A stretch of 64,000 nt of DNA from Oscillospiraceae bacterium (GTDB taxonomy: Bacteria; Bacillota; Clostridia; Oscillospirales; Ruminococcaceae), in assembly GCA_017466865.1 (NCBI GenBank), contig JAFTTI010000021.1:62001-126000 (forward strand), written 5' to 3'. Position 1 is the stretch's first letter, and every line of letters starts with the position of its first letter. This document shows positions 1 through 64,000 of the stretch, one piece after another. A program made the translations under genes and the position numbers. The notes under the pieces were generated by a model. It searched no databases, had not been told where the DNA came from, and saw only the letters and a list, made by a program, of their open reading frames with translations.

Positions 1-1208
1 AAATTTCAGCAAAGGATACTTTTTCGGGAATAGACGATATTTTAGAATACAATACCCACAAGGTGCTTTCTGCTTTTTCAAAGAATAAAGTAAGCGAGGC
101 TTGTTTCAAAGGAAGCACAGGCTATGGCTATGACGATATGGGCAGAGATGTTTTAGACGCCGTTTATGCCGATATTTTCAGATGTGAGGATGCACTCGTC
201 CGTCATAATTTCGTTTCGGGAACACATGCACTCACAGTCGCGCTTTTCGGTCTCTTGCGAACAGGCGACACACTTTTATGCATAACAGGAAATCCCTATG
301 ACACATTGGAAGAAGTAATAGGAATAAGAGGAGAAAAGGGCAACGGCTCGCTTTCTGATTTCGGTGTTAAATATGATAAGGTTGACCTCACAGATGAAGG
401 AACATTCAATAAAGAAGAAATCCTCAAAAAAGCATCCACGGCAAAGGTTATCTATATCCAGCGTTCGAGAGGGTATTCTCTTCGCCCCGCTATAACAATT
501 TCACAGATGGAAGAGATAATAGCGGAATGTAAAAAGGTAAACCCCGATGCGATAGTTATGGTAGATAACTGTTATGGCGAATTTGTCGAAAAGAGAGAGC
601 CCACAGAAGTTGGTGCTGATGTCTGCGTAGGCTCACTTATAAAGAACGCAGGCGGCGGAATTGCCGAAACAGGCGGATATATTGTCGGAACTAAAAAATG
701 CGTTGAACTCTGCTCCTATCGTCTTACTTGTGTCGGAATGGGAAAAGAAGTAGGATGTACACTCAATCAGTCAAGAGGGATGTTTATGGGTGTATTCTTA
801 GCGCCCCAGACAGTAGCCGCAGCTGTTAAGACAGCAACTTTCGCAGCAGAACTCTTCTCACTTTTAGGTTTTGAAACATTCCCCAAAAAGAGTGAAACAA
901 GAAGCGATATAATAACAGCGATAAAACTTCAGAACGAAGAAAACTTAACCGCTTTCTGCGAGGGTATACAGTCGGGCGCACCCGTTGATTCTTTCGTAAC
1001 TCCTGTTGCGTGGGATATGCCGGGCTATGACAGTCAGGTTATTATGGCGGCAGGGGCTTTCACAGGCGGTGCTTCAATAGAACTTTCAGCCGATGCCCCG
1101 ATAAGAGAGCCGTTTGCTGTATGGATGCAGGGAGGACTTACATATCACAGCGGAAAACTCGGTGTTATGCTTGCTATGCAGAGAATGGAAGACAAGGGCC
1201 TTATATAA
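1..1208 (+). CDS. Methionine gamma-lyase family / aluminium-resistance-type PLP enzyme (5' partial)
   Basis: PLP-dependent fold-type I enzyme of the YnbB / cystathionine beta-lyase-like family; the physiological reaction is not settled for this family. The frame is open to base 3 of the window, so the gene starts upstream; the GTG at 63 lies inside the conserved N-terminal region (residues reading HKVLSAF, then a TTGYGYDD-like stretch) and is not the real start. The Schiff-base lysine is in the SLIKNAGGG motif at bases 642-644, and the GGYIVG that follows is typical. About 20-40 N-terminal residues are missing compared with the family's usual length of a little over 400. No terminator is seen before the next promoter at 1210. 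Confidence 0.85.
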   Translation, partial: ISAKDTFSGIDDILEYNTHKVLSAFSKNKVSEACFKGSTGYGYDDMGRDVLDAVYADIFRCEDALVRHNFVSGTHALTVALFGLLRTGDTLLCITGNPYDTLEEVIGIRGEKGNGSLSDFGVKYDKVDLTDEGTFNKEEILKKASTAKVIYIQRSRGYSLRPAITISQMEEIIAECKKVNPDAIVMVDNCYGEFVEKREPTEVGADVCVGSLIKNAGGGIAETGGYIVGTKKCVELCSYRLTCVGMGKEVGCTLNQSRGMFMGVFLAPQTVAAAVKTATFAAELFSLLGFETFPKKSETRSDIITAIKLQNEENLTAFCEGIQSGAPVDSFVTPVAWDMPGYDSQVIMAAGAFTGGASIELSADAPIREPFAVWMQGGLTYHSGKLGVMLAMQRMEDKGLI

Positions 1209-1209
1209 C

Positions 1210-1238
1210 TTGACTTTTATGGCGAAAATTGTTAGAAT
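1210..1238 (+). promoter_or_regulatory. SigA-type promoter for 1272-2598
   Basis: TTGACT (1210-1215), 17 bases, TAGAAT (1233-1238). It starts two bases after the stop of the preceding gene and leads into an AGGAGGA ribosome binding site at about 1258. Confidence 0.7.
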
Positions 1239-1271
1239 AAGTTAAACCTTGTTATTTAGGAGGATTTTAAT

Positions 1272-1982
1272 ATGGAATTCAACGAACTCGAAAATGTCCA
1301 GAATGAAGTTGCGACAAAAAAGGCTCCCGATAAAAAAGCGAAGAAGAATAACAAAAAGCCTCTTCTCATTATGATAGGCGCATCACTGATAGTTATTCTT
1401 ATAGTTCTTCTCGTGTTCTTTATAGTCGGCCTTATCAAAGGCAATGAAGGAAAAAAACTTGCCGATGATTTAAGAGGCGAACTCGGAAAAAGCATCGAAA
1501 TGGCTGAAAAGAATACAGGCACTGTTGTAAAACTCGATTCACAGAATATAATGCTTAAAGAAATTATTGATTATGACCGTATATGTGAATCTGATTCGAC
1601 TGTAAAAGTCGGCGGTGTTGAAGTTCCCGAATGGGCAGTATTTATAAGCCTTGACGGAAACGACAAGATTTCATCTGTTACTTATTATGATTTCAAATCC
1701 CTTAAAAAGAACTGGAAGGGTGTTAAGGTCTCGGAACCTATCGACAATACAACTATCGCATACAATATGACAAAGAAGGAAGCAGACAAGATCATTTCTC
1801 TTTCTCCCCTCTCTGTAACATATTCAAACGATGATACAGCAACTTACCTCTATAAATATTACTACCTCGATGAAAACGGAAACGAACAGGTTTATCGTCT
1901 TTCTGTAACATATAGCCTTGAAGATTCTGTAAGAGGAATCAGCACAACAGAAATTGACTATATGAAATTTATCTTTGCTTAA
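1272..1982 (+). CDS. Membrane-anchored protein of unknown function
   Basis: I do not recognise the family. The 236-residue protein has a lysine-rich cytoplasmic head (about residues 15-33), one strong transmembrane helix (about 35-56) and a C-terminal, predicted extracytoplasmic domain of about 180 residues rich in Asp, Thr and Tyr. There is no lipobox and no cleavage site, so it is probably anchored N-in/C-out. An AGGAGG site precedes the ATG. It is followed after 19 bases by an HD-GYP protein and likely shares its transcript, which would make it a candidate partner, but that is only context. Confidence 0.6.
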   Translation: MEFNELENVQNEVATKKAPDKKAKKNNKKPLLIMIGASLIVILIVLLVFFIVGLIKGNEGKKLADDLRGELGKSIEMAEKNTGTVVKLDSQNIMLKEIIDYDRICESDSTVKVGGVEVPEWAVFISLDGNDKISSVTYYDFKSLKKNWKGVKVSEPIDNTTIAYNMTKKEADKIISLSPLSVTYSNDDTATYLYKYYYLDENGNEQVYRLSVTYSLEDSVRGISTTEIDYMKFIFA

Positions 1983-2001
1983 ACTCTGAAAGAAGGCTCT
2001 T

Positions 2002-2598
2002 ATGAACTGCGATTGTGGAATTAATTTTGAATATCATGAATTTGTCGAATGTATAACCTCTGCGCTTGACGCACGCGACCCCTATACAGGCAAACATTCT
2101 GAACGCGTCAGCGATATGGCTTGTATGATAAGCGAACTTATGGGGTTATCCGAAGATGAAACGAGAGAAATTCATATCGCAGGTCATCTTCACGATATCG
2201 GAAAGATAGGTATTCCCGATAAAGTTCTTCTTAAAGAAAGCGGTCTTGATGACGAAGAATGGAAACTGATGAAACAGCATCCTCAGATAGGCGCTGATAT
2301 TCTGTCGAAATCTCCTCATTTCGCAAGACTTGCTGCAATTATCCTTCATCACCACGAAAGATGGGACGGAAAAGGTTATCCTTTTGGCGCGAAGGGCGAG
2401 GAAATTCCTATCGGAGCGAGAATTATTGCAGTATGTGATTCTATCGATGCTATGGCTTCGAAAAGAGCATACAGAAACGCGCTTCCGCTTTCTGCATGTA
2501 AAGAAGAAATCGAAAAGAACACAGGCATTATGTATGACCCTGATGTCGTTAAAATCGCTATCGAAAACTGGGATAAGTTAGTTGAAGTATATAAATAA
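2002..2598 (+). CDS. HD-GYP domain phosphohydrolase
   Basis: Short stand-alone HD-GYP protein (198 aa) of the HD superfamily, a family that includes cyclic-di-GMP phosphodiesterases. Metal ligands are visible: HDIGK at 64-68, GIPD at 70-73, a His run with Glu at 116-119, and the DGKGYP signature at 122-127, followed by the CDSIDA stretch near 145-150. No receiver or sensor domain is attached, so regulation must come from a partner or from expression. Cyclic-di-GMP is the most likely substrate given the intact GYP motif, but HD-GYP proteins acting on other dinucleotides exist. It is the second gene of a two-gene unit and ends at a bidirectional terminator. Confidence 0.88.
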   Translation: MNCDCGINFEYHEFVECITSALDARDPYTGKHSERVSDMACMISELMGLSEDETREIHIAGHLHDIGKIGIPDKVLLKESGLDDEEWKLMKQHPQIGADILSKSPHFARLAAIILHHHERWDGKGYPFGAKGEEIPIGARIIAVCDSIDAMASKRAYRNALPLSACKEEIEKNTGIMYDPDVVKIAIENWDKLVEVYK

Positions 2599-2600
2599 GA

Positions 2601-2628
2601 AAAGGACAGCATAAGGCTGCCCTTTTTT
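2601..2628. terminator. Bidirectional terminator
   Basis: Imperfect AAGGaCAGC / GCTGcCCTT stem with T-rich tail, between the convergent HD-GYP and AraC genes. Confidence 0.65.
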
Positions 2629-3379
2629 ATTCTATGTCAATCTTTCTGAAATTATGGTCACGGTATTTTTTCGGCGTTGTATCTGTTAGCTTTTTAAAAA
2701 CAGCCGTAAAATAACTCTGTGAGGGAAATCCTAACATAAATGCGATTTCAGATGGCGGATATGACGAATATTTCAGCATATTTTCTGCCGTTTCGATTTT
2801 TTTTCTTAAAATATAATCGGTAACGGTTTCGCCTGTTTCTTTCTTGAAAAGCCTTGAAAGATAACTTTCGTTGAGTTCTGTAACTTCCGCTAAATCTGTA
2901 AGCGTTATTCTTTTCCCGATATTTTCATAGATATAATCAACGGCTATGATTATCGGCTTTGAGAAAATCCTGCTTTTGCTTATTCTTTTCATTCTCTTTG
3001 TATAGTCTAAAGACATTTCAGCGTGAAGCTCTGAAATTTCTTTGAAAGACCTCGCCTTGTCCGCACGGTTGATATAAAGGTCACTTAAATTATATGCCGT
3101 TTCGTGTGCCATTCCGCCGTCTATACAGTATCTTGCGATAAGCGCTGCTGTTACGACAAAATGATATTTTATATTCTGTAAAGGGTTTTCACAGAGTTTT
3201 CCGAATCCTGTTTTTTCGGAAAATTCCTTCTTTGAAAATTCCTTTATTTTTTCTACCTCTCCGTTTTTAACGAGAAGATAAAACTCAAATTCCGAACTGT
3301 AAGGCGCGCGGTATTCGTTCTCCTCTCGCATTATATATTCCTTGACGATCAGTTCTTCCGAAATGCTCATATTTTTCAA
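2627..3379 (-). CDS. AraC-family transcriptional regulator
   Basis: The C-terminal 100 residues (about 145-245) form the double helix-turn-helix of the AraC/XylS family: an ITLTDLAEVTELNESYLSRLF segment followed by the FPSQSYFTAVFKK signature. The N-terminal 140 residues are not a cupin and resemble the helical sensor region seen in YSIRK-like or other uncharacterised AraC proteins. It is divergent from the GH5-GH16 pair and its promoter lies in the shared 130-base gap, so control of that beta-glucan locus is a reasonable inference. The inducer is unknown. Ribosome binding site AAAGG precedes the ATG. Confidence 0.88.
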   Translation of the reverse strand: MKNMSISEELIVKEYIMREENEYRAPYSSEFEFYLLVKNGEVEKIKEFSKKEFSEKTGFGKLCENPLQNIKYHFVVTAALIARYCIDGGMAHETAYNLSDLYINRADKARSFKEISELHAEMSLDYTKRMKRISKSRIFSKPIIIAVDYIYENIGKRITLTDLAEVTELNESYLSRLFKKETGETVTDYILRKKIETAENMLKYSSYPPSEIAFMLGFPSQSYFTAVFKKLTDTTPKKYRDHNFRKIDIE

Positions 3380-3412
3380 CCTTTCTCTGAAAAAATTATA
3401 TCTTCTGACGGT

Positions 3413-3441
3413 ATTATATCATAATTACGATAAAAAAGCAA
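3413..3441 (-). promoter_or_regulatory. Promoter of the AraC regulator
   Basis: On the minus strand TTGCTT, 17 bases, TATAAT, with a TGA just before the -10 (extended -10). Confidence 0.6.
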
Positions 3442-3510
3442 TAAAAAAGATATAATAATGAATTTTCAGATGTTATCATTTAGTCAACGAAATATAAGGA
3501 GGACTTTTAT

Positions 3511-4536
3511 ATGCTTAAAAAATTTGAAGGCTTTACAAAAGGAATAAACCTCGGTGGCTGGCTTTCACAGTGTGACCACACAAAAGAACGCCATGAAACT
3601 TTCATCACAGAAGATGACATCAAGAATATTTCTTCCTGGGGCGTTGACCATGTAAGAGTCCCCGTTGACTATTATATCTTCAAAGACGAGAACGGAAACA
3701 CATTGGAAGACGGTTTCTCTCTTGTTGACAACTGCATTTCGTGGTGCAAAAAATATAATCTCAATATGGTTTTAGATCTTCACAAGACAGCAGGATATAT
3801 CTTTGATGAAGAAGAAATCCCATTCTTCTTTGAAAAGGATTTACAGGATAAATTTGTCGACCTCTGGAGAGAATTTGCAGAACGCTATTCAAAATATAAC
3901 GATATGCTTTGTTTCGAACTTTTAAACGAAGTTGTCGATGAAAACCTTTCTGAAACATGGAACGATATTGCCGACAGAGCAATAAAGGCTATAAGAGAAG
4001 TTTCAAAGGATGTAAGAATTATCATAGGTGGTGCAAAACACAACGCTGCTTTCTGCGTTAAGAATTTAAGAGCACCCGTTGATAAGAATATGGTTTTCAC
4101 ATTCCATTGTTATGAACCTGTTCTCTTTACTCATCAGTCAGCGCATTGGGTCAAGGGAATGCCTCTTGATTATTCAATCGGTTTCCCCATTGAATTTGAT
4201 GTTGCCAAATCAGAAACGGAAAAATATCTTGAAAGCGAAAATCAGAAGATTTATAACATAATGGAAAGTTCAGCTATCGACAGAGAATTTTTTAAGAAGT
4301 TTTTCTTTGAGGCTGTTATGGTAGCAGAAAAATATGACATTCCTCTTTATTGCGGAGAATACGGCGTTATCGACAGAGCACCCGTAGACGCAACTTTAAA
4401 ATGGTTTGAAGAAATAAACGCCGCTTTCTGTGACCTTGGTATAGCAAGATGTGCATGGACATATAAGGAAATGGATTTCGGTATCATAGATGAACATTAT
4501 AAAAAAATCAAGGATAAACTTATAAAGCTTCTTTAA
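3511..4536 (+). CDS. Glycoside hydrolase family 5 (cellulase/exo-glucanase type)
   Basis: TIM-barrel glycosidase (341 aa). The N-terminal GINLGGWLSQ motif, HVRVPVDYY (about 47-55), LDLHKT (about 88-93), the acid/base in LLNE (E140) and the nucleophile in CGEYG (E283) are all present, giving a complete GH5 active site of the retaining type. Aromatic FHCYEP near 199-203 lines the cleft. No signal peptide is seen, so it should act in the cytoplasm on imported oligosaccharides. The start has an AAGGAGGA site. It is 21 bases upstream of a GH16 lipoprotein and divergent from an AraC regulator. Exact beta-glucan specificity cannot be read from the sequence. Confidence 0.88.
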   Translation: MLKKFEGFTKGINLGGWLSQCDHTKERHETFITEDDIKNISSWGVDHVRVPVDYYIFKDENGNTLEDGFSLVDNCISWCKKYNLNMVLDLHKTAGYIFDEEEIPFFFEKDLQDKFVDLWREFAERYSKYNDMLCFELLNEVVDENLSETWNDIADRAIKAIREVSKDVRIIIGGAKHNAAFCVKNLRAPVDKNMVFTFHCYEPVLFTHQSAHWVKGMPLDYSIGFPIEFDVAKSETEKYLESENQKIYNIMESSAIDREFFKKFFFEAVMVAEKYDIPLYCGEYGVIDRAPVDATLKWFEEINAAFCDLGIARCAWTYKEMDFGIIDEHYKKIKDKLIKLL

Positions 4537-4557
4537 TATATGAATGGAGGAATTTTT

Positions 4558-5949
4558 ATGAACTTTAAAAAAATGCTTGGCTTTACAGCGGCAGTGGTTA
4601 TGGTTTCAGGTATCTTTGCAGGATGTGCAAAAGAAGAAACACCCGACACCGCACCCGAAACTTCTGTAACAAAAACAGAAACACCACAGCTTAGTGAGTA
4701 TAACCTTCTCTGGAGTGATGAGTTCGATGGTGACACATTAAACGAAGAAAACTGGAACAGAGAACTTCGCGATCCGGGCTGGACAAACAACGAACTTCAG
4801 GAATATACAGATTCAGATGACAACATTTTCGTCCGTGACGGGAAACTCGTTCTTAAAGCGATAAAAACAGAAAAAGACGGAAAAGAATACTACACATCAG
4901 GAAAAGTAAATTCTCAGAACAAGAGAGATTTTATGTATGGTAAAGTAGTTGTAAGCGCTAAAGTTCCCGAAGGACAGGGACTCTGGCCTGCAATCTGGAT
5001 GATGCCTCAGGATGAACAGTTCTATGGTCAGTGGCCTAAATGCGGTGAAATCGACATTATGGAAGTTCTCGGAAATCAGGTTGATACTGCTTACGGAACA
5101 CTCCACTATGGCGAACCCCACGCAGAACAGCAGGGAACAGTAGTTTTAACAGACGGCTCAACATTCGCAAGTGAATTCCATGAATATTCAGTTGAATGGG
5201 AACCTGGTGAATTCCGTTATTATATCGATGGCGAACATTATCTCACAATCAACGACTGGTTCACAGCAGTAAACGGTGAAGATGAAAAGCCTTATCCTGC
5301 ACCTTTCAATCAGCCTTTCTTCGTTCAGATGAACCTCGCTGTCGGCGGAAACTGGCCGGGAAACCCCGATGAAACAACAGACTTTGACAACGCAGAATTT
5401 GAAATCGACTATGTAAGAGTTTATCAGAAAGACGCTTACGATACAAATGTTACAAAACCTGAAAAGAATTTCAGAGAACCTACAGAAGACGGAAACCTTA
5501 TCTATAACGGCGATTTTAAAGACGCAGAACCACTCGATGACGAAACAAACTGGTTCTTCCTTCTTTTCCAGAACGGACAGGGTGCCGCTGAAATCAAGGA
5601 TGAAACACTTATAATAACATCAGAAGCAGAAGGCGATGTTGACTATTCAGTTCAGCTTGTTCAGCCCGAACTTCCTATGATAAAGGGCAAGAAATACCGC
5701 CTCACATTCGATGCAAGAGCGGATGAAGAAAGAGATATCGTTGTATGCGTTTCAGCGCCAACAGCAGGCTGGATAAGATACCTTCCCGATACAACACAGA
5801 CCATTTCAACCGAATGGGAAACATACACATTCGACTTTGAAATGAAGGATAAGGATGATAACAACGGCAGACTCGAATACAACCTCGGTCACCGTGGCTC
5901 AACAGCAACATTCTATCTTAAGAATGTAAGAATCGAAGAAATCGAGTAA
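4558..5949 (+). CDS. GH16 beta-glucanase lipoprotein with C-terminal CBM
   Basis: Probable endo-beta-1,3(4)-glucanase (laminarinase/lichenase type), 463 aa. The start at 4558 is preferred because AATGGAGG at 4543-4550 gives ideal spacing; an in-frame ATG at 4540 lies upstream of that site. Signal peptide ends in the lipobox IFAGC with Cys23, so it is lipid-anchored outside the membrane, followed by a Thr/Pro-rich linker. The GH16 catalytic motif EIDIME is at residues 164-169, with both Glu and the Asp intact. Residues from about 310 to the end form a beta-sandwich carbohydrate-binding module of the CBM4/9 type. Together with GH5 it would degrade mixed or beta-1,3-glucans. Confidence 0.9.
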   Translation: MNFKKMLGFTAAVVMVSGIFAGCAKEETPDTAPETSVTKTETPQLSEYNLLWSDEFDGDTLNEENWNRELRDPGWTNNELQEYTDSDDNIFVRDGKLVLKAIKTEKDGKEYYTSGKVNSQNKRDFMYGKVVVSAKVPEGQGLWPAIWMMPQDEQFYGQWPKCGEIDIMEVLGNQVDTAYGTLHYGEPHAEQQGTVVLTDGSTFASEFHEYSVEWEPGEFRYYIDGEHYLTINDWFTAVNGEDEKPYPAPFNQPFFVQMNLAVGGNWPGNPDETTDFDNAEFEIDYVRVYQKDAYDTNVTKPEKNFREPTEDGNLIYNGDFKDAEPLDDETNWFFLLFQNGQGAAEIKDETLIITSEAEGDVDYSVQLVQPELPMIKGKKYRLTFDARADEERDIVVCVSAPTAGWIRYLPDTTQTISTEWETYTFDFEMKDKDDNNGRLEYNLGHRGSTATFYLKNVRIEEIE

Positions 5950-5984
5950 CTTCCCATAAAATAATACCATAAGCCCAAAGCAAG

Positions 5985-6016
5985 AATGCTCCGTCAGTTT
6001 ACGGGGCATTTTTGTT
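5985..6016 (+). terminator. Terminator after GH16
   Basis: AATGCTCCGT / ACGGGGCATT 10-bp stem (one G-U) with 6-base loop and T-rich tail. Confidence 0.8.
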
Positions 6017-6044
6017 TGACAAAATACCCCCTCTGTGATAGAAT
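6016..6044 (+). promoter_or_regulatory. Promoter of the EamA gene
   Basis: Consensus TTGACA (6016-6021), 17 bases, TAGAAT (6039-6044). Confidence 0.75.
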
Positions 6045-6076
6045 TTATAAGGTCATTTTATTTTTAAGGAGCAGTT

Positions 6077-7000
6077 ATGAAAAATATAAAGGGAAGTATC
6101 ATTCTTCTTATCGCAGCATTCATATGGGGAACGGCCTTCGTTGCCCAGACATCAGCATCAGATAGCGTCGGCGCATTTACATTCACAGCACTTCGTTCTG
6201 TTATAGGCGCAGGATTTTTAGGAATTTTTCTTCTGATAAAAAAGGTTGTAACAAAAAAGAATAATGTTAAAGAAGACAAAAAACAAAGAAACCGAAGCCT
6301 TTTAGGCGGTGCGTTATGCGGACTTGTTTTATTCTTTGCAACAAACCTTCAGCAACTCGGCATCACTATCTATCCCGAGGGCGTTGCATCATCGGGAAGA
6401 GCAGGTTTTATAACAGCGACATACGTTGTTATGGTTGCTATAAGCGGAATTTTCTTTCATAAAAAACTTCATCCTATTATATGGATAGCGGTTGCAGGTT
6501 GCGTTGCAGGAATGTATATGCTTTGCCTTTCGGGCGGATTTGAAGGAATTTATCTGGGCGATATTCTCGTATTCTTATGCGCAATATGTTTTACAGCACA
6601 TATTCTTGTCATCGACAGATTTTCAGATATTGACAGTATTCTTCTTTGCTGTTTACAGTTTGTGGTTGTAGGTGTTATTTCAACAGTTCTTATGTTCATA
6701 TTTGAAAAGCCTGATTTTGAAGGGATTATGGCGGCGTGGCTTCCTATTCTCTTTACAGGCGTTATGTCAAGCGGAGTTGCATATACCTTACAGATGGCAG
6801 GTCAGAAAAACGCAGAACCTGCCGTTGCTTCAATAGTTATGAGCCTTGAATCTGTTTTCTCTGTTTTAGCGGGATGGGTAGTTCTTGGCGAAACGCTTCT
6901 CACAAGGGAACTTATAGGCTGTATTCTCGTTTTTGCGGCGGTAATCATAGCGCAACTGCCCGAATTCTTAAAACCGAAAAAAGTTTCTGAAAATAACTAA
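6077..7000 (+). CDS. EamA/DMT-family transporter
   Basis: 307-residue drug/metabolite transporter with the expected ten hydrophobic segments in two five-helix EamA repeats. The N-terminus (IKGSIILLIAAFIWGTAFVAQ) is the classical first EamA helix with its conserved WGT. A charged loop after helix 2 (about residues 56-74) is rich in Lys, as is the C-terminal tail, consistent with cytoplasmic loops. Substrates in this family range from amino acids to nucleotide-type metabolites and cannot be inferred. It has its own promoter and stands alone on the plus strand. Confidence 0.88.
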   Translation: MKNIKGSIILLIAAFIWGTAFVAQTSASDSVGAFTFTALRSVIGAGFLGIFLLIKKVVTKKNNVKEDKKQRNRSLLGGALCGLVLFFATNLQQLGITIYPEGVASSGRAGFITATYVVMVAISGIFFHKKLHPIIWIAVAGCVAGMYMLCLSGGFEGIYLGDILVFLCAICFTAHILVIDRFSDIDSILLCCLQFVVVGVISTVLMFIFEKPDFEGIMAAWLPILFTGVMSSGVAYTLQMAGQKNAEPAVASIVMSLESVFSVLAGWVVLGETLLTRELIGCILVFAAVIIAQLPEFLKPKKVSENN

Positions 7001-7032
7001 AGTTAATGAATTTCCTGCCGATATATATTATG

Positions 7033-7041
7033 TGGTATAAT
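7033..7041 (+). promoter_or_regulatory. Extended -10 promoter of 7073-7804
   Basis: TGG followed by TATAAT; no convincing -35 box. Transcript would start about 25 bases before an AAAGGGAGG ribosome binding site. Confidence 0.5.
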
Positions 7042-7072
7042 ACCAACATACTATTGAAAGGGAGGTCAGTTA

Positions 7073-7804
7073 ATGGATATCAATGCTATCACAGGGTATT
7101 CGGGCGTAACATCCTATGCCAATAATCAGGTTAAAACCGAAAAGGTAAAGGCAGAAGCAACAGAAACAAAGGAAACAGATTCTTTCACAAAATCAGTTTC
7201 TTCTGACGCAACAGCAGGTACATATTCTCCCGAATCACTCGCAAAGACAACGGGCAAGGAAGCCGCTGCAAAGATGGCTGAAAAACTCGAAGAAAACGAC
7301 ACAGGCAAGCGTTACAGCTATGACAAGTCAACAGTTGACAAACTCATAGCAGAATCAAATTCAAAAATTTCAGCATTCAAAGAAATGCTCCAGACACTTC
7401 TTGCTAAACAGGCTGACAGAAACGGCGGAGTTATTTCTTCAGAAAAGACAGGAATGGAAGCACTCCTCGAAAACGCAACAGTCGGCGAAGACGGAATGGT
7501 TCATTTCAACCGCGAAGATGTTGAAGCAGCAGGTCTCGGTGAGTTTGATGAAAACGGCTACTGGGGCGTTGAACAGACAGCACAGCGTATTTTTGATATG
7601 GCAATAGCTTTTGCAGGAAACGATGAAAATCTCCTTGCAAAGATGAAAGACTCCATATCACAGGCATTCGGCGAAGTTGAAGACCTTTTCGGCGGAGAAG
7701 GAAAACTTCCTGATGTAAGTTACAGAACACGCGATCGTATCAACGAAATGTTCGAAGAATACGAAAACGGCGGAACTGCAACTGAAGAAGTAGTTACTGA
7801 ATAA
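7073..7804 (+). CDS. Protein of unknown function, Ala/Glu/Thr-rich
   Basis: I do not recognise this 243-residue protein. No signal peptide and no membrane segment are seen. The first 90 residues are low-complexity (Thr, Ser, Ala, Lys, Glu) and probably disordered; residues 95-135 look helical; residues 140-200 contain a compact acidic domain. The N-terminus (DINAITGYSG) resembles the short, Ser/Gly-containing heads of cytoplasmic flagellar or structural accessory proteins, but this is weak. A strong AAAGGGAGG site precedes the ATG, and the gene is flanked by its own promoter and terminator, so it is monocistronic. Confidence 0.55.
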   Translation: MDINAITGYSGVTSYANNQVKTEKVKAEATETKETDSFTKSVSSDATAGTYSPESLAKTTGKEAAAKMAEKLEENDTGKRYSYDKSTVDKLIAESNSKISAFKEMLQTLLAKQADRNGGVISSEKTGMEALLENATVGEDGMVHFNREDVEAAGLGEFDENGYWGVEQTAQRIFDMAIAFAGNDENLLAKMKDSISQAFGEVEDLFGGEGKLPDVSYRTRDRINEMFEEYENGGTATEEVVTE

Positions 7805-7810
7805 TCTTAA

Positions 7811-7840
7811 AGAGTGGAGAATTTTCTCCACTCTTTTTCT
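7811..7840 (+). terminator. Terminator after 7804
   Basis: Perfect AGAGTGGAGA / TCTCCACTCT stem, 4-base loop, then a run of T. Confidence 0.9.
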
Positions 7841-7878
7841 TTCTCACCAAAATTCCTTTTTCTGAATAATATGTATTA

Positions 7879-7894
7879 CCGACAGCTTTGTCGG
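7879..7894 (+). promoter_or_regulatory. Leader hairpin before the DUF11 gene
   Basis: CCGACA, GCTT loop, TGTCGG: a perfect 6-bp hairpin 33 bases before the start codon. No T-run follows, so it is more likely an mRNA stability element than a terminator. Confidence 0.35.
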
Positions 7895-7927
7895 AATATG
7901 AAGAATTACAGCGAAAGGACAAATACT

Positions 7928-8794
7928 ATGGCGATAATTACGAATAATGGTGCGATAAATTTCATCCGTAACGGCGAAGAAGTCACCATCGTTTCAAATA
8001 CAGTTGAAACTGATGTAAATGTAACCTATCTTGCAACATTCACAAAAACCGCCGCAGATGAAAGTTTCTCATCAGGCGGAAATGTTATCTATCAATTAAG
8101 AATTGCAAACAACGGAACAGGAACACTCTTTAACCCCGTTGTTTCTGATAACCTCGGCGGAGTGAACACTCCACTTACAATAGATGAAACTTCTGTTTCG
8201 GGATTTTTATATTCTGAAAACGGTGTTGCAACTCCCGTTGAAGTAACACTCACACAGACAGAAACAGGTGCGACATTTGCAGTTTCGGGAACAATCCCCG
8301 AAGGCTATTTTGTTGTTATAACCTATTCAGCAGATGTTGACTCGGCACTTTCACCCACTGTAACAACAATCACAAACACATCGACATTTACAGCAAACGA
8401 AGGAACAGAAACGGGCGAAGTTTTAACACTTACAGATTCAGCGACAGTTACAAGAGAAGCTGTTACAATCGAAAAGGCGGCAACTCCCGATACAGTAAAT
8501 CCGGGCGATACACTGACTTATACCTTCACTCTCACAAATGCTGACGATGAAGAAGTTGAGATAAATAGCCTTACAGATAACCTCCCCGATAATTTCGTTA
8601 TAGATAATATTATAACGGCAGATATCGGCGGAACATCTGTTTTCTATGCAATAGGAACAGACTTTACTGTTTCGGAATCAAACCTTCTCACAATAAACCC
8701 CGCAGCAACAAGTACACCTCTTACAATCCCTGCGGCGACAGCAGGCGCATCGGGTGTTACAACCATTACAATCACAGGAACAGTTACGGCTTAA
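7928..8794 (+). CDS. DUF11 repeat protein
   Basis: 288-residue protein with two conserved DUF11-type (TIGR01451) beta-sandwich repeats: the first at about 30-125 (FTKTAADESFSSGG then YQLRIANNGTG and VSDNLGG), the second at about 180-280 (IEKAATPDTVNPGDTLTYTFTLTN then LTDNLPDN). Such repeats are usually found on surface proteins, yet no signal peptide, membrane helix or sorting signal is present. The start is set at 7928 by GAAAGGA eight bases upstream; a longer open frame from 7814 begins inside the previous gene's terminator and does not encode a signal peptide. Release by cell lysis, for example as a spore-associated protein, is one speculation. Confidence 0.75.
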   Translation: MAIITNNGAINFIRNGEEVTIVSNTVETDVNVTYLATFTKTAADESFSSGGNVIYQLRIANNGTGTLFNPVVSDNLGGVNTPLTIDETSVSGFLYSENGVATPVEVTLTQTETGATFAVSGTIPEGYFVVITYSADVDSALSPTVTTITNTSTFTANEGTETGEVLTLTDSATVTREAVTIEKAATPDTVNPGDTLTYTFTLTNADDEEVEINSLTDNLPDNFVIDNIITADIGGTSVFYAIGTDFTVSESNLLTINPAATSTPLTIPAATAGASGVTTITITGTVTA

Positions 8795-8799
8795 AAAAT

Positions 8800-8829
8800 A
8801 TCCCACTCATAACGAGTGGGATTCTTTTT
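8800..8829 (+). terminator. Terminator after the DUF11 gene
   Basis: ATCCCACTC / GAGTGGGAT stem, 5-base loop, T-rich tail. Confidence 0.88.
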
Positions 8830-8840
8830 ATTTTAAATAC

Positions 8841-8869
8841 TTGTTTTATGAAAAGAAGTAATGTATAAT
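8841..8869 (+). promoter_or_regulatory. Promoter of 8905-9438
   Basis: TTGTTT, 17 bases, TATAAT. Confidence 0.55.
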
Positions 8870-8904
8870 TATCAGAGAAGATTTTTACATAGGGGGAAAA
8901 TGTT

Positions 8905-9438
8905 ATGTCAGAAAATAAAGGTAAAGAGAAAATAATTACTTTAATAGCAGGAATTATTCTTGCTGTCATAGCCGTTGTGGTTGTAGTTGCCGTAATGATA
9001 AATTCAACTGATGAAATAGATTCGGGTTCGGATTCGGTCTTTGATATAAGTTTTGGCTCGAAAACAAACGATGTATCTGATTTATACGGCATGAGTAAAG
9101 AAGATGCAGAAAAGATATGCGGAAAACCCGAGGAACAGCTTGATGAAGGCGAACAACGCAGTTTCGCTATATACGGGGACAATCATATAACTTATAACAA
9201 TGGATTTGTAGAAAAAATCACTGTATATTCATCTGATTTTCTTGAATTTGCAGGTTTCAGAGTAGGAGATAACCCATCCGAAGAAGAAATCACATCCAAA
9301 ATAGAAGAATGTGGATTCTGTATTCAATCAGTATCTGAAAATTCTATTAAATGCATAAATGATGATTGCATGGTTTTGGTTATTTTTGAAGATGGCAGGA
9401 TTTATAGTATACAGTTGATGGAAAACCCTCGGTCGTGA
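8905..9438 (+). CDS. Small membrane-anchored protein of unknown function
   Basis: 177 aa with a short charged head, one very hydrophobic helix (about residues 10-31) and an acidic extracytoplasmic domain. Residues 57-110 contain a YGMSKEDAEKICGKPEE segment with Gly-Lys-Pro, followed by a repeat of similar spacing (GFRVGDNPSEEEITSKIEECGF), suggesting two small alpha/beta repeats. This resembles the lipoprotein-like repeat folds seen in many clostridial extracytoplasmic proteins of unknown role, but no named family is evident. Base composition is a little more AT-rich than its neighbours. Monocistronic, with a promoter and a strong terminator. Confidence 0.55.
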   Translation: MSENKGKEKIITLIAGIILAVIAVVVVVAVMINSTDEIDSGSDSVFDISFGSKTNDVSDLYGMSKEDAEKICGKPEEQLDEGEQRSFAIYGDNHITYNNGFVEKITVYSSDFLEFAGFRVGDNPSEEEITSKIEECGFCIQSVSENSIKCINDDCMVLVIFEDGRIYSIQLMENPRS

Positions 9439-9492
9439 ATGATTCATAGATTATAAATCCATCGGAACATAAAGATTTATTGCTTTGAAATA

Positions 9493-9531
9493 AAAACTCC
9501 CCGTTCTTTTAAAGGAACGGGGAGTTTTATT
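9493..9531. terminator. Strong bidirectional terminator
   Basis: AAAACTCCCCGTTC / GAACGGGGAGTTTT, 14-bp stem with 8-base loop, between convergent genes; T-rich on both sides. Confidence 0.93.
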
Positions 9532-9532
9532 T

Positions 9533-11071
9533 TTATTCTTTCATTTCTTTATTTACTTCATCAAATTCTGCAACGATTTCATCATCGGGAGCCTTTGTAA
9601 GAAGTGAAACGACGATGATAACAACAAGTGCTACAATGAAAGCGGGGAGAAGTTCGTAGATTGCAAAAACTCCACCGAGTTTGCTTATTACGAATTTCCA
9701 GAGGAATACCATAACTCCGCCTGCGACCATTCCTGAAATTGCACCATACTTATTTGAACGTTTCCAGAAAAGTGCTGTAAGCATAACGGGGCCGAATGTA
9801 GCACCGAAACCTGCCCATGCGAAAGATACAACTCTGAATACCGAGCTGTCGGGATTCCATGCGATAACAACGCCGAGGATTGCTATAACAACGAGAACTC
9901 CTCTTGCGCAGAGCATTGATGTCTTTTCGCTCATCTTTACTTTAAAGAATCCCTTAAGGATATTTTCAGACATACTTGATGATGCGGCGAGAAGCTGTGA
10001 ATCGGCAGTAGACATTGTACAAGCGAGAATTCCTGAGAATACAAGTCCTGCAACGAGAGCGAGAAGTATATGCTTTTCACTCATGAACATAGCAACTTTT
10101 ATAATGATTGTTTCTGAATCAGAACCTGAAAGTGCGGGAATAATTCCCTGTGCTGTAAGAGCGTTTCCTATAAAGCCTATGAAGATTGCAACTGCCATTG
10201 AAATTACAACCCATACAGTAGCAACTCTTCTTGATGTCTTTATCTTGTTCTTATCTTCAACAGCCATAAATCTTAAAAGGATATGAGGCATACCGAAATA
10301 ACCGAGACCCCATGCAAGAAGCGATGCTATTGTGAGGAAAGAATATTTATCTGCTGCCAATGTTTCTGTGTTATGTATGTGAGAAAGAGAGAAGTAGCCT
10401 GCGAGTTCGTTTGCGTTTGCCATAACAGCGTCAAATCCGCCCGCTGTATGAACACCGAAACCAACTATGCTGATAAGAGCGAGTGTCATAACGATACTCT
10501 GGATAAAGTCTGTGAAACTTGCTGCTAAAAATCCGCCAAGGCAGGTATAAAGAACGATGATAACTGCGCTGACAATCATAGCAACCTGATATTCCCAGCC
10601 GAAAAGTGTGCTGAAAAGTTTTCCGCAGGCTGCAAATCCCGAACCTGTATAAGGAACGAAGAATACTAAGATGATAACTGCTGAAATAAGTGTGAGAATT
10701 CCCTTGTCATCGCGGTAACGGTTAGCGAAGAAATCGGGGATTGTGATTGAGTTACTGCATTTTTCTGTGTAGATACGAAGTCTTTTTGCAACAAGAAGCC
10801 AGTTTAAGTATGTTCCTATTGCAAGACCTATCGCTGTCCAGCCTGCTTCAGCGCCACCTGTAAGGTATGCAACTCCGGGAAGACCCATAAGAAGCCAGCT
10901 GCTCATGTCTGATGCTTCAGCACTCATCGCTGAAACAAAAGGACCTAATTTTCTGCCGCCGAGATAAAAATCCCCGACATCCTTGTTTTTCTTTGAATGA
11001 AGTGCTCCGATTACAATCATCATTCCCATATAGAGAACGATTGTAATGAGAATTGCTGTTATTGAACCCAT
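9533..11071 (-). CDS. putP: Sodium/proline symporter
   Basis: 512-residue member of the solute:sodium symporter family with about 13 membrane helices. The PutP signature is clear in DFYLGGRKLGPFVSAMSAEASDMSSW (about residues 32-57) and in GIPHILLRFMAVED-like residues near 270-285. It would import proline with Na+. It is the last gene of a minus-strand operon after an AGCS symporter and a GH1 beta-glucosidase, 42 bases from the latter. The ATG at 11071 has its only good Shine-Dalgarno sequence about 30 bases upstream, separated by a perfect hairpin (11082-11102); see findings. Confidence 0.92.
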   Translation of the reverse strand: MGSITAILITIVLYMGMMIVIGALHSKKNKDVGDFYLGGRKLGPFVSAMSAEASDMSSWLLMGLPGVAYLTGGAEAGWTAIGLAIGTYLNWLLVAKRLRIYTEKCSNSITIPDFFANRYRDDKGILTLISAVIILVFFVPYTGSGFAACGKLFSTLFGWEYQVAMIVSAVIIVLYTCLGGFLAASFTDFIQSIVMTLALISIVGFGVHTAGGFDAVMANANELAGYFSLSHIHNTETLAADKYSFLTIASLLAWGLGYFGMPHILLRFMAVEDKNKIKTSRRVATVWVVISMAVAIFIGFIGNALTAQGIIPALSGSDSETIIIKVAMFMSEKHILLALVAGLVFSGILACTMSTADSQLLAASSSMSENILKGFFKVKMSEKTSMLCARGVLVVIAILGVVIAWNPDSSVFRVVSFAWAGFGATFGPVMLTALFWKRSNKYGAISGMVAGGVMVFLWKFVISKLGGVFAIYELLPAFIVALVVIIVVSLLTKAPDDEIVAEFDEVNKEMKE

Positions 11072-11100
11072 AATTTTTCTTGTATGATTTTAAAAATCAT
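11059..11100 (-). CDS. Possible 13-codon leader ORF overlapping the putP start
   Basis: An ATG directly behind AGGAGGGG opens a 13-codon frame, stopping 12 bases inside putP in another frame. The spacing to the Shine-Dalgarno is short and the frame could be coincidental. It is listed because the proper putP start lacks a nearby ribosome binding site. Confidence 0.25.
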   Translation of the reverse strand: MIFKIIQEKLWVQ

Positions 11101-11102
11101 AC
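11082..11102 (-). promoter_or_regulatory. Perfect hairpin between SD and putP start
   Basis: 21-base palindrome with 10-bp arms GTATGATTTT / AAAATCATAC around one central base. Folding would bring the upstream Shine-Dalgarno to roughly normal distance from the putP ATG. Confidence 0.5.
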
Positions 11103-11113
11103 CCCTCCTTTTT

Positions 11114-12463
11114 TTATAATATTTCACCGTTTGACTCAATTACTTTCTTATACCACAACGCAGATTCCTTGACGGTTCTCTCCCCCGTTCTGTAATCCAC
11201 GAAAATAAGACCAAATCTTCGGTCATATCCACTCGACCATTCGAAATTATCCATTACAGACCAATAGAAATATCCCATAATATCAACACCTTCTTCTGCG
11301 GCTCTTTTAAGACCGTTGAGATAGCGGTGAACGAAATCGATTCTCGATTCATCGTGAACTTTTCCGTCAAGATGAATCCAGTCATGACAGGGCATTCCGT
11401 TTTCTGTTATGATAATGGGAAGTTTATATCTGTCATATAAAAACTTCGCCGAATAATAGAGTGCGTTTTCGCATATCGGCCAGTCCATAGCGTTTCTCGG
11501 CGAGCCGATATATGTGTTTGAAAGATAATCGCCTTTCATAGAATAAGGCTTTGTTTCATAAATGTTTACACCATAAAAATCAAGTGGCTGAGAGATTATT
11601 TCAAAGTCACCATCTTTTATTACATCTTTAAGAATATTACCGAAAAGTTCATATGCCTTAGCGGGATAATTACCGAGTATGACGGGGTCAGACCACCACG
11701 AATTTGAAAAAACATAGTTTCCTTCATCAAAATCAAAACTTAAAAATCTTGCTTTTTCAAGTTCTTTTTCTCTTTCATCTTTCGGTTCGACACAAGGCCC
11801 TGTCGGAGAAAATCCGATTTTAACATCGCCCTTTGCATTTTCTCTTATAGCCTTTACAGCCCTGCCGTGCGAAAGAAGAATGTTATGCCCCATTTTTATA
11901 ATGTCGGTATCGGGAAGGATAACGAAAGGAGCAAATTTCGCTTCTTTGTAACCTGTTCCCAAAAAAACCTGAGGCTCATTTATCGTAATAAAATATTTTA
12001 CTCTGTCTGAAAAAAGCTCTGTGCAGATTTTGGCATAGTTTTCAAACCATAACGGGCTTTCATCGTTCATCCATCCGCCTTTTCTATGAAGCGAAAGGGG
12101 ATAATCCCAGTGAAAGAGTGTTATAACAGGCTCGATGCCGTTTTTTATGAGTTCGTCAATAAGGTTGTTATAAAATAAAACGCCCTTTTCGTTTATCTCT
12201 CCGACACCATCGGGAAGAATTCTTGTCCATGAGATAGAAAATCTGTAGAATTTAAGCCCCATTTCTTTCATTAAAGCTACATCTTCTTTATAGCGATGAT
12301 AATGGTCACAAGCTACATTTCCGTTTTCGTTGTGAGCGATTTTTCCTTTTAAAGATGAATAATAGTCCCATATATTAAGACCTTTTCCGTCTTCATCAAA
12401 AGCGCCCTCAACCTGATAAGCAGCCGAAGCTGCACCCCACATAAAATCATTTCTGAACGACAT
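11114..12463 (-). CDS. GH1 beta-glucosidase / 6-phospho-beta-glucosidase family
   Basis: 449 aa, full-length GH1. N-terminal FMWGAASAAYQVEG, the acid/base in TINEP (E163) and the nucleophile in ITENG (E354) are intact. The start at 12463 is preferred over an in-frame TTG at 12481 because GGCAGGG lies seven bases upstream. No signal peptide, so cytoplasmic. Whether it prefers phosphorylated substrates cannot be settled here; no PTS EII component is in the window and the flanking transporters are amino-acid symporters. It lies 21 bases after the AGCS gene and 42 before putP, an unusual operon composition for a glycosidase. Confidence 0.92.
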   Translation of the reverse strand: MSFRNDFMWGAASAAYQVEGAFDEDGKGLNIWDYYSSLKGKIAHNENGNVACDHYHRYKEDVALMKEMGLKFYRFSISWTRILPDGVGEINEKGVLFYNNLIDELIKNGIEPVITLFHWDYPLSLHRKGGWMNDESPLWFENYAKICTELFSDRVKYFITINEPQVFLGTGYKEAKFAPFVILPDTDIIKMGHNILLSHGRAVKAIRENAKGDVKIGFSPTGPCVEPKDEREKELEKARFLSFDFDEGNYVFSNSWWSDPVILGNYPAKAYELFGNILKDVIKDGDFEIISQPLDFYGVNIYETKPYSMKGDYLSNTYIGSPRNAMDWPICENALYYSAKFLYDRYKLPIIITENGMPCHDWIHLDGKVHDESRIDFVHRYLNGLKRAAEEGVDIMGYFYWSVMDNFEWSSGYDRRFGLIFVDYRTGERTVKESALWYKKVIESNGEIL

Positions 12464-12484
12464 AAAATCCCTGCCTTTCAAGAT

Positions 12485-14017
12485 TTAATTTTCTTCTTTT
12501 ATAGCCTTTGCGGTTTCTGCCTGAATATTTGCATCATAGGAGAGAACAGGCTCTACATCTTTTTTCTTTATCTTTCTGTCAACATAGTTCTGTGTGATTT
12601 TAATAACCATAGGTGAGAGTGAAACAACACCTATAAGATTAGGAATCATCATCATTCCGTTGAATGTATCCGAAATATCCCAGGCAATAGAAGATGTCAT
12701 AAGCGAGCCTGAAACTATCATAAGAACAAAGAACACACGATAGAATTTTGTTGCCTTTTCGCCGAAGATGTATTCAAAAGCCTTACAGCCATAGTGCGAC
12801 CAGCCGAGAACGGTTGTGAAGGCGAAAAGAAGGATTGAAACAGCAATAAAGATATTTCCGATAATTCCGAATGAGTTTCCGAACGCGTTTGCAACAAGCG
12901 TTGCATCGTCAACACCCTTGTTTACAATACCCGTTTCAAGATTTATGCTTCCTGATGAAAGAACAACGACAGCGGTCATTGTGCAGACAACGAATGTGTC
13001 GATGAATACCTGAAGTATTCCCCACATCCCCTGCTTTACAGGTTCTTTTACATTTGATGAGGCGTTTACCATAACAGCAGAGCCGAGTCCTGCTTCGTTT
13101 GAGAAAACCCCTCTTTTACAGCCTTGTGTTACAACCTCTTTAATTGAAATTCCGACAGCACCGCCTATAACAGCGTCAACTCCGAATGCAAATTTAAAGA
13201 TTGAAACGAAAATATCGCCGACCATATCGATATGCATAAAGAAAACAGCAAGACAGCCTATAATATAAGCTATCGCCATAAAGGGAACAACCTTTTCGGC
13301 AACAGCGGCTATTCTCTGAATTCCGCCTAAAATGATAAGACCTCCTATAATCATAAGGATAATTCCTATTATAAGGGATGTCCATTTTACATTTCCGAAA
13401 GCATATCCGAAATCAAGACCGAAATTTGTGAAAAAAGCGTTTTCAAGATTTATTACGATCTTATTGATCTGACCCATATTTCCGATACCGAATGAAGCAA
13501 GGATCGCACATATCGCAAAGACAACTGCAAGAACAGAGCCGAGTTTCTTACATCCCTTATAATTGCCGAGACCGTCTTTGAGGTAATACATAGCTCCGCC
13601 TGACCATTCGCCGTTTTTGTTTCTTCTGCGGTAATAAATGCCCAAAACATTTTCTGAAAAACTTGTCATCATTCCGAAAAATGCAGCAACCCACATCCAG
13701 AATACAGCGCCTGGGCCACCCATACATATAGCCGCCGAAACACCTGCTATATTTCCTGTTCCTATTGTGGCGGCAAGGGCTGTGCAGAGTGCCTGAAACT
13801 GTGAAACGCCGCCTTTGTCGTTGTTCTCGCGGACCTTACTTTCTTTCTTGAATATTCCGCCTATGGTCGACATCCACCATTCTTTTATATGAACAATCTG
13901 AAAGAATTTTGTTATTACTGTTGTAAGAATTCCTGTTCCGATAAGAAGGAAAAGACCGATTTTAACCCAGACAAAATCGTTTATGACACTATTGACCTTG
14001 ACTATTGTGTCAAACAT
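12485..14017 (-). CDS. AGCS-family sodium:alanine symporter
   Basis: 510-residue alanine/glycine:cation symporter with about 11 membrane helices. The signature stretch TALAATIGTGNIAGV (about residues 90-104) and the second conserved segment KRGVFSNEAGLGSAVMVNAS (about 300-320) are present. Start at 14017 is chosen because GAGAGGAG precedes it by about ten bases; an upstream GTG at 14047 lies between promoter and ribosome binding site. Imports alanine or glycine with Na+. First gene of the operon with GH1 and putP; promoter at 14058-14086. Confidence 0.92.
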   Translation of the reverse strand: MFDTIVKVNSVINDFVWVKIGLFLLIGTGILTTVITKFFQIVHIKEWWMSTIGGIFKKESKVRENNDKGGVSQFQALCTALAATIGTGNIAGVSAAICMGGPGAVFWMWVAAFFGMMTSFSENVLGIYYRRRNKNGEWSGGAMYYLKDGLGNYKGCKKLGSVLAVVFAICAILASFGIGNMGQINKIVINLENAFFTNFGLDFGYAFGNVKWTSLIIGIILMIIGGLIILGGIQRIAAVAEKVVPFMAIAYIIGCLAVFFMHIDMVGDIFVSIFKFAFGVDAVIGGAVGISIKEVVTQGCKRGVFSNEAGLGSAVMVNASSNVKEPVKQGMWGILQVFIDTFVVCTMTAVVVLSSGSINLETGIVNKGVDDATLVANAFGNSFGIIGNIFIAVSILLFAFTTVLGWSHYGCKAFEYIFGEKATKFYRVFFVLMIVSGSLMTSSIAWDISDTFNGMMMIPNLIGVVSLSPMVIKITQNYVDRKIKKKDVEPVLSYDANIQAETAKAIKEEN

Positions 14018-14057
14018 CCGTAAAAAACTCCTCTCTGAAAAAATCACATATTGATTT

Positions 14058-14086
14058 ATTCTACCATATTTTGAGCCTCAATGCAA
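14058..14086 (-). promoter_or_regulatory. Promoter of the AGCS-GH1-putP operon
   Basis: Minus strand TTGCAT, 17 bases, TAGAAT with TGG before the -10. Confidence 0.7.
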
Positions 14087-14107
14087 GAAAATTCGTGTAA
14101 AATCACA

Positions 14108-14136
14108 TTGAAGGCATCATTTTTTTGTGATATAAT
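14108..14136 (+). promoter_or_regulatory. Promoter of the MATE gene
   Basis: TTGAAG, 17 bases, TATAAT with TGA immediately before (extended -10). It rules out the in-frame upstream start at 14081. Confidence 0.72.
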
Positions 14137-14176
14137 TTTATCTGACGATATTTTTTCGGAAAAGGGGGCGGAAAAG

Positions 14177-15529
14177 ATGACAAAAGCAGAGAAAAAACGC
14201 TATGAGATGCTCAATTCAAATATCCCTTTGCTTGTATCAAAACTTGCGATACCAACGATAATAACAATGCTGATTTCCGCCTTTTATAATATGGCAGATA
14301 CCTACTTTATCGGTGAACTTAATGATACTTTAGCGACAGCCGCGGTAGGCGTTGCGATGCCTCTTATGAATGTTGTTCAGGCGATAGGATTTTTCTTCGG
14401 ACACGGCTCGGGAAACTATATATCCCACGCCCTCGGCAGAGGAGATATAGAAGCCGCTGAAAAAATGTCTGATACATCGCTTGTTCTTTCTTTCTCATTC
14501 GGTGTTCTTATTTCTGTTTTAGGATTTGTTTTTATAGAGCCTTTCGTTCTTTTTCTCGGTGCAACAGAACTTATAAAGAAAAGCAGTGCTGAATATATAT
14601 CAATTCTTCTGATAGGCGTTCCTTTCATAATGTCAGCATTTACAATGAATAATCAGATAAGATTCAAAGGAAATGCCCTTTCGGGAATGATAGGAATGGC
14701 AGCGGGTTCTCTTTTGAATGTTATTTTAGACCCCATCTTCATAACAATTCTTAAAATGGGGGTAAAGGGTGCTGCGATAGCAACTGTTGTCAGCCAGATA
14801 ATTTCTTTTATCATCCTTCTTTTTATAACAGGAAGAGTAAAAGTAAGAAAGATAGAACTTTCATTCACACAAGCGATTTTTTCGGCACTTTTCAGATACG
14901 GAACGCCCTCGCTTATGCGTCAGGCAGTTATAGGGATTTCTGCAATATGTATGAATAATATCGCAAAAGGATATGACGAACCTATGATAGCCGCAATATC
15001 AATTGTCCAGAAAATAACCTGGATAGGCGTTTCGGTTATAATCGGTTTCGGACAAGGCTTTCAGCCTGTTTGTGGATTCAATATCGGTGCTAAAAGATAT
15101 GACAGAGTAAGATATGCCTATAAATTCTGTACTGTTTTTTCGAGTATATTTATGCTTGTTTTCGGTGCGATTGTATTTATGATGTCGGATAATCTCATTT
15201 CTGTTTTCAGGGATGACCCTTTAGTTATCGCAGACGGAACGCCGATGCTTCGTTTTCAGTGCATAACGGCGGTTACTCAGGGCATTATCGTTATGACGAA
15301 TATGCTACTTCAGAATATGGGAAAAACTTTCCTTTCATCATTTTTTGCTATGGCAAGACAAGGACTTTTCTTTATTCCGATAATCTATATCTTTTCATCT
15401 GCTTTCGGAATGGCGGGGTTATGGACAGCACAGTCCGCCGCCGATGTTTTGACAGCACTTTTATCACTCCCTGCGATGTTTATGCTTTTAAAAGAACTCA
15501 GAGAAAAAGAAGAAACTGCAACGATATGA
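14177..15529 (+). CDS. MATE-family efflux transporter
   Basis: 450 aa with twelve membrane helices. MATE/DinF-type landmarks include the N-terminal LAIPTIITMLISAFYNMADTYF-like first helix (about 21-42) and the KGNALSGMIGMAAGSLLN region (about 155-172) that opens the second helix pair. Exports cationic or organic compounds in exchange for Na+ or H+; the substrate is not predictable. Start set by AAGGGGGCGG and by the promoter at 14108-14136. It stands alone, divergent from the AGCS operon, and ends in a terminator that overlaps its stop codon. Confidence 0.9.
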   Translation: MTKAEKKRYEMLNSNIPLLVSKLAIPTIITMLISAFYNMADTYFIGELNDTLATAAVGVAMPLMNVVQAIGFFFGHGSGNYISHALGRGDIEAAEKMSDTSLVLSFSFGVLISVLGFVFIEPFVLFLGATELIKKSSAEYISILLIGVPFIMSAFTMNNQIRFKGNALSGMIGMAAGSLLNVILDPIFITILKMGVKGAAIATVVSQIISFIILLFITGRVKVRKIELSFTQAIFSALFRYGTPSLMRQAVIGISAICMNNIAKGYDEPMIAAISIVQKITWIGVSVIIGFGQGFQPVCGFNIGAKRYDRVRYAYKFCTVFSSIFMLVFGAIVFMMSDNLISVFRDDPLVIADGTPMLRFQCITAVTQGIIVMTNMLLQNMGKTFLSSFFAMARQGLFFIPIIYIFSSAFGMAGLWTAQSAADVLTALLSLPAMFMLLKELREKEETATI

Positions 15530-15550
15530 TTTGTTGCAGTTTTATTTTTT
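15513..15550 (+). terminator. Terminator overlapping the MATE stop
   Basis: AAACTGCAAC / GTTGCAGTTT stem around a 10-base loop that contains the stop codon; T-rich tail. Confidence 0.8.
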
Positions 15551-15619
15551 ATTCTGCATAATGAATTGTTTTCTGCAAAAACTATCTTTCGGATTATATA
15601 AAAACGGAGGATTTTTATT

Positions 15620-15877
15620 ATGAAAAAATTTACCTATAAAATAAAAGATGAAGTTGGTATCCACGCGCGCCCTGCGGGGTATCTCGCTAAAAAATCGAAA
15701 GAGTTTGAAAGCGTTATTACAATCGAGAAAAACGGAAAGAAAGCTACTGCCTCAAAACTTATGGCAGTTATGTCTTTAGGAGTAGAACAAGGCGATGAAG
15801 TGACGGTTACCATTGAAGGAAATGACGAAGAAAAAGCGTCAGTTGAAATAAAAAAATTCTTTGAAGAAAATCTTTAA
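15620..15877 (+). CDS. ptsH: HPr phosphocarrier protein (Lys at position 46)
   Basis: 85-residue HPr that carries phosphate from EI to PTS permeases. The active histidine is His15 in the GIHARPAG motif. Aligned without gaps to Bacillus HPr, the regulatory Ser46 of the KSIMGVMSLG helix is replaced: here it reads SKLMAVMSLG, so position 46 is Lys and a Ser sits at 45. HPr kinase-dependent catabolite repression through Ser46 is therefore doubtful for this copy. It lies 15 bases upstream of EI in the standard ptsHI order. GGAGG site precedes the ATG. Confidence 0.93.
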   Translation: MKKFTYKIKDEVGIHARPAGYLAKKSKEFESVITIEKNGKKATASKLMAVMSLGVEQGDEVTVTIEGNDEEKASVEIKKFFEENL

Positions 15878-15892
15878 ATCAGGGAGTTTGTT

Positions 15893-17524
15893 ATGACGAT
15901 TTTTGAAGGAAAGGGAATATGCGATGCTGTCGCTATGGGGAGGATTTCTGTCATAAGAAAACAGAAAAAAGAAATCGAAAGAAAAAATATAACCGATATA
16001 AAAAACGAAACCGAAAGATTTGAAAATGCAAAGAATGAAGTTTTATCCGAACTTGAAACAGTAAGAGAAAAAGCAGTCAGCAAAGTCGGGGAAGAAGGCG
16101 CTGCGATATTTGAAATCCATAAAATGATGATTGAGGATGAAGATTATAACGACTTTATTTTAAATATGATAAAGGATGAAAAAGTGTCTGCCGAATACGC
16201 AGTCTTTTCTGCTTCCAAAAAATTTTCAGAGTTGTTTTCCTCTATGGAAAACGCTTATATGAAATCCCGCGCTGCCGATATAAAAGAAATTTCAGAGCGT
16301 CTTATAAATCACCTTTCGGGAGAAAATGAAAATATAATAGATGGCGAACAGGTAATAATCTGTGCTAAGGATTTGTCCCCCGGTGAAACCATACTTCTTG
16401 ATAAAGAAAAAATACTTTCTTTCGTAACGGCAAAAGGTTCTCTGAATTCACATACTGCCATTCTCGCTAAAAGTATGAATATCCCCGCTGTTGTGAATGT
16501 CGGTGATGAATTTCTTTCTCTCATAAAAAACGGAGATTACGCGATAGCAGACGGCTTTTCAGGAAAGTTCATCTTAAACCCCGATGTAGAAACTATCTCT
16601 TATTATGAGAAAAAGGTGGATGAATACAAAGAAAAGAACAACCTTCTTTTATCTCTTAAAGGCAAAGAAAGCAAAACTATTGACGGAAGAAGAATAGATG
16701 TTTTCGCGAATATCGGAAACGCAGAAAGCATAAAAGAAGTCAAAGAAAGCGATGCTGACGGAATAGGTCTTTTTCGAAGCGAATTCATCTTTTTGGGGCG
16801 TGATGATTTTCCTTCTGAAGAAGAACAGTTTTTTGTCTATAAAAAAATTGCTGAAGAAATGAATGGCGAAAAAGTAATAATAAGAACACTCGATATAGGT
16901 GCTGATAAACAGGCGGATTATTTCGGCATTTCTGATGAAGAAAATCCCGCATTAGGTCTTCGTGGAATAAGACTTTGTCTTTCAAGAAAAGATGTTTTTA
17001 AAATACAACTCCGCGCTTTATACAGAGCGTCTGAATACGGAAATATAAACATAATGTTCCCAATGATAACGAGCGAAAAAGAGGTTGATGAAATTCTTTC
17101 TCTCTGTGAAGATGTAAGAGAAGAACTCAAAAAAGAGGGAATACCTTTTGACGAAAAAACAGAACTCGGAATAATGATTGAAACCCCTGCGGCAGCCATA
17201 ATAAGCGACGACCTTTCTAAAAAGGTTTCGTTTTTCAGTATAGGAACAAACGACCTTATCCAGTATACTCTTGCTTGTGACCGACAGAATTTATCTGTTG
17301 AAAAATTCTGTGATACACATCATAAGGCGGTTTTAAAACTTATTGAAATGACAATAAAAAATGCTCATAAAAATGGTGTCTGGGTAGGCATATGCGGTGA
17401 ACTTGCCGCCGATATTTCTTTAACAGAAACCTTTATTAAAATGGGTGTTGATGAACTTTCGGTTTCTCCGCCTTATGTCCTGAAACTTCGTGAAAGAATA
17501 AGAAATATAGATTTATCAAAATAA
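15893..17524 (+). CDS. ptsI: PTS Enzyme I (phosphoenolpyruvate-protein phosphotransferase)
   Basis: 543 aa, typical length 540-575. It autophosphorylates from PEP and passes phosphate to HPr. The phospho-histidine is His187 in the SLNSHTAILAK motif (normally GGxxSHTAI), followed by the PEP-binding barrel with GIGLFRSEF (about 285-293) and SIGTNDLIQY (about 445-454) and the active cysteine in GICGELAAD near 500. The GG of the His motif is changed to KGSLN but the SHTAI core is intact. Forms ptsHI with the preceding gene; no sugar-specific EII is in this window. Confidence 0.93.
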   Translation: MTIFEGKGICDAVAMGRISVIRKQKKEIERKNITDIKNETERFENAKNEVLSELETVREKAVSKVGEEGAAIFEIHKMMIEDEDYNDFILNMIKDEKVSAEYAVFSASKKFSELFSSMENAYMKSRAADIKEISERLINHLSGENENIIDGEQVIICAKDLSPGETILLDKEKILSFVTAKGSLNSHTAILAKSMNIPAVVNVGDEFLSLIKNGDYAIADGFSGKFILNPDVETISYYEKKVDEYKEKNNLLLSLKGKESKTIDGRRIDVFANIGNAESIKEVKESDADGIGLFRSEFIFLGRDDFPSEEEQFFVYKKIAEEMNGEKVIIRTLDIGADKQADYFGISDEENPALGLRGIRLCLSRKDVFKIQLRALYRASEYGNINIMFPMITSEKEVDEILSLCEDVREELKKEGIPFDEKTELGIMIETPAAAIISDDLSKKVSFFSIGTNDLIQYTLACDRQNLSVEKFCDTHHKAVLKLIEMTIKNAHKNGVWVGICGELAADISLTETFIKMGVDELSVSPPYVLKLRERIRNIDLSK

Positions 17525-17556
17525 AAAGAGGTGTATTTTAAAATACACCTCTTTTA
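17525..17556. terminator. Perfect 32-base palindrome, bidirectional terminator
   Basis: AAAAGAGGTGTATTTT immediately followed by its reverse complement; overlaps the stop of the minus-strand AlkD-like gene and serves both convergent units. Confidence 0.9.
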
Positions 17557-18246
17557 GTATTTAAGCGTTTTTAAATAAGCCTTCTTTTCGTCTGAAATCC
17601 TGTAACTTTCAATTGATTTCTGTATCGTCTTGTTATGCGTTTTTCTGTCGAGAACTTTATTCTCAATATACGGGATAACCGCGTCATACTGCTTTGCAAG
17701 TGCTGTCGCGAAATACCACGCAATAACCATATGAACATAATATTCATCGGTTTTAAGAGAAGAAATCATTTCTGTGTGTTCGACAGAAAAATTATCCTCC
17801 AAAAAAACTTTATCCATCAAAAGAACAACGGCAAAGCGGACAGAATATGTTTCTTCAGAATAAAGCCACTCTTTTATCTTCGGATAAATTTTCTGAGGAT
17901 ATTTTAAAAAAACTTTGGGTTTAGCACCATCACAAGTAGCCCAGTTATCTATAAACGGAAGAAATTTTTGGAACTTTAAAAGACACTCATCATAATCTTT
18001 AATCATAGAAATTATAAACGAATGAAGATTATTTTCCTCATAATATTTATGTGGCAGATCGGAAAGAAATTCATTTATATCGGGATGAGAAAAATATTCC
18101 TTCGCAAGTTTTTTTACAACGGGCACTCTTACTCCTATTACCTTTTCCTTTTCGGTTGCAGGCATCAAAGCGGAATGAAAATCACGGTATTTTTCATCAG
18201 AAAGAGAAAAAAGTCTTTCTCTTATTTCTTCTGTTATATTACTCAT
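17554..18246 (-). CDS. DNA alkylation repair protein (AlkC/AlkD-like)
   Basis: 230 aa, the usual length of AlkD-type DNA glycosylases built of HEAT-like helical repeats that remove bulky or cationic alkyl bases. Family marks are the N-terminal VIGVRVPVVKKLAKEY (about 38-53), the HSFIISMIKDY segment (about 72-82) and FLPFIDNWATCDG (about 94-106) with the conserved Trp-Ala-Thr-Cys-Asp stretch. Its start overlaps the end of the upstream GtrA gene by eight bases, implying translational coupling, although no functional link between the two is known. Confidence 0.88.
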   Translation of the reverse strand: MSNITEEIRERLFSLSDEKYRDFHSALMPATEKEKVIGVRVPVVKKLAKEYFSHPDINEFLSDLPHKYYEENNLHSFIISMIKDYDECLLKFQKFLPFIDNWATCDGAKPKVFLKYPQKIYPKIKEWLYSEETYSVRFAVVLLMDKVFLEDNFSVEHTEMISSLKTDEYYVHMVIAWYFATALAKQYDAVIPYIENKVLDRKTHNKTIQKSIESYRISDEKKAYLKTLKY

Positions 18247-18733
18247 TTTCCGCTTTCTCCTTTTTCTTTCTGAAAACGAGGAGTTTGCTGAAAACGTAGT
18301 TTAAAATAAGAATCATAATCTGAACACCGAGTTTTATCGCCATTTCGTTGAAGAGAAGAATTTCAACGAAAACGAACATCGAGAGAAGCTCAACCCCGAA
18401 TGTAAAAATTCTTGCGGCATAGAAAGAGATGAATTCCCTTAAAAAGCCCTTGCCTTTTTCCTTGCTTTCAAAAACAAGGATTTTATTCGCAAAGAATGCG
18501 AATGTAACCGAGCATATCCATGATATAACGGTTGCGAGCATTGTCGAGCCTTCGTTCATAAGTGCCTGGATTGAGGCAAGAGTTATGCCGTCGGCAAAAA
18601 TGGTTTTTGTGTCAGCACCGATAAGGTGAGCTAAAAACTGTGTTGCGAAAGAAACAACGGTTGTAAGCCCGCCGACTATTATATACATAATCGGCTCTCT
18701 GTATTTTTTAAAGAGTTCAAGTATTTTTTTCAT
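18239..18733 (-). CDS. GtrA-family membrane protein
   Basis: 164 aa with four membrane helices and the GtrA landmark IMYIIVGGLTTVVSF (about 15-29) and a C-terminal NYVFSKLLVFR signature. GtrA proteins are thought to move lipid-linked sugars across the membrane for cell-surface glycosylation. The start is set at 18733 behind GAAGGAAG; an in-frame ATG at 18793 overlaps the promoter. Its end overlaps the AlkD-like gene. No glycosyltransferase is nearby, which is unusual for this family. Confidence 0.88.
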   Translation of the reverse strand: MKKILELFKKYREPIMYIIVGGLTTVVSFATQFLAHLIGADTKTIFADGITLASIQALMNEGSTMLATVISWICSVTFAFFANKILVFESKEKGKGFLREFISFYAARIFTFGVELLSMFVFVEILLFNEMAIKLGVQIMILILNYVFSKLLVFRKKKEKAENE

Positions 18734-18764
18734 TTTATAAACTTCCTTCAAAAGTAATGTAGAT

Positions 18765-18793
18765 AGTATAACATAAATATAAGTATTTTTCAA
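18765..18793 (-). promoter_or_regulatory. Promoter of the GtrA-AlkD unit
   Basis: Minus strand TTGAAA, 17 bases, TATACT. Confidence 0.72.
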
Positions 18794-18798
18794 TATAC

Positions 18799-18827
18799 TT
18801 GATTTTTTTACTGCAATATGCTACAAT
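18799..18827 (+). promoter_or_regulatory. Promoter of the CNNM/CBS gene
   Basis: TTGATT, 17 bases, TACAAT. Its -35 is five bases from the -35 of the opposing promoter. Confidence 0.68.
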
Positions 18828-18872
18828 CTTTGCATAAACAATAATATTATTTTAAATAGGAGAGAATATTCA

Positions 18873-20120
18873 ATGCCCACAGACATATTACCCAGTATAA
18901 TCATAATCACTGTTCTTCTTGTATTTTCAGCATTCTTTTCAGCATCTGAAACAGCCTTTTCAACCTGTAACAGAATAAAACTCCGTTCTCTTGCCGAAAA
19001 GGGACATAAAGGTGCTAAAAGAGCGCTTAAAATCGCAGACGCTTTCGATAAAACACTTACAACAATCTTGATAGGAAACAATATAGTAAATATAGCTTCA
19101 ACATCAATCGCAACAACGCTTTTCGTTACACTTTTCGGTGATGCGGGTGCGGGAATAGCAACTGCCGTTATGACAGTCCTCGTTCTTATTTTCGGAGAAA
19201 TTCTCCCCAAATCACTTGCAAAGGAAACTGCTGACGATGGCGTTGTGTGGATGTCTGTTCCGCTTAAATTCATAATGTTTATCTTAACTCCGTTTTCGGC
19301 ACTTTTCACACTGCTTAAAAACGGAATAATAAAACTTTTCAATGTCCGTTCGAGCAACACAGGCGTTACAGCCGACGAACTCCTCTACATAGTAAACGAA
19401 GGTGAAGAGCAGGGCTCTCTCGATGAAGACGAAAGCGACCTTGTGCGTTCTGCTATTCTTTTTGACGGAAAGAACGCAGAAGACATCCTTGTTCCGAGAG
19501 TATCGCTTGTTGCGGTTGAGATAAACCAGTCGGTTGAAGAGATAAAGAAAGTCTTTGTCGAAGAAATGTATTCAAGACTTCCTGTTTATGAAAAAACAAT
19601 CGACAGCATTGTCGGAATAATAACTTTCAAAAGCTTTATGCGACTTATGGAACAGGGTGGAACATCTATCCAGTCGATAATCCAGAAACCGCTTTATGTT
19701 TCAACTTTAAAACCCATAAACGATATAATGCAGGAAATGCAGAAATCAAAACAGCATATTGCCGTTGTTGTTGACCAGTTCGGTGGAACTGAGGGTATCG
19801 TTACAATGGAAGACATCATAGAAGAACTTGTCGGAGAGATCTATGATGAAAGCGATGAGGTTTTACAGCCTGTCATTTCTCTCGGCGATAACGCATATCT
19901 CATTTCGGGCGAACTTTCAGTAAACGATATGCTTGAAAAGTTAGGGCTTCCCGAAAACACAATTAAATCGGAATACACAACTGTTGCCGGTTGGGCACTT
20001 GAACTTTTCGAGGGAATACCCGAAGAAAACCAGACCATAGACATCGAAAAGTTTACTGTTACAGCTGTAAAACTTGATGAACAGCGTGTCGAAAAGGTAA
20101 GGGTTGTTGTTAAAAATTAA
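18873..20120 (+). CDS. Hemolysin C / CorB-type CNNM-CBS membrane protein
   Basis: 415 aa with the standard order of the HlyC/CorC (TIGR03520/UPF0053) family: DUF21/CNNM transmembrane domain (about 1-190, four helices, with SASETAFSTCNR at 25-36 and IGNNIVNIASTS at 68-79), a tandem CBS pair (about 205-325; EDILVPRVSLVAVE marks its start and MVVDQFGGTEGIVTMEDIIEELVGEI-like residues its end) and a C-terminal CorC/HlyC domain. CNNM proteins transport Mg2+; 'hemolysin' is a legacy name. Followed after 21 bases by a lipoprotein that may share its transcript. Confidence 0.92.
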   Translation: MPTDILPSIIIITVLLVFSAFFSASETAFSTCNRIKLRSLAEKGHKGAKRALKIADAFDKTLTTILIGNNIVNIASTSIATTLFVTLFGDAGAGIATAVMTVLVLIFGEILPKSLAKETADDGVVWMSVPLKFIMFILTPFSALFTLLKNGIIKLFNVRSSNTGVTADELLYIVNEGEEQGSLDEDESDLVRSAILFDGKNAEDILVPRVSLVAVEINQSVEEIKKVFVEEMYSRLPVYEKTIDSIVGIITFKSFMRLMEQGGTSIQSIIQKPLYVSTLKPINDIMQEMQKSKQHIAVVVDQFGGTEGIVTMEDIIEELVGEIYDESDEVLQPVISLGDNAYLISGELSVNDMLEKLGLPENTIKSEYTTVAGWALELFEGIPEENQTIDIEKFTVTAVKLDEQRVEKVRVVVKN

Positions 20121-20141
20121 ATTAAAAAGGGGAAAGAAAAG

Positions 20142-20999
20142 ATGAAAAAAGCACTTACACTTGTCCTCGCACTTGCAATCACATTAGGGGTAACCGGTTG
20201 CACAAAGAAAACAGGAAATCCTACAAACGAAACCTCACAGACAACTGTTTCGGAAGAAAAGATTGAATTCGATGTAAAGGCTGCCTATGAAGCCAACAAG
20301 ATTTCAAACCTTTTAAAAACAGCTGAATCTGTAAAGGAAATCTATGAGTATGACGATGAAATTTCCTATACGGAATATTTCCTTGACAACGAGGGGAATA
20401 TCGGTTTTGTAAGCTATATGGATGACCATAATGTAACAACAGGAAACTACAAGGGTATGGTTTTTGATTACAGTCCCGATGAAAATTTCCTGCATCTTTC
20501 ATCTTATATCATCGATAAGGAAGAAAACGGATTCGGAGATTTCAGTATCGCTTATTTCCTCGATGAATACAAGGTTATAAACGTTACAGCCGATGAGGAT
20601 TCAATAAACGTTGAAATGAAAATTTCAGAAATCTTTGAATGTGAACCTGTCTTTGTTGAATTTGAAAAAGATACTTTAAGACTCCTCTCTTTCGATGACG
20701 GCGTTGTTTCGAAATATGAATACGGCGAATTCGGGAATAAGGATCTTATACAGAATGTTCTCGAAGGCGAAAAGATAACAGTTAATTTCAATGTAGAAAC
20801 CTATGCCACAGACGGAAGCGTCAGCACTACGGCATACATGATTGACATCCCCAAGGGAAGCGTTTTCTGTCCGTATGAAACCTATGAAGGATATTTTGCT
20901 TATTACGATGCTGAATATACAAAGTCAGCAAGACTCGATTACTACGCAGCTCCTTTCACAGACGGAATGACAATCTATCTTACAAACGCAGCAGGTTAG
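20142..20999 (+). CDS. Lipoprotein of unknown function
   Basis: 285 aa. A textbook lipobox (GVTGC, Cys20) follows a short positively charged signal peptide, so the mature protein is anchored outside the membrane after a Thr/Ser/Lys linker. The remainder is an acidic, beta-rich domain of about 240 residues with many Tyr and Asp; I recognise no family. A GGGGAAAG ribosome binding site precedes the ATG. The TAG stop codon runs straight into the first copy of a small hairpin repeat (20999-21021). Confidence 0.7.
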   Translation: MKKALTLVLALAITLGVTGCTKKTGNPTNETSQTTVSEEKIEFDVKAAYEANKISNLLKTAESVKEIYEYDDEISYTEYFLDNEGNIGFVSYMDDHNVTTGNYKGMVFDYSPDENFLHLSSYIIDKEENGFGDFSIAYFLDEYKVINVTADEDSINVEMKISEIFECEPVFVEFEKDTLRLLSFDDGVVSKYEYGEFGNKDLIQNVLEGEKITVNFNVETYATDGSVSTTAYMIDIPKGSVFCPYETYEGYFAYYDAEYTKSARLDYYAAPFTDGMTIYLTNAAG

Positions 21000-21023
21000 T
21001 GGCGAGCCGCCACGGGCAAATCG
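20999..21023 (+). repeat. GAGCC-loop hairpin repeat, copy 1
   Basis: Stem GTGGC (20999-21003), loop GAGCC, stem GCCAC, then GGGCAAAT. The first stem base is the last base of the upstream stop codon. See findings for the family. Confidence 0.7.
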
Positions 21024-21090
21024 TTACGAACTTTGTTCTGAAAATTAAATACAGGCTCGGTGACGACAAAATTAATTATCTGACCAGACA

Positions 21091-21115
21091 TCACAGAGCC
21101 ACCACGGGCAAATTG
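21091..21115 (+). repeat. GAGCC-loop hairpin repeat, copy 2 (degenerate stem)
   Basis: GAGCC (21096-21100) followed by ACCAC and GGGCAAAT, identical to copy 1 in loop and tail, but the 5' arm TCACA no longer pairs. A reversed GGCTC at 21054-21058 pairs with this copy across a 9-of-10 inverted repeat (21054-21063 with 21091-21100). Confidence 0.6.
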
Positions 21116-21161
21116 AATTGGTAGCAAAAACATCATAAATTTAAAATGGGGGAAATTTGTT

Positions 21162-21752
21162 ATGGAAAATGAAATCTTGGTAAAAGTCTGTTCCAAGTGT
21201 GGAATTTTCAACAGCGAAAGAGCAGAAAAATGTGAATCATGCGGAACAAAACTCGATGAGGCCATAGGCAAGAAAGAAGCCGAAGACTTAAGCGAAGAAA
21301 TCGAAAAGAGAAACAAAAAAATCAGCGCCGATATTGCAGAAGCAAAGACCAGCGGACCTGCGAAAAAAGAAATAGACCTTCCCGTTTCGCCTTTCAGAAA
21401 AGTTCTCGGAATAATTATGGCTGTTGTAACAGTTGTTATGACATTAGGAGCAATTGTACTGATATTCTGTCCTAATCCTTTCGAGGGCAAGAATATGGCT
21501 TACGGAGAGATTATTATCGGCGGATTTCTTCTTGCTTTCATTATGGCGTATCTTACTGCATTCTGTCTTTTCCCCGGAAAAGTATGGTCTGCTCAGCTTT
21601 ATTTTTCAAGTTATCGTTATAGTCAGGTTCCTATTCCTTCCGATTACGCTCTTAATATGCAGTGCGTTGCATTCATATTCTTTACTCTTATGGCGATAGG
21701 ATTTATCGTCCTTGAAGTCTGGATAATGTTTAAAGCCTTTACGGGAGTATAA
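21162..21752 (+). CDS. Zinc-ribbon membrane protein
   Basis: 196 aa. Two CxxC pairs (Cys10/13 and Cys24/27) form an N-terminal zinc ribbon, followed by a charged coil (about 30-75) and three or four hydrophobic segments (about 85-110, 118-140, 165-192). This layout is common among clostridial membrane proteins without known function. GGGGGAAA precedes the ATG by about ten bases. It follows a repeat-rich leader (21000-21160) that carries two copies of the hairpin repeat. Confidence 0.65.
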   Translation: MENEILVKVCSKCGIFNSERAEKCESCGTKLDEAIGKKEAEDLSEEIEKRNKKISADIAEAKTSGPAKKEIDLPVSPFRKVLGIIMAVVTVVMTLGAIVLIFCPNPFEGKNMAYGEIIIGGFLLAFIMAYLTAFCLFPGKVWSAQLYFSSYRYSQVPIPSDYALNMQCVAFIFFTLMAIGFIVLEVWIMFKAFTGV

Positions 21753-21784
21753 ATTTAAAAGTTCAATAAAAAAGACAGCAAGGA

Positions 21785-21809
21785 AAAAGGAGCCCTTTTG
21801 GGCAATCCG
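21785..21809 (+). repeat. GAGCC-loop hairpin repeat, copy 3
   Basis: Stem AAAAG, loop GAGCC (21790-21794), stem CTTTT, then GGGCAAT. The stem bases differ from copies 1 and 4 but still pair. Confidence 0.55.
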
Positions 21810-21821
21810 TAATAAAAAATC

Positions 21822-21852
21822 AAGGGTATCGAGTTTATCGCTCGGTACCCTT
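21822..21852. terminator. Terminator hairpin inside the 21770-21895 element
   Basis: AAGGGTATCGAG / CTCGGTACCCTT, 12 bp with one G-U, 7-base loop; on the minus strand it is followed by a run of T, fitting termination of azlCD. Confidence 0.75.
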
Positions 21853-21901
21853 AATTATTTCTATACGGTCATTTCCCTGATACCTGCTGTCTTTTATTTT
21901 T

Positions 21902-22207
21902 TCAGATAAACAGACTTAAAATATATGCCGCGGCACAAGCCCCCAGAGCGACAGTTACCATCGACTGATTGAAGAACGCAAGAACAACCGCAACCACAAG
22001 TCCTAAAGATGCCGAAAAAATATCGCCCGTTGAATAGAATATAGCGGGGAATGTCATCGCACCGAGTACCGCATATGGAGTGTAGTGAAGAATACTTTTT
22101 ACAAACTTTGATTTTATCTTCTTTCTGAATAATACCATAGGCATCATTCTGATGATGTAGGTTACTCCTGCCATAACGATTATGTATAAAAATATATCTC
22201 TAAGCAT
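21902..22207 (-). CDS. azlD: AzlD-family branched-chain amino acid export subunit
   Basis: 101 aa, small hydrophobic AzlD partner with four membrane segments and the conserved TYIIRMMPMVLF (about 13-24). With AzlC it exports branched-chain amino acids or analogues. The start at 22207 is chosen because AGGAGGAAGAAAACG lies just upstream and the ATG overlaps the azlC stop (ATGCTTAG), a classical coupling arrangement. Confidence 0.88.
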   Translation of the reverse strand: MLRDIFLYIIVMAGVTYIIRMMPMVLFRKKIKSKFVKSILHYTPYAVLGAMTFPAIFYSTGDIFSASLGLVVAVVLAFFNQSMVTVALGACAAAYILSLFI

Positions 22208-22943
22208 CGTTTTCTTCCTCCTTTTCGTCTTCATGCGGGAATAAAGCTGCCGCTAAAACAGATGTTATAACAGCGCATATAATTATTGAAAATCCACTTG
22301 ATATTCCTGAGAAAAAGGGAACATAATAAAGCAGGCAACTGAGTATTGCCGAAATGATTACAACAAATGCAATACTTTTTTCTTTTCTTGCCGGCGGAAT
22401 TATTATCGCTATGAACATTCCGTATATCGCAATGCCCAAAGCCGCCTTTATTTTAAGCGGCAGGATTTCTCCTGCCGAGGCACCGAGAAGAGTTCCCAAA
22501 GTCCACCCTACAAACGGGAGGAGGATAAGACCATACATAAATCTTTTTCCGATTTCGCCTTTTTGCGAACAGGCAACCGCGAATATTTCATCCGTTATTC
22601 CGAAAGATGTTATAAAGCGATGCGGTATTGTAAACGATTTGTCAAGCTTCTGAGAAACAGAAATCGACATGAGAAAATATCTTAAATTTATTACAAGTTG
22701 AGTGAGTGCCATTTCGCCTAATGGACCCATAGCCGCAATAATTCCCAGCGCCGCAACCTGACCCGCAGAGGTTAAATTCGTCATCGAAATTATAACCGAT
22801 GATAAAACAGAAAGTCCACCATTCACAGCTGATATTCCGAAACCGAATGAAACCGCAAGGTAACCTAGCGCTATAGGAATACCGCATTTAAGACCATATA
22901 AAAATGACTTGGGATTTTCTTTCAGAGCAATTTTTTCTGACAT
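22200..22943 (-). CDS. azlC: AzlC-family branched-chain amino acid permease
   Basis: 247 aa with seven or eight helices and the AzlC landmarks GIPIALGYLAVSFGFG (about 20-35) and the LTSAGQVAALG stretch (about 56-66), then LRYFLMSISVSQK. Large subunit of the AzlCD exporter of branched-chain amino acids. Translationally coupled to azlD. Promoter at 22985-23013. GAGGAAG precedes the ATG. Confidence 0.9.
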   Translation of the reverse strand: MSEKIALKENPKSFLYGLKCGIPIALGYLAVSFGFGISAVNGGLSVLSSVIISMTNLTSAGQVAALGIIAAMGPLGEMALTQLVINLRYFLMSISVSQKLDKSFTIPHRFITSFGITDEIFAVACSQKGEIGKRFMYGLILLPFVGWTLGTLLGASAGEILPLKIKAALGIAIYGMFIAIIIPPARKEKSIAFVVIISAILSCLLYYVPFFSGISSGFSIIICAVITSVLAAALFPHEDEKEEENDA

Positions 22944-22984
22944 TTTTTCATTACTTCCTCATAAAAATGATTTTTTACCGACTG

Positions 22985-23013
22985 ATTATACCACATCCGC
23001 CAAAAAAATGCAA
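22985..23013 (-). promoter_or_regulatory. Promoter of azlCD
   Basis: Minus strand TTGCAT, 17 bases, TATAAT with TGG before the -10 (extended). Confidence 0.72.
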
Positions 23014-23455
23014 ATTCAAACGATATGGTATAATCGTTTGACCGTTTTCTTGACAAAGCAACTTTTTTGAAAAATCCCAGAATTTCGGGAAAAACTCGGA
23101 TTTTTTAAAAATTTACTGTCCATAAATATTCTCCGAACTGCCGTTTTTTGACTACTTACAGAAATATACAATTCTGTAACACCCTGACAAGTAAACTCAC
23201 GAAGAAAGATGATTTTCCAAAAATTCGACAAGAAGAAAAATAGAAAACGATGTTTCACTTTGAAAAACCGAAGTCAACTCATTTACAGAAAATCCCAGAA
23301 ACACCCTTGAAACGCTGTTTCATAAAATTCACACTAAAATGTTTAAAACCCTTAAAATCGGAATATTTTTTGTTACCCGACAAAAATCGTTCCAACGGAT
23401 AAAAAAGAGCCCTCCTGAAACCGCCTCTTTTGGTCATCCTGACATAGTTTTTTTA
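23014..23455. other. Gene-free AT-rich region with several inverted repeats
   Basis: The 582-base gap between azlC and the hydrolase holds no convincing gene. Visible are: CAAACGAT-8-ATCGTTTG around an extended -10 (23017-23040), TTACAGAA-8-TTCTGTAA (23156-23179), and AAAAGAG / CTCTTTT (about 23403-23431), which on the minus strand looks like a terminator. These could belong to a short untranslated RNA, but nothing proves transcription. Confidence 0.4.
23017..23040 (+). promoter_or_regulatory. Inverted repeat covering an extended -10 box
   Basis: Perfect 8-bp arms CAAACGAT and ATCGTTTG flank ATGGTATA; TGG-TATAAT (23026-23034) lies inside, so a bound dimeric regulator would cover the -10 of a plus-strand promoter without a clear -35. 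Confidence 0.45.
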
Positions 23456-23484
23456 TTGCACACATTACTAAAATGTGGTATACT
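23456..23484 (+). promoter_or_regulatory. Promoter of the hydrolase-to-TrkA operon
   Basis: TTGCAC, 17 bases, TATACT with TGG before the -10. Confidence 0.68.
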
Positions 23485-23525
23485 ATTAAATGTATAACCA
23501 AAATCTGAAAATGGAGTAGATTATA

Positions 23526-24299
23526 TTGATTACCGAAATAAACGGTCTTAAAATAAATTACGAAATGAAAGGCGAGGGCGAAACGGTTGTCCTGCTTCAC
23601 GGCTGGGGTGCGAACATTACTCTTTTCGCTGACCTTATATCTCTCGTCTCACAGAAATACAGAGTAATCGCGGTTGATATGCCGGGTTTCGGAAAGAGTG
23701 AAGAACCTGATGATAACTGGCAGGTAAGCGACTACTCACAGTTTGTCATTGATTTTCTTTCTTCGCTTGATGTTAAGAAAGCAACCTTTTTAGGTCATTC
23801 GTTCGGCGGAAGAGTTATAATAAAACTTGCTACCTGTTTTTCGCTTCCCTTTGAAATCGACAAGATTATCCTTGTTGACAGCGCAGGGATTCTTCCTAAG
23901 AAAACACCAAAGCAGATAAGAAAACAGAAACGCTATAAGTTTATGAAGAAAGTTCTTCTTTCGCCACCTATAAAAACACTTTTCCCGAATGCTCTCAAAA
24001 AGCTTCAGGATAAATCAGGCTCGGCGGATTATAAGGCGGCGTCACCCGTTATGAGAAAAATTCTCGTTTCTGTTGTCAATGAAGACCTTGAACCGCTTCT
24101 TCCCAAAATAAAACAGTCAACCCTTTTAATCTGGGGTGAGAACGATACAGCAACTCCTCTTTCAGACGGAAAGAGAATGGAAGAACTTATCCCCGATGCA
24201 GGACTTGTCACAATAAAGGGCGCGGGGCATTATTCTTTCCTTGAGGGAAAATTCATCTTCAACCGTGTTATATGTTCATTCTTGAAAATAGGAGATTAA
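23526..24299 (+). CDS. Alpha/beta hydrolase
   Basis: 257-residue hydrolase with a full triad: nucleophile Ser92 in GHSFGG, Asp in LIWGENDTATP (about 200-210) and His in GAGHYSF (about 232-238); the oxyanion HGWGAN is at about 26-31. The initiator is TTG, supported by GGAG nine bases upstream and no alternative ATG nearby. The substrate is unknown. It is the first gene of a run with a Mur ligase (nine bases downstream) and Ddl, which hints at a cell-envelope substrate, but the link is positional only. Confidence 0.85.
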   Translation: MITEINGLKINYEMKGEGETVVLLHGWGANITLFADLISLVSQKYRVIAVDMPGFGKSEEPDDNWQVSDYSQFVIDFLSSLDVKKATFLGHSFGGRVIIKLATCFSLPFEIDKIILVDSAGILPKKTPKQIRKQKRYKFMKKVLLSPPIKTLFPNALKKLQDKSGSADYKAASPVMRKILVSVVNEDLEPLLPKIKQSTLLIWGENDTATPLSDGKRMEELIPDAGLVTIKGAGHYSFLEGKFIFNRVICSFLKIGD

Positions 24300-24308
24300 G
24301 TTTTTATC

Positions 24309-25898
24309 ATGACCGAAATTATAATGTTCATAGCAGTAACACTTTTTGTTACTGTCGCAAGATATATGGGCGGCTTCCGCGAACTTCATATGTTACAGCA
24401 GAATTCATATCAGTTCAAAAGTCATTTTAACAGAGCAAAACAGAATCATTATGTAAGCTATCTTCCTTATGTGATATTTCTTTGTGTTCCGGGGCTTATG
24501 TTAAGTCCGCTTTTTGAAATGAATGTTTTAGGGATTATTATAAAATCACTTCTCATAGTAGCATCTGTTGTAACTATGATTATAAACAGACCCAAGAAAT
24601 TCAAAAAGCCATTTGTCTATACAGCAAGAGTAAAGCGAATGATAGTAACCTTTACAATCCTTACAATCATTCCACTCATAGTTGCAGTTTTCGGGTTTTT
24701 AAATGAAAGTTTTGTTACAGCCTATGTAACACTCGCTTTCATTCTCTGCCTTACTCCATTAGCGTCACTTTTATCAAATCTCATAAATTACCCTATTGAA
24801 GAATACATCAGAAGATGGTATATAAATGACGCGAAGAAAATCCTTTCGGGAATGAAGTCGCTCGATATTGTCGGCATAACAGGAAGCTACGGCAAAACGA
24901 GTATGAAGTTTTACTTAGGCGAACTTTTGAATTCACAGTATAACACACTTATTACTCCCGAAAGCTATAACACCCCTATGGGCGTTGTAAAAACTATCCG
25001 TATGATGATGAAATCAACCCACGAAATCTTCGTCTGCGAAATGGGTGCTCGTCATGTAGGCGATATAAAGGAACTCTGCGATATAGTTCATCCTCACGAC
25101 GCTATAATAACATCGATAGGGCCTCAGCATCTCGAAACATTCGGAAAGATAGAAAATATCATCTCAACAAAATTCGAACTCGGCGATGCTGTAAACGGCA
25201 AGGGAAAAATCCTTGTCAGTGGCGATGATGAAAATATCCGAAAGGGTATGGGTAAATACGAAAATGTAATCACCTATGGTTTTTCTGATAATAACGATTA
25301 TAAGGCGAAAGATATTTCTGTTTCTTATAAGGGGACTAAATTCACAGTCGTTTCAAAATCGGGTGAAGAATGTGAATATGAAACATCTCTTCTCGGTGAA
25401 CATAATGTTTTAAACCTTTTGGGTGCGATTTCTTATTGTAACGAAAAGGGAATTTCACTTTCATCACTCATTATCCCCGTAAGAAGAATAAAATCCGTTA
25501 AGCACAGACTCGAACTCATAGACGGCGGAGAGATATGCTATATCGATGACGCATATAATTCGAATCCTCAGGGAAGTAAAGCAGCTCTCAAGGTTTTATC
25601 TCTCTTTGATGACTATATGAAAATTCTCTGCACACCGGGTATGGTCGAACTCGGCGAAAAGCAGGATGAACTGAATTTTGAATTCGGAAAAGAAGCGGCG
25701 TCAGCCTGCGACTATGTAGCGCTTGTCGGTAAAAAACAAACAGAGCCTATTTTAAAAGGCCTTAAAGAAAATGGCTTTTCAGAGGAGAAAATTTTTGTTG
25801 CCGAAACCTTGTCAGAGGCAATTGAAAATATAAAGAGTATAATATCGGATAAAAAGAAAATGGTTCTTTTAGAGAACGATTTGCCCGATAACTATTGA
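24309..25898 (+). CDS. Membrane-anchored Mur ligase (MurF-like)
   Basis: 529 aa. Residues 1-170 carry about four to five membrane helices instead of the usual MurF substrate domain. A Mur-ligase ATPase domain follows, with P-loop GITGSYGKTS (189-198), the EMGARHVGDIKELC segment (about 245-258) and IGPQHLETFG, and a C-terminal ligase domain with YIDDAYNSNP and PGMVELGEKQ. MurF adds D-Ala-D-Ala to the peptidoglycan precursor; the adjacent ddl supports a role in that step. Whether this membrane form is the sole MurF or acts on another substrate is open. Confidence 0.82.
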   Translation: MTEIIMFIAVTLFVTVARYMGGFRELHMLQQNSYQFKSHFNRAKQNHYVSYLPYVIFLCVPGLMLSPLFEMNVLGIIIKSLLIVASVVTMIINRPKKFKKPFVYTARVKRMIVTFTILTIIPLIVAVFGFLNESFVTAYVTLAFILCLTPLASLLSNLINYPIEEYIRRWYINDAKKILSGMKSLDIVGITGSYGKTSMKFYLGELLNSQYNTLITPESYNTPMGVVKTIRMMMKSTHEIFVCEMGARHVGDIKELCDIVHPHDAIITSIGPQHLETFGKIENIISTKFELGDAVNGKGKILVSGDDENIRKGMGKYENVITYGFSDNNDYKAKDISVSYKGTKFTVVSKSGEECEYETSLLGEHNVLNLLGAISYCNEKGISLSSLIIPVRRIKSVKHRLELIDGGEICYIDDAYNSNPQGSKAALKVLSLFDDYMKILCTPGMVELGEKQDELNFEFGKEAASACDYVALVGKKQTEPILKGLKENGFSEEKIFVAETLSEAIENIKSIISDKKKMVLLENDLPDNY

Positions 25899-25921
25899 TT
25901 ATTTTATCAGAGGTGGAAAAA

Positions 25922-27103
25922 ATGAAAATCAATCTTGCCGTAATTTTCGGAGGAAAAAGCGTTGAACACGAAATTTCAATCATTTCAGCAGTTCAGGCTA
26001 TAACAAATCTCAATACCGAAAAATACAACATCATTCCCGTTTACATCACAAAATCGGGAGAGTTTTTTACAGGTGATTACTTAAAAGAAATCGAAGCTTT
26101 CAAGGATATTCCCATGACTCTTAAAAAGTGCAGAAAGGTTACATTCGTAGTTAATGAAGGAAAAACATTCCTTTCTGAAATTTCCTCAAAACTCTTTGCA
26201 GGAAAATACAATCAGGAAATAGATGTTGCTTTCCCCATTGTTCACGGAACAAATGTTGAAGACGGCGCTTTACAGGGTTATCTTCAGTCGGTAGGACTTC
26301 CTTATGTCGGATGTGATGTTTTATCTTCCGCTGTCGGAATGAATAAATATGTCATGAAAATCCTTCTCAAAGAAGCAGGTTTCCCCGTGCTTGACTGTTG
26401 CCGTTTCAGGCTTAAGGAAACAGAAAAACTTATCGACTGTATCCATAAAATCGAAAATAAGATAGGCTACCCCAATATCGTAAAGCCTGAAAATTTAGGC
26501 TCAAGCGTTGGTATCTCAAAGGCTGAAAACAGAAAAGAACTTGAAGAAGCCCTCACAACCGCTTTTGATTTTGCAGACACGGTAATCGTTGAAAGGGCAG
26601 TTCAGAACTTAAAGGAAATAAACTGTTCAGTTTTGGGCGATGTAAATGAAGCACAGGCTTCTGTTTTAGAAGAGCCTGTTCAGTCTGATAAAATACTCAG
26701 CTATAAAGACAAATATGTTTCAGGCGATAAATCAGGCGGAAGCAAGGGAATGGCAACCTTAAAGAGAAAAATCCCTGCCGAAATCCCCGATGAAACAGCA
26801 GAACAGATTAAGAAGATCGCGGTTGACGCATTCTGTCATCTCGGATGCAACGGTGTTTCAAGAATAGATTTTCTTATGGATACAAAAACAGGTGAGTTCT
26901 GGTTCAATGAAATCAATACAATCCCAGGTTCACTTTCATTCTACCTCTGGGAACCTACGGGAATGAAATATACAGAACTTTTAGACAGACTCGTATCCCT
27001 CGCCCTTAAAAGACACAGAACAAACGAAAGAATAAACTATTCTTATGATACAAACATTCTTTCACAGTGCGGTTCATTCGGAGCGAAAGGCTCAAAGATG
27101 TAA
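25922..27103 (+). CDS. ddl: D-alanine--D-alanine ligase
   Basis: 393-residue ATP-grasp ligase making D-Ala-D-Ala for peptidoglycan. Hallmarks: VIFGGKSVEHEISI (about 6-19), the IVKPENLGSSVGIS loop (about 190-203), the omega-loop region SYKDKYVSG and the metal site in FNEINTIPGS near 344-353. The KDKY stretch is more like D-Ala-D-Ala than D-Ala-D-Lac ligases. Start at 25922 behind GAGGTGG; a longer frame from 25895 overlaps the Mur ligase. Slightly long for Ddl. Confidence 0.92.
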   Translation: MKINLAVIFGGKSVEHEISIISAVQAITNLNTEKYNIIPVYITKSGEFFTGDYLKEIEAFKDIPMTLKKCRKVTFVVNEGKTFLSEISSKLFAGKYNQEIDVAFPIVHGTNVEDGALQGYLQSVGLPYVGCDVLSSAVGMNKYVMKILLKEAGFPVLDCCRFRLKETEKLIDCIHKIENKIGYPNIVKPENLGSSVGISKAENRKELEEALTTAFDFADTVIVERAVQNLKEINCSVLGDVNEAQASVLEEPVQSDKILSYKDKYVSGDKSGGSKGMATLKRKIPAEIPDETAEQIKKIAVDAFCHLGCNGVSRIDFLMDTKTGEFWFNEINTIPGSLSFYLWEPTGMKYTELLDRLVSLALKRHRTNERINYSYDTNILSQCGSFGAKGSKM

Positions 27104-27119
27104 TTAAAAGAGTGATTTT

Positions 27120-28457
27120 ATGAAGATAAAAAATCCGTTCGGAAAGCAGAGCACATCTGCCTTTCAGATGATAATAGTAAGCTTTCTGTGTATCATCCTT
27201 GTCGGAACGCTTCTTCTCCTTCTTCCGTTTGCAACGAAAGAGGGGAATACAACAACCTTTTCAGACGCTCTGTTCACCTCCGTTTCGGCAACCTGCGTAA
27301 CAGGGCTTACAGTAAAGGATACCGCAACTCACTGGACAGTTTTCGGTCAGGCGGTAATTCTTCTTCTTGTCCAGATAGGCGGTATGGGCGTTATCACAAT
27401 AAGCGTAGGACTTGTAGGACTTACGGGTAAAAAAATAGGCCTTCGCGAGAGAAGCACCATTCAGGAATCCATTTCTGCCCCTCAGCTTGGCGGAATAGTA
27501 AAGTTTATAGGCTTTATCATAAAAACAACGATAGTTATAGAAATTATAGGAACTTTACTTTTCCTGCCCGTTTTCTGTAAAGAATTCGGTGCTGTCGGAA
27601 TATGGTATGCATTCTTTCATTCGATTTCTGCGTTCTGTAGTTCGGGGTTTGACCTTATGGGCGTAAGGGGAGAATATTCTTCGCTTATGATTTTTGCCGA
27701 CAATGTCTATATGAATATAATTTTTATGACCCTTGTTTCTGTCGGCGGAATGGGATTTCTCACTTGGGAAGATATAAGAGAACATAAATTTCGTTTTAAA
27801 AAATATTCTTTACAGAGTAAAGTTATACTTATTGCATCATTAGTTCTTATAGTTATTCCTGCGATGTATTTCTTTATTTTTGAATACACAGATGTTTCAA
27901 TGGGAAAGAGGGTTTTATATTCACTTTTCCATTCTGTTTCAGCGAGAACAGCAGGCTTTTCGACAACCGATTTTTCAGCAATGAGCGACTCGGGAAAAGT
28001 TGTTACAATTGCTATGATGTTAGTCGGTGGTTCACCCGGGTCAACCGCGGGCGGAATGAAGGTTACAACAGTAACAGTTCTCATATTGGCGGCTTTTGCC
28101 GTATTCGGAAGAAAGAAAGATGTAAAGTGCCTTGACAGAAGATTACCCGAAGATGTTGTAAGAAGCTCGGGCGCGATATTCTTTATCTATATGGCACTTT
28201 TCATAACAAGTGCTGCAATAATAAGCAGAATTGAAAATCTGCCTATTCTGACCTGTCTTTTTGAAACAGGCTCCGCAACAGGAACAGCAGGTCTTACATT
28301 AGGGCTTACACCCCTTCTTTCAACACCATCAAGAATAATAATAATGTTTCTTATGTTTTTCGGAAGACTCGGTGGTCTTACAATGATTTATGCCGCACTT
28401 CCGTCAGGTTCGACAGAAGCAGCAAAAATGCCGCTTGAAAAAATAACAGTAGGATAA
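27120..28457 (+). CDS. Potassium uptake channel subunit TrkH/KtrB
   Basis: 445 aa, length typical of KtrB. Four pore-loop repeats each carry a selectivity-filter glycine: TCVTGL (about 58-63), CSSGFD, RTAGFS and GTAGLT. About ten membrane helices. It imports K+, usually with Na+, and is gated by the RCK-domain protein encoded 16 bases downstream. Part of the run from 23526, so K+ uptake and wall-precursor genes may be co-transcribed. Confidence 0.93.
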   Translation: MKIKNPFGKQSTSAFQMIIVSFLCIILVGTLLLLLPFATKEGNTTTFSDALFTSVSATCVTGLTVKDTATHWTVFGQAVILLLVQIGGMGVITISVGLVGLTGKKIGLRERSTIQESISAPQLGGIVKFIGFIIKTTIVIEIIGTLLFLPVFCKEFGAVGIWYAFFHSISAFCSSGFDLMGVRGEYSSLMIFADNVYMNIIFMTLVSVGGMGFLTWEDIREHKFRFKKYSLQSKVILIASLVLIVIPAMYFFIFEYTDVSMGKRVLYSLFHSVSARTAGFSTTDFSAMSDSGKVVTIAMMLVGGSPGSTAGGMKVTTVTVLILAAFAVFGRKKDVKCLDRRLPEDVVRSSGAIFFIYMALFITSAAIISRIENLPILTCLFETGSATGTAGLTLGLTPLLSTPSRIIIMFLMFFGRLGGLTMIYAALPSGSTEAAKMPLEKITVG

Positions 28458-28473
28458 AAAAGGAGTATTTTGT

Positions 28474-29121
28474 ATGGTATCCGTACTTATAATAGGCGTC
28501 GGTCAGTATGGCTCGCATATAGCAAAAAGAATGGAAGAACTGGGATGCGAGGTTATGGCTATCGACATAAACGAAGAACGCATAAACGACATTCTTCCTT
28601 TTGTTACAAGCGCACAGATAGGTGACAGTACAGATGATGATTTTCTTAAATCATTAGGTGTCAACAATTATGATGTATGCATAGTTTCTATAGGAGATAA
28701 TTTTCAGAATTCTCTAGAAACAACAGCGCTTTTAAAAGAACTCGGAGCGAAAAAGGTCATAGCGAGAGCGTCAAATGATGTTCAGATGAAATTCCTTCTC
28801 CGTAACGGTGCTGATGAAGTAGCATACCCCGAAAAACAGTCTGCTATGAGAATAGCAACAAAATATGCTTCTGAGAGTATTCTTGATTTTCTCGAACTTG
28901 ATGATAAATATTCGATCTATGAGATGAGAGTTCCATCGGAATGGGATGGCGAAAGTCTTTCCGACCTTGATATAAGAAAGAAATACAATGTCAACATAAT
29001 CGCTGTCAAAAGTGGCGATAAGGTTGAAGTGCCCTTCCATAACACAATTATGAGAAGCGGTGACATTGTCCTCGCGATAGGAGATATAGAAGAAATCCAG
29101 AAATGCTTTAAAGTGAAATAA
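28474..29121 (+). CDS. Potassium uptake regulatory subunit TrkA/KtrA
   Basis: 215 aa: an N-terminal RCK/TrkA-N Rossmann domain (GVGQYGSHIAKRM at about 7-19, with the nucleotide-binding Asp near residue 30) and a TrkA-C domain from about 140. It binds nucleotide at the cytoplasmic face of the KtrB channel and gates it. GGAG site precedes the ATG. Last gene of the run; followed by an unusual long-loop terminator at 29129-29204. Confidence 0.93.
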   Translation: MVSVLIIGVGQYGSHIAKRMEELGCEVMAIDINEERINDILPFVTSAQIGDSTDDDFLKSLGVNNYDVCIVSIGDNFQNSLETTALLKELGAKKVIARASNDVQMKFLLRNGADEVAYPEKQSAMRIATKYASESILDFLELDDKYSIYEMRVPSEWDGESLSDLDIRKKYNVNIIAVKSGDKVEVPFHNTIMRSGDIVLAIGDIEEIQKCFKVK

Positions 29122-29128
29122 AAAAATC

Positions 29129-29210
29129 CCGTGCTTTCTACTTCGTTAAACTCGCTCGGAATACCTGTGTATGCCGTCGCTCGTTTGCCTTGTATAAAGC
29201 ACGGTCTTTT
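29129..29210 (+). terminator. Long-loop terminator after trkA
   Basis: CCGTGCTTT (29129-29137) pairs with AAAGCACGG (29196-29204), then T-rich. The 58-base loop is unusually long and GC-richer than the surroundings, and holds two direct copies of TCGCTCG (29152-29158 and 29177-29183). Confidence 0.6.
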
Positions 29211-29215
29211 TGTTT

Positions 29216-29238
29216 ATCTGCCTCCACGGGCTCCGTGG
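29216..29238 (-). repeat. GAGCC-loop hairpin repeat, copy 5
   Basis: On the minus strand: stem CCACG, loop GAGCC, stem CGTGG, then AGGCAGAT. Lies just beyond the terminator of the minus-strand EamA gene. Confidence 0.55.
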
Positions 29239-29283
29239 TTGAAATACGGGCAATCTTTTTGCTATTATAAGTGATATAAAATA

Positions 29284-29314
29284 AAACAACTCCCATATGG
29301 GAGTTGTTTTTTAC
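29284..29314. terminator. Bidirectional terminator
   Basis: AACAACTCCC / GGGAGTTGTT stem with 4-base loop and T-rich tail; terminates the minus-strand EamA gene. Confidence 0.85.
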
Positions 29315-29319
29315 TTGTT

Positions 29320-30252
29320 CTAAGATTTATCCTTGTGGTAGTTTACAACAAAAATCCCCGTGCATACAAGTATTAAAGAAAGAAGACTGTTGATACTCAT
29401 AGCCTCGGCAACTTCTCCTAAGAAAACCGCCGAAAGCAATACTCCGAAAATCTGTTTTGTGAAACCATATACAGATATTTCAGAAACGGGATTGTGCTTT
29501 AAAAGCAGCGACCATAAAGTATAAGCCGCAGCTGAAATAAACGCAAGATAAAGCATAAGAATTACCGATGAAGCACCGCTGAAAGTTATCCGTCCGCCTA
29601 AAGAAAATCCCACTGTCGCAAGAATAATTCCACCTATAAAAAACTGCCATCCGCTGAGCATCATAGGGTTGTCATCTTTTGAAAATTTCTTCATTATAAC
29701 CGATGAAAAAGCCGATGCAACTGTTGAAATAAGAATAAATCCCTCGCCCATGAGTGTGAACGAAAAGTCATATGAAAATCCGTTCATATTGATAATCATA
29801 ATGCCTATGAATCCTATTATACAGCCGACTATTTTCTTAACGGTGAGGTTTTCAAGTTTAAATATAACCGCCGAAAGAATAAGTGTTATAAAAACGCTTG
29901 TTCCTATAATAACAGATGCCTTAACACCCGATGTTCTCGCGAGTCCTATATAATAGAAGAAATACTGTATAACCGTCTGGAAAAGTGAAATTATAAAAAC
30001 TTTGCCGATACTTTTTTTCTTCGGATAAAGAACTTTTTTCGATATAATGGATGTTATTATGATAACCATAATACCAGCCGTTGCAAAGCGTATTCCTGCA
30101 AAAAGAAGTTGTGAACCTATATCGTCAGAGGGAATACCGAATAGATGAAAACCTTTTTTAACAGCAGGAAAAGCGCTTCCCCATAACATACAGCAGAAAA
30201 GGCTCAGAAGGCATACAAAAACGGGTTTTTTGAGAATGTTTTTCTTTTCCAT
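29320..30252 (-). CDS. EamA/DMT-family transporter
   Basis: 310 aa with ten helices in two EamA repeats. The first helix (VCLLSLFCCMLWGSAFPAVKKG) carries the WGSAFP signature. It differs from the EamA protein at 6077-7000 in sequence, so they are separate family members rather than recent copies. Substrate unknown. It has its own terminator and lies downstream of the RR-HK-HtrA operon, which ends in a separate hairpin, so it is probably transcribed alone. Confidence 0.88.
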   Translation of the reverse strand: MEKKNILKKPVFVCLLSLFCCMLWGSAFPAVKKGFHLFGIPSDDIGSQLLFAGIRFATAGIMVIIITSIISKKVLYPKKKSIGKVFIISLFQTVIQYFFYYIGLARTSGVKASVIIGTSVFITLILSAVIFKLENLTVKKIVGCIIGFIGIMIINMNGFSYDFSFTLMGEGFILISTVASAFSSVIMKKFSKDDNPMMLSGWQFFIGGIILATVGFSLGGRITFSGASSVILMLYLAFISAAAYTLWSLLLKHNPVSEISVYGFTKQIFGVLLSAVFLGEVAEAMSINSLLSLILVCTGIFVVNYHKDKS

Positions 30253-30272
30253 AAATAAAAATCCTTATAAAT

Positions 30273-30303
30273 AAATCAAGGGCACATTTTTTGTACCCTT
30301 GAA
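30273..30303 (-). terminator. Terminator of the RR-HK-HtrA operon
   Basis: Minus strand TCAAGGGTACA / TGTGCCCTTGA with a short A-rich loop and a TTTATTTAT tail. Confidence 0.7.
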
Positions 30304-30307
30304 TTTT

Positions 30308-31801
30308 TTATTCTTTGAGTTCGCCGAGTTTAAAGGAAATCGTGTGTGTTGACTTGTTTCCTTCTTCATCATATCTTACGATTACAGCAGTAGCGGTATC
30401 ACCGGGGCCGTATCCTTCAAGGGCGTCAAGAACAGTCTGTGAACTGTAAACTTCATCCCCGTTTATTTTTATGATTATATCACCCGGTTGAATATCTTTA
30501 CTTGCTATGTCGCAATCTTCTGCAACCTCTGCAATATAAAGCCCTGCAATTCTTCCGCTCTGTTCTGCAACCTGTGGCGAAACGGGAGTATATGTTATAC
30601 CAACTCTCGGTCTGCCTGTAACATATCCTGTCTTTATTATGTCGTTTATAACAGGGATAGCCTCGTTTATCGAAATTGCAAATGTAAGATTTTCAAGGTC
30701 TGAATTTATACCTGTGTATTTAAAGTTGTTTATTCCTATAACCTGAGCATATTCGTTTACAAGTGGGCCACCTGAATTCCCCGGATTTACAGATGCGTCA
30801 GTCTGGATATAGTTCATTTCATAACTGTTCTGATTAAGCTGTAAAGTTCTGTTAAGACCTGAAACATATCCGCCCGTAAATGTGTTTGAGAAAACACCGC
30901 CCGAATATCCTATTGCATAAACTCTTTCACCGATGATTATATCATCTGAATTACCAAGCTGTGCAGGAACAAAATCTTTCTTATCGGTAATCATTTTAAG
31001 AACGGCAAGGTCTGTTTTAGTGTCCTTTCCGACAAGCGCAAGGTCATAGATTTCACCGTCTGTGGTCATTGCCTTTATAACATAAGCACCCGTTATAACA
31101 TGTTCATTCGTAACTATGTAACCATCGTTTGTAAGGATAATCCCCGAACCTGCGGACTGCTGTCTGCCGTCCTTTGAAACACTCGCTCTTATGCTAACAA
31201 CAGAAGGAACAATCTCTCTGTAAACACCCTCTGATGTAAATGTTCCGTTAGCGTTGTAATAGCGGTTATATGAATCGGGTTTATCCGAATTTGAAATTTC
31301 GTGTTTATCAGATGTTGCATCAGGGTCTGCCTGCTGAAGTTCATCCTTGAATTCAAATCCATAGATGTCATCGCCATAGCCCTTGTTATCTTTGTTGTCT
31401 TTGTCTTTCTTATCTTCAGAATCTTTCTTTGAATCCGAATCATCTTCGTTGTCTTTGTCTTCGTCATCTTCAGATTCCGAAATGCTTTCTTCAGGTTCTT
31501 CATAAACACTTGCGAATGAATCGTTTATCGAAAGAAATCCAAAAAGAAATACAAAAATACCTATTATGCAAGTTGATATAACAGAGAGTGCGATTATTCC
31601 GCTTTTTCTTTTCTTTTTGCCTGTTGTTTCAAGATTCTGCGGAACAAACTCTGCAAATTTCGATTCTGCGTCAGGATTATTCATATCCCTTGGCAGAGGA
31701 TATTTCTGATAGAAACTTTCCTGTTCGAAATAATCCTTATGTGGCTTTTCTTCAGGAACATTATTCTGAATGGGATTTTCACCATTATAATTATAATCCA
31801 T
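30308..31801 (-). CDS. HtrA/DegP-type membrane serine protease
   Basis: 497 aa. Cytoplasmic head (1-65), one membrane helix (67-91), a highly charged Asp/Glu/Lys linker (about 101-145), trypsin-like domain with catalytic His234 (TNEHVITG), Asp264 (TDLAVLK) and Ser343 (GNSGGP), and a C-terminal PDZ domain (about 395-490). HtrA proteases degrade or refold misfolded exported proteins at the outer face of the membrane. Start at 31801 is set by AAAGGAGAAG; the ATG overlaps the end of the kinase gene by 11 bases. Expression is therefore coupled to the two-component system upstream. Confidence 0.93.
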   Translation of the reverse strand: MDYNYNGENPIQNNVPEEKPHKDYFEQESFYQKYPLPRDMNNPDAESKFAEFVPQNLETTGKKKRKSGIIALSVISTCIIGIFVFLFGFLSINDSFASVYEEPEESISESEDDEDKDNEDDSDSKKDSEDKKDKDNKDNKGYGDDIYGFEFKDELQQADPDATSDKHEISNSDKPDSYNRYYNANGTFTSEGVYREIVPSVVSIRASVSKDGRQQSAGSGIILTNDGYIVTNEHVITGAYVIKAMTTDGEIYDLALVGKDTKTDLAVLKMITDKKDFVPAQLGNSDDIIIGERVYAIGYSGGVFSNTFTGGYVSGLNRTLQLNQNSYEMNYIQTDASVNPGNSGGPLVNEYAQVIGINNFKYTGINSDLENLTFAISINEAIPVINDIIKTGYVTGRPRVGITYTPVSPQVAEQSGRIAGLYIAEVAEDCDIASKDIQPGDIIIKINGDEVYSSQTVLDALEGYGPGDTATAVIVRYDEEGNKSTHTISFKLGELKE

Positions 31802-33248
31802 CTTCTTCTCCTTTACGCTTTCTGTCGGGTTTTCTGTTTGATGTTTTAAGACCAAACGAGAATTCTGTATATTCGCCGGGTTTACTCTTTACTATAATGT
31901 GTCCATCGTGAAGGTTTACTATCGAGCGTACAATAGCAAGACCTAAACCGACACCTGTTTTATCCTTACCGTGAGATTCGTCTGTTTTATAGAATCTTTC
32001 AAAAACCTTTGGTATTTCTTCTTCGGTAAGTCCACCACCACTGTTTCTTACAGCAACATAGGTCTTTCCGCCTTCCTTTGTGAAAGAAAAGGCTATATAT
32101 CCACCTATATCGACAAACTTTATCGCGTTTTCAATAAGATTATAGATTATCTGCTGAACAAGGTCGCTGTCTGCGATGATGTAATGCGGGGGAGAGTCAA
32201 GACCTAAAACGTCAACATGTCTGTCTGTGATTCTCTTTTCAAAAAGGAATACTGTCTTTATCGTGAGTGCAGTTATATCAAATTCTTCCTGCTTCATCTT
32301 GATTTCGCCCGACTCATATTTTGAAATGTTGAGCATTGAGCGCACCATTCTCGAAAGACGGTTTATTTCTTCTGAAACTATTGTCAAATACTGCTTGTGC
32401 ATCTCGGGAGGAATTGTTCCGTCTAAAATTCCGTCAACAAATCCGCCGATACTTGTCATAGGAGTTTTGAGTTCGTGCGATACATTCGCAACAAAACTCT
32501 TTCTCGAACTTTCAAGCCCTTCAAGAGAGTTTGCCATATTGTTCATAGCGGCGGCAAGTTCACCGAATTCATCACTGTCTGTGATTTTCAGTTTTTCTGA
32601 AAAATCACCCTTACCGAAACGCTCTGCTGCCTTCATCATATCGCTTACAGGTTTCATCATATCTCTTGTAACAAAATAAAGAATTACAAAAGTTATCGCT
32701 GTTGATATTACGAAAACAGAAACGAATGTTTTGATTATGTCTGTAACAAGGTTGTTATAATCGTCTATTGCTGTGTATATGATTATAAAGAATTCTCCCT
32801 TTTCTGTGTAAACAGGGAGAGAGAATGAGAAAACTCTCTTTCCGAAGAAATCTTCAAGAGTAGAACCTGACGAGAACGAACCTTCAGAAGGAGTATTCTG
32901 TATAACAGAATTATCGAGCATTTTATATAGCTGTTCGCTGTCTGTTGAAACAAGACATTTTCCGGTTGCCGCCTCAACGACAGACATATCATAATCGGGA
33001 ACAACATCAAGATATTCGGTTTGTTTATCAAGAGCCGTTATGCCTTCTTCTGTTTCAAGGTTGTTTTCGTTTATACATATTTCTATGCTGTGCGAAAGAA
33101 CCTCTGCTGTTTCAGAAAGCGACATTCTGATGTCATTCTTATATACATTTATAACAGTTATCGCAATAACTGTTCCTATACATATAATACTTGAAAGTAT
33201 AACTGCGGCACAGAGAGAAAAATATTTTGTTATCATTCTGTTTTTCAT
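31791..33248 (-). CDS. Sensor histidine kinase
   Basis: 485 aa: TM1 (10-34), an extracytoplasmic sensor of about 135 residues with no recognised fold, TM2 (172-194), HAMP, HisKA with the phospho-acceptor His258 in SHELKTP, and an HATPase domain with N, G1 and G2 boxes (NLIENAIKF, GLGLAIVR). It should phosphorylate the response regulator encoded just upstream. The operon RR-HK-HtrA is reminiscent of CssRS/HtrA secretion-stress control in Bacillus, which is an analogy only. GAAAGGTGG precedes the ATG. Confidence 0.92.
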   Translation of the reverse strand: MKNRMITKYFSLCAAVILSSIICIGTVIAITVINVYKNDIRMSLSETAEVLSHSIEICINENNLETEEGITALDKQTEYLDVVPDYDMSVVEAATGKCLVSTDSEQLYKMLDNSVIQNTPSEGSFSSGSTLEDFFGKRVFSFSLPVYTEKGEFFIIIYTAIDDYNNLVTDIIKTFVSVFVISTAITFVILYFVTRDMMKPVSDMMKAAERFGKGDFSEKLKITDSDEFGELAAAMNNMANSLEGLESSRKSFVANVSHELKTPMTSIGGFVDGILDGTIPPEMHKQYLTIVSEEINRLSRMVRSMLNISKYESGEIKMKQEEFDITALTIKTVFLFEKRITDRHVDVLGLDSPPHYIIADSDLVQQIIYNLIENAIKFVDIGGYIAFSFTKEGGKTYVAVRNSGGGLTEEEIPKVFERFYKTDESHGKDKTGVGLGLAIVRSIVNLHDGHIIVKSKPGEYTEFSFGLKTSNRKPDRKRKGEEDGL

Positions 33249-33282
33249 TTTTCTGCGCCACCTTTCTTGTTTTAATTAAAGA

Positions 33283-33304
33283 GAGCCGATTATTTAATCG
33301 GCTC
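33283..33304 (-). terminator. Hairpin across the response regulator stop codon
   Basis: GAGCCGATTA / TAATCGGCTC, 10 bp with a 2-base loop, followed on the minus strand only by TCTTTAATT. It lies inside the operon and would give partial termination or mRNA stabilisation. Confidence 0.5.
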
Positions 33305-33994
33305 TTCTGTAGTTTCAAATTTATAACCTACGCCCCATACGGTTTTGAGTACCCATTTGTCAGATACCCCTTCGAGCTTTTCGCGAAGGCGCTTTATATG
33401 AACGTCAATCGTTCTTGAATCGCCGTAATATTCAAAGCCCCATACTTCATCAAGAAGCTGATCTCTTGTATAAACTCTGTTGGGATTTGAAGCAAGATAG
33501 AAAAGAAGTTCAAGTTCCTTAGGGGGAGTATCGAGAACTTTTCCGTCAACTTTGAGTTCGTATCTTGTCATATTTACCTGAAGCTTATCATAAGAAACTT
33601 CTTTTGATTCTGTTTCAGGAGCAGTCTGTCCTGCTCTGCGGTAAACCGCCTTTATTCTTGCAACAACTTCCTTTGCATCAAAGGGCTTTACTATGTAGTC
33701 GTCAGCACCGAGTTCAAGACCTAAAACCTTATCGAAAGTTTCTGATTTTGCAGTAACCATAAGTATCGGAACATTTGATTTTTTTCTGATTTCTCTGCAA
33801 ACCTGCCAACCGTCCATAACGGGAAGCATAATGTCAAGAAGAATGACATCGGGCTTTGTTGCATTGAATTTTTCAATACCTTTTTCGCCGTCATGTGCGA
33901 GAATAACTGTATATCCTTCTTTCTCAAGATAAATTCTGAGTAATTCGCAGATGTTGATGTCATCATCAACAACAAGAATCTTTTCGAGTGCCAT
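33290..33994 (-). CDS. OmpR/PhoB-family response regulator
   Basis: 234 aa. Receiver domain with acidic pocket Asp10-12, phospho-acceptor Asp54 (LLDIMLP) and the KPF lysine, then a winged-helix DNA-binding domain (about 135-230; WGVGYKFE near the end). It is the first gene of the RR-HK-HtrA operon. Its upstream region (34056-34076) carries two tandem copies of a TTGTRAACA sequence spaced one helical turn, the kind of site OmpR-family dimers bind, so autoregulation is plausible. GAGGGGAAGG precedes the ATG. Confidence 0.92.
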   Translation of the reverse strand: MALEKILVVDDDINICELLRIYLEKEGYTVILAHDGEKGIEKFNATKPDVILLDIMLPVMDGWQVCREIRKKSNVPILMVTAKSETFDKVLGLELGADDYIVKPFDAKEVVARIKAVYRRAGQTAPETESKEVSYDKLQVNMTRYELKVDGKVLDTPPKELELLFYLASNPNRVYTRDQLLDEVWGFEYYGDSRTIDVHIKRLREKLEGVSDKWVLKTVWGVGYKFETTEEPIK

Positions 33995-34055
33995 TTAAGC
34001 CTTCCCCTCTCTAAAAATATTCACAATAACATTATACTTTATTTATAATTACTAA

Positions 34056-34076
34056 TTGTGAACAAATTGTAAACAA
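34056..34076. promoter_or_regulatory. Tandem TTGTRAACAA site, copy A
   Basis: TTGTGAACAA (34056-34065) and TTGTAAACAA (34067-34076), spaced 11 bases start to start. Read on the minus strand it is TTTACA-5-TTCACA, similar to the repeats bound by PhoP-type OmpR-family regulators. Lies between the RR-HK-HtrA start and the groESL promoter. Confidence 0.5.
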
Positions 34077-34175
34077 TACTTCTTGTAAAAATAGTTATAT
34101 GATAACAAATATAATAAAATGCAGTTTGTAATTTTTGTGTATAATTACAAAAAATATAAAAATGACACTTTTCAC

Positions 34176-34204
34176 TTGCATTTTCATATTAAAGTAAGTA
34201 AAAT
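34176..34204 (+). promoter_or_regulatory. groESL promoter
   Basis: TTGCAT, 17 bases, TAAAAT; the CIRCE operator begins six bases downstream. Confidence 0.75.
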
Positions 34205-34209
34205 AGTTA

Positions 34210-34236
34210 TTAGCACTCGTACCCTTTGAGTGCTAA
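34210..34236 (+). promoter_or_regulatory. CIRCE operator (HrcA site)
   Basis: Perfect TTAGCACTC, nine bases, GAGTGCTAA, the canonical CIRCE element bound by the HrcA repressor. It lies in the groESL leader right after the promoter, so heat-shock control by HrcA is expected. Confidence 0.97.
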
Positions 34237-34258
34237 TAAGAGTTTATAATCAATTTAA

Positions 34259-34549
<291 letters not shown>

Positions 34550-34572
34550 ATTTTATCTACTATTATATATAA

Positions 34573-36216
<1,644 letters not shown>

Positions 36217-36232
36217 TCCCATCTGTAAACAT

Positions 36233-36266
36233 AAAAATCCCTGTCATAACGGCAGGGATTTTTTAA
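36233..36266 (+). terminator. groESL terminator
   Basis: AAATCCCTG / CAGGGATTT stem with 9-base loop and T-run. Confidence 0.85.
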
Positions 36267-36267
36267 A

Positions 36268-36288
36268 TTGTAAACAAATTGTGAACAT
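36268..36288. promoter_or_regulatory. Tandem TTGTRAACA site, copy B
   Basis: TTGTAAACAA (36268-36277) and TTGTGAACAT (36279-36288), again 11 bases apart, same two half-sites as copy A in swapped order. It ends 22 bases before the SigD -35 of the flagellin gene. Confidence 0.5.
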
Positions 36289-36310
36289 TAAAATTTTTTC
36301 AAAAAAAGAC

Positions 36311-36337
36311 TAAAGTTTGGAAAAACTCGGTCGATAT
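36311..36337 (+). promoter_or_regulatory. SigD (sigma-28) promoter of flagellin
   Basis: TAAA (36311-36314), 15 bases, GTCGATAT (36330-36337), matching the TAAA-N15-GCCGATAT motility sigma consensus at all but one position. Confidence 0.85.
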
Positions 36338-36345
36338 AATAGACA

Positions 36346-36445
36346 GAAGTTGAAACACACCGGTTAAACGGTGGGGCAAAAGCCGAAGCGCAATAAGGTT
36401 TTTGCCAACTTTCTACTACATTAAATTAGTCGAAAAGATTTCGAC
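36346..36445 (+). ncRNA. Structured flagellin mRNA leader (unassigned)
   Basis: The ~125-base leader folds as a possible three-way junction: closing arms AAGTTG / CAACTT (about 36347-36352 with 36406-36411), hairpin CACCG / CGGTG (36358-36373), and a 10-bp stem GGCAAAAGCC / GGTTTTTGCC (36375-36384 with 36397-36406, one G-U). A separate perfect hairpin GTCGAAA / TTTCGAC (36429-36445) precedes the AGGAGG site. I could not match it to a known riboswitch class. No terminator is formed within it. Confidence 0.55.
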
Positions 36446-36471
36446 GGAAAAATAATACAGGAGGTATTAGT

Positions 36472-37365
36472 ATGGTAGTACAACACAATCTTTCAGCAAT
36501 GAACTCTACACGACTTTTAGGAGTTAACCAGTCAGGTCTTTCTAAGAACCTTGAAAAGCTTTCATCAGGTTACTCAATCAACCGTGCTGGCGACAACGCT
36601 GCAGGTCTCGCAATCTCAGAAAAAATGCGTTCACAGATTGCTGGTCTTAACCAGGCATCTACAAACTCACAGGACGGCATCTCAATGGTTCAGACTTTTG
36701 AAGGCGCTCTCCAGGAAACAGACGCTATCCTTCAGAGAATGAAGACTCTCGCAACACAGTCAGCAAACGGCACATACGACGAAAACGTTGACCGTGCAGC
36801 TATCGAACTCGAATATCAGCAGCTCTGTGATGAAATCGACGACATTTCAAAGACAGACTTCAACGGCGTTGTAGTTCTTTCTACATCATCAGTTGCTAAG
36901 GGTGGCAACCTCAACGTTGCTACATCAGTTCAGCTCCAGGCAGGCGCTAGAACAGCTGACCTCAAGACATTCGATTTCAAATATGATGACTTAGTATCAT
37001 CTTCAGCAATTGGTAGCCTCACAGCTGACCTCAACTGTACATCAGCAGGTCTCGGCCTCAACGCTCTCACACTCTCAACACAGGCTTCAGCTAACGCAGC
37101 TATCGACAAGATCGACCACGCTCTCAACAAGATCTCAATGGTTCGTGCAACATTCGGTTCTATCCAGAACAGACTCGAACACAAGATCGCTAACCTCGAC
37201 GTATCAGCTGAAAACATGCAGGCTTCTGAATCTCGTATTCGTGATACAGACATGGCCAAGGAAATGATGTCATTCACAAAGAACCAGATTCTTTCACAGG
37301 CATCACAGGCTATGCTCGCTCAGGCAAATTCACTTCCTCAGGGCGTTCTCTCACTTCTCCAGTAA
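36472..37365 (+). CDS. Flagellin
   Basis: 297 aa. N-terminal D0/D1 helices ([11 protein letters not shown] near 4-14, [26 protein letters not shown]-type residues at about 29-54) and C-terminal D1/D0 helices (about 210-297) are conserved; the exposed middle is short (about 150-200), as in minimal flagellins. It polymerises into the flagellar filament. Promoter is SigD-type, and a long structured leader precedes the AGGAGG ribosome binding site. Codon use is strongly biased (CUC, GCU, AAC), as expected for an abundant protein. No other flagellar gene is in the window. Confidence 0.96.
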   Translation: [297 protein letters not shown]

Positions 37366-37440
37366 GATTATTAACCAGAGGATTAAGAATTCGGCTTAAC
37401 CGAATAAAGCGTATTGCGCGACGCAGACGATTAAGCATAA

Positions 37441-37470
37441 TAAAGCCACCCATTCGGGTGGCTTTTCTTT
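37441..37470 (+). terminator. Flagellin terminator
   Basis: AAAGCCACCC, ATTC loop, GGGTGGCTTTT and T-run. Between the stop codon and this stem are two more short hairpins (about 37380-37405). Confidence 0.9.
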
Positions 37471-37607
37471 TTTTCGATTAATAGCACATCTTTTCTGTGT
37501 CAGTTCCCCTCGCGGTATAAACATACAGCGTCGGGAAACTTCCTTGAAAATATGCACTCTGAATCGAAAAACTGATCCTTGTGTATTTTCTTCTTCATAA
37601 TGGGAAC

Positions 37608-37645
37608 AGAAAAACCGATACAGAAAAATCCATATCGGTTTATTT
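37608..37645. terminator. Bidirectional terminator
   Basis: AAACCGATA / TATCGGTTT stem with 12-base loop, T-rich on both sides; serves the minus-strand metallophosphoesterase. The preceding 37471-37607 holds nothing I can assign. Confidence 0.7.
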
Positions 37646-38509
37646 TTCTTTAAAAAGATTGACAACAACTATTTCGGGGCGGTTGAAAAGTCTTAACGAA
37701 CCAAGCCCACGGCTCAGCACCATCTGAGTTTTTCCTTTTTTATAAACACCTTGATAGTATTTCGGGAAAAGTCTTTTTCCGGGGGCAAATATTCCGCCCA
37801 GCCTGCCAAGTCTTAAAGCACCGCCGTGCATGTGCCCGCAAAGAACAACATCTGCTTTCCATTTTGCATAGACATCAAGAAAAAGAGGATTGTGTGCCAA
37901 AAGTAGAGTAAAGCGGTTTTTATTCCTTTGGCCTATGAGCATTTTAAGGTCGTTATTCGTAAAAGGTTGCGGATAACGATAATTTCCTTTTTCATCCTTG
38001 TAAAAATGCAGACCGCAATACATTCCGTAAAGGTCAATAAACTTTCCTTTTTTCTCAATGCTTACCTTGTCGTTTAAAAGCGCCTGAACACCATATCCAC
38101 GAAGTACAGAAAAAAGTTCTGAAAGCTGTCTGTCGGTAAGGTCAAGCTCGTGATTTCCTATAATGTAATATGTCGGATATTCCTTCGCAACAGCCTTCGC
38201 AAGATTATAGAAACCTCTGAAATTATAATCCTGTCTGCTTACCATGTCGCCTGTCATAACAACAATATCAGGGTTTATTTTCTTTACTCTCCGTATAATA
38301 TTTCTTGAATTATACCCGAAGGAACGGTTGTGAAGATCTGAAAGATGGCATATTCTGTATCCCTCAAACTCATCGGGGAGGTTTTCTGAACAGATGTCAT
38401 ACTCTGTTGTTTCGAGGGTATAGTTTTCATAGAAAAACCAGGATGTAAGCGCTAAAAGACCTGTAAATCCCAGAAGCCTTTCAAATAAATTCCTGTTCAG
38501 ACAAATCAC
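37640..38509 (-). CDS. Membrane-anchored metallophosphoesterase
   Basis: 289 aa with one N-terminal membrane helix (about 8-27) and a calcineurin-like phosphoesterase domain. All metal-ligand blocks are present: SDLHN (about 56-60), TGDMV (about 86-90), GNHELD (about 118-123), LLAHNP (about 210-215) and GHMHGG (about 230-235). Related to YkuE/YaeI-type enzymes, proposed to act on lipid-linked substrates such as UDP-diacylglucosamine or phospholipids; the actual substrate here is unknown. The GTG start directly abuts AAAGGG and may not be exact. Confidence 0.88.
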   Translation of the reverse strand: MICLNRNLFERLLGFTGLLALTSWFFYENYTLETTEYDICSENLPDEFEGYRICHLSDLHNRSFGYNSRNIIRRVKKINPDIVVMTGDMVSRQDYNFRGFYNLAKAVAKEYPTYYIIGNHELDLTDRQLSELFSVLRGYGVQALLNDKVSIEKKGKFIDLYGMYCGLHFYKDEKGNYRYPQPFTNNDLKMLIGQRNKNRFTLLLAHNPLFLDVYAKWKADVVLCGHMHGGALRLGRLGGIFAPGKRLFPKYYQGVYKKGKTQMVLSRGLGSLRLFNRPEIVVVNLFKEK

Positions 38510-38535
38510 CCCTTTAAATACAAATTTACAGCATT

Positions 38536-38564
38536 ATTTTACCATAATATTTTATTTGTGTCAA
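38536..38564 (-). promoter_or_regulatory. Promoter of the metallophosphoesterase
   Basis: Minus strand TTGACA, 17 bases, TAAAAT. Confidence 0.72.
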
Positions 38565-38598
38565 AAAGCAAAAAAGTCTTTTCTTTTTTATAAATATG

Positions 38599-38607
38599 TG
38601 ATATAAT
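38599..38607 (+). promoter_or_regulatory. Extended -10 promoter of the activase gene
   Basis: TGA followed by TATAAT (38602-38607); no good -35. Confidence 0.5.
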
Positions 38608-38642
38608 AATTTTATATATTTTCGCTTGGAGGAATTTTTTTA

Positions 38643-41603
38643 ATGAACATATACTCATTGGGTATCGATGTTGGTTCGACTACCGTCAAAACGGTCATAA
38701 TTGACGATAACAACAATATTCTTTTCTCGAAATACGAAAGACACTTTTCTAAAGTAAAGGAAACTGTTGAAGAACAACTGAAACTCATAATGAAGGATTA
38801 TCCTGATGACAAGTTCCGTCTCTGTATAACAGGTTCGGCAGGCCTCGGTCTCGCAACAAAAGCAGAACTTCCTTTCGTTCAGGAAGTTTACGGTGCTTTT
38901 ATCGCAGTAAGAACAGCCTATCCCGAAACCGATGTTGTTATAGAACTCGGCGGTGAAGATGCTAAAATCATCTTCATCACAGGCGGTGTTGAACAGAGAA
39001 TGAACGGTTCCTGCGCAGGCGGAACAGGTGCATTTATTGACCAGATGTCATCACTCTTAGGTATCACAACCGACGAAATGGATGTTCTTGCATCAAAATC
39101 AGAAAAACTCTACCCGATAGCATCAAGGTGCGGAGTTTTTGCAAAATCCGATATTCAGCCCCTTCTCAATCAGGGTGCTAAGAGAGAGGATATTGCCGCA
39201 TCAATCTTCCAGGCTGTTGTTGACCAGACAGTTTCAGGACTTGCACAGGGCAGAACAATAGAAGGAAATGTCCTTTTCTTAGGTGGCCCATTATCTTTCC
39301 AGAAAGAACTTCGAAAAGCGTTTGTAAGAACTCTTTCTCTCAACGAAGAAACAGCCGTTTTCCCCGAAACAGCGCCTGTATTTATGGCATTTGGTAGTGC
39401 TCTTTACGCAAAGGAAAACACAGAGCCTATGCTTCTTTCAGATGCAGTTGAAAAAATTGAAAACGCTCCCGTTTCAGATACTATTATAACCTCACAGCGA
39501 CTTTTTAATACAAAAGAAGAATACGCAGATTTTGTAAAGCGTCATAGTGCTTGTGATTTAGGCTATGCCGACATCAGAGGATATGAGGGTGATGCTTACC
39601 TCGGTATTGACGCAGGTTCAACAACTACAAAACTCGTTCTCATAACACCCGACGGAAAGCTTCTTTATAATCATTATTGTGCCTCAAAGGGACAGCCCCT
39701 TGACATAATCACAAAGCAGATTGAAGAAATCTATCAGCTTTCAGAAGGCAGAATAAACATAAAGGGAAGTGCCGTTACAGGCTACGGTGAAGACCTTATC
39801 CGTGCGGGACTTCGTTGTGATTTCGGTATCGTTGAAACAGTAGCGCACTTCAAAGCCGCTGCATTCTTCTGCCCTGATGTTGACTTTATCATCGACATCG
39901 GCGGACAGGACATCAAGTGTTTCAAAATCAAGAATAATGCCATAGACAGCATTATGCTCAACGAAGCCTGTTCATCAGGATGCGGTTCGTTTATTCAGAC
40001 ATTTGCCTATGCTATGGGTTATGATATTGCCGAATTTTCAAAACTCGGTCTTTTTGCAGAAAACCCCGTTGACCTCGGTTCAAGATGCACAGTATTCATG
40101 AACTCGAATGTAAAACAGGCACAGAAGGACGGTGCATCGGTTGAAGACATTTCAGCAGGTCTTTCAGCGTCTATCATCAAGAACGCTATCTATAAGGTAA
40201 TAAGAGCGAACTCTGCTGACGAACTCGGACAGAACATTGTTGTTCAGGGCGGAACATTCCTCAACGACGCAGTTCTCCGTTCGTTTGAAATGGAGCTCGG
40301 CAGAAATGTTACAAGACCCGCAATAGCAGGACTTATGGGCGCATTCGGTGCTGCTTTATACGCAAAAGAACAGCAGACAGAGAAAAAATCCTCACTTCTT
40401 TCCGAAGAAGAACTCAAGGAATTTTCATATACATCAAAGGGTGCTGTATGTCAGGGATGTACCGCACACTGTAACCTTACAGTAATCGGATTTTCTGACG
40501 GAAGAAAGTTCATCGCAGGAAACCGTTGCGAAAAGGGCGCAGGAATAAAGAGAGAAAAAGAGATCCCTTGTCTTTATGACTATAAATATAACAGACTTTT
40601 ATCTGTTATGCAGGGTAAACCCGTAGGAGAAGCAAAAGCAAAGGTAGGGCTTCCTCTTTGCCTCGGTTTCTATGAACAGTTACCATTCTGGCACGCATTC
40701 TTCACAGACCTCGGATTTGAAGTTGTATGTTCTGAAGAAAGTACAAGAAACACATATTATAAAGGTCAGCATACAATCCCCTCGGATACAGTATGCTATC
40801 CTGCAAAAATAGCACACGGACATATCGAAAGTCTTCTCGAAAGAGGAGTAGACTTTATCTTCTATCCTTGTGAAAGCTATAATGTTGATGAAGGCGGAAG
40901 TGATAACCACTATAACTGTCCCGTTGTTGCATATTACCCCGAACTTTTAAAGGCAAATGTTTCTTCACTCACAGAAGATAATTTCCTTTATCCTTATATC
41001 GACATCAACCTTAAAAAGCATTTTGCCGAGGCTATGATGAAGTCACTTAAAAAGTATGACCTTAAAAAGAGTGATGTTCTTTCAGCTTACGATTCTGCAT
41101 GGAAAGCACTTAATTCCTATCGCGATGATGTTATAGCACAGGGCGAGAAGATTATCGAAGAAGCAAGGGCAGATGGCAGAAAGATTATCGTTATCGCGGG
41201 AAGACCTTATCATATCGATCCAGAAATAAACCACGGTATCCAGAAACTTATTACTTCTTTAGGTCTTGCAGTTATTACGGAAGACAGCATTTCTCATCTC
41301 GGACACACCCCGAATATTTCAGTCCTCAATCAGTGGACATACCACGCAAGACTCTATAAGGCTGCTGAATATGTTACAAAGCAGGACGATATGCAGCTTG
41401 TTCAGCTTGTTTCATTCGGTTGCGGAATAGACGCTATCACAACAGACGAAGTGCGTTCTATCCTCGAAAGCGGTGGAAAACTTTACACACAGCTTAAAAT
41501 CGATGAAATCAGCAACCTCGGTGCTGCAAAGATAAGACTCCGTTCGCTTGTTGCCGCTATGGAACAGGCAGAGAAGAACAAAAAGGTTTCTATTGACAAC
41601 TGA
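38643..41603 (+). CDS. Acyl-CoA dehydratase activase-related protein (BadF/HgdC type, duplicated)
   Basis: 986 aa. Two ASKHA/BadF ATPase domains in tandem: the first at about 1-260 (GIDVGSTTVKTV near 7-18, NGSCAGGTGAF, and SRCGVFAKSD) and the second at about 320-590 (GIDAGSTTTKLVL, NEACSSGCGSF, GSRCTVFMNS), each with the two cysteines expected to hold a [4Fe-4S] cluster between subunits. Then comes a DUF2229 region (about 620-850) with CxxCxxxC. Homologous large proteins run on to about 1400 residues with an HgdB-like end; this one stops at the boundary after SLVAAMEQ. Function is an ATP-driven electron activator by analogy; the partner enzyme is not in the window. Confidence 0.85.
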   Translation: MNIYSLGIDVGSTTVKTVIIDDNNNILFSKYERHFSKVKETVEEQLKLIMKDYPDDKFRLCITGSAGLGLATKAELPFVQEVYGAFIAVRTAYPETDVVIELGGEDAKIIFITGGVEQRMNGSCAGGTGAFIDQMSSLLGITTDEMDVLASKSEKLYPIASRCGVFAKSDIQPLLNQGAKREDIAASIFQAVVDQTVSGLAQGRTIEGNVLFLGGPLSFQKELRKAFVRTLSLNEETAVFPETAPVFMAFGSALYAKENTEPMLLSDAVEKIENAPVSDTIITSQRLFNTKEEYADFVKRHSACDLGYADIRGYEGDAYLGIDAGSTTTKLVLITPDGKLLYNHYCASKGQPLDIITKQIEEIYQLSEGRINIKGSAVTGYGEDLIRAGLRCDFGIVETVAHFKAAAFFCPDVDFIIDIGGQDIKCFKIKNNAIDSIMLNEACSSGCGSFIQTFAYAMGYDIAEFSKLGLFAENPVDLGSRCTVFMNSNVKQAQKDGASVEDISAGLSASIIKNAIYKVIRANSADELGQNIVVQGGTFLNDAVLRSFEMELGRNVTRPAIAGLMGAFGAALYAKEQQTEKKSSLLSEEELKEFSYTSKGAVCQGCTAHCNLTVIGFSDGRKFIAGNRCEKGAGIKREKEIPCLYDYKYNRLLSVMQGKPVGEAKAKVGLPLCLGFYEQLPFWHAFFTDLGFEVVCSEESTRNTYYKGQHTIPSDTVCYPAKIAHGHIESLLERGVDFIFYPCESYNVDEGGSDNHYNCPVVAYYPELLKANVSSLTEDNFLYPYIDINLKKHFAEAMMKSLKKYDLKKSDVLSAYDSAWKALNSYRDDVIAQGEKIIEEARADGRKIIVIAGRPYHIDPEINHGIQKLITSLGLAVITEDSISHLGHTPNISVLNQWTYHARLYKAAEYVTKQDDMQLVQLVSFGCGIDAITTDEVRSILESGGKLYTQLKIDEISNLGAAKIRLRSLVAAMEQAEKNKKVSIDN

Positions 41604-41621
41604 TGTCATTAGTGATAAACT
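41593..41621 (+). promoter_or_regulatory. Promoter of 41660-42766
   Basis: TTGACA, 17 bases, TAAACT; the -35 overlaps the end of the preceding gene. Confidence 0.65.
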
Positions 41622-41659
41622 TTAAGCGTGATATTTATTATCTTTAAGGAGGATAAAAA

Positions 41660-42766
41660 ATGAATCTTAAGAAACTTTTAGCTGCTTTTTCAGCAGGTGT
41701 AGTTGCAGTTTCTGCTATGTCAGCAGTAGCAGTTTCAGCAAAGGCACAGGAAGCACTTGACCTTTCATACAGCACAATGTTTGAGGACGAAATCGTTGAA
41801 GGCGAAGTTCATGTTTCTATGCTTGCTGATAACTGGGTGGATAGAACGATAATTGATTTCCGTAACGGCGGTGAAAACGGCGATGGAAGATTTTTAATCA
41901 AGGGTGTTACAAGAATTTATTTCAGAAGATCAGGTAATATCACTGATGTAGGCGGAAATCTTGACAGATATGTCGAAATGACAAAAAGCGAAGATATGGT
42001 CCGTCTTGTGATGGCACCTCCCGGATCAGATTCAAGTGAAATTGATATGATATTCAAATACAGAGCAATCGATGATGATAAAATCGAAAAAAGTGATATT
42101 GATGTATACGGTGCAAATTTAATAGGAACAAATATTGCAGCAGAATCATCAGGCAAACTCGAAGGATATATCATCAATAAGGTGTGCCGTGATGTTGTTG
42201 AGGTTGACCTTGAAGATGAAGAAGTTGCTTACTGCGATATTGAAAAACTTTACCGTGATGTAAAAGAAGATAGCAAGGCAGATTTTCTTCGCGAAATGAA
42301 TGGTAAGCTTGAAAGATATGAAGATGCTAAGCTTACATTCGTTTTCGACAGAGACAGACAGTTACCCAAAGATTATGAAACAGATGAAGATTATAACTGG
42401 AATACAGCAATGAAGTCTATGACTCTTATCATCAACGGCAAGGAAGTTACAGCAAAGCCTGAAATCAATGTAGGTAAAGAAAAATGCACACTTTCTTTCA
42501 ATTGGGATGATATCAAGGCTCAGAAAGAAATTTTCGAAAAATATACAGCTATGCAGACAATGGTTATCAAGACAGAAAACGACTACCTCGATGCTAAAAT
42601 CACAGACCCCGATGAAGTTATGGACCTTGAACTTATCGAAGTAAAACTCACTGCTCCTGCAAAGACAGAAAACGGTGAAGTCAAGGATGATACTGTTAAG
42701 GAAAATACTCCCGTAGAAGATTTCTCGGCAGGTTCATCAGCAACAGTTTTTGAAACAACACTTTAA
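41660..42766 (+). CDS. Secreted protein of unknown function
   Basis: 368 aa with a clear Sec signal peptide (Lys-Lys head, hydrophobic core, cleavage probably after AKA at about residue 29). The mature protein is acidic and beta-rich; residues 35-180 contain alternating strands and a FRNGGENGDGRFLIKGVTRIYF-like segment suggestive of a carbohydrate-binding-like sandwich, but no family is recognised. The end is Thr/Ser/Glu-rich and lacks a sorting motif, so it is likely released or held loosely at the wall. An AAGGAGG site precedes the ATG. Confidence 0.65.
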   Translation: MNLKKLLAAFSAGVVAVSAMSAVAVSAKAQEALDLSYSTMFEDEIVEGEVHVSMLADNWVDRTIIDFRNGGENGDGRFLIKGVTRIYFRRSGNITDVGGNLDRYVEMTKSEDMVRLVMAPPGSDSSEIDMIFKYRAIDDDKIEKSDIDVYGANLIGTNIAAESSGKLEGYIINKVCRDVVEVDLEDEEVAYCDIEKLYRDVKEDSKADFLREMNGKLERYEDAKLTFVFDRDRQLPKDYETDEDYNWNTAMKSMTLIINGKEVTAKPEINVGKEKCTLSFNWDDIKAQKEIFEKYTAMQTMVIKTENDYLDAKITDPDEVMDLELIEVKLTAPAKTENGEVKDDTVKENTPVEDFSAGSSATVFETTL

Positions 42767-42778
42767 TTGTAAAGACAG

Positions 42779-42810
42779 AATGCCGTTCCTTAAAAAGAAC
42801 GGCATTTTCT
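42779..42810 (+). terminator. Terminator between secreted protein and YkgJ genes
   Basis: AATGCCGTTC / GAACGGCATT, 10-bp stem, 8-base loop, short T-run ending a few bases before the next ribosome binding site. Confidence 0.8.
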
Positions 42811-42821
42811 ATGGAGGAAAT

Positions 42822-43304
42822 ATGCTTAAAGAAATACTCTCAAAAGAAACCTGCGCTAATTGCAGATTATGTTGCACATTCGATAAATACGATATATGGG
42901 AAACCCCCGTTGTAACAACTTCTCTCAAAGAAAAAATAAATAAAGAATATCCCGATGTAAAGTTTATCGAAAAGGGAGAAAGCTATCTTTTCAGAATGGA
43001 AAATCCTGATGAAAACGGAATATATTATTGTCCCGTTCTTACTGATAAAGGCTGTGCTTTAGGTGATGAAAAACCTTTCGACTGTAAAATATGGCCCTAT
43101 CGAATTATGAATTTTGAAGGAGTAAGAGTTATAACACTTTCACCCGTATGCGAAAGTGTTTTCTCTCTTCCGATAAAAACTATAAGAGAAACCGCAGAAA
43201 AACTTTCATCTGCGATTTTCTCTTATGCCGACGAAAATCCTGATATTGTAAAACCTTATGACGATAGTTATCCTATCATCCTTTCAGAAAGAAATAATAA
43301 ATAA
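42822..43304 (+). CDS. YkgJ-family cysteine-cluster protein
   Basis: 160 aa. The N-terminal CANCRLCC motif (CxxCxxCC, about 11-18) with later GC and DCKIWPYR cysteines is the metal-binding pattern of the YkgJ (Zn/Fe-chelating) family, of unknown biochemical role. Start at 42822 behind GGAGG; an upstream in-frame ATG at 42750 lies inside the previous gene and its terminator. Its 3' end overlaps the convergent spoVAC end by 29 bases with no terminator between, so the two transcripts would be antisense over the overlap. Confidence 0.82.
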   Translation: MLKEILSKETCANCRLCCTFDKYDIWETPVVTTSLKEKINKEYPDVKFIEKGESYLFRMENPDENGIYYCPVLTDKGCALGDEKPFDCKIWPYRIMNFEGVRVITLSPVCESVFSLPIKTIRETAEKLSSAIFSYADENPDIVKPYDDSYPIILSERNNK

Positions 43305-43719
43305 TTCCATAAATAGATGATGACAATATCCCATAGAGGATAACAGGCCCTGAAATTATAAAAATTTTAGCACCCACACCTAAAATATACCCTTCGGTTT
43401 TAAATTCTAAAGCAGGGGATACAACCGAATTTGCAAATCCCGTTATGGGAACAAGCGTTCCTGCACCTGCGTGTTTTGCGATTTTCTCGTATATTCCAAG
43501 CCCTGTTAGTAAAGCACTTATAACAATAAGCGTTATCGAAACAAAGGCGGATGCTTCGTTTTTTGTAAGCCCCATATAAAGATAAAGGTTTGATAAAAAT
43601 TCCCCGAAAGTGCATATTGCACCGCCTATTAAAAATGCCTTTAAACAGTCTTTCAAAGACTTTGATTTCGGTGATGCTTTTTCGGTCATTTCTTTATATT
43701 CTCTTTTTGAAACAGACAT
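43276..43719 (-). CDS. spoVAC: Stage V sporulation protein AC
   Basis: 147 aa, typical SpoVAC with an N-terminal charged region and four or five membrane helices; GGAICTFGEFLSN, ALLTGLGIYEKIAK-HAGAGT and PITGFANSVVSPALEFK are family marks. SpoVAC forms part of the forespore channel that imports dipicolinate and releases it at germination. Here it is alone: spoVAD and spoVAE do not follow. Its Shine-Dalgarno GGAGG lies in the 3' arm of a terminator-like stem (43727-43759), so translation may need special transcription start or unfolding. Expected forespore expression (SigG); no clear SigG promoter seen. Confidence 0.93.
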   Translation of the reverse strand: MSVSKREYKEMTEKASPKSKSLKDCLKAFLIGGAICTFGEFLSNLYLYMGLTKNEASAFVSITLIVISALLTGLGIYEKIAKHAGAGTLVPITGFANSVVSPALEFKTEGYILGVGAKIFIISGPVILYGILSSSIYGIIYYFFLKG

Positions 43720-43726
43720 AAATAAA

Positions 43727-43759
43727 ACTACCTCCGATTTTTCTCAGAGGTAGTTTTTG
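43727..43759 (-). terminator. Terminator-like stem enclosing the spoVAC ribosome binding site
   Basis: Minus strand AAAACTACCTC, 12-base loop, GAGGTAGTTTTATT. It can end the transcript of 43781-44783 and at the same time sequesters GGAGG of spoVAC. Confidence 0.7.
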
Positions 43760-43780
43760 TATTTTTTTATATTTTATACA

Positions 43781-44026
43781 TCAGTATCTTCTTTTGCGTC
43801 TGTTTTGTCTTCTCTCTTCATTTTTTCTTCTTCGTTCTTCAACCTGTTCGTTGAACTCTCTGTTGAACTGTGCACCCGACAAAGTTCCGCCAAGAGCAAT
43901 ACAGAAAACCGAAATAATAAGCATAGCGGGATTGGCATTTCCGAAGAAAACGGCAATCATAATAACAACCGCTGCAAGATATAAAAGCCATATAAGAAAG
44001 TTATAACTTCTGCGTTTTTTCTTCAA
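43781..44026 (-). CDS. Small basic membrane protein of unknown function
   Basis: 81 aa: basic head, two membrane helices (about 10-30 and 35-55) and a strongly charged Arg/Glu C-terminal tail (about 57-81). The TTG at 44026 is chosen as start because AAAGGAG, inside the end of the PP2C gene, lies ten bases upstream. Co-transcribed with the PP2C phosphatase, four bases after its stop. Unrecognised. Confidence 0.6.
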   Translation of the reverse strand: MKKKRRSYNFLIWLLYLAAVVIMIAVFFGNANPAMLIISVFCIALGGTLSGAQFNREFNEQVEERRRKNEERRQNRRKRRY

Positions 44027-44030
44027 TGGA

Positions 44031-44783
44031 TTACTTCTCCTTTCCCGTAACAAGAACGGCTGTCAGATTATCTTTACTGCCGTTTTTCATAGCAAGTGAA
44101 ACAAGTTCCTTAAGTTTTTTTATGTGTGGGATATTTTTCTTTAAAACACCTTTTATCTCATCGTCAGAAAGGTAATCAGAAAGCCCGTCGGTTGAGATAA
44201 GTATCATATCATCGGGATTTACTATGCCTATTTTTTCAATCTGCGGTTCAGGTTCTTGTTCAACATTTCCGAGAGATGAAATGATAACATGTTTCTGCGA
44301 GTGAACCTTTGCCTGTTCGGGGGTTATCTCGCCGAGGTCAACAAGAAGCTGGACAAGTGTCTGGTCTTTTGAAATCTGCATAAGATTTCCGTCCGAAAAT
44401 TTATGCATTTTAGAGTCGCCTATGTTTATAAGCGTTGCCTCACTGTTTTCATCAACAGCAAGTGCACATAAAGTTGTCTGCATATTAAGGCTGTCTTCGT
44501 GGTCCATTCCGTAAGCAAGGATATTTTTATGAACATCGGATATTTTCTTTTTGAGATTTGTTTTCGAGGAGTATTTTATGTTTGAAAGAAGTTGTAAAGA
44601 AAGCTTTGATGCTTTTTCGCCGTTGTTTTCTCCGCCTACACCGTCAGCAACAGCAACGATAAAAGGATTTTCCGCTTTTCCCTCTATCTCAGAGTGAGAA
44701 AGGATAATGCGGTTTATCATAAAAGCATCTTCGTTTCGTTTTCTGGTATTGCCCTTTTCCGAAACACCATAACAATAAAACAT
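44031..44783 (-). CDS. PP2C-family serine/threonine phosphatase
   Basis: 250 aa, the size of bacterial PrpC/Stp phosphatases. Metal-site motifs are intact: RKRNEDA (about 13-19), VADGVGGEN (about 47-55), STDGLSDYL (about 196-204) and GSKDNLTAVLV near the C-terminus. It removes phosphate from Ser/Thr residues. A PrkC-type kinase normally encoded next to it is absent from this window. Start at 44783 follows GGGAG; the longer frame to 44834 is upstream of the ribosome binding site. Promoter at 44823-44851. Confidence 0.92.
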   Translation of the reverse strand: MFYCYGVSEKGNTRKRNEDAFMINRIILSHSEIEGKAENPFIVAVADGVGGENNGEKASKLSLQLLSNIKYSSKTNLKKKISDVHKNILAYGMDHEDSLNMQTTLCALAVDENSEATLINIGDSKMHKFSDGNLMQISKDQTLVQLLVDLGEITPEQAKVHSQKHVIISSLGNVEQEPEPQIEKIGIVNPDDMILISTDGLSDYLSDDEIKGVLKKNIPHIKKLKELVSLAMKNGSKDNLTAVLVTGKEK

Positions 44784-44822
44784 ATTTTTTCTCCCGATAA
44801 ATTTTAAAATATCCACAAAATT

Positions 44823-44851
44823 ATTATATAACATATCGGTTTAAAGTGCAA
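44823..44851 (-). promoter_or_regulatory. Promoter of the PP2C unit
   Basis: Minus strand TTGCAC, 17 bases, TATAAT. Confidence 0.72.
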
Positions 44852-44856
44852 GTCTA

Positions 44857-44885
44857 TTGACAAATTTGGTGCGATGTAATAAACT
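44857..44885 (+). promoter_or_regulatory. Promoter of the amidohydrolase gene
   Basis: TTGACA, 17 bases, TAAACT; -35 lies five bases from that of the opposing promoter. Confidence 0.7.
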
Positions 44886-44925
44886 GAAAAGGTAATATTT
44901 TATATAGAAAAGAGATTTTTAAAAA

Positions 44926-45744
44926 ATGGAAACTTTTACAGCAGAACAATTTGAAATCATCGACGCGCACACCCATATCTACCCCGAAAAAATATCACAG
45001 AAAGCCTCTGATGCAATAGGTGATTTCTATGATATAAAGATGTTTTCAAAGGGTTCTTCGGATGTTCTTATCGAAAACGGAAGCAGAATAGGAGTTAAAA
45101 AATATCTTGTCTGTTCAGCGGCAACAATTCCATCACAGGTTGAAAGTATAAATAATTTTATTATGGAAGAAGCAAAACTCCACAGTGAATTTTTTCCGTT
45201 CGGAACAATGCACGCCGACTACGAAAACATAGGCGATGAGATAGACAGAATGGTTGAAATGGGATTCAAGGGAATAAAACTTCATCCCGATTTTCAGAAA
45301 TTCGACATTGACTGCGAAAACGCTTATAAAATCTATGAAGCCGCAGAGGGAAGACTGCCCGTGCTTTTCCATATGGGTGATGACAGATACGATTTTTCAA
45401 AACCCCACAGACTTAAAAGAGTTCTCTCTGATTTCAAGAATTTAAAGGTTCTTGCCGCACATTTCGGTGGATATCGTTGCTGGGAAGAAGCAAAGGAATG
45501 TATCGGCAGACATCCCAATGTAAGATTTGATACATCAAGTTCTCTCCCTATGATTTCAAGAGAAATGGCTAAAGGGCTTATAGATTATTACGGTGTTGAA
45601 AATATGTTTTTCGGAACAGATTTCCCTATGTGGAGTGCTACTGAAGAACTCGAAAGATTCTTCTCTTTAGGCCTTTCATTTGAGGATAACAGAAAAATCT
45701 TCTCGGAAAACTTCAAGGAATTTTTTGGGATTGAAAAATTGTGA
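44926..45744 (+). CDS. Amidohydrolase-2-type metal-dependent hydrolase
   Basis: 272 aa TIM barrel. Metal ligands DAHTHIYP (about 13-20), GIKLHPDFQKFD (about 110-121), HMGDD, HFGGY and the terminal FGTDFPMW (about 227-234) place it in the amidohydrolase_2 family (COG2159), which includes decarboxylases and hydrolases of aromatic acids. The substrate cannot be inferred. The ribosome binding site is weak (AAAAGAG), and the gene stands alone with its own promoter. Confidence 0.85.
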   Translation: METFTAEQFEIIDAHTHIYPEKISQKASDAIGDFYDIKMFSKGSSDVLIENGSRIGVKKYLVCSAATIPSQVESINNFIMEEAKLHSEFFPFGTMHADYENIGDEIDRMVEMGFKGIKLHPDFQKFDIDCENAYKIYEAAEGRLPVLFHMGDDRYDFSKPHRLKRVLSDFKNLKVLAAHFGGYRCWEEAKECIGRHPNVRFDTSSSLPMISREMAKGLIDYYGVENMFFGTDFPMWSATEELERFFSLGLSFEDNRKIFSENFKEFFGIEKL

Positions 45745-45783
45745 TTCTGTTAAAATTTTTTTCAAAATTTATTAAAAAATATA

Positions 45784-45812
45784 TTGCAAATGCCTTTTAA
45801 ATATGGTATCAT
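45784..45812 (+). promoter_or_regulatory. Promoter of cobU-like/pilT
   Basis: TTGCAA, 17 bases, TATCAT with TGG before the -10. Confidence 0.6.
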
Positions 45813-45865
45813 TAAAATATATGTAACATTATTCTTCATAAACATAACGAAGGGAAGTTATAGCT

Positions 45866-46411
45866 ATGTCAAAAATTCAGTTCATCACAGGAGGAGCGGC
45901 GAGTGGTAAAACCCGTTGGGCTATTACATACTACCAGGCTTGTGACAATGTTCTTTATCTCTGCATAAATAAAGAACTCGACAAGGAAATAGCCGACAGA
46001 ATAGCATTCAACAACAAGAGAAACGGTATCGAATGGGAGATTGTCAAGGATGTTGACGATCCCGCAAAGTATATCGACCGTAATCATAAGTTTACAATCT
46101 TCGATGGCCTTGGTGCTTATGTTTCAAGAGAAATGTATGCGGCTTGTCCCAACCCCGAAGAAATGACAGAAGAACAGAAAAAAGAAATCGAAAAGAACAT
46201 TATTGATAAGCTTATTTCTCTTATCGAAACCGTTAAGGAAATAAACGGCGACCTTCTTATAATAACAATCGAACCCGGTTTCTCTGTTTGCCCCGAAAAG
46301 AGAGAACAGAGACTTTTCAGAGAAATCCTCGGAACAGTTAACCAGCGTATCGCAAATATCTGCACAGACGTTTACCTTTCAGCAAGTGGAATTCAGTTTA
46401 AAATCAAGTAA
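45866..46411 (+). CDS. CobU-like nucleotide-binding protein, guanylylation His missing
   Basis: 181 aa, length and end pattern of CobU (adenosylcobinamide kinase / GTP:adenosylcobinamide-phosphate guanylyltransferase): P-loop GGAASGKT (9-16) and terminal VNQRIANICTDVYLSASGIQFKIK-like stretch, typical of CobU's last strand. In Salmonella CobU the segment after ARI is QHHKDGR with His46 carrying the GMP; here it is AFNNKRN, so both His are lost. The kinase fold is kept, but guanylyl transfer by the known mechanism is unlikely. No other cobalamin gene is nearby; it is 18 bases upstream of pilT. Confidence 0.75.
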   Translation: MSKIQFITGGAASGKTRWAITYYQACDNVLYLCINKELDKEIADRIAFNNKRNGIEWEIVKDVDDPAKYIDRNHKFTIFDGLGAYVSREMYAACPNPEEMTEEQKKEIEKNIIDKLISLIETVKEINGDLLIITIEPGFSVCPEKREQRLFREILGTVNQRIANICTDVYLSASGIQFKIK

Positions 46412-46429
46412 GATAGGGGAGTATTTTGT

Positions 46430-47479
46430 ATGACATTTGAAGAATTTATTATGGCTGCCAGAAATAATGGCGCATCCGATATCCACATGACAGTAGGTGC
46501 TCCCACTGTCTTCAGAATCAACGGTAACCTTGTTCGTCTTAACGATATGGATGATCAGGTTGTAAACAGAACAATCCTTTCAATGCTTACAGCAGAACAG
46601 GAACAGCGCCTCAACGCAGGCGAAGACCTTGACTTCGTTTTCGAAATTTCAACAGGCGCAAGACAGCGTGTTAACGTATTTCACCAGATGGGAAAACTCG
46701 CTGCATCAATCCGTCTTCTCAATGCAGAAGTTCAGTCACTCGATGACCTCGGATTTCCTCATGTTTTAACAGAATTTGCACAGAGAAAGAGTGGACTTAT
46801 CCTCGTTACAGGACCTACAGGTTCAGGTAAGACAACAACTCTTGCGGCTATGATTGACTACATCAACAAAAACCGCGCTTGTCATATCATTACAATCGAA
46901 GACCCCGTTGAATATCGCTACAAGCCCGACCTTGCCCTTATTCATCAGAGAGAAGTTGGCGCCGATGTAAAGACATTCGACCTTGCTCTTCGTTCAGCAC
47001 TCCGTGAAGACCCCGATGTTATCTTCGTCGGCGAAATGAGAGACTTTGAAACAATCCAGCTTGCTGTAACAGCCGCTGAAACAGGACACCTCGTTCTTGC
47101 AACACTTCATACAAAGGGTGCTGCTGAAACAGTCGGAAGAATTATCGACGCTTGTCCTCCTATGATCCGTTCACAGATGCTCGTTCAGATCGCACAGACT
47201 CTCGAAGGCGTAGTTTCACAGGTTCTCATTCCTACAGCAGACGGAAATACACGAGTATGCGGTCTTGAAGTTCTTGTCGGAACAGACGCTGTTAAGAATC
47301 TTATCCGTGCCGATAAGTGTCATAACCTCGAAACAGCTATGCAGCAGGGTGCAAGAAACGGTATGATCATTATGGATGATTACATCTTCAACCTTTATAA
47401 AGAAGGAAAAATCAACCGTCAGGCAGCACTTGAATTCTGCAACGACAGAAGCTTCATGTCAACAAAGCTCGGATATTAA
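46430..47479 (+). CDS. PilT-type twitching/secretion ATPase
   Basis: 349 aa, the standard size of PilT, the hexameric ATPase that retracts type IV pili. Walker A GPTGSGKTT (about 128-136), Asp-box, Walker B DPDVIFVGEMRD (about 198-209), His-box GHLVLATLHT and a C-terminal AVKNLIRADK close to the PilT-specific AIRNLIRE. The N-terminal DIHMTVGAP region is also typical. No other pilus gene lies in the window. The gene appears co-transcribed with the CobU-like gene. Confidence 0.92.
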   Translation: MTFEEFIMAARNNGASDIHMTVGAPTVFRINGNLVRLNDMDDQVVNRTILSMLTAEQEQRLNAGEDLDFVFEISTGARQRVNVFHQMGKLAASIRLLNAEVQSLDDLGFPHVLTEFAQRKSGLILVTGPTGSGKTTTLAAMIDYINKNRACHIITIEDPVEYRYKPDLALIHQREVGADVKTFDLALRSALREDPDVIFVGEMRDFETIQLAVTAAETGHLVLATLHTKGAAETVGRIIDACPPMIRSQMLVQIAQTLEGVVSQVLIPTADGNTRVCGLEVLVGTDAVKNLIRADKCHNLETAMQQGARNGMIIMDDYIFNLYKEGKINRQAALEFCNDRSFMSTKLGY

Positions 47480-47493
47480 TATTATAAAAATCA

Positions 47494-47527
47494 AAACACC
47501 GTTCTCTTATGAACGGTGTTTTTTTGT
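47494..47527 (+). terminator. pilT terminator
   Basis: AAACACCGTTC / GAACGGTGTTT, 6-base loop, T-run. Confidence 0.88.
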
Positions 47528-47555
47528 TGACTATTCTTGTCGGATATGGTAGAAT
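47527..47555 (+). promoter_or_regulatory. Promoter of the FNT gene
   Basis: TTGACT, 17 bases, TAGAAT with TGG before the -10. Confidence 0.7.
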
Positions 47556-47585
47556 TTTAATATAATTTATTTCAAGGGGGATTTT

Positions 47586-48209
47586 ATGAAACGATATTTT
47601 GATATTCTTTTAAGGGCAATAATAACAGGTTTTGCAATAGGCATCGGCGGTGTTGTATGTCTTTCCTGCGAAAGCAGATATATAGGCGCAGCACTTTTCG
47701 GCACAGGTCTTTTTGTTATACTCACATTCGGACTCAGCCTTTTCACAGGAAAAGTTGGCTATGCCGTTGAAAATAAACCCGCATATATTATAGATCTTCT
47801 TATTATATGGGCAGGAAATTTCATAGGAACAGCCGCAACAGGCCTTCTTGTTCTCTGCACAAGAATTTCAGGTATCAGCGAAAAGGCAAAAACAATGTGT
47901 GAAACAAAACTTTCCGATAACCTTCTCAGCATTTTTATTCTTGCGTTTTTCTGCGGAATGTTGATGTTCATAGCAGCAGATGGTTATAAGACAATCAAAA
48001 ACCCTACCGCTCAGGTTTTTGCTATATTCCTTCCCGTTATCGTGTTTATTTTAAGCGGATTTGAACACTGTATTGCAAATATGTTCTATTTCACAGTAGC
48101 AGAAATGTGGTCAGCAAAGGCTTTCGGGTATCTTATCGTTATGTCGCTCGGAAACGCTGTCGGCGGAATGTTTATACCTTTTATAAGAAAGGGATTTATA
48201 AAGGACTAA
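47586..48209 (+). CDS. Short formate/nitrite transporter family channel
   Basis: 207 aa with six membrane helices. The FNT signature GFEHCIANMFYF (about 158-169) including the pore His, and the SLGNAVGGMFIPF end are diagnostic; family members (FocA, NirC, HSC) are usually 260-285 residues. The N- and C-terminal cytoplasmic tails are almost absent, giving a core-only channel. Permeant anion (formate, nitrite, hydrosulfide or acetate) cannot be decided. It is monocistronic. Confidence 0.85.
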   Translation: MKRYFDILLRAIITGFAIGIGGVVCLSCESRYIGAALFGTGLFVILTFGLSLFTGKVGYAVENKPAYIIDLLIIWAGNFIGTAATGLLVLCTRISGISEKAKTMCETKLSDNLLSIFILAFFCGMLMFIAADGYKTIKNPTAQVFAIFLPVIVFILSGFEHCIANMFYFTVAEMWSAKAFGYLIVMSLGNAVGGMFIPFIRKGFIKD

Positions 48210-48217
48210 AAACACAT

Positions 48218-48247
48218 AAAAATCCCCCACATCTGTGGGGGATTTTT
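48218..48247 (+). terminator. FNT gene terminator
   Basis: AAAAATCCCCCACA, TC, TGTGGGGGATTTTT: 14-bp stem. Confidence 0.93.
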
Positions 48248-48271
48248 TTATTTCCATAACAAACTCCGAAA

Positions 48272-48299
48272 CGATATGCCCGCGGAGGCTCTCCGCCTA
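48272..48299 (-). repeat. GAGCC-loop hairpin repeat, copy 4
   Basis: On the minus strand: TAG (stop of the binding-protein gene), stem GCGGA, loop GAGCC, stem TCCGC, then GGGCATAT. Confidence 0.7.
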
Positions 48300-49028
48300 T
48301 TCGGCGGTGATGTAAGAATCTATGATTTCCTGTAAAGAACCATCTTCTTTCATTTCAGCAAGTTTTGCCTGTAAAGCATCGTAAATTTCAGGACGGCGGG
48401 AATTTACTATCATAACATAACTCTTTTCATAAATCGGCTTTTCGATTTTTTTAAGCCCTACATTTTCATCGATGTATATGTCGGCAACCGACGAGTCGAA
48501 AACAATGGCATCAATTTTTCCTGCTAAAAGTTCACGGACAGCATCAGAACCTTTTTCATAAGCCATTCCCGTTGCATCCTTTATTTCAGAAACATAATCT
48601 CTCGCAACAGAATTTGAAACGCATCCAACTTTTTTTCCTACAAGTCCGTAATGTGTTACTATACTTGAGCCTTCTTTGACAACGATAACAAGCTCTGTTT
48701 CTGAATAAATGTCGGTTGTGATAAATCCGTCAAGGCGAAAATCATCAGTCGGAATAGCAGCGGCTATAATATCACAGTTTCCGCTTTCTAAAATTCCGAA
48801 AATTTCTTCGTTTGAATAACAGTTTATTATTATTTCGTTTTTTGGGAATGTTTTTGAAAGTATGTCAACATCTATCCCTTTAAGAACATCATTTTCATCA
48901 ATGTAGTCATAAGGCGCCGTGTCTGCAATGGTTGCAACCTTTACAGGTCTTGCGGATGTTGACGCACATCCCGTTAAACCGAGCATAAAAACGCATATTG
49001 ACAATGAAAGTATTTTCTTGAAATTCAT
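48297..49028 (-). CDS. Solute-binding lipoprotein (amino-acid ABC type)
   Basis: 243 aa, SBP_bac_3 fold. Lipobox LTGC with Cys21 anchors it outside; VATIADTAPYDYIDENDVLKGIDVD-type residues (about 33-55) and the GKVGCVSNSVARDYV hinge segment are typical of amino-acid-binding proteins. No permease or ATPase gene is adjacent, so it is an orphan receptor or pairs with subunits elsewhere. Its TAG stop runs directly into copy 4 of the hairpin repeat. Confidence 0.87.
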   Translation of the reverse strand: MNFKKILSLSICVFMLGLTGCASTSARPVKVATIADTAPYDYIDENDVLKGIDVDILSKTFPKNEIIINCYSNEEIFGILESGNCDIIAAAIPTDDFRLDGFITTDIYSETELVIVVKEGSSIVTHYGLVGKKVGCVSNSVARDYVSEIKDATGMAYEKGSDAVRELLAGKIDAIVFDSSVADIYIDENVGLKKIEKPIYEKSYVMIVNSRRPEIYDALQAKLAEMKEDGSLQEIIDSYITAE

Positions 49029-49115
49029 TTTATTTTCCTTTACAAAGAGTATAATCTATATTTTCAATTACATGTAGTCAATAACAAATTGTAATAAATA
49101 CGAAATATTATACAA

Positions 49116-49829
49116 TTAGTTATCAGCAAATTCTAATGCAATCTTCATCATATCGGTAAAAGTCTTTTCTCTGTCATCGGCAGAAAGAGCAGTTCCCTTG
49201 TAGATGTGGTCAGAAACTGTAAGCATACAGAGAGCTTTTTTGCCGAGTTTTGCAGCGTTGCAATAAAGACCTGCTGCTTCCATTTCAACAGCGAGAACGC
49301 CCATTGATTTCCACTTGTCGTTGCAGTCAGAACGGTCATGATAGAAAGCGTCGGTTGAAACAACATTTCCTACCTTATATTTAATACCGAGCTTTTCAGC
49401 AGATTCAATTCCTTTTCTAAGAAGTGAAAAATCTGCTATGGGTGCGAATGTTCCGGGAAGGTTATACTGTTCCATAAAGTTAGAATCGGTTGATGCACCC
49501 GATGCAAAAAGAATGTCACCGAGGTCTAAATCATCTGCATAAGCACCTGCTGAACCTATTCTTATGATGTTTTCAACCCCATAGAAAGAATAGAGTTCAT
49601 AGGAATAGATAGCGATTGAGGGAATACCCATTCCGCTTCCCTGAACAGAAATTTCCTTGCCATTATATTTTCCTGTAAAACCAAACATATTTCTTGTGAA
49701 ATTATACTGCTTTACATCTGTAAGAAAATTATCAGCGATAAATTTCGCTCTTAAAGGATCTCCTGGCATAAGGACAGTTTTTGCAATTTCGCCTTCTTTA
49801 GCCTGAATGTGAGGTGTTGGGATTGCCAT
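49116..49829 (-). CDS. deoD: Purine nucleoside phosphorylase (DeoD type)
   Basis: 237 aa, usual length. Converts purine (deoxy)nucleosides and phosphate to base and (deoxy)ribose-1-phosphate. N-terminal PTPHIQAKEGEIAKTVLMPGDPLRAK is nearly diagnostic for DeoD hexamers; the MGIPSIAIYSYELY (about 64-77) and VEMEAAGLY (about 178-186) base-binding segments and the catalytic Asp in SDHI (about 203-206) are present. Start at 49829 behind AAGGAGG. Divergent from an MTA/SAH deaminase, together a purine-salvage unit. Confidence 0.95.
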   Translation of the reverse strand: MAIPTPHIQAKEGEIAKTVLMPGDPLRAKFIADNFLTDVKQYNFTRNMFGFTGKYNGKEISVQGSGMGIPSIAIYSYELYSFYGVENIIRIGSAGAYADDLDLGDILFASGASTDSNFMEQYNLPGTFAPIADFSLLRKGIESAEKLGIKYKVGNVVSTDAFYHDRSDCNDKWKSMGVLAVEMEAAGLYCNAAKLGKKALCMLTVSDHIYKGTALSADDREKTFTDMMKIALEFADN

Positions 49830-49864
49830 AGTGGTATTCCTCCTTAAAATATTTATCAATAGTT

Positions 49865-49893
49865 ATTTTATCATATTGTGAGTTTCAAGTCAA
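49865..49893 (-). promoter_or_regulatory. deoD promoter
   Basis: Minus strand TTGACT, 17 bases, TAAAAT. Confidence 0.7.
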
Positions 49894-49896
49894 ATC

Positions 49897-49925
49897 TTGA
49901 AAAGATTATCTCTCTGTGATATACT
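49897..49925 (+). promoter_or_regulatory. mtaD promoter
   Basis: TTGAAA, 17 bases, TATACT with TGA before the -10; -35 lies three bases from that of deoD. Confidence 0.7.
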
Positions 49926-49949
49926 CTAAAAAGACGGAGGTTTTATACT

Positions 49950-51233
49950 ATGAATATTCTTATTAAAAACGCACTCACAATACTTTCAGAAGAAAATCAT
50001 TATATAACAAAAAGAGTTGATATTGCCATAAAGGATGATATTATCCTTGCAATAGGCGAAATCCCTTCGGATTTTACTCCCGATGAAACTATCGACGGTG
50101 AAAAATATCTTGCCTCAGCAGGACTTATAAACTGCCATACACATAGTTATATGTCACTTTACAGAAACTATGCCGATGACCTTTCTTTCAGTGACTGGCT
50201 TTTCGGAAAGATAGATCCGCTTGAAAATAAAACAACTCCCGATGATGCATATTATGGCGCGCTTTTATCCTGTATCGAAATGATAAAGACAGGAACAACA
50301 ACCTTTACAGATATGCATATGTTCAAGAATATGACCGCAAAGGCTGCCAATGACGCAGGGATGAGGGCAGTTATTTCAAGAGGGCTTGTCGGCGAAGATG
50401 AAAACTTCGGCGGCGCTAAAAGACTTGATGAAGCCTTTGAAGAAATGGAAAACTATAAGGATAACAGCCGTATTTCATTTATGTTAGCCCCCCACGCTAT
50501 CTATACCTGTAATACAGAATATCTTAAAAAGATAATAGGACATGCCATAGGCGAGAATATTCCTCTTAATATCCACCTTTCAGAAACAAGATATGAGGTT
50601 TCTGAATCTATAAAAAATTACGGAAAGACACCGACCGAATACCTTGACAGCATAGGCTTTTTCGAACAGAAAACACTCGCTGCACATTGTGTTCATTTAA
50701 CCGATAACGATATTGAAATCCTCTCTAAAAATAAAGTCAGCGTCGCTGCTAACCCTATCAGTAATTTAAAACTCGGAAACGGTTTTGCACCCATTCCGAA
50801 ACTTATGGAAAAGGGAGTGAATATCTGTATAGGAACAGACAGCGCCGCTTCAAATAATTCACTCAATCTTTTCAGGGATATGAACTATACAGCGCTTATC
50901 CATAAGGGTGTCAATGAAGAAGCACAGTGTGTTTCGGCAGAAGAAGTTTACCGCTTCGCAACAAAAAATGGTGCGGATGCACTTTCACTTTATAATACGG
51001 GCGAACTTAAAGTCGGTAAAAAGGCTGATATCATTCTTCTTGATCTGAATTCACCCTCACTCAATCCTTATAACAACCCCGTTTCAGCACTTTCATATTC
51101 AGTAAACGGAAGCGAAGTTGACACAGTAATCATTGATGGAAAAATTGTTATGAGAAAAAAACAACTCCTCACAATAGACGAGGAGAAGGTTTACTATAAT
51201 GTAAATAAAATTATGGAAAGACTTTCAAAGTAA
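49950..51233 (+). CDS. mtaD: 5-methylthioadenosine/S-adenosylhomocysteine deaminase
   Basis: 427 aa amidohydrolase. Metal site NCHTHSYMSLYRN (about 61-73), the substrate-contacting LSETRYEV (about 210-217), HCVHL (about 247-251) and GTDSAASNNSLNLF (about 294-307) match MtaD. It deaminates MTA and SAH to the inosine forms, which a nucleoside phosphorylase such as the divergent DeoD-type enzyme may then cleave. The name is given at family level; guanine or adenosine deaminase activity is possible for related proteins. Confidence 0.87.
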   Translation: MNILIKNALTILSEENHYITKRVDIAIKDDIILAIGEIPSDFTPDETIDGEKYLASAGLINCHTHSYMSLYRNYADDLSFSDWLFGKIDPLENKTTPDDAYYGALLSCIEMIKTGTTTFTDMHMFKNMTAKAANDAGMRAVISRGLVGEDENFGGAKRLDEAFEEMENYKDNSRISFMLAPHAIYTCNTEYLKKIIGHAIGENIPLNIHLSETRYEVSESIKNYGKTPTEYLDSIGFFEQKTLAAHCVHLTDNDIEILSKNKVSVAANPISNLKLGNGFAPIPKLMEKGVNICIGTDSAASNNSLNLFRDMNYTALIHKGVNEEAQCVSAEEVYRFATKNGADALSLYNTGELKVGKKADIILLDLNSPSLNPYNNPVSALSYSVNGSEVDTVIIDGKIVMRKKQLLTIDEEKVYYNVNKIMERLSK

Positions 51234-51236
51234 ATA

Positions 51237-51270
51237 AAAATCCCACCTTGATAAAAAGGTGGGATTTCTG
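51237..51270 (+). terminator. mtaD terminator
   Basis: AAATCCCACCTT / AAGGTGGGATTT with a 6-base loop and T-rich tail. Confidence 0.88.
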
Positions 51271-51287
51271 TTTACTTGTTTTAAAAG

Positions 51288-51458
51288 TTACGCTTCAACA
51301 GGAGCGTTTACAGGACAAGAACCTGCACAAGCGCCGCATGAAATGCAAGCAGCTTCGTCGATTACGTATTTTCCGTCGCCTTCCTTGATAGCGTCAACGG
51401 GGCAATCAGCAGCACAAGCGCCGCATGAAATGCAATCATCAGTAATTTTGTATGCCAT
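51288..51458 (-). CDS. 2[4Fe-4S] ferredoxin
   Basis: 56 aa, the clostridial ferredoxin size. Two CxxCxxCxxxCP motifs (Cys9, 12, 15, 19 and Cys38, 41, 44, 48) coordinate two [4Fe-4S] clusters; a low-potential electron carrier in fermentation. Start at 51458 behind AAGGAGG. A plus-strand frame over the same bases is a shadow. Promoter at 51516-51543. Confidence 0.97.
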   Translation of the reverse strand: MAYKITDDCISCGACAADCPVDAIKEGDGKYVIDEAACISCGACAGSCPVNAPVEA

Positions 51459-51515
51459 TGAAAAGCACCTCCTTAAGAATATAACAGCGAAAGATGTCTT
51501 TCGTGCCATAACGAC

Positions 51516-51543
51516 ATTATAACACATTTTCAGAAAAAATCAA
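51516..51543 (-). promoter_or_regulatory. Ferredoxin promoter
   Basis: Minus strand TTGATT, 16 bases, TATAAT. A small CGAAAG / CTTTCG hairpin lies in the leader. Confidence 0.65.
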
Positions 51544-51604
51544 GTACTTTTTCGGTTAAGAATTTTTGGTATGATAAACGGCTGTTTACAGGGGAGGGGA
51601 TTTC

Positions 51605-51632
51605 TTGACAAACATATTATATGTGATATAAT
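51605..51632 (+). promoter_or_regulatory. Promoter of the ankyrin gene
   Basis: TTGACA, 16 bases, TATAAT with TGA before the -10. Confidence 0.7.
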
Positions 51633-51671
51633 TTAAGGGATATATCGTGTATAAAAAAAGGGGGGCTTTTT

Positions 51672-52877
51672 ATGGCATTTATGGGTATGATATGGGCATT
51701 TGTGATCCTTATAATAATTGCAATAGTTGTGATTGCTACGATTATCCTTTCAGCAGGATTTTTCGGAACAGGTCTTGTAACTTTTATCGTAGAGAAGATA
51801 AAAGGTAAATCAGCGGATAAAAAAGGGACACCGCGTAAGAAAAAAATATATCCCGTTATTCTTATGATTATAGGTATTGCCATAATTACTCCTCTGGCGA
51901 TATACAGTCTGGTTTCATCGGCTCTGTCGGCATATACCATAAATGAAAATTACAAAGAACTTAGATTTTGTGTTGATACAGACAGTTATGAACAGGCAAA
52001 AATTCTTATCGATGAAGGAAAAGCCTCTGTTGATTGCACATATGATTCAAATGAAAAAGCAACAGAATACGAAGAGACACTTCTTATGCATCTTTGTAGG
52101 CTGAGTAATGAAGATGATGAGAATATCGAAAGAATAAAATTCCTGATTGAAAATGGTGCCGATGTCAACCATCGTGTCTACCGCGAAGACGGTCATTACG
52201 AATCGGATGATGATATGCTTTATGGCTTTAATTATGGTTGCGGTTGCGGACGCACAGCCCTTATATATGCTGTAAACGGAGGACATGTTGAAACGGTAAA
52301 ACTGCTTATCGAAAATGGCGCTGATGTGAATGTCAGAGATTGTTCCGACATGAATCTGCTTATGTATCTGTATAATATGGATAACATCCATGCAAACACA
52401 CCATCACCAACAGACGAAGAAATCATCGCTATAGCAGAATTGCTTATTGAGAATGGTGTTGATGTAAATGCAACCGATAAATACGGACAGACAGTACTTA
52501 AATATGCAGTAAATTATAAAGCTAAAAATTACGAAGCCATAAGTTTTCTTATTGAGAATGGTGCTGATGTAAATGCAATTGATGAATCAGGTCAGACAGT
52601 GTTTGAATATGCAGTAAAATATGAATCTGACAATTACGGGCTCATAAGTCTTCTTATTGAAAACGGTGCTGATATAAATGCAATCGATGAATCAGGTCAT
52701 ACAATACTTGATTATGTAATAATGGAACAAGGATATGACAATTATGGCCTTATCGAACTTCTTGTCGACAACGGGGCACTGACTCACAGACAACTTGAAA
52801 AACAGAAAGCAGAAAATGCCGAAACAGAAGATTATACAGAATTTTCCGATGATAGTTTCGGTGAATACGAAGAATAA
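51672..52877 (+). CDS. Membrane-anchored ankyrin-repeat protein
   Basis: 401 aa. Two membrane helices (about 8-38 and 60-83) are followed by an ankyrin domain: repeats carry the (L/F)LIENGADVN(A/V) consensus at about 155, 212, 260, 300 and 337, each starting a new 33- to 40-residue unit. A short acidic tail ends the protein. The ankyrin part presents a binding surface for an unknown partner; its side of the membrane depends on the hairpin topology and is probably cytoplasmic. Two central repeats are nearly identical at DNA level, suggesting recent duplication. Monocistronic. Confidence 0.82.
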   Translation: MAFMGMIWAFVILIIIAIVVIATIILSAGFFGTGLVTFIVEKIKGKSADKKGTPRKKKIYPVILMIIGIAIITPLAIYSLVSSALSAYTINENYKELRFCVDTDSYEQAKILIDEGKASVDCTYDSNEKATEYEETLLMHLCRLSNEDDENIERIKFLIENGADVNHRVYREDGHYESDDDMLYGFNYGCGCGRTALIYAVNGGHVETVKLLIENGADVNVRDCSDMNLLMYLYNMDNIHANTPSPTDEEIIAIAELLIENGVDVNATDKYGQTVLKYAVNYKAKNYEAISFLIENGADVNAIDESGQTVFEYAVKYESDNYGLISLLIENGADINAIDESGHTILDYVIMEQGYDNYGLIELLVDNGALTHRQLEKQKAENAETEDYTEFSDDSFGEYEE

Positions 52878-52881
52878 AAAA

Positions 52882-52917
52882 TAAACCTCCTGCAAAGAAA
52901 CCACGCAGGAGGTTTTT
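52882..52917 (+). terminator. Terminator after the ankyrin gene
   Basis: AAACCTCCTGC / GCAGGAGGTTT with 11-base loop and T-run. Confidence 0.88.
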
Positions 52918-52936
52918 GTATTAAAAACAATAAATA

Positions 52937-53155
52937 TCAGTTAATAAATTTTTTCTTGATAATGCCTGCTGCGATTATCATTGCAACACCGACTAAAAGT
53001 ATCAATCCACTGCTTATAATCGAACTTATATAGGCTATACCGCCATTGTCTGCAATTATTCCTAAAATGCATCGGATTATATCAAAACCGTTAAATGCTA
53101 TCAGTATCACTCCGATTATTCTCAGTGCCAATACCCCTGCGCGTATATGTTTCAT
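52937..53155 (-). CDS. Small membrane protein of unknown function
   Basis: 72 aa with two membrane helices (about 7-28 and 40-64) and a Lys-rich end. AGGGAG lies nine bases upstream of the ATG at 53155; a longer frame to 53200 has no ribosome binding site. It lies just downstream of the rpsI terminator, so it needs its own promoter, which I do not see clearly. Unrecognised; could still be spurious. Confidence 0.45.
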   Translation of the reverse strand: MKHIRAGVLALRIIGVILIAFNGFDIIRCILGIIADNGGIAYISSIISSGLILLVGVAMIIAAGIIKKKFIN

Positions 53156-53208
53156 ATGAAAAATCTCCCTTATTTCAGATTTTGTTTTCATCAGACACAA
53201 CTTTTATA

Positions 53209-53242
53209 AAAACCCCAGAAGCCATAAGGCATCTGGGGTTTG
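53209..53242 (-). terminator. Terminator of rplM-rpsI
   Basis: AAACCCCAGA / TCTGGGGTTT with inner GCC/GGC stem; T-rich on the minus strand. Confidence 0.8.
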
Positions 53243-53274
53243 ACTTCTTGTAAAATATAATTCCAGAAATACAA

Positions 53275-53676
53275 TTATCTCTTTGAGAACTGAGGTGCAC
53301 GACGAGCAGCCTTGAGACCGTATTTCTTTCTTTCCTTCATTCTGGGGTCTCTTGTAAGGAAGCCTTCCTTCTTGAGAACGGGACGAAGTTCGGGGTTGAA
53401 TACGAGAAGTGCTCTTGAAATACCGTGACGGATAGCACCTGCCTGACCTGTAACGCCGCCGCCTGCAACTGTGCAAACGATGTCGAACTTGTCAGTTGTT
53501 TCTGTAACAGCGAGAGGCTGTCTTACGATGAGCTTGAGTGTTTCAAGACCAAAGTAATCATCAATGTTTCTACCGTTGATTGTGATGTTGCCTGTACCCT
53601 TGTACATTCTAACTCTTGCAACTGAGTGCTTTCTTCTACCTGTGCCGTAGCAATATTTTTCTTTTGATTCGTACAT
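53275..53676 (-). CDS. rpsI: 30S ribosomal protein S9
   Basis: 133 aa. N-terminal [13 protein letters not shown], central [22 protein letters not shown]-like stretch and the C-terminal FSKR that reaches the P-site tRNA are all standard. Start at 53676 follows AAGGAGGG. It lies 14 bases after rplM, the universal L13-S9 operon, and ends in a terminator. Confidence 0.98.
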
Positions 53677-53690
53677 TCTAAGCACCCTCC

Positions 53691-54119
53691 TTATACATTA
53701 TAAACTTCAGGCTTCTGAGCAGCGTTGTTGTGTTCAGCACCTCTGTAAACTCTGAGACGCTTAGCAGCGTTTCTGCCGAGAGTGTTGTGAGGGAGCATAC
53801 CTTCGATAGCAACTGTCATTGCTCTTTCAGGTTCTTCAGCCATGAGCTTTGAGTATTTGATTTCCTTGAGGCCGCCGATCCAGCCTGTGTGCCACTGAAG
53901 TTTCTTCTGTTCAAGCTTCTTACCTGTGAGAACAGCCTTTTCAGCGTTGATGATGATTACGTGGTCACCGCAATCAGCGTTGGGTGTAAATGTAGGCTTG
54001 TGCTTACCTCTGAGAAGAACTGCTGCCTGAGCTGCAACTCTACCGAGGGGCTTGCCTGCTGCATCTAAGATGTACCATTTGCGAGTAATGTTTCCCGCAT
54101 TTGCCATAAATGTAGACAT
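53691..54119 (-). CDS. rplM: 50S ribosomal protein L13
   Basis: 142 aa. [20 protein letters not shown] near the N-terminus, the [20 protein letters not shown] core and [10 protein letters not shown] near residue 112 are family marks. Start at 54119 behind GGAGG; the in-frame upstream ATG at 54134 precedes that site. First gene of rplM-rpsI, preceded by a consensus promoter and a folded leader that may mediate autoregulation. Confidence 0.98.
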
Positions 54120-54145
54120 ATTTAATTCCTCCATAATATTTCTTA

Positions 54146-54203
54146 TCGGGAAGTAATTCTCGCAAGTCCCCCACGATTACAATAGGGGAGAATATTTCCT
54201 CGA
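54146..54203 (-). ncRNA. Candidate L13 (rplM) autoregulatory leader
   Basis: On the minus strand the leader forms nested stems: TCG-GGAA with TTCC-CGA, ATTCTC with GAGAAT, and CCCC with GGGG around a 12-base loop. The position between promoter and rplM fits the known L13 leader of Firmicutes, but I have not matched the covariance model. Confidence 0.6.
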
Positions 54204-54215
54204 CACGCAAAAGTT

Positions 54216-54244
54216 ATTATACACAAAGAAAAAACGGCTGTCAA
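54216..54244 (-). promoter_or_regulatory. rplM-rpsI promoter
   Basis: Full-consensus TTGACA, 17 bases, TATAAT on the minus strand. Confidence 0.88.
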
Positions 54245-54366
54245 TAGGTAAAATGCCGAATTTTTAAAATATATCCTTAAAACTCTTGTTTTCTCTCTGT
54301 TTTACTCTTTTTCTCTCGTGTTCTCTCTCGTCATTTCATTTTTTGTAATTTTGTATAAATGCACAA

Positions 54367-54403
54367 AAAACTCACCGAAAGAAGTCCGCCTTCGGTGAGT
54401 TTA
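54367..54403 (-). terminator. Terminator of the PAS/GGDEF-like gene
   Basis: AAACTCACCGAA / TTCGGTGAGTTT with 11-base loop and T-run on the minus strand. Confidence 0.88.
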
Positions 54404-54406
54404 GCA

Positions 54407-55873
54407 TTAAATTTCATCGTAGATTGTATATCCCGAGCGTTTTTTGTTTTCTGAATGAACAAGTGCGAGTTGTGCTTTTTTGTAGATTTCAGAAATTTCT
54501 TCCGAATCCCTCGGGAAAAGTGCGATACCTATATTGCCGTTGATTTCTGTTTCCTTTGAAAATTCAGCGATAACTGAAAGTATCTCGCAGGAGCGTCTTT
54601 CGACGAGTTGTTTGTTGCAGTTTTTCATAAAAACAACAAACTTTTCTTCATCGGTATATCCTAAAATATCGGTTGAACGGAAAAGGTCACGAAGCCTTGA
54701 CGCAAATTCGGGGATTATCTCATACGCTTCTTTTGACATTCCTATCAGCATAAATGCAGAAGGTGTAACCTTATCGTTTTCTGTGAGTGATTTTATATAG
54801 TCAAAAGCGGTCTGCATATTCATAAGACCCGTCTTTTCGTCAATCTGATTTTTTGTCAGAATTCTCGCTGTGTCAGAACGCTGTCTTGTTATATCAGCCA
54901 TTCTGCCTATTGCTCTCGTTATAGTTCCGTTTTCACCGCTTATTGTAGAAACGCATATATTGAACCACGAATATCCGCCGTTTTTCGAGCGTATTCTGAT
55001 TTCTTCTTCCTTATCCGAAGAATCATCCTTTACCTTTTCAAAGAAACTCAAAAATCGTTTTATGTCATCGGGATGAACCATTCCGTCATCAACAAACGAT
55101 GCAGGAAAGTTCTTTGTTGAGGGCGATAAACCGAATTTCTTTTCATAATTAGAAGAATATGTTACAGCGTTTGTAACAAGGTCGATGTCGAAAACAATAT
55201 AGTTCGACTGGTCTAAAACCATTCTGTATCTTTCATTTACAAGATTAAGTTCGGCTTTACTTTTCATAAGTGCTTGTTCAGCGGTTTTAAGGTCTGTTAT
55301 GTCAGTTAAAACTCTGTAATAGAGTGAACCGCCTTTTTTGTTATCACCGACAAGTTTTCCCTTGTCATAAATCCATATAGTAGCACCATCACTCTTTATC
55401 ATACGGTACTGTAAAATCGATTCATCGGGGTTATCACGCAGAAGCGCCTCGACCTTTTTTCTGTCCGAAGGGAATACCATCTTGAAAAATTCTCCGTCAA
55501 ACTTTATGTCTATATCTTCTTTTGTATAACCCGTCATTTCAACAAAACTGTCAGAAACAAAACTTACCTCAAATTTCGGACTGTTCTTACAACAAACCAT
55601 TCCCCCTGGGATATTGTCTGTTATCGAGCTCAAACCCTCATTCAGAAGAATAAGATTTTTCTGATAAGAAAGCATCATTTTAACAATGATTAAAACAGCG
55701 ATGAAAATAATCGCTATTGACACAAGTGAATATATAAGAGCGGCTATTCCGAATGAGTCGGAGTTCGTTCCGTTGAGTTTTATAACACGCAGAAATTCCA
55801 TAAAAAGAACAGATAAAATCCCTACAACCACAACGGACAACGCAACAATTTTCATTTTAAGATTTTTCGGCAA
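54407..55873 (-). CDS. PAS sensor with degenerate GGDEF domain
   Basis: 488 aa. Two membrane helices (about 8-28 and 42-66), PAS1 (about 80-185), PAS2 with PAC (about 205-325), and a GGDEF-fold domain (about 340-488). The catalytic GGDEF motif is replaced by a GYTDEEKF sequence near residue 418, so diguanylate cyclase activity is not expected; it may bind GTP or c-di-GMP, or act through protein contacts. The TTG start follows GGGGTGG; an ATG at 55855 has no ribosome binding site. Confidence 0.82.
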   Translation of the reverse strand: MPKNLKMKIVALSVVVVGILSVLFMEFLRVIKLNGTNSDSFGIAALIYSLVSIAIIFIAVLIIVKMMLSYQKNLILLNEGLSSITDNIPGGMVCCKNSPKFEVSFVSDSFVEMTGYTKEDIDIKFDGEFFKMVFPSDRKKVEALLRDNPDESILQYRMIKSDGATIWIYDKGKLVGDNKKGGSLYYRVLTDITDLKTAEQALMKSKAELNLVNERYRMVLDQSNYIVFDIDLVTNAVTYSSNYEKKFGLSPSTKNFPASFVDDGMVHPDDIKRFLSFFEKVKDDSSDKEEEIRIRSKNGGYSWFNICVSTISGENGTITRAIGRMADITRQRSDTARILTKNQIDEKTGLMNMQTAFDYIKSLTENDKVTPSAFMLIGMSKEAYEIIPEFASRLRDLFRSTDILGYTDEEKFVVFMKNCNKQLVERRSCEILSVIAEFSKETEINGNIGIALFPRDSEEISEIYKKAQLALVHSENKKRSGYTIYDEI

Positions 55874-55903
55874 AAAACCACCCCTTTTCCGATTACTGAA
55901 AGT

Positions 55904-55932
55904 ATTATATCATATCGGAAAAGTAAAATCAA
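55904..55932 (-). promoter_or_regulatory. Promoter of the PAS/GGDEF-like gene
   Basis: Minus strand TTGATT, 17 bases, TATAAT with TGA before the -10. Confidence 0.7.
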
Positions 55933-55941
55933 TCAGGGGAT

Positions 55942-56982
55942 TTATATAACCTCTGAAATTTCTGTTCCGGGGTAATAATGAGAAAGTATTTCTCTGTATG
56001 ATGCACCGTCTTTCGCCATAGCGTTTGCACCATACTGACTCATCCCGACACCGTGACCGTATCCTTTTGTTATGATGATAAAATCCTCACCGTTATAGTT
56101 TATTGTGAAATTCTGTGAACGCAGAGAGAGTATTGTTCTGAAATCAGCGCCCGAAAGCGTTTTGTTTCCTGCCCTTATTTCTGTTACAGAACCTGATTTT
56201 GTCCTATCTGTAACACAAAACCATTCTGCTTCTTTTCCCTGAAACTCTGCACCGCAGTATGCACTTATCCTTGCTTTTATTTCTTCGGGAGTAAAGGTGT
56301 AACTTTCTTTATAGGTAGCGATTTCTTCATCCGAAAAACTCTCGACAGGAATAAGATATGGCGTTTCGTTTCCCCATATATCCTTTGAACTTTCCGTCAT
56401 CCCGCCCGACATAGAATGAAATGCCGCGACAATAGGTTCGTTCTCGTAAAGGATAATTTCGTCTGTTACTTCATCAACGGCAGACGCTATCTTTTCATAA
56501 CTCACATCGAAATAATCTCCGTAAAAATCCTTTGCCTGTTCTTTCGTAAAAAATGCCTGATAATATCTCGGGTCGTTTGAAAAATGTGCGCCGCAAAGTG
56601 ATGCGGTAGGCTTTATCTTTTCTTTTTCTCTCTGCCTTACAGCGTAAGTGTGCGCCGCAACAGCCTGTGCTTTCAAAGCCTCTTTTTCAAATGAAGAAGG
56701 CATCTCCGCCATAACAGCACCTATAACATAATCCTTTGATGAAACCTTCATTATTTCGCCGCTGTCCTTGTCCATCACAAGAAAAAAATCCTCTTCCTTT
56801 TCTTCTGTGGTAGTTTCTGTTACTGTCGCTTTTACAACATTTATTTTTGTAGAAGCTCTGTTTTCGCTGACAGAAACAACCGTTTCTTTTGGGATTTCCT
56901 CTTTGTTTCTTATAACAGAAACAAAAGGGATAATAATGAGCATAAAAGTGAAAATTGTCATAACAGGGAGATATTGTTTCAT
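55942..56982 (-). CDS. spoIID: Stage II sporulation protein D (SpoIID)
   Basis: 346 aa. One N-terminal membrane helix (about 7-22), a Thr/Glu linker, then the SpoIID/LytB domain: the segment VIGAVMAEMPSSFEKEALKAQAVAAHTYA (about 86-114) with the catalytic Glu, and a C-terminal GYGHGVGMSQYGANAMA (about 308-324). SpoIID is the peptidoglycan transglycosylase that drives engulfment of the forespore with SpoIIP and SpoIIM. Expected SigE control; a SigE promoter is not obvious. AAAGGAA precedes the ATG. Confidence 0.94.
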   Translation of the reverse strand: MKQYLPVMTIFTFMLIIIPFVSVIRNKEEIPKETVVSVSENRASTKINVVKATVTETTTEEKEEDFFLVMDKDSGEIMKVSSKDYVIGAVMAEMPSSFEKEALKAQAVAAHTYAVRQREKEKIKPTASLCGAHFSNDPRYYQAFFTKEQAKDFYGDYFDVSYEKIASAVDEVTDEIILYENEPIVAAFHSMSGGMTESSKDIWGNETPYLIPVESFSDEEIATYKESYTFTPEEIKARISAYCGAEFQGKEAEWFCVTDRTKSGSVTEIRAGNKTLSGADFRTILSLRSQNFTINYNGEDFIIITKGYGHGVGMSQYGANAMAKDGASYREILSHYYPGTEISEVI

Positions 56983-57053
56983 AAAATCACATTCCTTTTA
57001 TTCTGATATTTGGTTAATATGCCGTAATTTATTCATCCGCCTGACTTGTTGTA

Positions 57054-57082
57054 TTGACATAAAGCTAAAAAAGTAATATTAT
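57054..57082 (+). promoter_or_regulatory. Citrate synthase promoter
   Basis: TTGACA, 17 bases, TATTAT. Transcription would start near 57089, after the first in-frame ATG at 57085. Confidence 0.7.
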
Positions 57083-57123
57083 GTATGATGAATAATTATG
57101 AATTTATAAGGGGAGGACTTGTC

Positions 57124-58473
57124 TTGATAGAACTTAATGAAGATATAAAGAATATATGCGAAAAGACAGCGAAAAATAACAACATTCCGCAGGAACTTTA
57201 CTCGAAATTCGGAGTAAAGAGAGGACTCCGTAATGATGACGGAACAGGCGTTATGGCAGGTATTACAAACATCTGTAATGTTCATGGATATGTTATCAAC
57301 GAAGGCGAAAAACAGTCGGCAGAGGGTGAACTCATCTACCGCGGATACAACATAAACGATATTGTTGATGATGTTGTAAAGAATAAAAGATATGGCTATG
57401 AAGAAGTTGTTTATCTTCTTCTTTTCGGTGAACTTCCGACACAGAAGGAACTTGACTCATTCTGCGATTATATCGCATCTAAAAGAGAACTTCCCAAGGA
57501 TTTTGCCGAAGATATGATCTTTAAAGCGCCGTCACCCAATATTATGAATAAAATGTCAAGATCCGTTCTTGCACTTTATTCTTATGATGAATATGCAGAA
57601 GACAGCTCGATAGAAAGCGAAATCGACAAGGCGGTTTCTGTTATAGCGCGTCTTCCTTCCATAATGATAAACGCATATATGGTAAAGCGTCGTATCTATG
57701 ATAAGGAAAGTATGTTTGTGCATCCATTACGCCTTGAAGAAAACACAGCACAGACAATTCTTTCAACTCTCCGTCCTGACAGAGAATATACAGAAGACGA
57801 AGCTCATCTTTTAGACCTTATGCTTATGCTTCACGCTGAACACGGTGGCGGAAATAACTCAACCTTTACAAGCCGAGTTTTAACATCAGCAGGAACAGAC
57901 GCTTATTCTACATACGCATCAGCAATCTGTTCTCTTAAAGGGCACAGACATGGCGGTGCTAACATAAAGGTTATCCAGATGCTCGAAAACATCGAAGAAA
58001 ATGTTTCCGACTGGGAAAGTGACGACGAAGTAGCATCATATCTCGAAAAGATTATTAAAAGAGAAGCTAACGACTATTCAGGTCTTGTTTACGGTATGGG
58101 CCACGCAGTCTATACACTTTCTGACCCCAGAGCGAAAATTCTCAAGGCGAACGCTTTAAGACTTGCCAAGGGTTCTGAAATCGAAAGAGAATTCGACCTT
58201 TTAGACCGCATTGAAAGACTCACACCCGAAGTTTTTGACAAGGTAAAGCATAACGGAAAGGCTATGTGTGCCAATGTTGATATGTATTCGGGCCTTGTCT
58301 ATAAAATGCTTGGTATCCCTTCAGAACTCTATACTCCGCTTTTCGCACTTTCAAGAGTAGCAGGATGGTCAGCACACCGAATCGAAGAAATCCTCACAGG
58401 AAAGAGAATTATAAGACCTGCATATAAAGCCGTTGCAAAGACAGAAAAATATATTCCTATAAATGAAAGATAA
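57124..58473 (+). CDS. Citrate synthase
   Basis: 449 aa. Condenses oxaloacetate and acetyl-CoA. The AEGELIYRGYNI region, LHAEHGGGNNSTF (catalytic His near 245), GHRHGGANI and YGMGHAVYTLSDPRA (second His near 332) are intact. Start is TTG at 57124, seven bases from GGAGG; the ATG at 57085 is ruled out because the promoter starts transcription after it. No aconitase or isocitrate dehydrogenase is adjacent, as is common when citrate serves 2-oxoglutarate synthesis. Confidence 0.95.
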   Translation: MIELNEDIKNICEKTAKNNNIPQELYSKFGVKRGLRNDDGTGVMAGITNICNVHGYVINEGEKQSAEGELIYRGYNINDIVDDVVKNKRYGYEEVVYLLLFGELPTQKELDSFCDYIASKRELPKDFAEDMIFKAPSPNIMNKMSRSVLALYSYDEYAEDSSIESEIDKAVSVIARLPSIMINAYMVKRRIYDKESMFVHPLRLEENTAQTILSTLRPDREYTEDEAHLLDLMLMLHAEHGGGNNSTFTSRVLTSAGTDAYSTYASAICSLKGHRHGGANIKVIQMLENIEENVSDWESDDEVASYLEKIIKREANDYSGLVYGMGHAVYTLSDPRAKILKANALRLAKGSEIEREFDLLDRIERLTPEVFDKVKHNGKAMCANVDMYSGLVYKMLGIPSELYTPLFALSRVAGWSAHRIEEILTGKRIIRPAYKAVAKTEKYIPINER

Positions 58474-58475
58474 TA

Positions 58476-58512
58476 AAAACCCGACAGTTTGCTATTTACT
58501 GTCGGGTTTTCT
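58476..58512 (+). terminator. Citrate synthase terminator
   Basis: AAAACCCGACAGT / ACTGTCGGGTTTT with 9-base loop. Confidence 0.92.
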
Positions 58513-58525
58513 TCTCTCAAAACAC

Positions 58526-58554
58526 TTGCAAAACAGACCTATATATGATATAGT
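58526..58554 (+). promoter_or_regulatory. Promoter of the lipoprotein-RR-HK operon
   Basis: TTGCAA, 17 bases, TATAGT with TGA before the -10. Confidence 0.65.
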
Positions 58555-58594
58555 ATATAATGTATATGTATGCGCGGAAAAGGGAGGGAGCGTT

Positions 58595-59914
58595 GTGAAA
58601 AAAAGAATAATTCTTTCGGTATTGTTATGCTCTCTCGTTCTGACAGGGTGTACAGCAATGAATATGGGCAATGTCGAGAATCTTCTCACCCCGCCCGACC
58701 TTTCTTCCGAACAGACCGAGATAAAAGAAGCACTTATGGAAACTGTCGGAAAAAATATAAAACTCAAATATCCGCGTCTTGGCGATTATCGTTCGGCATT
58801 CCTCATTGCTGATATAGATGAAGAGGAAACCGAAGAAGCGATAGTTTTTTATGAAAGAACAGGTATCACCGATACCGATGGCAGACTGCGAATGGCGATC
58901 CTCGATAAAAAGGATGATAAATGGACAGCAGTCTACGACAGCGCAGGAATGGGAACTGATGTCGAAAGAGTGAGAATAGAGCGTCTTGGAGATGAAGATT
59001 TCCCTACTGTTCTTGTCGGATATTCTTTCGCAGGAAATATGGGAAAAGTTCTTACCGCATATAATTATTCTGGCGGTGTTTTAACAGAAAAACTCCACGA
59101 AAGTTATATGAACCTTGAAATAACCGACCTTGACAACAACGGTGGAAAAGAGATTTCTCTCCTTACCGCCGACAATAAAGTAAGGGTATGCGTTGTTGAT
59201 AAAGAGGGAATAAGAAATTTTGAAACCGATATTGAATCGGGAACATCGGGTGATTACGCAAGAGTTACAAATGGGAAACTGCGTGACGGAAGAAACGCCC
59301 TTTATGTTGACACCTCTTATTCCGACGGAATGACAGCAACCCAGATAATCTATGCACAGAACGGTTTTGTCAAAAACCCTGTCTATGCATTACAGACGGA
59401 TACCTCGGCGAATACTCTTGTAAAAACAATGCGACCGACGGGATATTATTCCGTCGATGTTGACGGCGACGGCGTTGTTGAAATCCCGATGCCCGTTATT
59501 ATGACAGGCTATGAGAATGAAGATGTCGCGTCACAACTCTATCTTACCGAATGGTATGATTTCAACCCGTCAAATCTTTCTTTTGAAAAGAAGAGCACAG
59601 GATATTACAGCATAACCGATGGCTATTGTTTTATGATGCCAAGCAGATGGACAGGTTCTGTAACGGTTAAAAGAGATATAGCGAAAAACGAAATCGTGTT
59701 CTATAAATACAGCGGTGATATAACCGATGATTCAGTCGAACTTATGCGTATATGCGTAGTCAATAAAAGCGGTGCAGAGGAGAAACTGAATGAGGGTTAT
59801 ATAAAGATAAAAGAAACTGTTCAGGTTGAATATCTTGTAAAGATTTCGGATAATAAATCCGAACCGCTTGTTCCTACCGAAAGTGAAGTAACATATAATT
59901 TCAGACTTGTTTAG
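58595..59914 (+). CDS. Lipoprotein with calcium-site-like repeats, unknown function
   Basis: 439 aa from the GTG at 58595, which has GGGAGGGAG upstream; the longer frame from 58463 overlaps citrate synthase's end, its terminator and the promoter. Lipobox LTGC (Cys18) anchors it outside. Segments such as DIDEEETEE, DLDNNGGKE and DVDGDGVVE recur at about 67, 178 and 290, each in a strand-loop like FG-GAP/VCBS blades, so a beta-propeller-like fold with Ca2+ loops is possible. It leads an operon with a response regulator (12 bases on) and kinase; it may be the sensor input of that system. Confidence 0.75.
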   Translation: MKKRIILSVLLCSLVLTGCTAMNMGNVENLLTPPDLSSEQTEIKEALMETVGKNIKLKYPRLGDYRSAFLIADIDEEETEEAIVFYERTGITDTDGRLRMAILDKKDDKWTAVYDSAGMGTDVERVRIERLGDEDFPTVLVGYSFAGNMGKVLTAYNYSGGVLTEKLHESYMNLEITDLDNNGGKEISLLTADNKVRVCVVDKEGIRNFETDIESGTSGDYARVTNGKLRDGRNALYVDTSYSDGMTATQIIYAQNGFVKNPVYALQTDTSANTLVKTMRPTGYYSVDVDGDGVVEIPMPVIMTGYENEDVASQLYLTEWYDFNPSNLSFEKKSTGYYSITDGYCFMMPSRWTGSVTVKRDIAKNEIVFYKYSGDITDDSVELMRICVVNKSGAEEKLNEGYIKIKETVQVEYLVKISDNKSEPLVPTESEVTYNFRLV

Positions 59915-59926
59915 GGGAGAATAAAA

Positions 59927-60646
59927 ATGAAAAGAATACTTGTATGTGAAGATGAAGATACTATCCGCGAATTTGTTGTAATCAATCTTAAAAGAGCAGG
60001 TTATGATGTCGTTGATGTAAACTGTGGCGAAGAAGCACTCAGAGTTTTTGAAAGTGAAAACGGAAACTTTGATATAGCACTTTTAGATGTTATGATGCCT
60101 GGCATTGACGGCTTTCAGGTATGCAAAGAACTCCGTGAAAAAAGTTCCCGTATGGGAATAATAATGCTTACTGCAAAAGCAAGGGAAATAGATAAGGTTT
60201 CGGGACTTATGATAGGTGCTGATGACTACATAACAAAGCCCTTTTCTCCATCAGAACTCACAGCGAGAGTTGATGCGGTTTACCGCAGAGTTTCGATAAG
60301 CTTTGATTCAAAGACTTCTGAAAAAGAGGAAGAAGAAAACCTCGTTGCAGGACCTTTTAAACTCGATGTCAAGAGCAGATGCATAGTTAAGGATAATGTG
60401 CCCATAGAACTCACACAGGTTGAATATCAGATACTTGAATATTTTTTCAGAAACAGAAACACAGCGCTTGACAGAAAAAGTATTCTTCGCCATATATGGG
60501 GCGACGGATACTACGGCGATGATAAAATCGTCGATGTTAACATAAGAAGAATACGAATGAAGATAGAGGACGAACCTTCAAATCCGAAATACCTCGTTAC
60601 AATATGGGGCTTCGGATACAGATGGGGCGACGGAACAGGAAACTAA
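59927..60646 (+). CDS. OmpR/PhoB-family response regulator
   Basis: 239 aa. Receiver domain with acidic pocket around Glu8-Asp9, phospho-acceptor Asp54 (LLDVMMP) and the conserved KPF lysine (about 105), then a winged-helix DNA-binding domain (about 140-235). Middle gene of a lipoprotein-RR-HK operon; the kinase follows after 15 bases. Its targets are unknown. A GGGGAG ribosome binding site precedes the ATG. Confidence 0.92.
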   Translation: MKRILVCEDEDTIREFVVINLKRAGYDVVDVNCGEEALRVFESENGNFDIALLDVMMPGIDGFQVCKELREKSSRMGIIMLTAKAREIDKVSGLMIGADDYITKPFSPSELTARVDAVYRRVSISFDSKTSEKEEEENLVAGPFKLDVKSRCIVKDNVPIELTQVEYQILEYFFRNRNTALDRKSILRHIWGDGYYGDDKIVDVNIRRIRMKIEDEPSNPKYLVTIWGFGYRWGDGTGN

Positions 60647-60661
60647 CGGAGGGTATAGTGT

Positions 60662-62071
60662 ATGTCTGCAAAACACAGCATCACAAGACGATGGCTTATA
60701 AATAGCCTCGGCGTTATAACAATAGCGCTTACAGTTCTTGTTATAGCCTTTGCGACAATAATCCACTCATACTACTATACAGCGACAAGACAGTATATTT
60801 CCTCAAAACTGACAGTCCTTGTCGATACATTTTCAAGGTATACACAGGGCTCAAATGTCAATTTTGATACCGAAATGAGAACTATGGTCGAAACATTTTC
60901 CGATAAGGATAAAATGGAACTTATGGTCATAGACGATAACGGAAATGTGAGAATGACCTCGTCAGGTTTTACCCCCGAAAAACAGATAGTTATGAAAGAC
61001 TATACCGAAGCACTTTCATCACAGAACAACACAGGCTATTATGTCGGCTTTGACGGTGATGGCGAAAAGATAATGGCGGTGTGTGCTGTTTTTGGCGCAA
61101 GAAACAGTGATTATAGTGCTCTTCGTATGGTAGTTTCACTTTCAAATGTAGATAATCAGATAACGCTTTATGTAGTTATCGCAATAGTAACAAGCCTTGT
61201 CATCATAGGCCTTGCCGTAATGTCAGGTCTTTATTTCATAAAGTCGATAGTTATCCCCGTAAGACATATCGGTGCTACCGCGAGCAGATTTGCAAAGGGT
61301 GATTTTTCGTCAAGAATCCCTAAAAGAAAGAATGACGAAATCGGTGAACTTTGTGACATAATAAACTCAATGGCAGATGAACTTTCAAATGCCGAAGCAC
61401 TTAAGAACGAATTTATATCAAGCGTTTCACATGAACTGCGTACTCCCCTTACTGCGATAAAGGGCTGGGCAGAAACTCTCCGCGAGGTTGACGACCCCGA
61501 AACCTTCAAAAAGGGAATGAGGGTTATCTCAAACGAATCCGAAAGACTTTCACAGATGGTTGAAGAACTCCTCGATTTCTCTCGTATGCAGGACGGTAAA
61601 CTTACCTTGCAGAAAGCGAAGATGGATATTTTAGCCGAACTCGGTGAGGCGGTTCTCATCTATGAAGAAAGAGCAAGGCAGACAGGCATTAAATTCATCT
61701 ATAACGAACCCGAAACCCTGCCCATAGTTTATGGCGACAGAAACCGAATAAAGCAGGTTTTCCTAAACATCATAGATAATGCAGTAAAGTATTCAAAACA
61801 GGATGGCGGAGTGGTTTCAATAGAAGCTACCGAGGATGAATACGGCGATGTAGTGATAACTATTGCGGATAACGGTGTCGGTATTTCAGAAAAGGATTTA
61901 CCCAGAATAAAGACAAAATTCTATAAAGCGAACAATACAATAAAAGGCTCGGGAATAGGCCTTGCCGTTGCCGATGAAATAATAACAATGCACGGCGGAA
62001 CGCTTGAAATAATAAGCGAACAGGGTGTCGGAACGACAGTTGAAATAACCCTTCCGCCATACGAAATATAA
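60662..62071 (+). CDS. Sensor histidine kinase
   Basis: 469 aa: TM1 (about 14-36), extracytoplasmic PAS-like sensor (about 40-165) with a [15 protein letters not shown] core typical of dCache/PDC folds, TM2 (about 168-195), HAMP, HisKA with phospho-acceptor His257 in SHELRTP, and HATPase with [10 protein letters not shown] and [12 protein letters not shown]. Partner of the response regulator just upstream. Whether the lipoprotein at the head of the operon feeds it is inference. Confidence 0.93.
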
Positions 62072-62091
62072 CTTTTGGAAAGAGAGAAAAA

Positions 62092-63108
62092 ATGGCTAAG
62101 AAAAACAAAACAGAAAAGTTCAGATCTAAAATAGGCGGTCAGGCTTTGATCGAAGGAATTATGATGAGAGGGATAGGCAAATCCGCTATGGCTTGCCGAC
62201 TTCCCGATGGAACTATCGATGTCGAAACCTGGGAAAACAAAAACGGAAAGAATGCCCCCTGGTATACAAAAGTTCCGTTTTTAAGAGGAAGTATCAATAT
62301 GATTATTTCTCTTGCCGACGGATATAAATGCCTTACAAAATCAATGGAAAAACAGGGCGATGAATATGTCGGCGAATCTGAAACAAAGTTTGAAAAATGG
62401 CTCGAAGAAAAGTTGGGCGATAAACTTATGCCCGTTTTAACAGTTATTTCAGGGATTTTAGGAGTAGCGCTGACACTCGTTCTTTTCCTCTGGTTACCGA
62501 GTTTTATATCCGAATTTTTAAGACCGATAATTTCAGGCATCCCCTATGAAACATTAAAACAGGCATCAGAATCGGGAACGCCCGTAGATATGCCATCTTA
62601 TGTAACACCCGTTATGGTAACTATCGAGGGAATAATAAAGATGATAATTTTTGTTCTCTATCTCTATATAACCTCAAAGATGTCTGATATGAGAACGATG
62701 TATAAATACCATGGCGCAGAACATAAAACCATAGCTTGTTATGAAGCGGGCGAAGAACTCACAGTTGAAAATGTAAAGAAACACCCCCGTTTTCATAAGC
62801 GTTGCGGAACAAGCTTTATAGTGCTTACCCTTATCGTCAGCATTATAGCAGGTTCATTTATAAAATATGATAATGTAATTCAGCGAATGGGTTACAGAAT
62901 ACTTCTTCTTCCTATTATTGTCGGCGTTTCTTATGAACTGATAAAGATTGCAGGAAGACACGATAACATAATAACCGCGATAATCTCAGCACCGGGGCTC
63001 TGGCTTCAGAGAATAACCACAAACGAGCCCGATGAAAAGCAGATTGAATGTGCAATAGAAGCCTTAAAGCCTTGTATCCCCGATGATAAGGAAGATGACA
63101 AGTGGTAA
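62092..63108 (+). CDS. DUF1385 (YqhQ-family) membrane protein
   Basis: 338 aa. DUF1385 marks: IGGQALIEGIMMRG (about 13-26) near the N-terminus and the YHGAEHKTIACYE motif (about 207-219) before the last helices; about five membrane helices. Function is unknown. Gene order YqhQ-prmC is widely conserved in Firmicutes, and here prmC overlaps its end by seven bases, so they are translated together. GGAAAGAG precedes the ATG. Confidence 0.92.
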   Translation: MAKKNKTEKFRSKIGGQALIEGIMMRGIGKSAMACRLPDGTIDVETWENKNGKNAPWYTKVPFLRGSINMIISLADGYKCLTKSMEKQGDEYVGESETKFEKWLEEKLGDKLMPVLTVISGILGVALTLVLFLWLPSFISEFLRPIISGIPYETLKQASESGTPVDMPSYVTPVMVTIEGIIKMIIFVLYLYITSKMSDMRTMYKYHGAEHKTIACYEAGEELTVENVKKHPRFHKRCGTSFIVLTLIVSIIAGSFIKYDNVIQRMGYRILLLPIIVGVSYELIKIAGRHDNIITAIISAPGLWLQRITTNEPDEKQIECAIEALKPCIPDDKEDDKW

Positions 63109-63890
63109 CAGAAAACAGAGAACTTTTAAAAGAGATAAAAAAGCATATCTCATCTGATTTTGAAGCGAAGGAACTCTATAAATTCATTGAAAAAAATAAC
63201 CTTTATGAAAAAACAGAAGAACTCTGCCTTAAAAGAAAATCGGGTTATCCTTTGCAGTATTTAATAGGCGAGTGGGATTTTTTCGGGAGGACTTTCAAAG
63301 TCGGAGAGGGAGTTTTGATTCCAAGGGCAGATACAGAAACCACAATTGAAGTCGCACTATCTCTTCCCATAGAAAAGAAAGTCATAACAGACCTTTGCAG
63401 CGGAAGTGGATGTATAGCGATAACTATGCGTGAAGAAACAGGCGCAGATGTATATGCAGTCGAGAAATCAGAGAATGCAATAAAATATCTCAAAGAAAAT
63501 ATCACACTTAATAATTCAGAGATAAAACTTATCGAGGGCGATGTTCTTTCTGATGAAACGAAAAGCAAAGTTCCTTTAAGCGATATAATAATTTCAAACC
63601 CGCCGTACCTTACAGAAGATGATATGAATTCTTTGCAGAAAGAGGTTACATTTGAACCTTCAATGGCGCTTTCGGGCGGCGATGACGGACTTTATTTCTA
63701 TCGTGAGATAACATCTTTCTATAAAGATAAAATAAGAGAAAACGGATTTATTGTCTATGAAATCGGAATGGGACAGGAAGAAGATGTAAGAAAAATTCTT
63801 CTCTCAAACGGTTTTTGCGATGTGAAATATCAAAAGGATTTAAGTAATATCATAAGGGTAGTTTATGCCCGTAAAAAACAGGAGGATTAA
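63102..63890 (+). CDS. prmC: Release-factor glutamine methyltransferase
   Basis: 262 aa. N-terminal helical domain that docks the release factor, then a Rossmann methyltransferase with the SAM-binding DLCSGSGCIAI (about 95-105) and the catalytic NPPY at 166-169. Methylates the Gln of the GGQ motif in RF1/RF2. The GTG start overlaps the DUF1385 stop (GTGGTAA). In most Firmicutes prfA adjoins prmC; here recA follows instead. Confidence 0.94.
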   Translation: MVTENRELLKEIKKHISSDFEAKELYKFIEKNNLYEKTEELCLKRKSGYPLQYLIGEWDFFGRTFKVGEGVLIPRADTETTIEVALSLPIEKKVITDLCSGSGCIAITMREETGADVYAVEKSENAIKYLKENITLNNSEIKLIEGDVLSDETKSKVPLSDIIISNPPYLTEDDMNSLQKEVTFEPSMALSGGDDGLYFYREITSFYKDKIRENGFIVYEIGMGQEEDVRKILLSNGFCDVKYQKDLSNIIRVVYARKKQED

Positions 63891-63894
63891 GTTT

Positions 63895-64000
63895 ATGGCA
63901 ATCGAAAAGAAAAAAGACAAGAAAGCAGTTTCGGCTTCAGCAGCACCCCAGACAGCAGAAGAAAAAAAGAAAGCGATAGACACCGCAATAGCACAGATTG
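63895..64000 (+). CDS. recA: Recombinase RecA (3' cut by window end)
   Basis: Only the first 35 codons are inside the window. After a Lys-rich, Ala/Ser-rich head, the EEKKKAIDTAIAQI stretch matches the start of the RecA core. GGAGG nine bases upstream supports the ATG. It lies four bases after prmC, so it is probably co-transcribed. Assignment rests on a short segment. Confidence 0.8.
   Translation, partial: MAIEKKKDKKAVSASAAPQTAEEKKKAIDTAIAQI

Follow-up and report, generated by a model that had tools for sequence, protein, structure and literature searches.

A family of short hairpins with constant loop and tail and changing stems, often at gene ends, in Oscillospiraceae-like bacteria: a candidate REP-like DNA repeat

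The SDRs of cyanobacteria, which Elhai reportedly described in 2008, are said to be hairpin-forming mobile units of 21 to 27 nt with no known transposase; they have other sequences and other hosts than the repeats treated here. A further likeness is to REPs, which, according to PMC3733652, are palindromes of 20 to 40 bp with a conserved unpaired tag, present in high copy number, mostly downstream of genes, with neighboring units in opposite orientation. The termini of GTAG REPs often provide the TAG stop codon to flanking open reading frames, according to the same paper (PMC3733652), in whose text neither Firmicutes nor Clostridi occurs. The GC clusters of yeast mitochondria (PMC4478555) and the RHE of sponges (PMC2800124) are likewise short palindromes, found mainly between genes, that merge or stand in tandem and whose mechanism is unclear; GC clusters are present or absent at homologous positions and have AG or ACT flanking repeats. 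Simultaneous changes of several stem bases with pairing kept, as seen in our repeats, have been described for template-switch hairpins (PMC8794818).

Here we analyzed a window, the whole stretch of 64,000 nucleotides, that lies in contig C39 of a draft genome (G000; 1.8 Mb, 100 contigs, 75% complete). A first-pass annotation had noticed five hairpins with a GAGCC loop in it, and a literature search of limited coverage found no description of such a family. We consider it rather probable that these sites are copies of a non-autonomous REP-like hairpin unit that acts as DNA and is dispersed in one bacterial family.

All five sites were found as claimed when the sequence was read again. Copy 1 (20999 to 21021, plus strand) reads GTGGC-GAGCC-GCCAC-GGGCAAAT; the final letter of the TAG stop codon (20997 to 20999) of the gene at 20142 to 20999 (plus strand) also serves as its first stem base. 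Its orthologs in two congeners, RGIG6418 from sheep rectum (G002) and RGIG8503 from water deer cecum (G003), both named 'Oscillospiraceae bacterium', have GCACG/CGTGC at the equivalent place, one base later. A body of a type that recurs behind other copies, CGTTACGAACTTTGTT...GGCTCGGTGACG..., fills 21022 to 21090 (plus strand) and leads to copy 2 (21091 to 21113, plus strand), whose stem is broken: TCACA-GAGCC-ACCAC-GGGCAAAT, with a left arm close to the CACG type and a right arm close to the GCCAC type (TCACA/GCCAC in the G002 ortholog). Copy 3 (21785 to 21807, plus strand) begins 32 nt past a stop codon and reads AAAAG-GAGCC-CTTTT-GGGCAATC, forming the hairpin AAAAGG-AGC-CCTTTT. It is carried by an insert of about 101 bp (21783 to 21883, plus strand, ends uncertain by a few nucleotides) inside the loop of a terminator-like hairpin, and the insert holds a terminator-like hairpin of its own (21822 to 21852, plus strand; 1 found, 1.0 expected in shuffles). 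Copy 4 (29216 to 29238, minus strand) reads CCACG-GAGCC-CGTGG-AGGCAGAT, and its hairpin, CCACGG-AGC-CCGTGG, is identical in G002 and G003. Copy 5 (48274 to 48296, minus strand), GCGGA-GAGCC-TCCGC-GGGCATAT with the hairpin GCGGAG-AGC-CTCCGC, is followed by a bidirectional terminator-like hairpin (48218 to 48247, minus strand; 2 found against 0.3 expected), and its position in G003 is occupied by a GTGCG-TGAC-CGCAC hairpin. Copy 4 lies 81 nt past the stop of the gene at 29320 to 30252 (minus strand), and copy 5 directly follows a TAG, that of the gene at 48297 to 49028 (minus strand). Folding predicted a 6-bp stem with an AGC triloop for three of the five copies; copies 2 and 3 were predicted to fold otherwise.

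The unit measures about 23 nt and consists of a 6-bp stem, the AGC triloop and the tail NGGCA-N-WT; the first G and last C of the GAGCC loop also pair and so supply the sixth base pair, which is T..A instead in 2 of the 40 rows of alignment A1. This alignment holds 40 distinct copies: 33 were picked solely for their loop and tail, after removal of the chance match L086, and another 7, all with intact stems, were included manually; the AGC loop and the tail GGC are invariant in it, largely since the copies were selected by them. That loop and tail stay fixed holds for the family, although the tail of copy 3, GGGCAATC, departs from RGGCANAT. The exact pattern GAGCCN5RGGCANAT had 8 matches in the 1.8-Mb window genome against 0 for the reversed pattern, and 23, 13, 0, 0 and 0 in five congeners, with reversed controls at 0, so that the counts in this genome and its carrier relatives are far above control. 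With one mismatch allowed, 16 matches stood against 7 in the control in the window genome, and the additional matches are therefore mostly noise. Perfect 5-bp arms were present in 44 of 55 copies chosen without regard to pairing, compared with 7.1 on average and at most 17 in arm shuffles, a comparison that gives no probability because the copies are related. The reversed-pattern controls and the arm shuffles rule out a chance origin.

Pairing in A1 extends to 92.5% of the 240 cells, compared with 36.7 to 52.5% when the register is slid; all six base pairs show changes on both sides, and double-change cells number 56 against 13.2 in shuffles. The observation of stems that differ in their bases and keep their pairing thus persists with more copies. 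Its interpretation as the mark of selection on a folded nucleic acid survives only in part: the covariation is strong, but its value as proof is weakened by the near-absence of G-T pairs and by whole-hairpin differences at orthologous sites. The 270 arm cells of the 54 copies that were chosen regardless of pairing (L086 dropped) comprise 250 Watson-Crick pairs, 2 G-T pairs and 18 other combinations, 8 of which are A-C or C-A. An RNA selected on this strand should tolerate G-U over A-C, and these counts thus weigh against stepwise compensation in RNA; the arm pattern looks like that of whole-hairpin exchange or palindrome correction in DNA. Hybrid stems such as TCACA/GCCAC, GCGGG/CGCAC and GCGGA/CCCGC occur; hybrids with one arm of each type, as in window copy 2, L041 and contig C152 of G003, would fit an intermediate of hairpin exchange or insertion. 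The H-type pseudoknot suggested between the loop GCC and the tail GGC found no support: the pairing shows no covariation in A1 and is broken in its two TAGCA rows, is by reading not matched by anything in the TGAC and TGGT hairpins that take the place of the unit, and would leave a linker of 0 to 1 nt across a stem of 5 to 6 bp. A structured cis-RNA, as G-U intermediates or membership in a known family would reveal it, is not supported by these results, nor by Rfam, which has no match in the window at the gathering threshold.

A same-strand open reading frame of at least 80 codons ends within 200 nt upstream of 92 of the 148 unique copies, and none does so for the other 56. The start lies at -2 to +1 from the nearest stop codon in 26 of the 92 (9 at -1 and 13 at 0), some of them mutually orthologous and from loci mostly fetched for containing the unit, which are no random genome sample; the remaining 66 spread over 4 to 191 nt. 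With 26 copies within 2 nt of a stop, the noted placement at gene 3' ends is upheld. Other GC-rich hairpins with a 6-bp stem and a 3-nt loop in the same loci start at -2 to +1 in 10 of 260 cases, and those of the TGAC/TGGT class in 2 of 8. Four of 51 predicted tRNAs have a copy at most 60 nt downstream, all at distance 0 from the CCA, two of these cases being the same tRNA in sister species; a fifth tRNA-adjacent copy, L129, looks alike by eye, and its tRNA was not called by the prediction. In 137 of 152 copies a purine precedes the hairpin. The genes that end at copies appear full-length and, identified from their ends, presumably include groEL, mnmE, dnaA, argS and trpS.

This raises the possibility of a 3'-end RNA element, whose hairpin would block exonucleases, tune termination or mark processing and whose compensatory changes would reflect selection on the RNA fold. 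The excess of abutting copies over other GC-rich hairpins, the four tRNA-adjacent copies at distance 0, the terminator-like hairpin that follows several copies and the orthologs that keep the position with a different hairpin are all consistent with such a role, but the near-absence of G-T pairs, the wholesale differences that include the loop class, the window without an Rfam match and the many copies away from any stop codon or without an open reading frame end argue against it. The unit is, moreover, carried by 1 of 28 groEL and 2 of 16 mnmE ends in a genus and is thus dispensable there. On balance we regard the RNA element as unlikely. The exact landing at gene ends may come from a preference for such targets, from selection for a function as RNA, or from the two together; no mechanism known to us accounts for placement to the base at stop codons and tRNA ends.

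The upstream flanks of hairpin copies were matched among G000, G002 and G003, with rows of a non-family hairpin dropped, and revealed different hairpins at five orthologous sites and the same hairpin at nine, one of which (site F) has an indel that shifts it and had to be read from a separate comparison. At site A (window 20999), GTGGCG stands against GCACGG behind an upstream flank 98% identical to that of G002; 4 of 5 base pairs, 8 of 10 arm positions and two positions of the tail are different, the hairpin of G002 starts one base later, and the downstream body agrees with G002 at 38 of 40 positions. At site B (window 48296), GCGGAG-AGC is matched by GTGCG-TGAC in G003; site E2 has a TGAC against an AGC loop; site G has GCGGGG-AGC in G000 and GTGCG-TGAC in G002; and the end of dnaA has GCACGG-AGC in G003 and GCGGGG-AAC in G000, with neither in G002. 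Left uncounted were copy 3 (AAAAGG, where G003 has AAAGGG), the imperfect second hairpin that stands in tandem after both members of the pair on contigs C45 of G002 and C152 of G003, a TAGCA copy decayed in G003, and a misaligned array pair (G002 C11 and G003 C257). These sites bear on a purely mutational account of the covariation, in which template-switch correction of quasi-palindromes keeps palindromes perfect and the stems need neither mobility nor selection. The mechanism has been described for the stems of RNA genes (PMC8794818), and it would leave no G-T bias, as observed. It cannot alone change the loop class and both arms while the flanks are kept, as at sites B, E2 and G, and accounts neither for recurrent stems common to genera (GCGGG in g1, g17 and g122) nor for insertions, which makes it very improbable as the whole explanation. 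Template-switch correction, insufficient alone, is likely a second step within the REP-like DNA unit that we favor.

Several loci allow filled and empty sites to be compared. The insert with copy 3 is absent from G002, where the terminator-like hairpin runs uninterrupted as GACAGCAAG-CATTTTT-CTTGCTGTC; G003 has an insert there too. Among 16 readable mnmE 3' ends of one genus, the unit is present in two, G096 (TA|GCGCGG) and G240 (TGA|GCGGGG). About 100 bp at the G096 end are missing from its nearest relative, G290 (90% identical over 300 amino acids), in which TAA is followed by a native hairpin whose right half resumes past the G096 insert. By reading, the insert starts after TA, and its first G appears to form a new TAG stop codon; spacer erosion is unneeded for the abutment here, the empty site having almost no spacer. 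In genus g108, 30 groEL loci were fetched, of which 2 were N-terminal fragments and 28 had readable ends, and only one of these (G337) has an intact unit. The end in a 99%-identical relative starts with GCGCGGA, which is what a remnant would look like, and in yet another relative a different hairpin stands there. The comparison of relatives thus gives one insertion inside a terminator hairpin and one immediately at a stop codon. No target-site duplication was recognized at the mnmE or copy-3 insertions.

The hairpin unit often heads an element of about 95 to 105 bp. In the clade of the window the tail often continues into CGTTWCG... and then a terminator-like palindrome; elsewhere, in the remaining genera, it runs into different sequences that are palindromic in part. 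The unit itself was rejected as an intrinsic terminator: it is followed by NGGCA-N-WT, and the T runs seen belong to a second, downstream hairpin. Three more hairpin classes, with TAGCA, TGAC and TGGT loops, stand ahead of the same body. Direct tandems are spaced by about 91 to 96 bp, some pairs by 111 to 159 bp, and others by 104 and 32 bp (G337), 27 bp (G381) and 21 bp (G651). TCGTTTT flanks both sides of the L029 and L038 arrays, and CGCG surrounds some copies of other genera.

Of 396 genomes in one GTDB family, 52 matched covariance model R1 (E <= 0.1), 35 of them, in 17 of 126 genera, with at least three matches; the 17 genomes with a single match may owe it to chance, and about 20 candidates were scored per genome, so that counts near 20 are lower bounds. 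The most matches, at least 21 each, were in G021, G296, G299 and G337; G001 had 16 despite no exact-pattern match, and G004 and G005 one each. Across the class, at a stricter E <= 0.01, 4 of 391 genomes matched: the window genome, two with one match, and G651 with three, from another family and the only one of the 390 other genomes with at least three; the class sample contains some genomes of the window's family, these without a match. The 21-nt tandem units of G651 have a T-A closing pair, and the unit thus extends at least once beyond a single family. The exact pattern matched in 86 of 247 family genomes; outside G000, G002 and G021 none exceeded 5, near control. Among the matches listed in public genome contigs, the window-type pattern occurred in 13 stretches, 8 from G002 or G003 and 5 from unrelated taxa, the latter number being close to what we estimate for chance. 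A phage or plasmid origin was set aside: the window-type pattern had no match in IMG/VR; two 23-nt stem-specific patterns matched in 2 and 1 viral contigs, and a g108 array (318 bases) matched no phage or plasmid record. The GCGGG stem recurs in three genera, g1, g17 and g122. The genomes compared are mostly or all drafts.

Like a REP, the unit is a short palindrome that is scattered over a genome in many copies and frequently lies downstream of genes, and the initial guess of a REP- or REPIN-like mobile hairpin gains support from these dispersed copies and from presence and absence between relatives. By its tag it was rejected as a GTAG/CGTC REP: GTAG stands at the 5' foot in 2 of 152 unique copies and CGTC in none, and the other foot reads NGGC in all 152 owing to selection. 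A REP or REPIN with a RAYT was rejected for want of a Y1 partner. The Y1 transposase (PF01797) was found in 1 of 6 genus members and in 4 of 22 carrier genomes, 3 of them above the cut-off (27 distinct genomes in total), and in none of G021, G296, G299 and G337, though drafts can miss a gene. The family looks like undescribed kin of the REPs that fails the GTAG-tag and RAYT tests. A REPIN or MITE moved by a transposase that was lost or is missing from the assemblies, for instance a Y1 with a TGCC-type guide replacing GTAG, would agree with the two inward-facing hairpins in L029, L038, L041 and L073 (other copies being single or in direct tandem) and with the conserved unpaired tail beside the stem, placed like the GTAG tag of REPs. 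We think it highly doubtful, given that the GTAG tag is scarce and that neither G002 (98% complete) nor any of the copy-rich G296, G337, G306, G379 and G126 (93 to 99%) gave a Y1 match. No autonomous element flanked by hairpins was seen, genes beside copies being unscanned.

Returning to the REP-like unit acting as DNA, high copy number, presence and absence, tandem units, insertions and different hairpins at orthologous sites are established by the genome comparison. We infer that the loop and tail would let the unit be recognized in single-stranded DNA, whether by some enzyme or during replication. Its exchange or insertion, sometimes at the foot or in the loop of an existing hairpin, would be a first step, and correction by a polymerase that switches template and copies one arm onto the other a second; alternatively, ectopic exchange could import the hairpin of another copy. 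Either process would leave the arms free to change, and we think that the arms are probably rewritten in one of these ways. The unit would be tolerated at gene ends and may also act on transcript ends. Against this reading stand that no mobilizing enzyme was found and no consistent target-site duplication established, that the hybrid stems predicted by the exchange model are few (three clear), and that a neutral selfish repeat fails to explain the precise abutment to stop codons and tRNA ends. A more daring idea, which we hold as a minority view, is a hairpin-exchange system in which some activity would insert a hairpin of 20 to 23 nt precisely at gene ends, past base two or three of a stop codon or after the CCA of a tRNA, and the hairpin would later be replaced there by one of a different stem or loop class; gene ends would then carry interchangeable hairpin tags.

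When paired positions covary, this usually counts as proof that an RNA fold is functional, and here the arms seem to covary through wholesale replacement in DNA. The family may therefore serve as a warning for RNA-motif searches and as a test bed for template switching, and with it Oscillospiraceae-like bacteria gain a REP-like family that mostly lacks a RAYT-type enzyme. Unlike in REPs, the tag is NGGCA and lies on the 3' side, most of the carrier genomes searched are without a Y1 transposase, and a single genome holds various stems with a constant loop and tail. GC clusters and RHE (PMC4478555, PMC2800124) have conserved stems and varying loops, whereas here loop and tail are conserved and the stems vary. 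Template-switch hairpins (PMC8794818) are described for RNA genes, whereas in this family orthologous repeat sites differ even in the class of their hairpin.

The copy of the AGC-class hairpin unit at 29216..29238 (-) has as its neighbor a second repeat family, at 29119-29214 of the window. The latter is a large terminator-like hairpin with the pattern AAAAAGAC..TGCTTTAT..AGGCAAACGAGCGA..GTATTCCGAGCGAGTTTAACGAAGT.., and hairpins of this type are found at several loci in the window's genome (G000) and in two of its relatives, G002 and G003. In several cases, AACGAGCGA of the large hairpin is followed directly by a hairpin unit.

Hairpins with TGAC and TGGT loops (tails, RGGACATAT / AGAACATAT) constitute sister classes of the AGC class, which they replace at some orthologous sites; they are present in the fetched loci L027 (near 1592), L088, L155 (near 453), and L029 (near 1442). 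Outside the main family, GCGGGT-AGC-ACCCGC units with NGGCAA tails were observed in L269, L271, and L273 of G651, a genome of another family, and those in L273 are arranged in a 21-nt tandem. The window itself harbors a 105-bp tandem repeat in three copies (52440-52754), lying within an open reading frame (51672-52877), as well as two 49-bp repeats at a spacing of 87 bp (51303-51438).

The hairpin copies of L076, from genome G021, may lie within an open reading frame. At site D, a two-hairpin element is hosted by repeats (L161, G002 contig C20; L164, G003 contig C281) that look like degenerate 3' parts of tRNA-Ser. Two further species of the genus g92 (L241 and L242) carry a parS-like palindrome around TGTTCCACGTGGAACA, located at or adjoining the mnmE stop codon.
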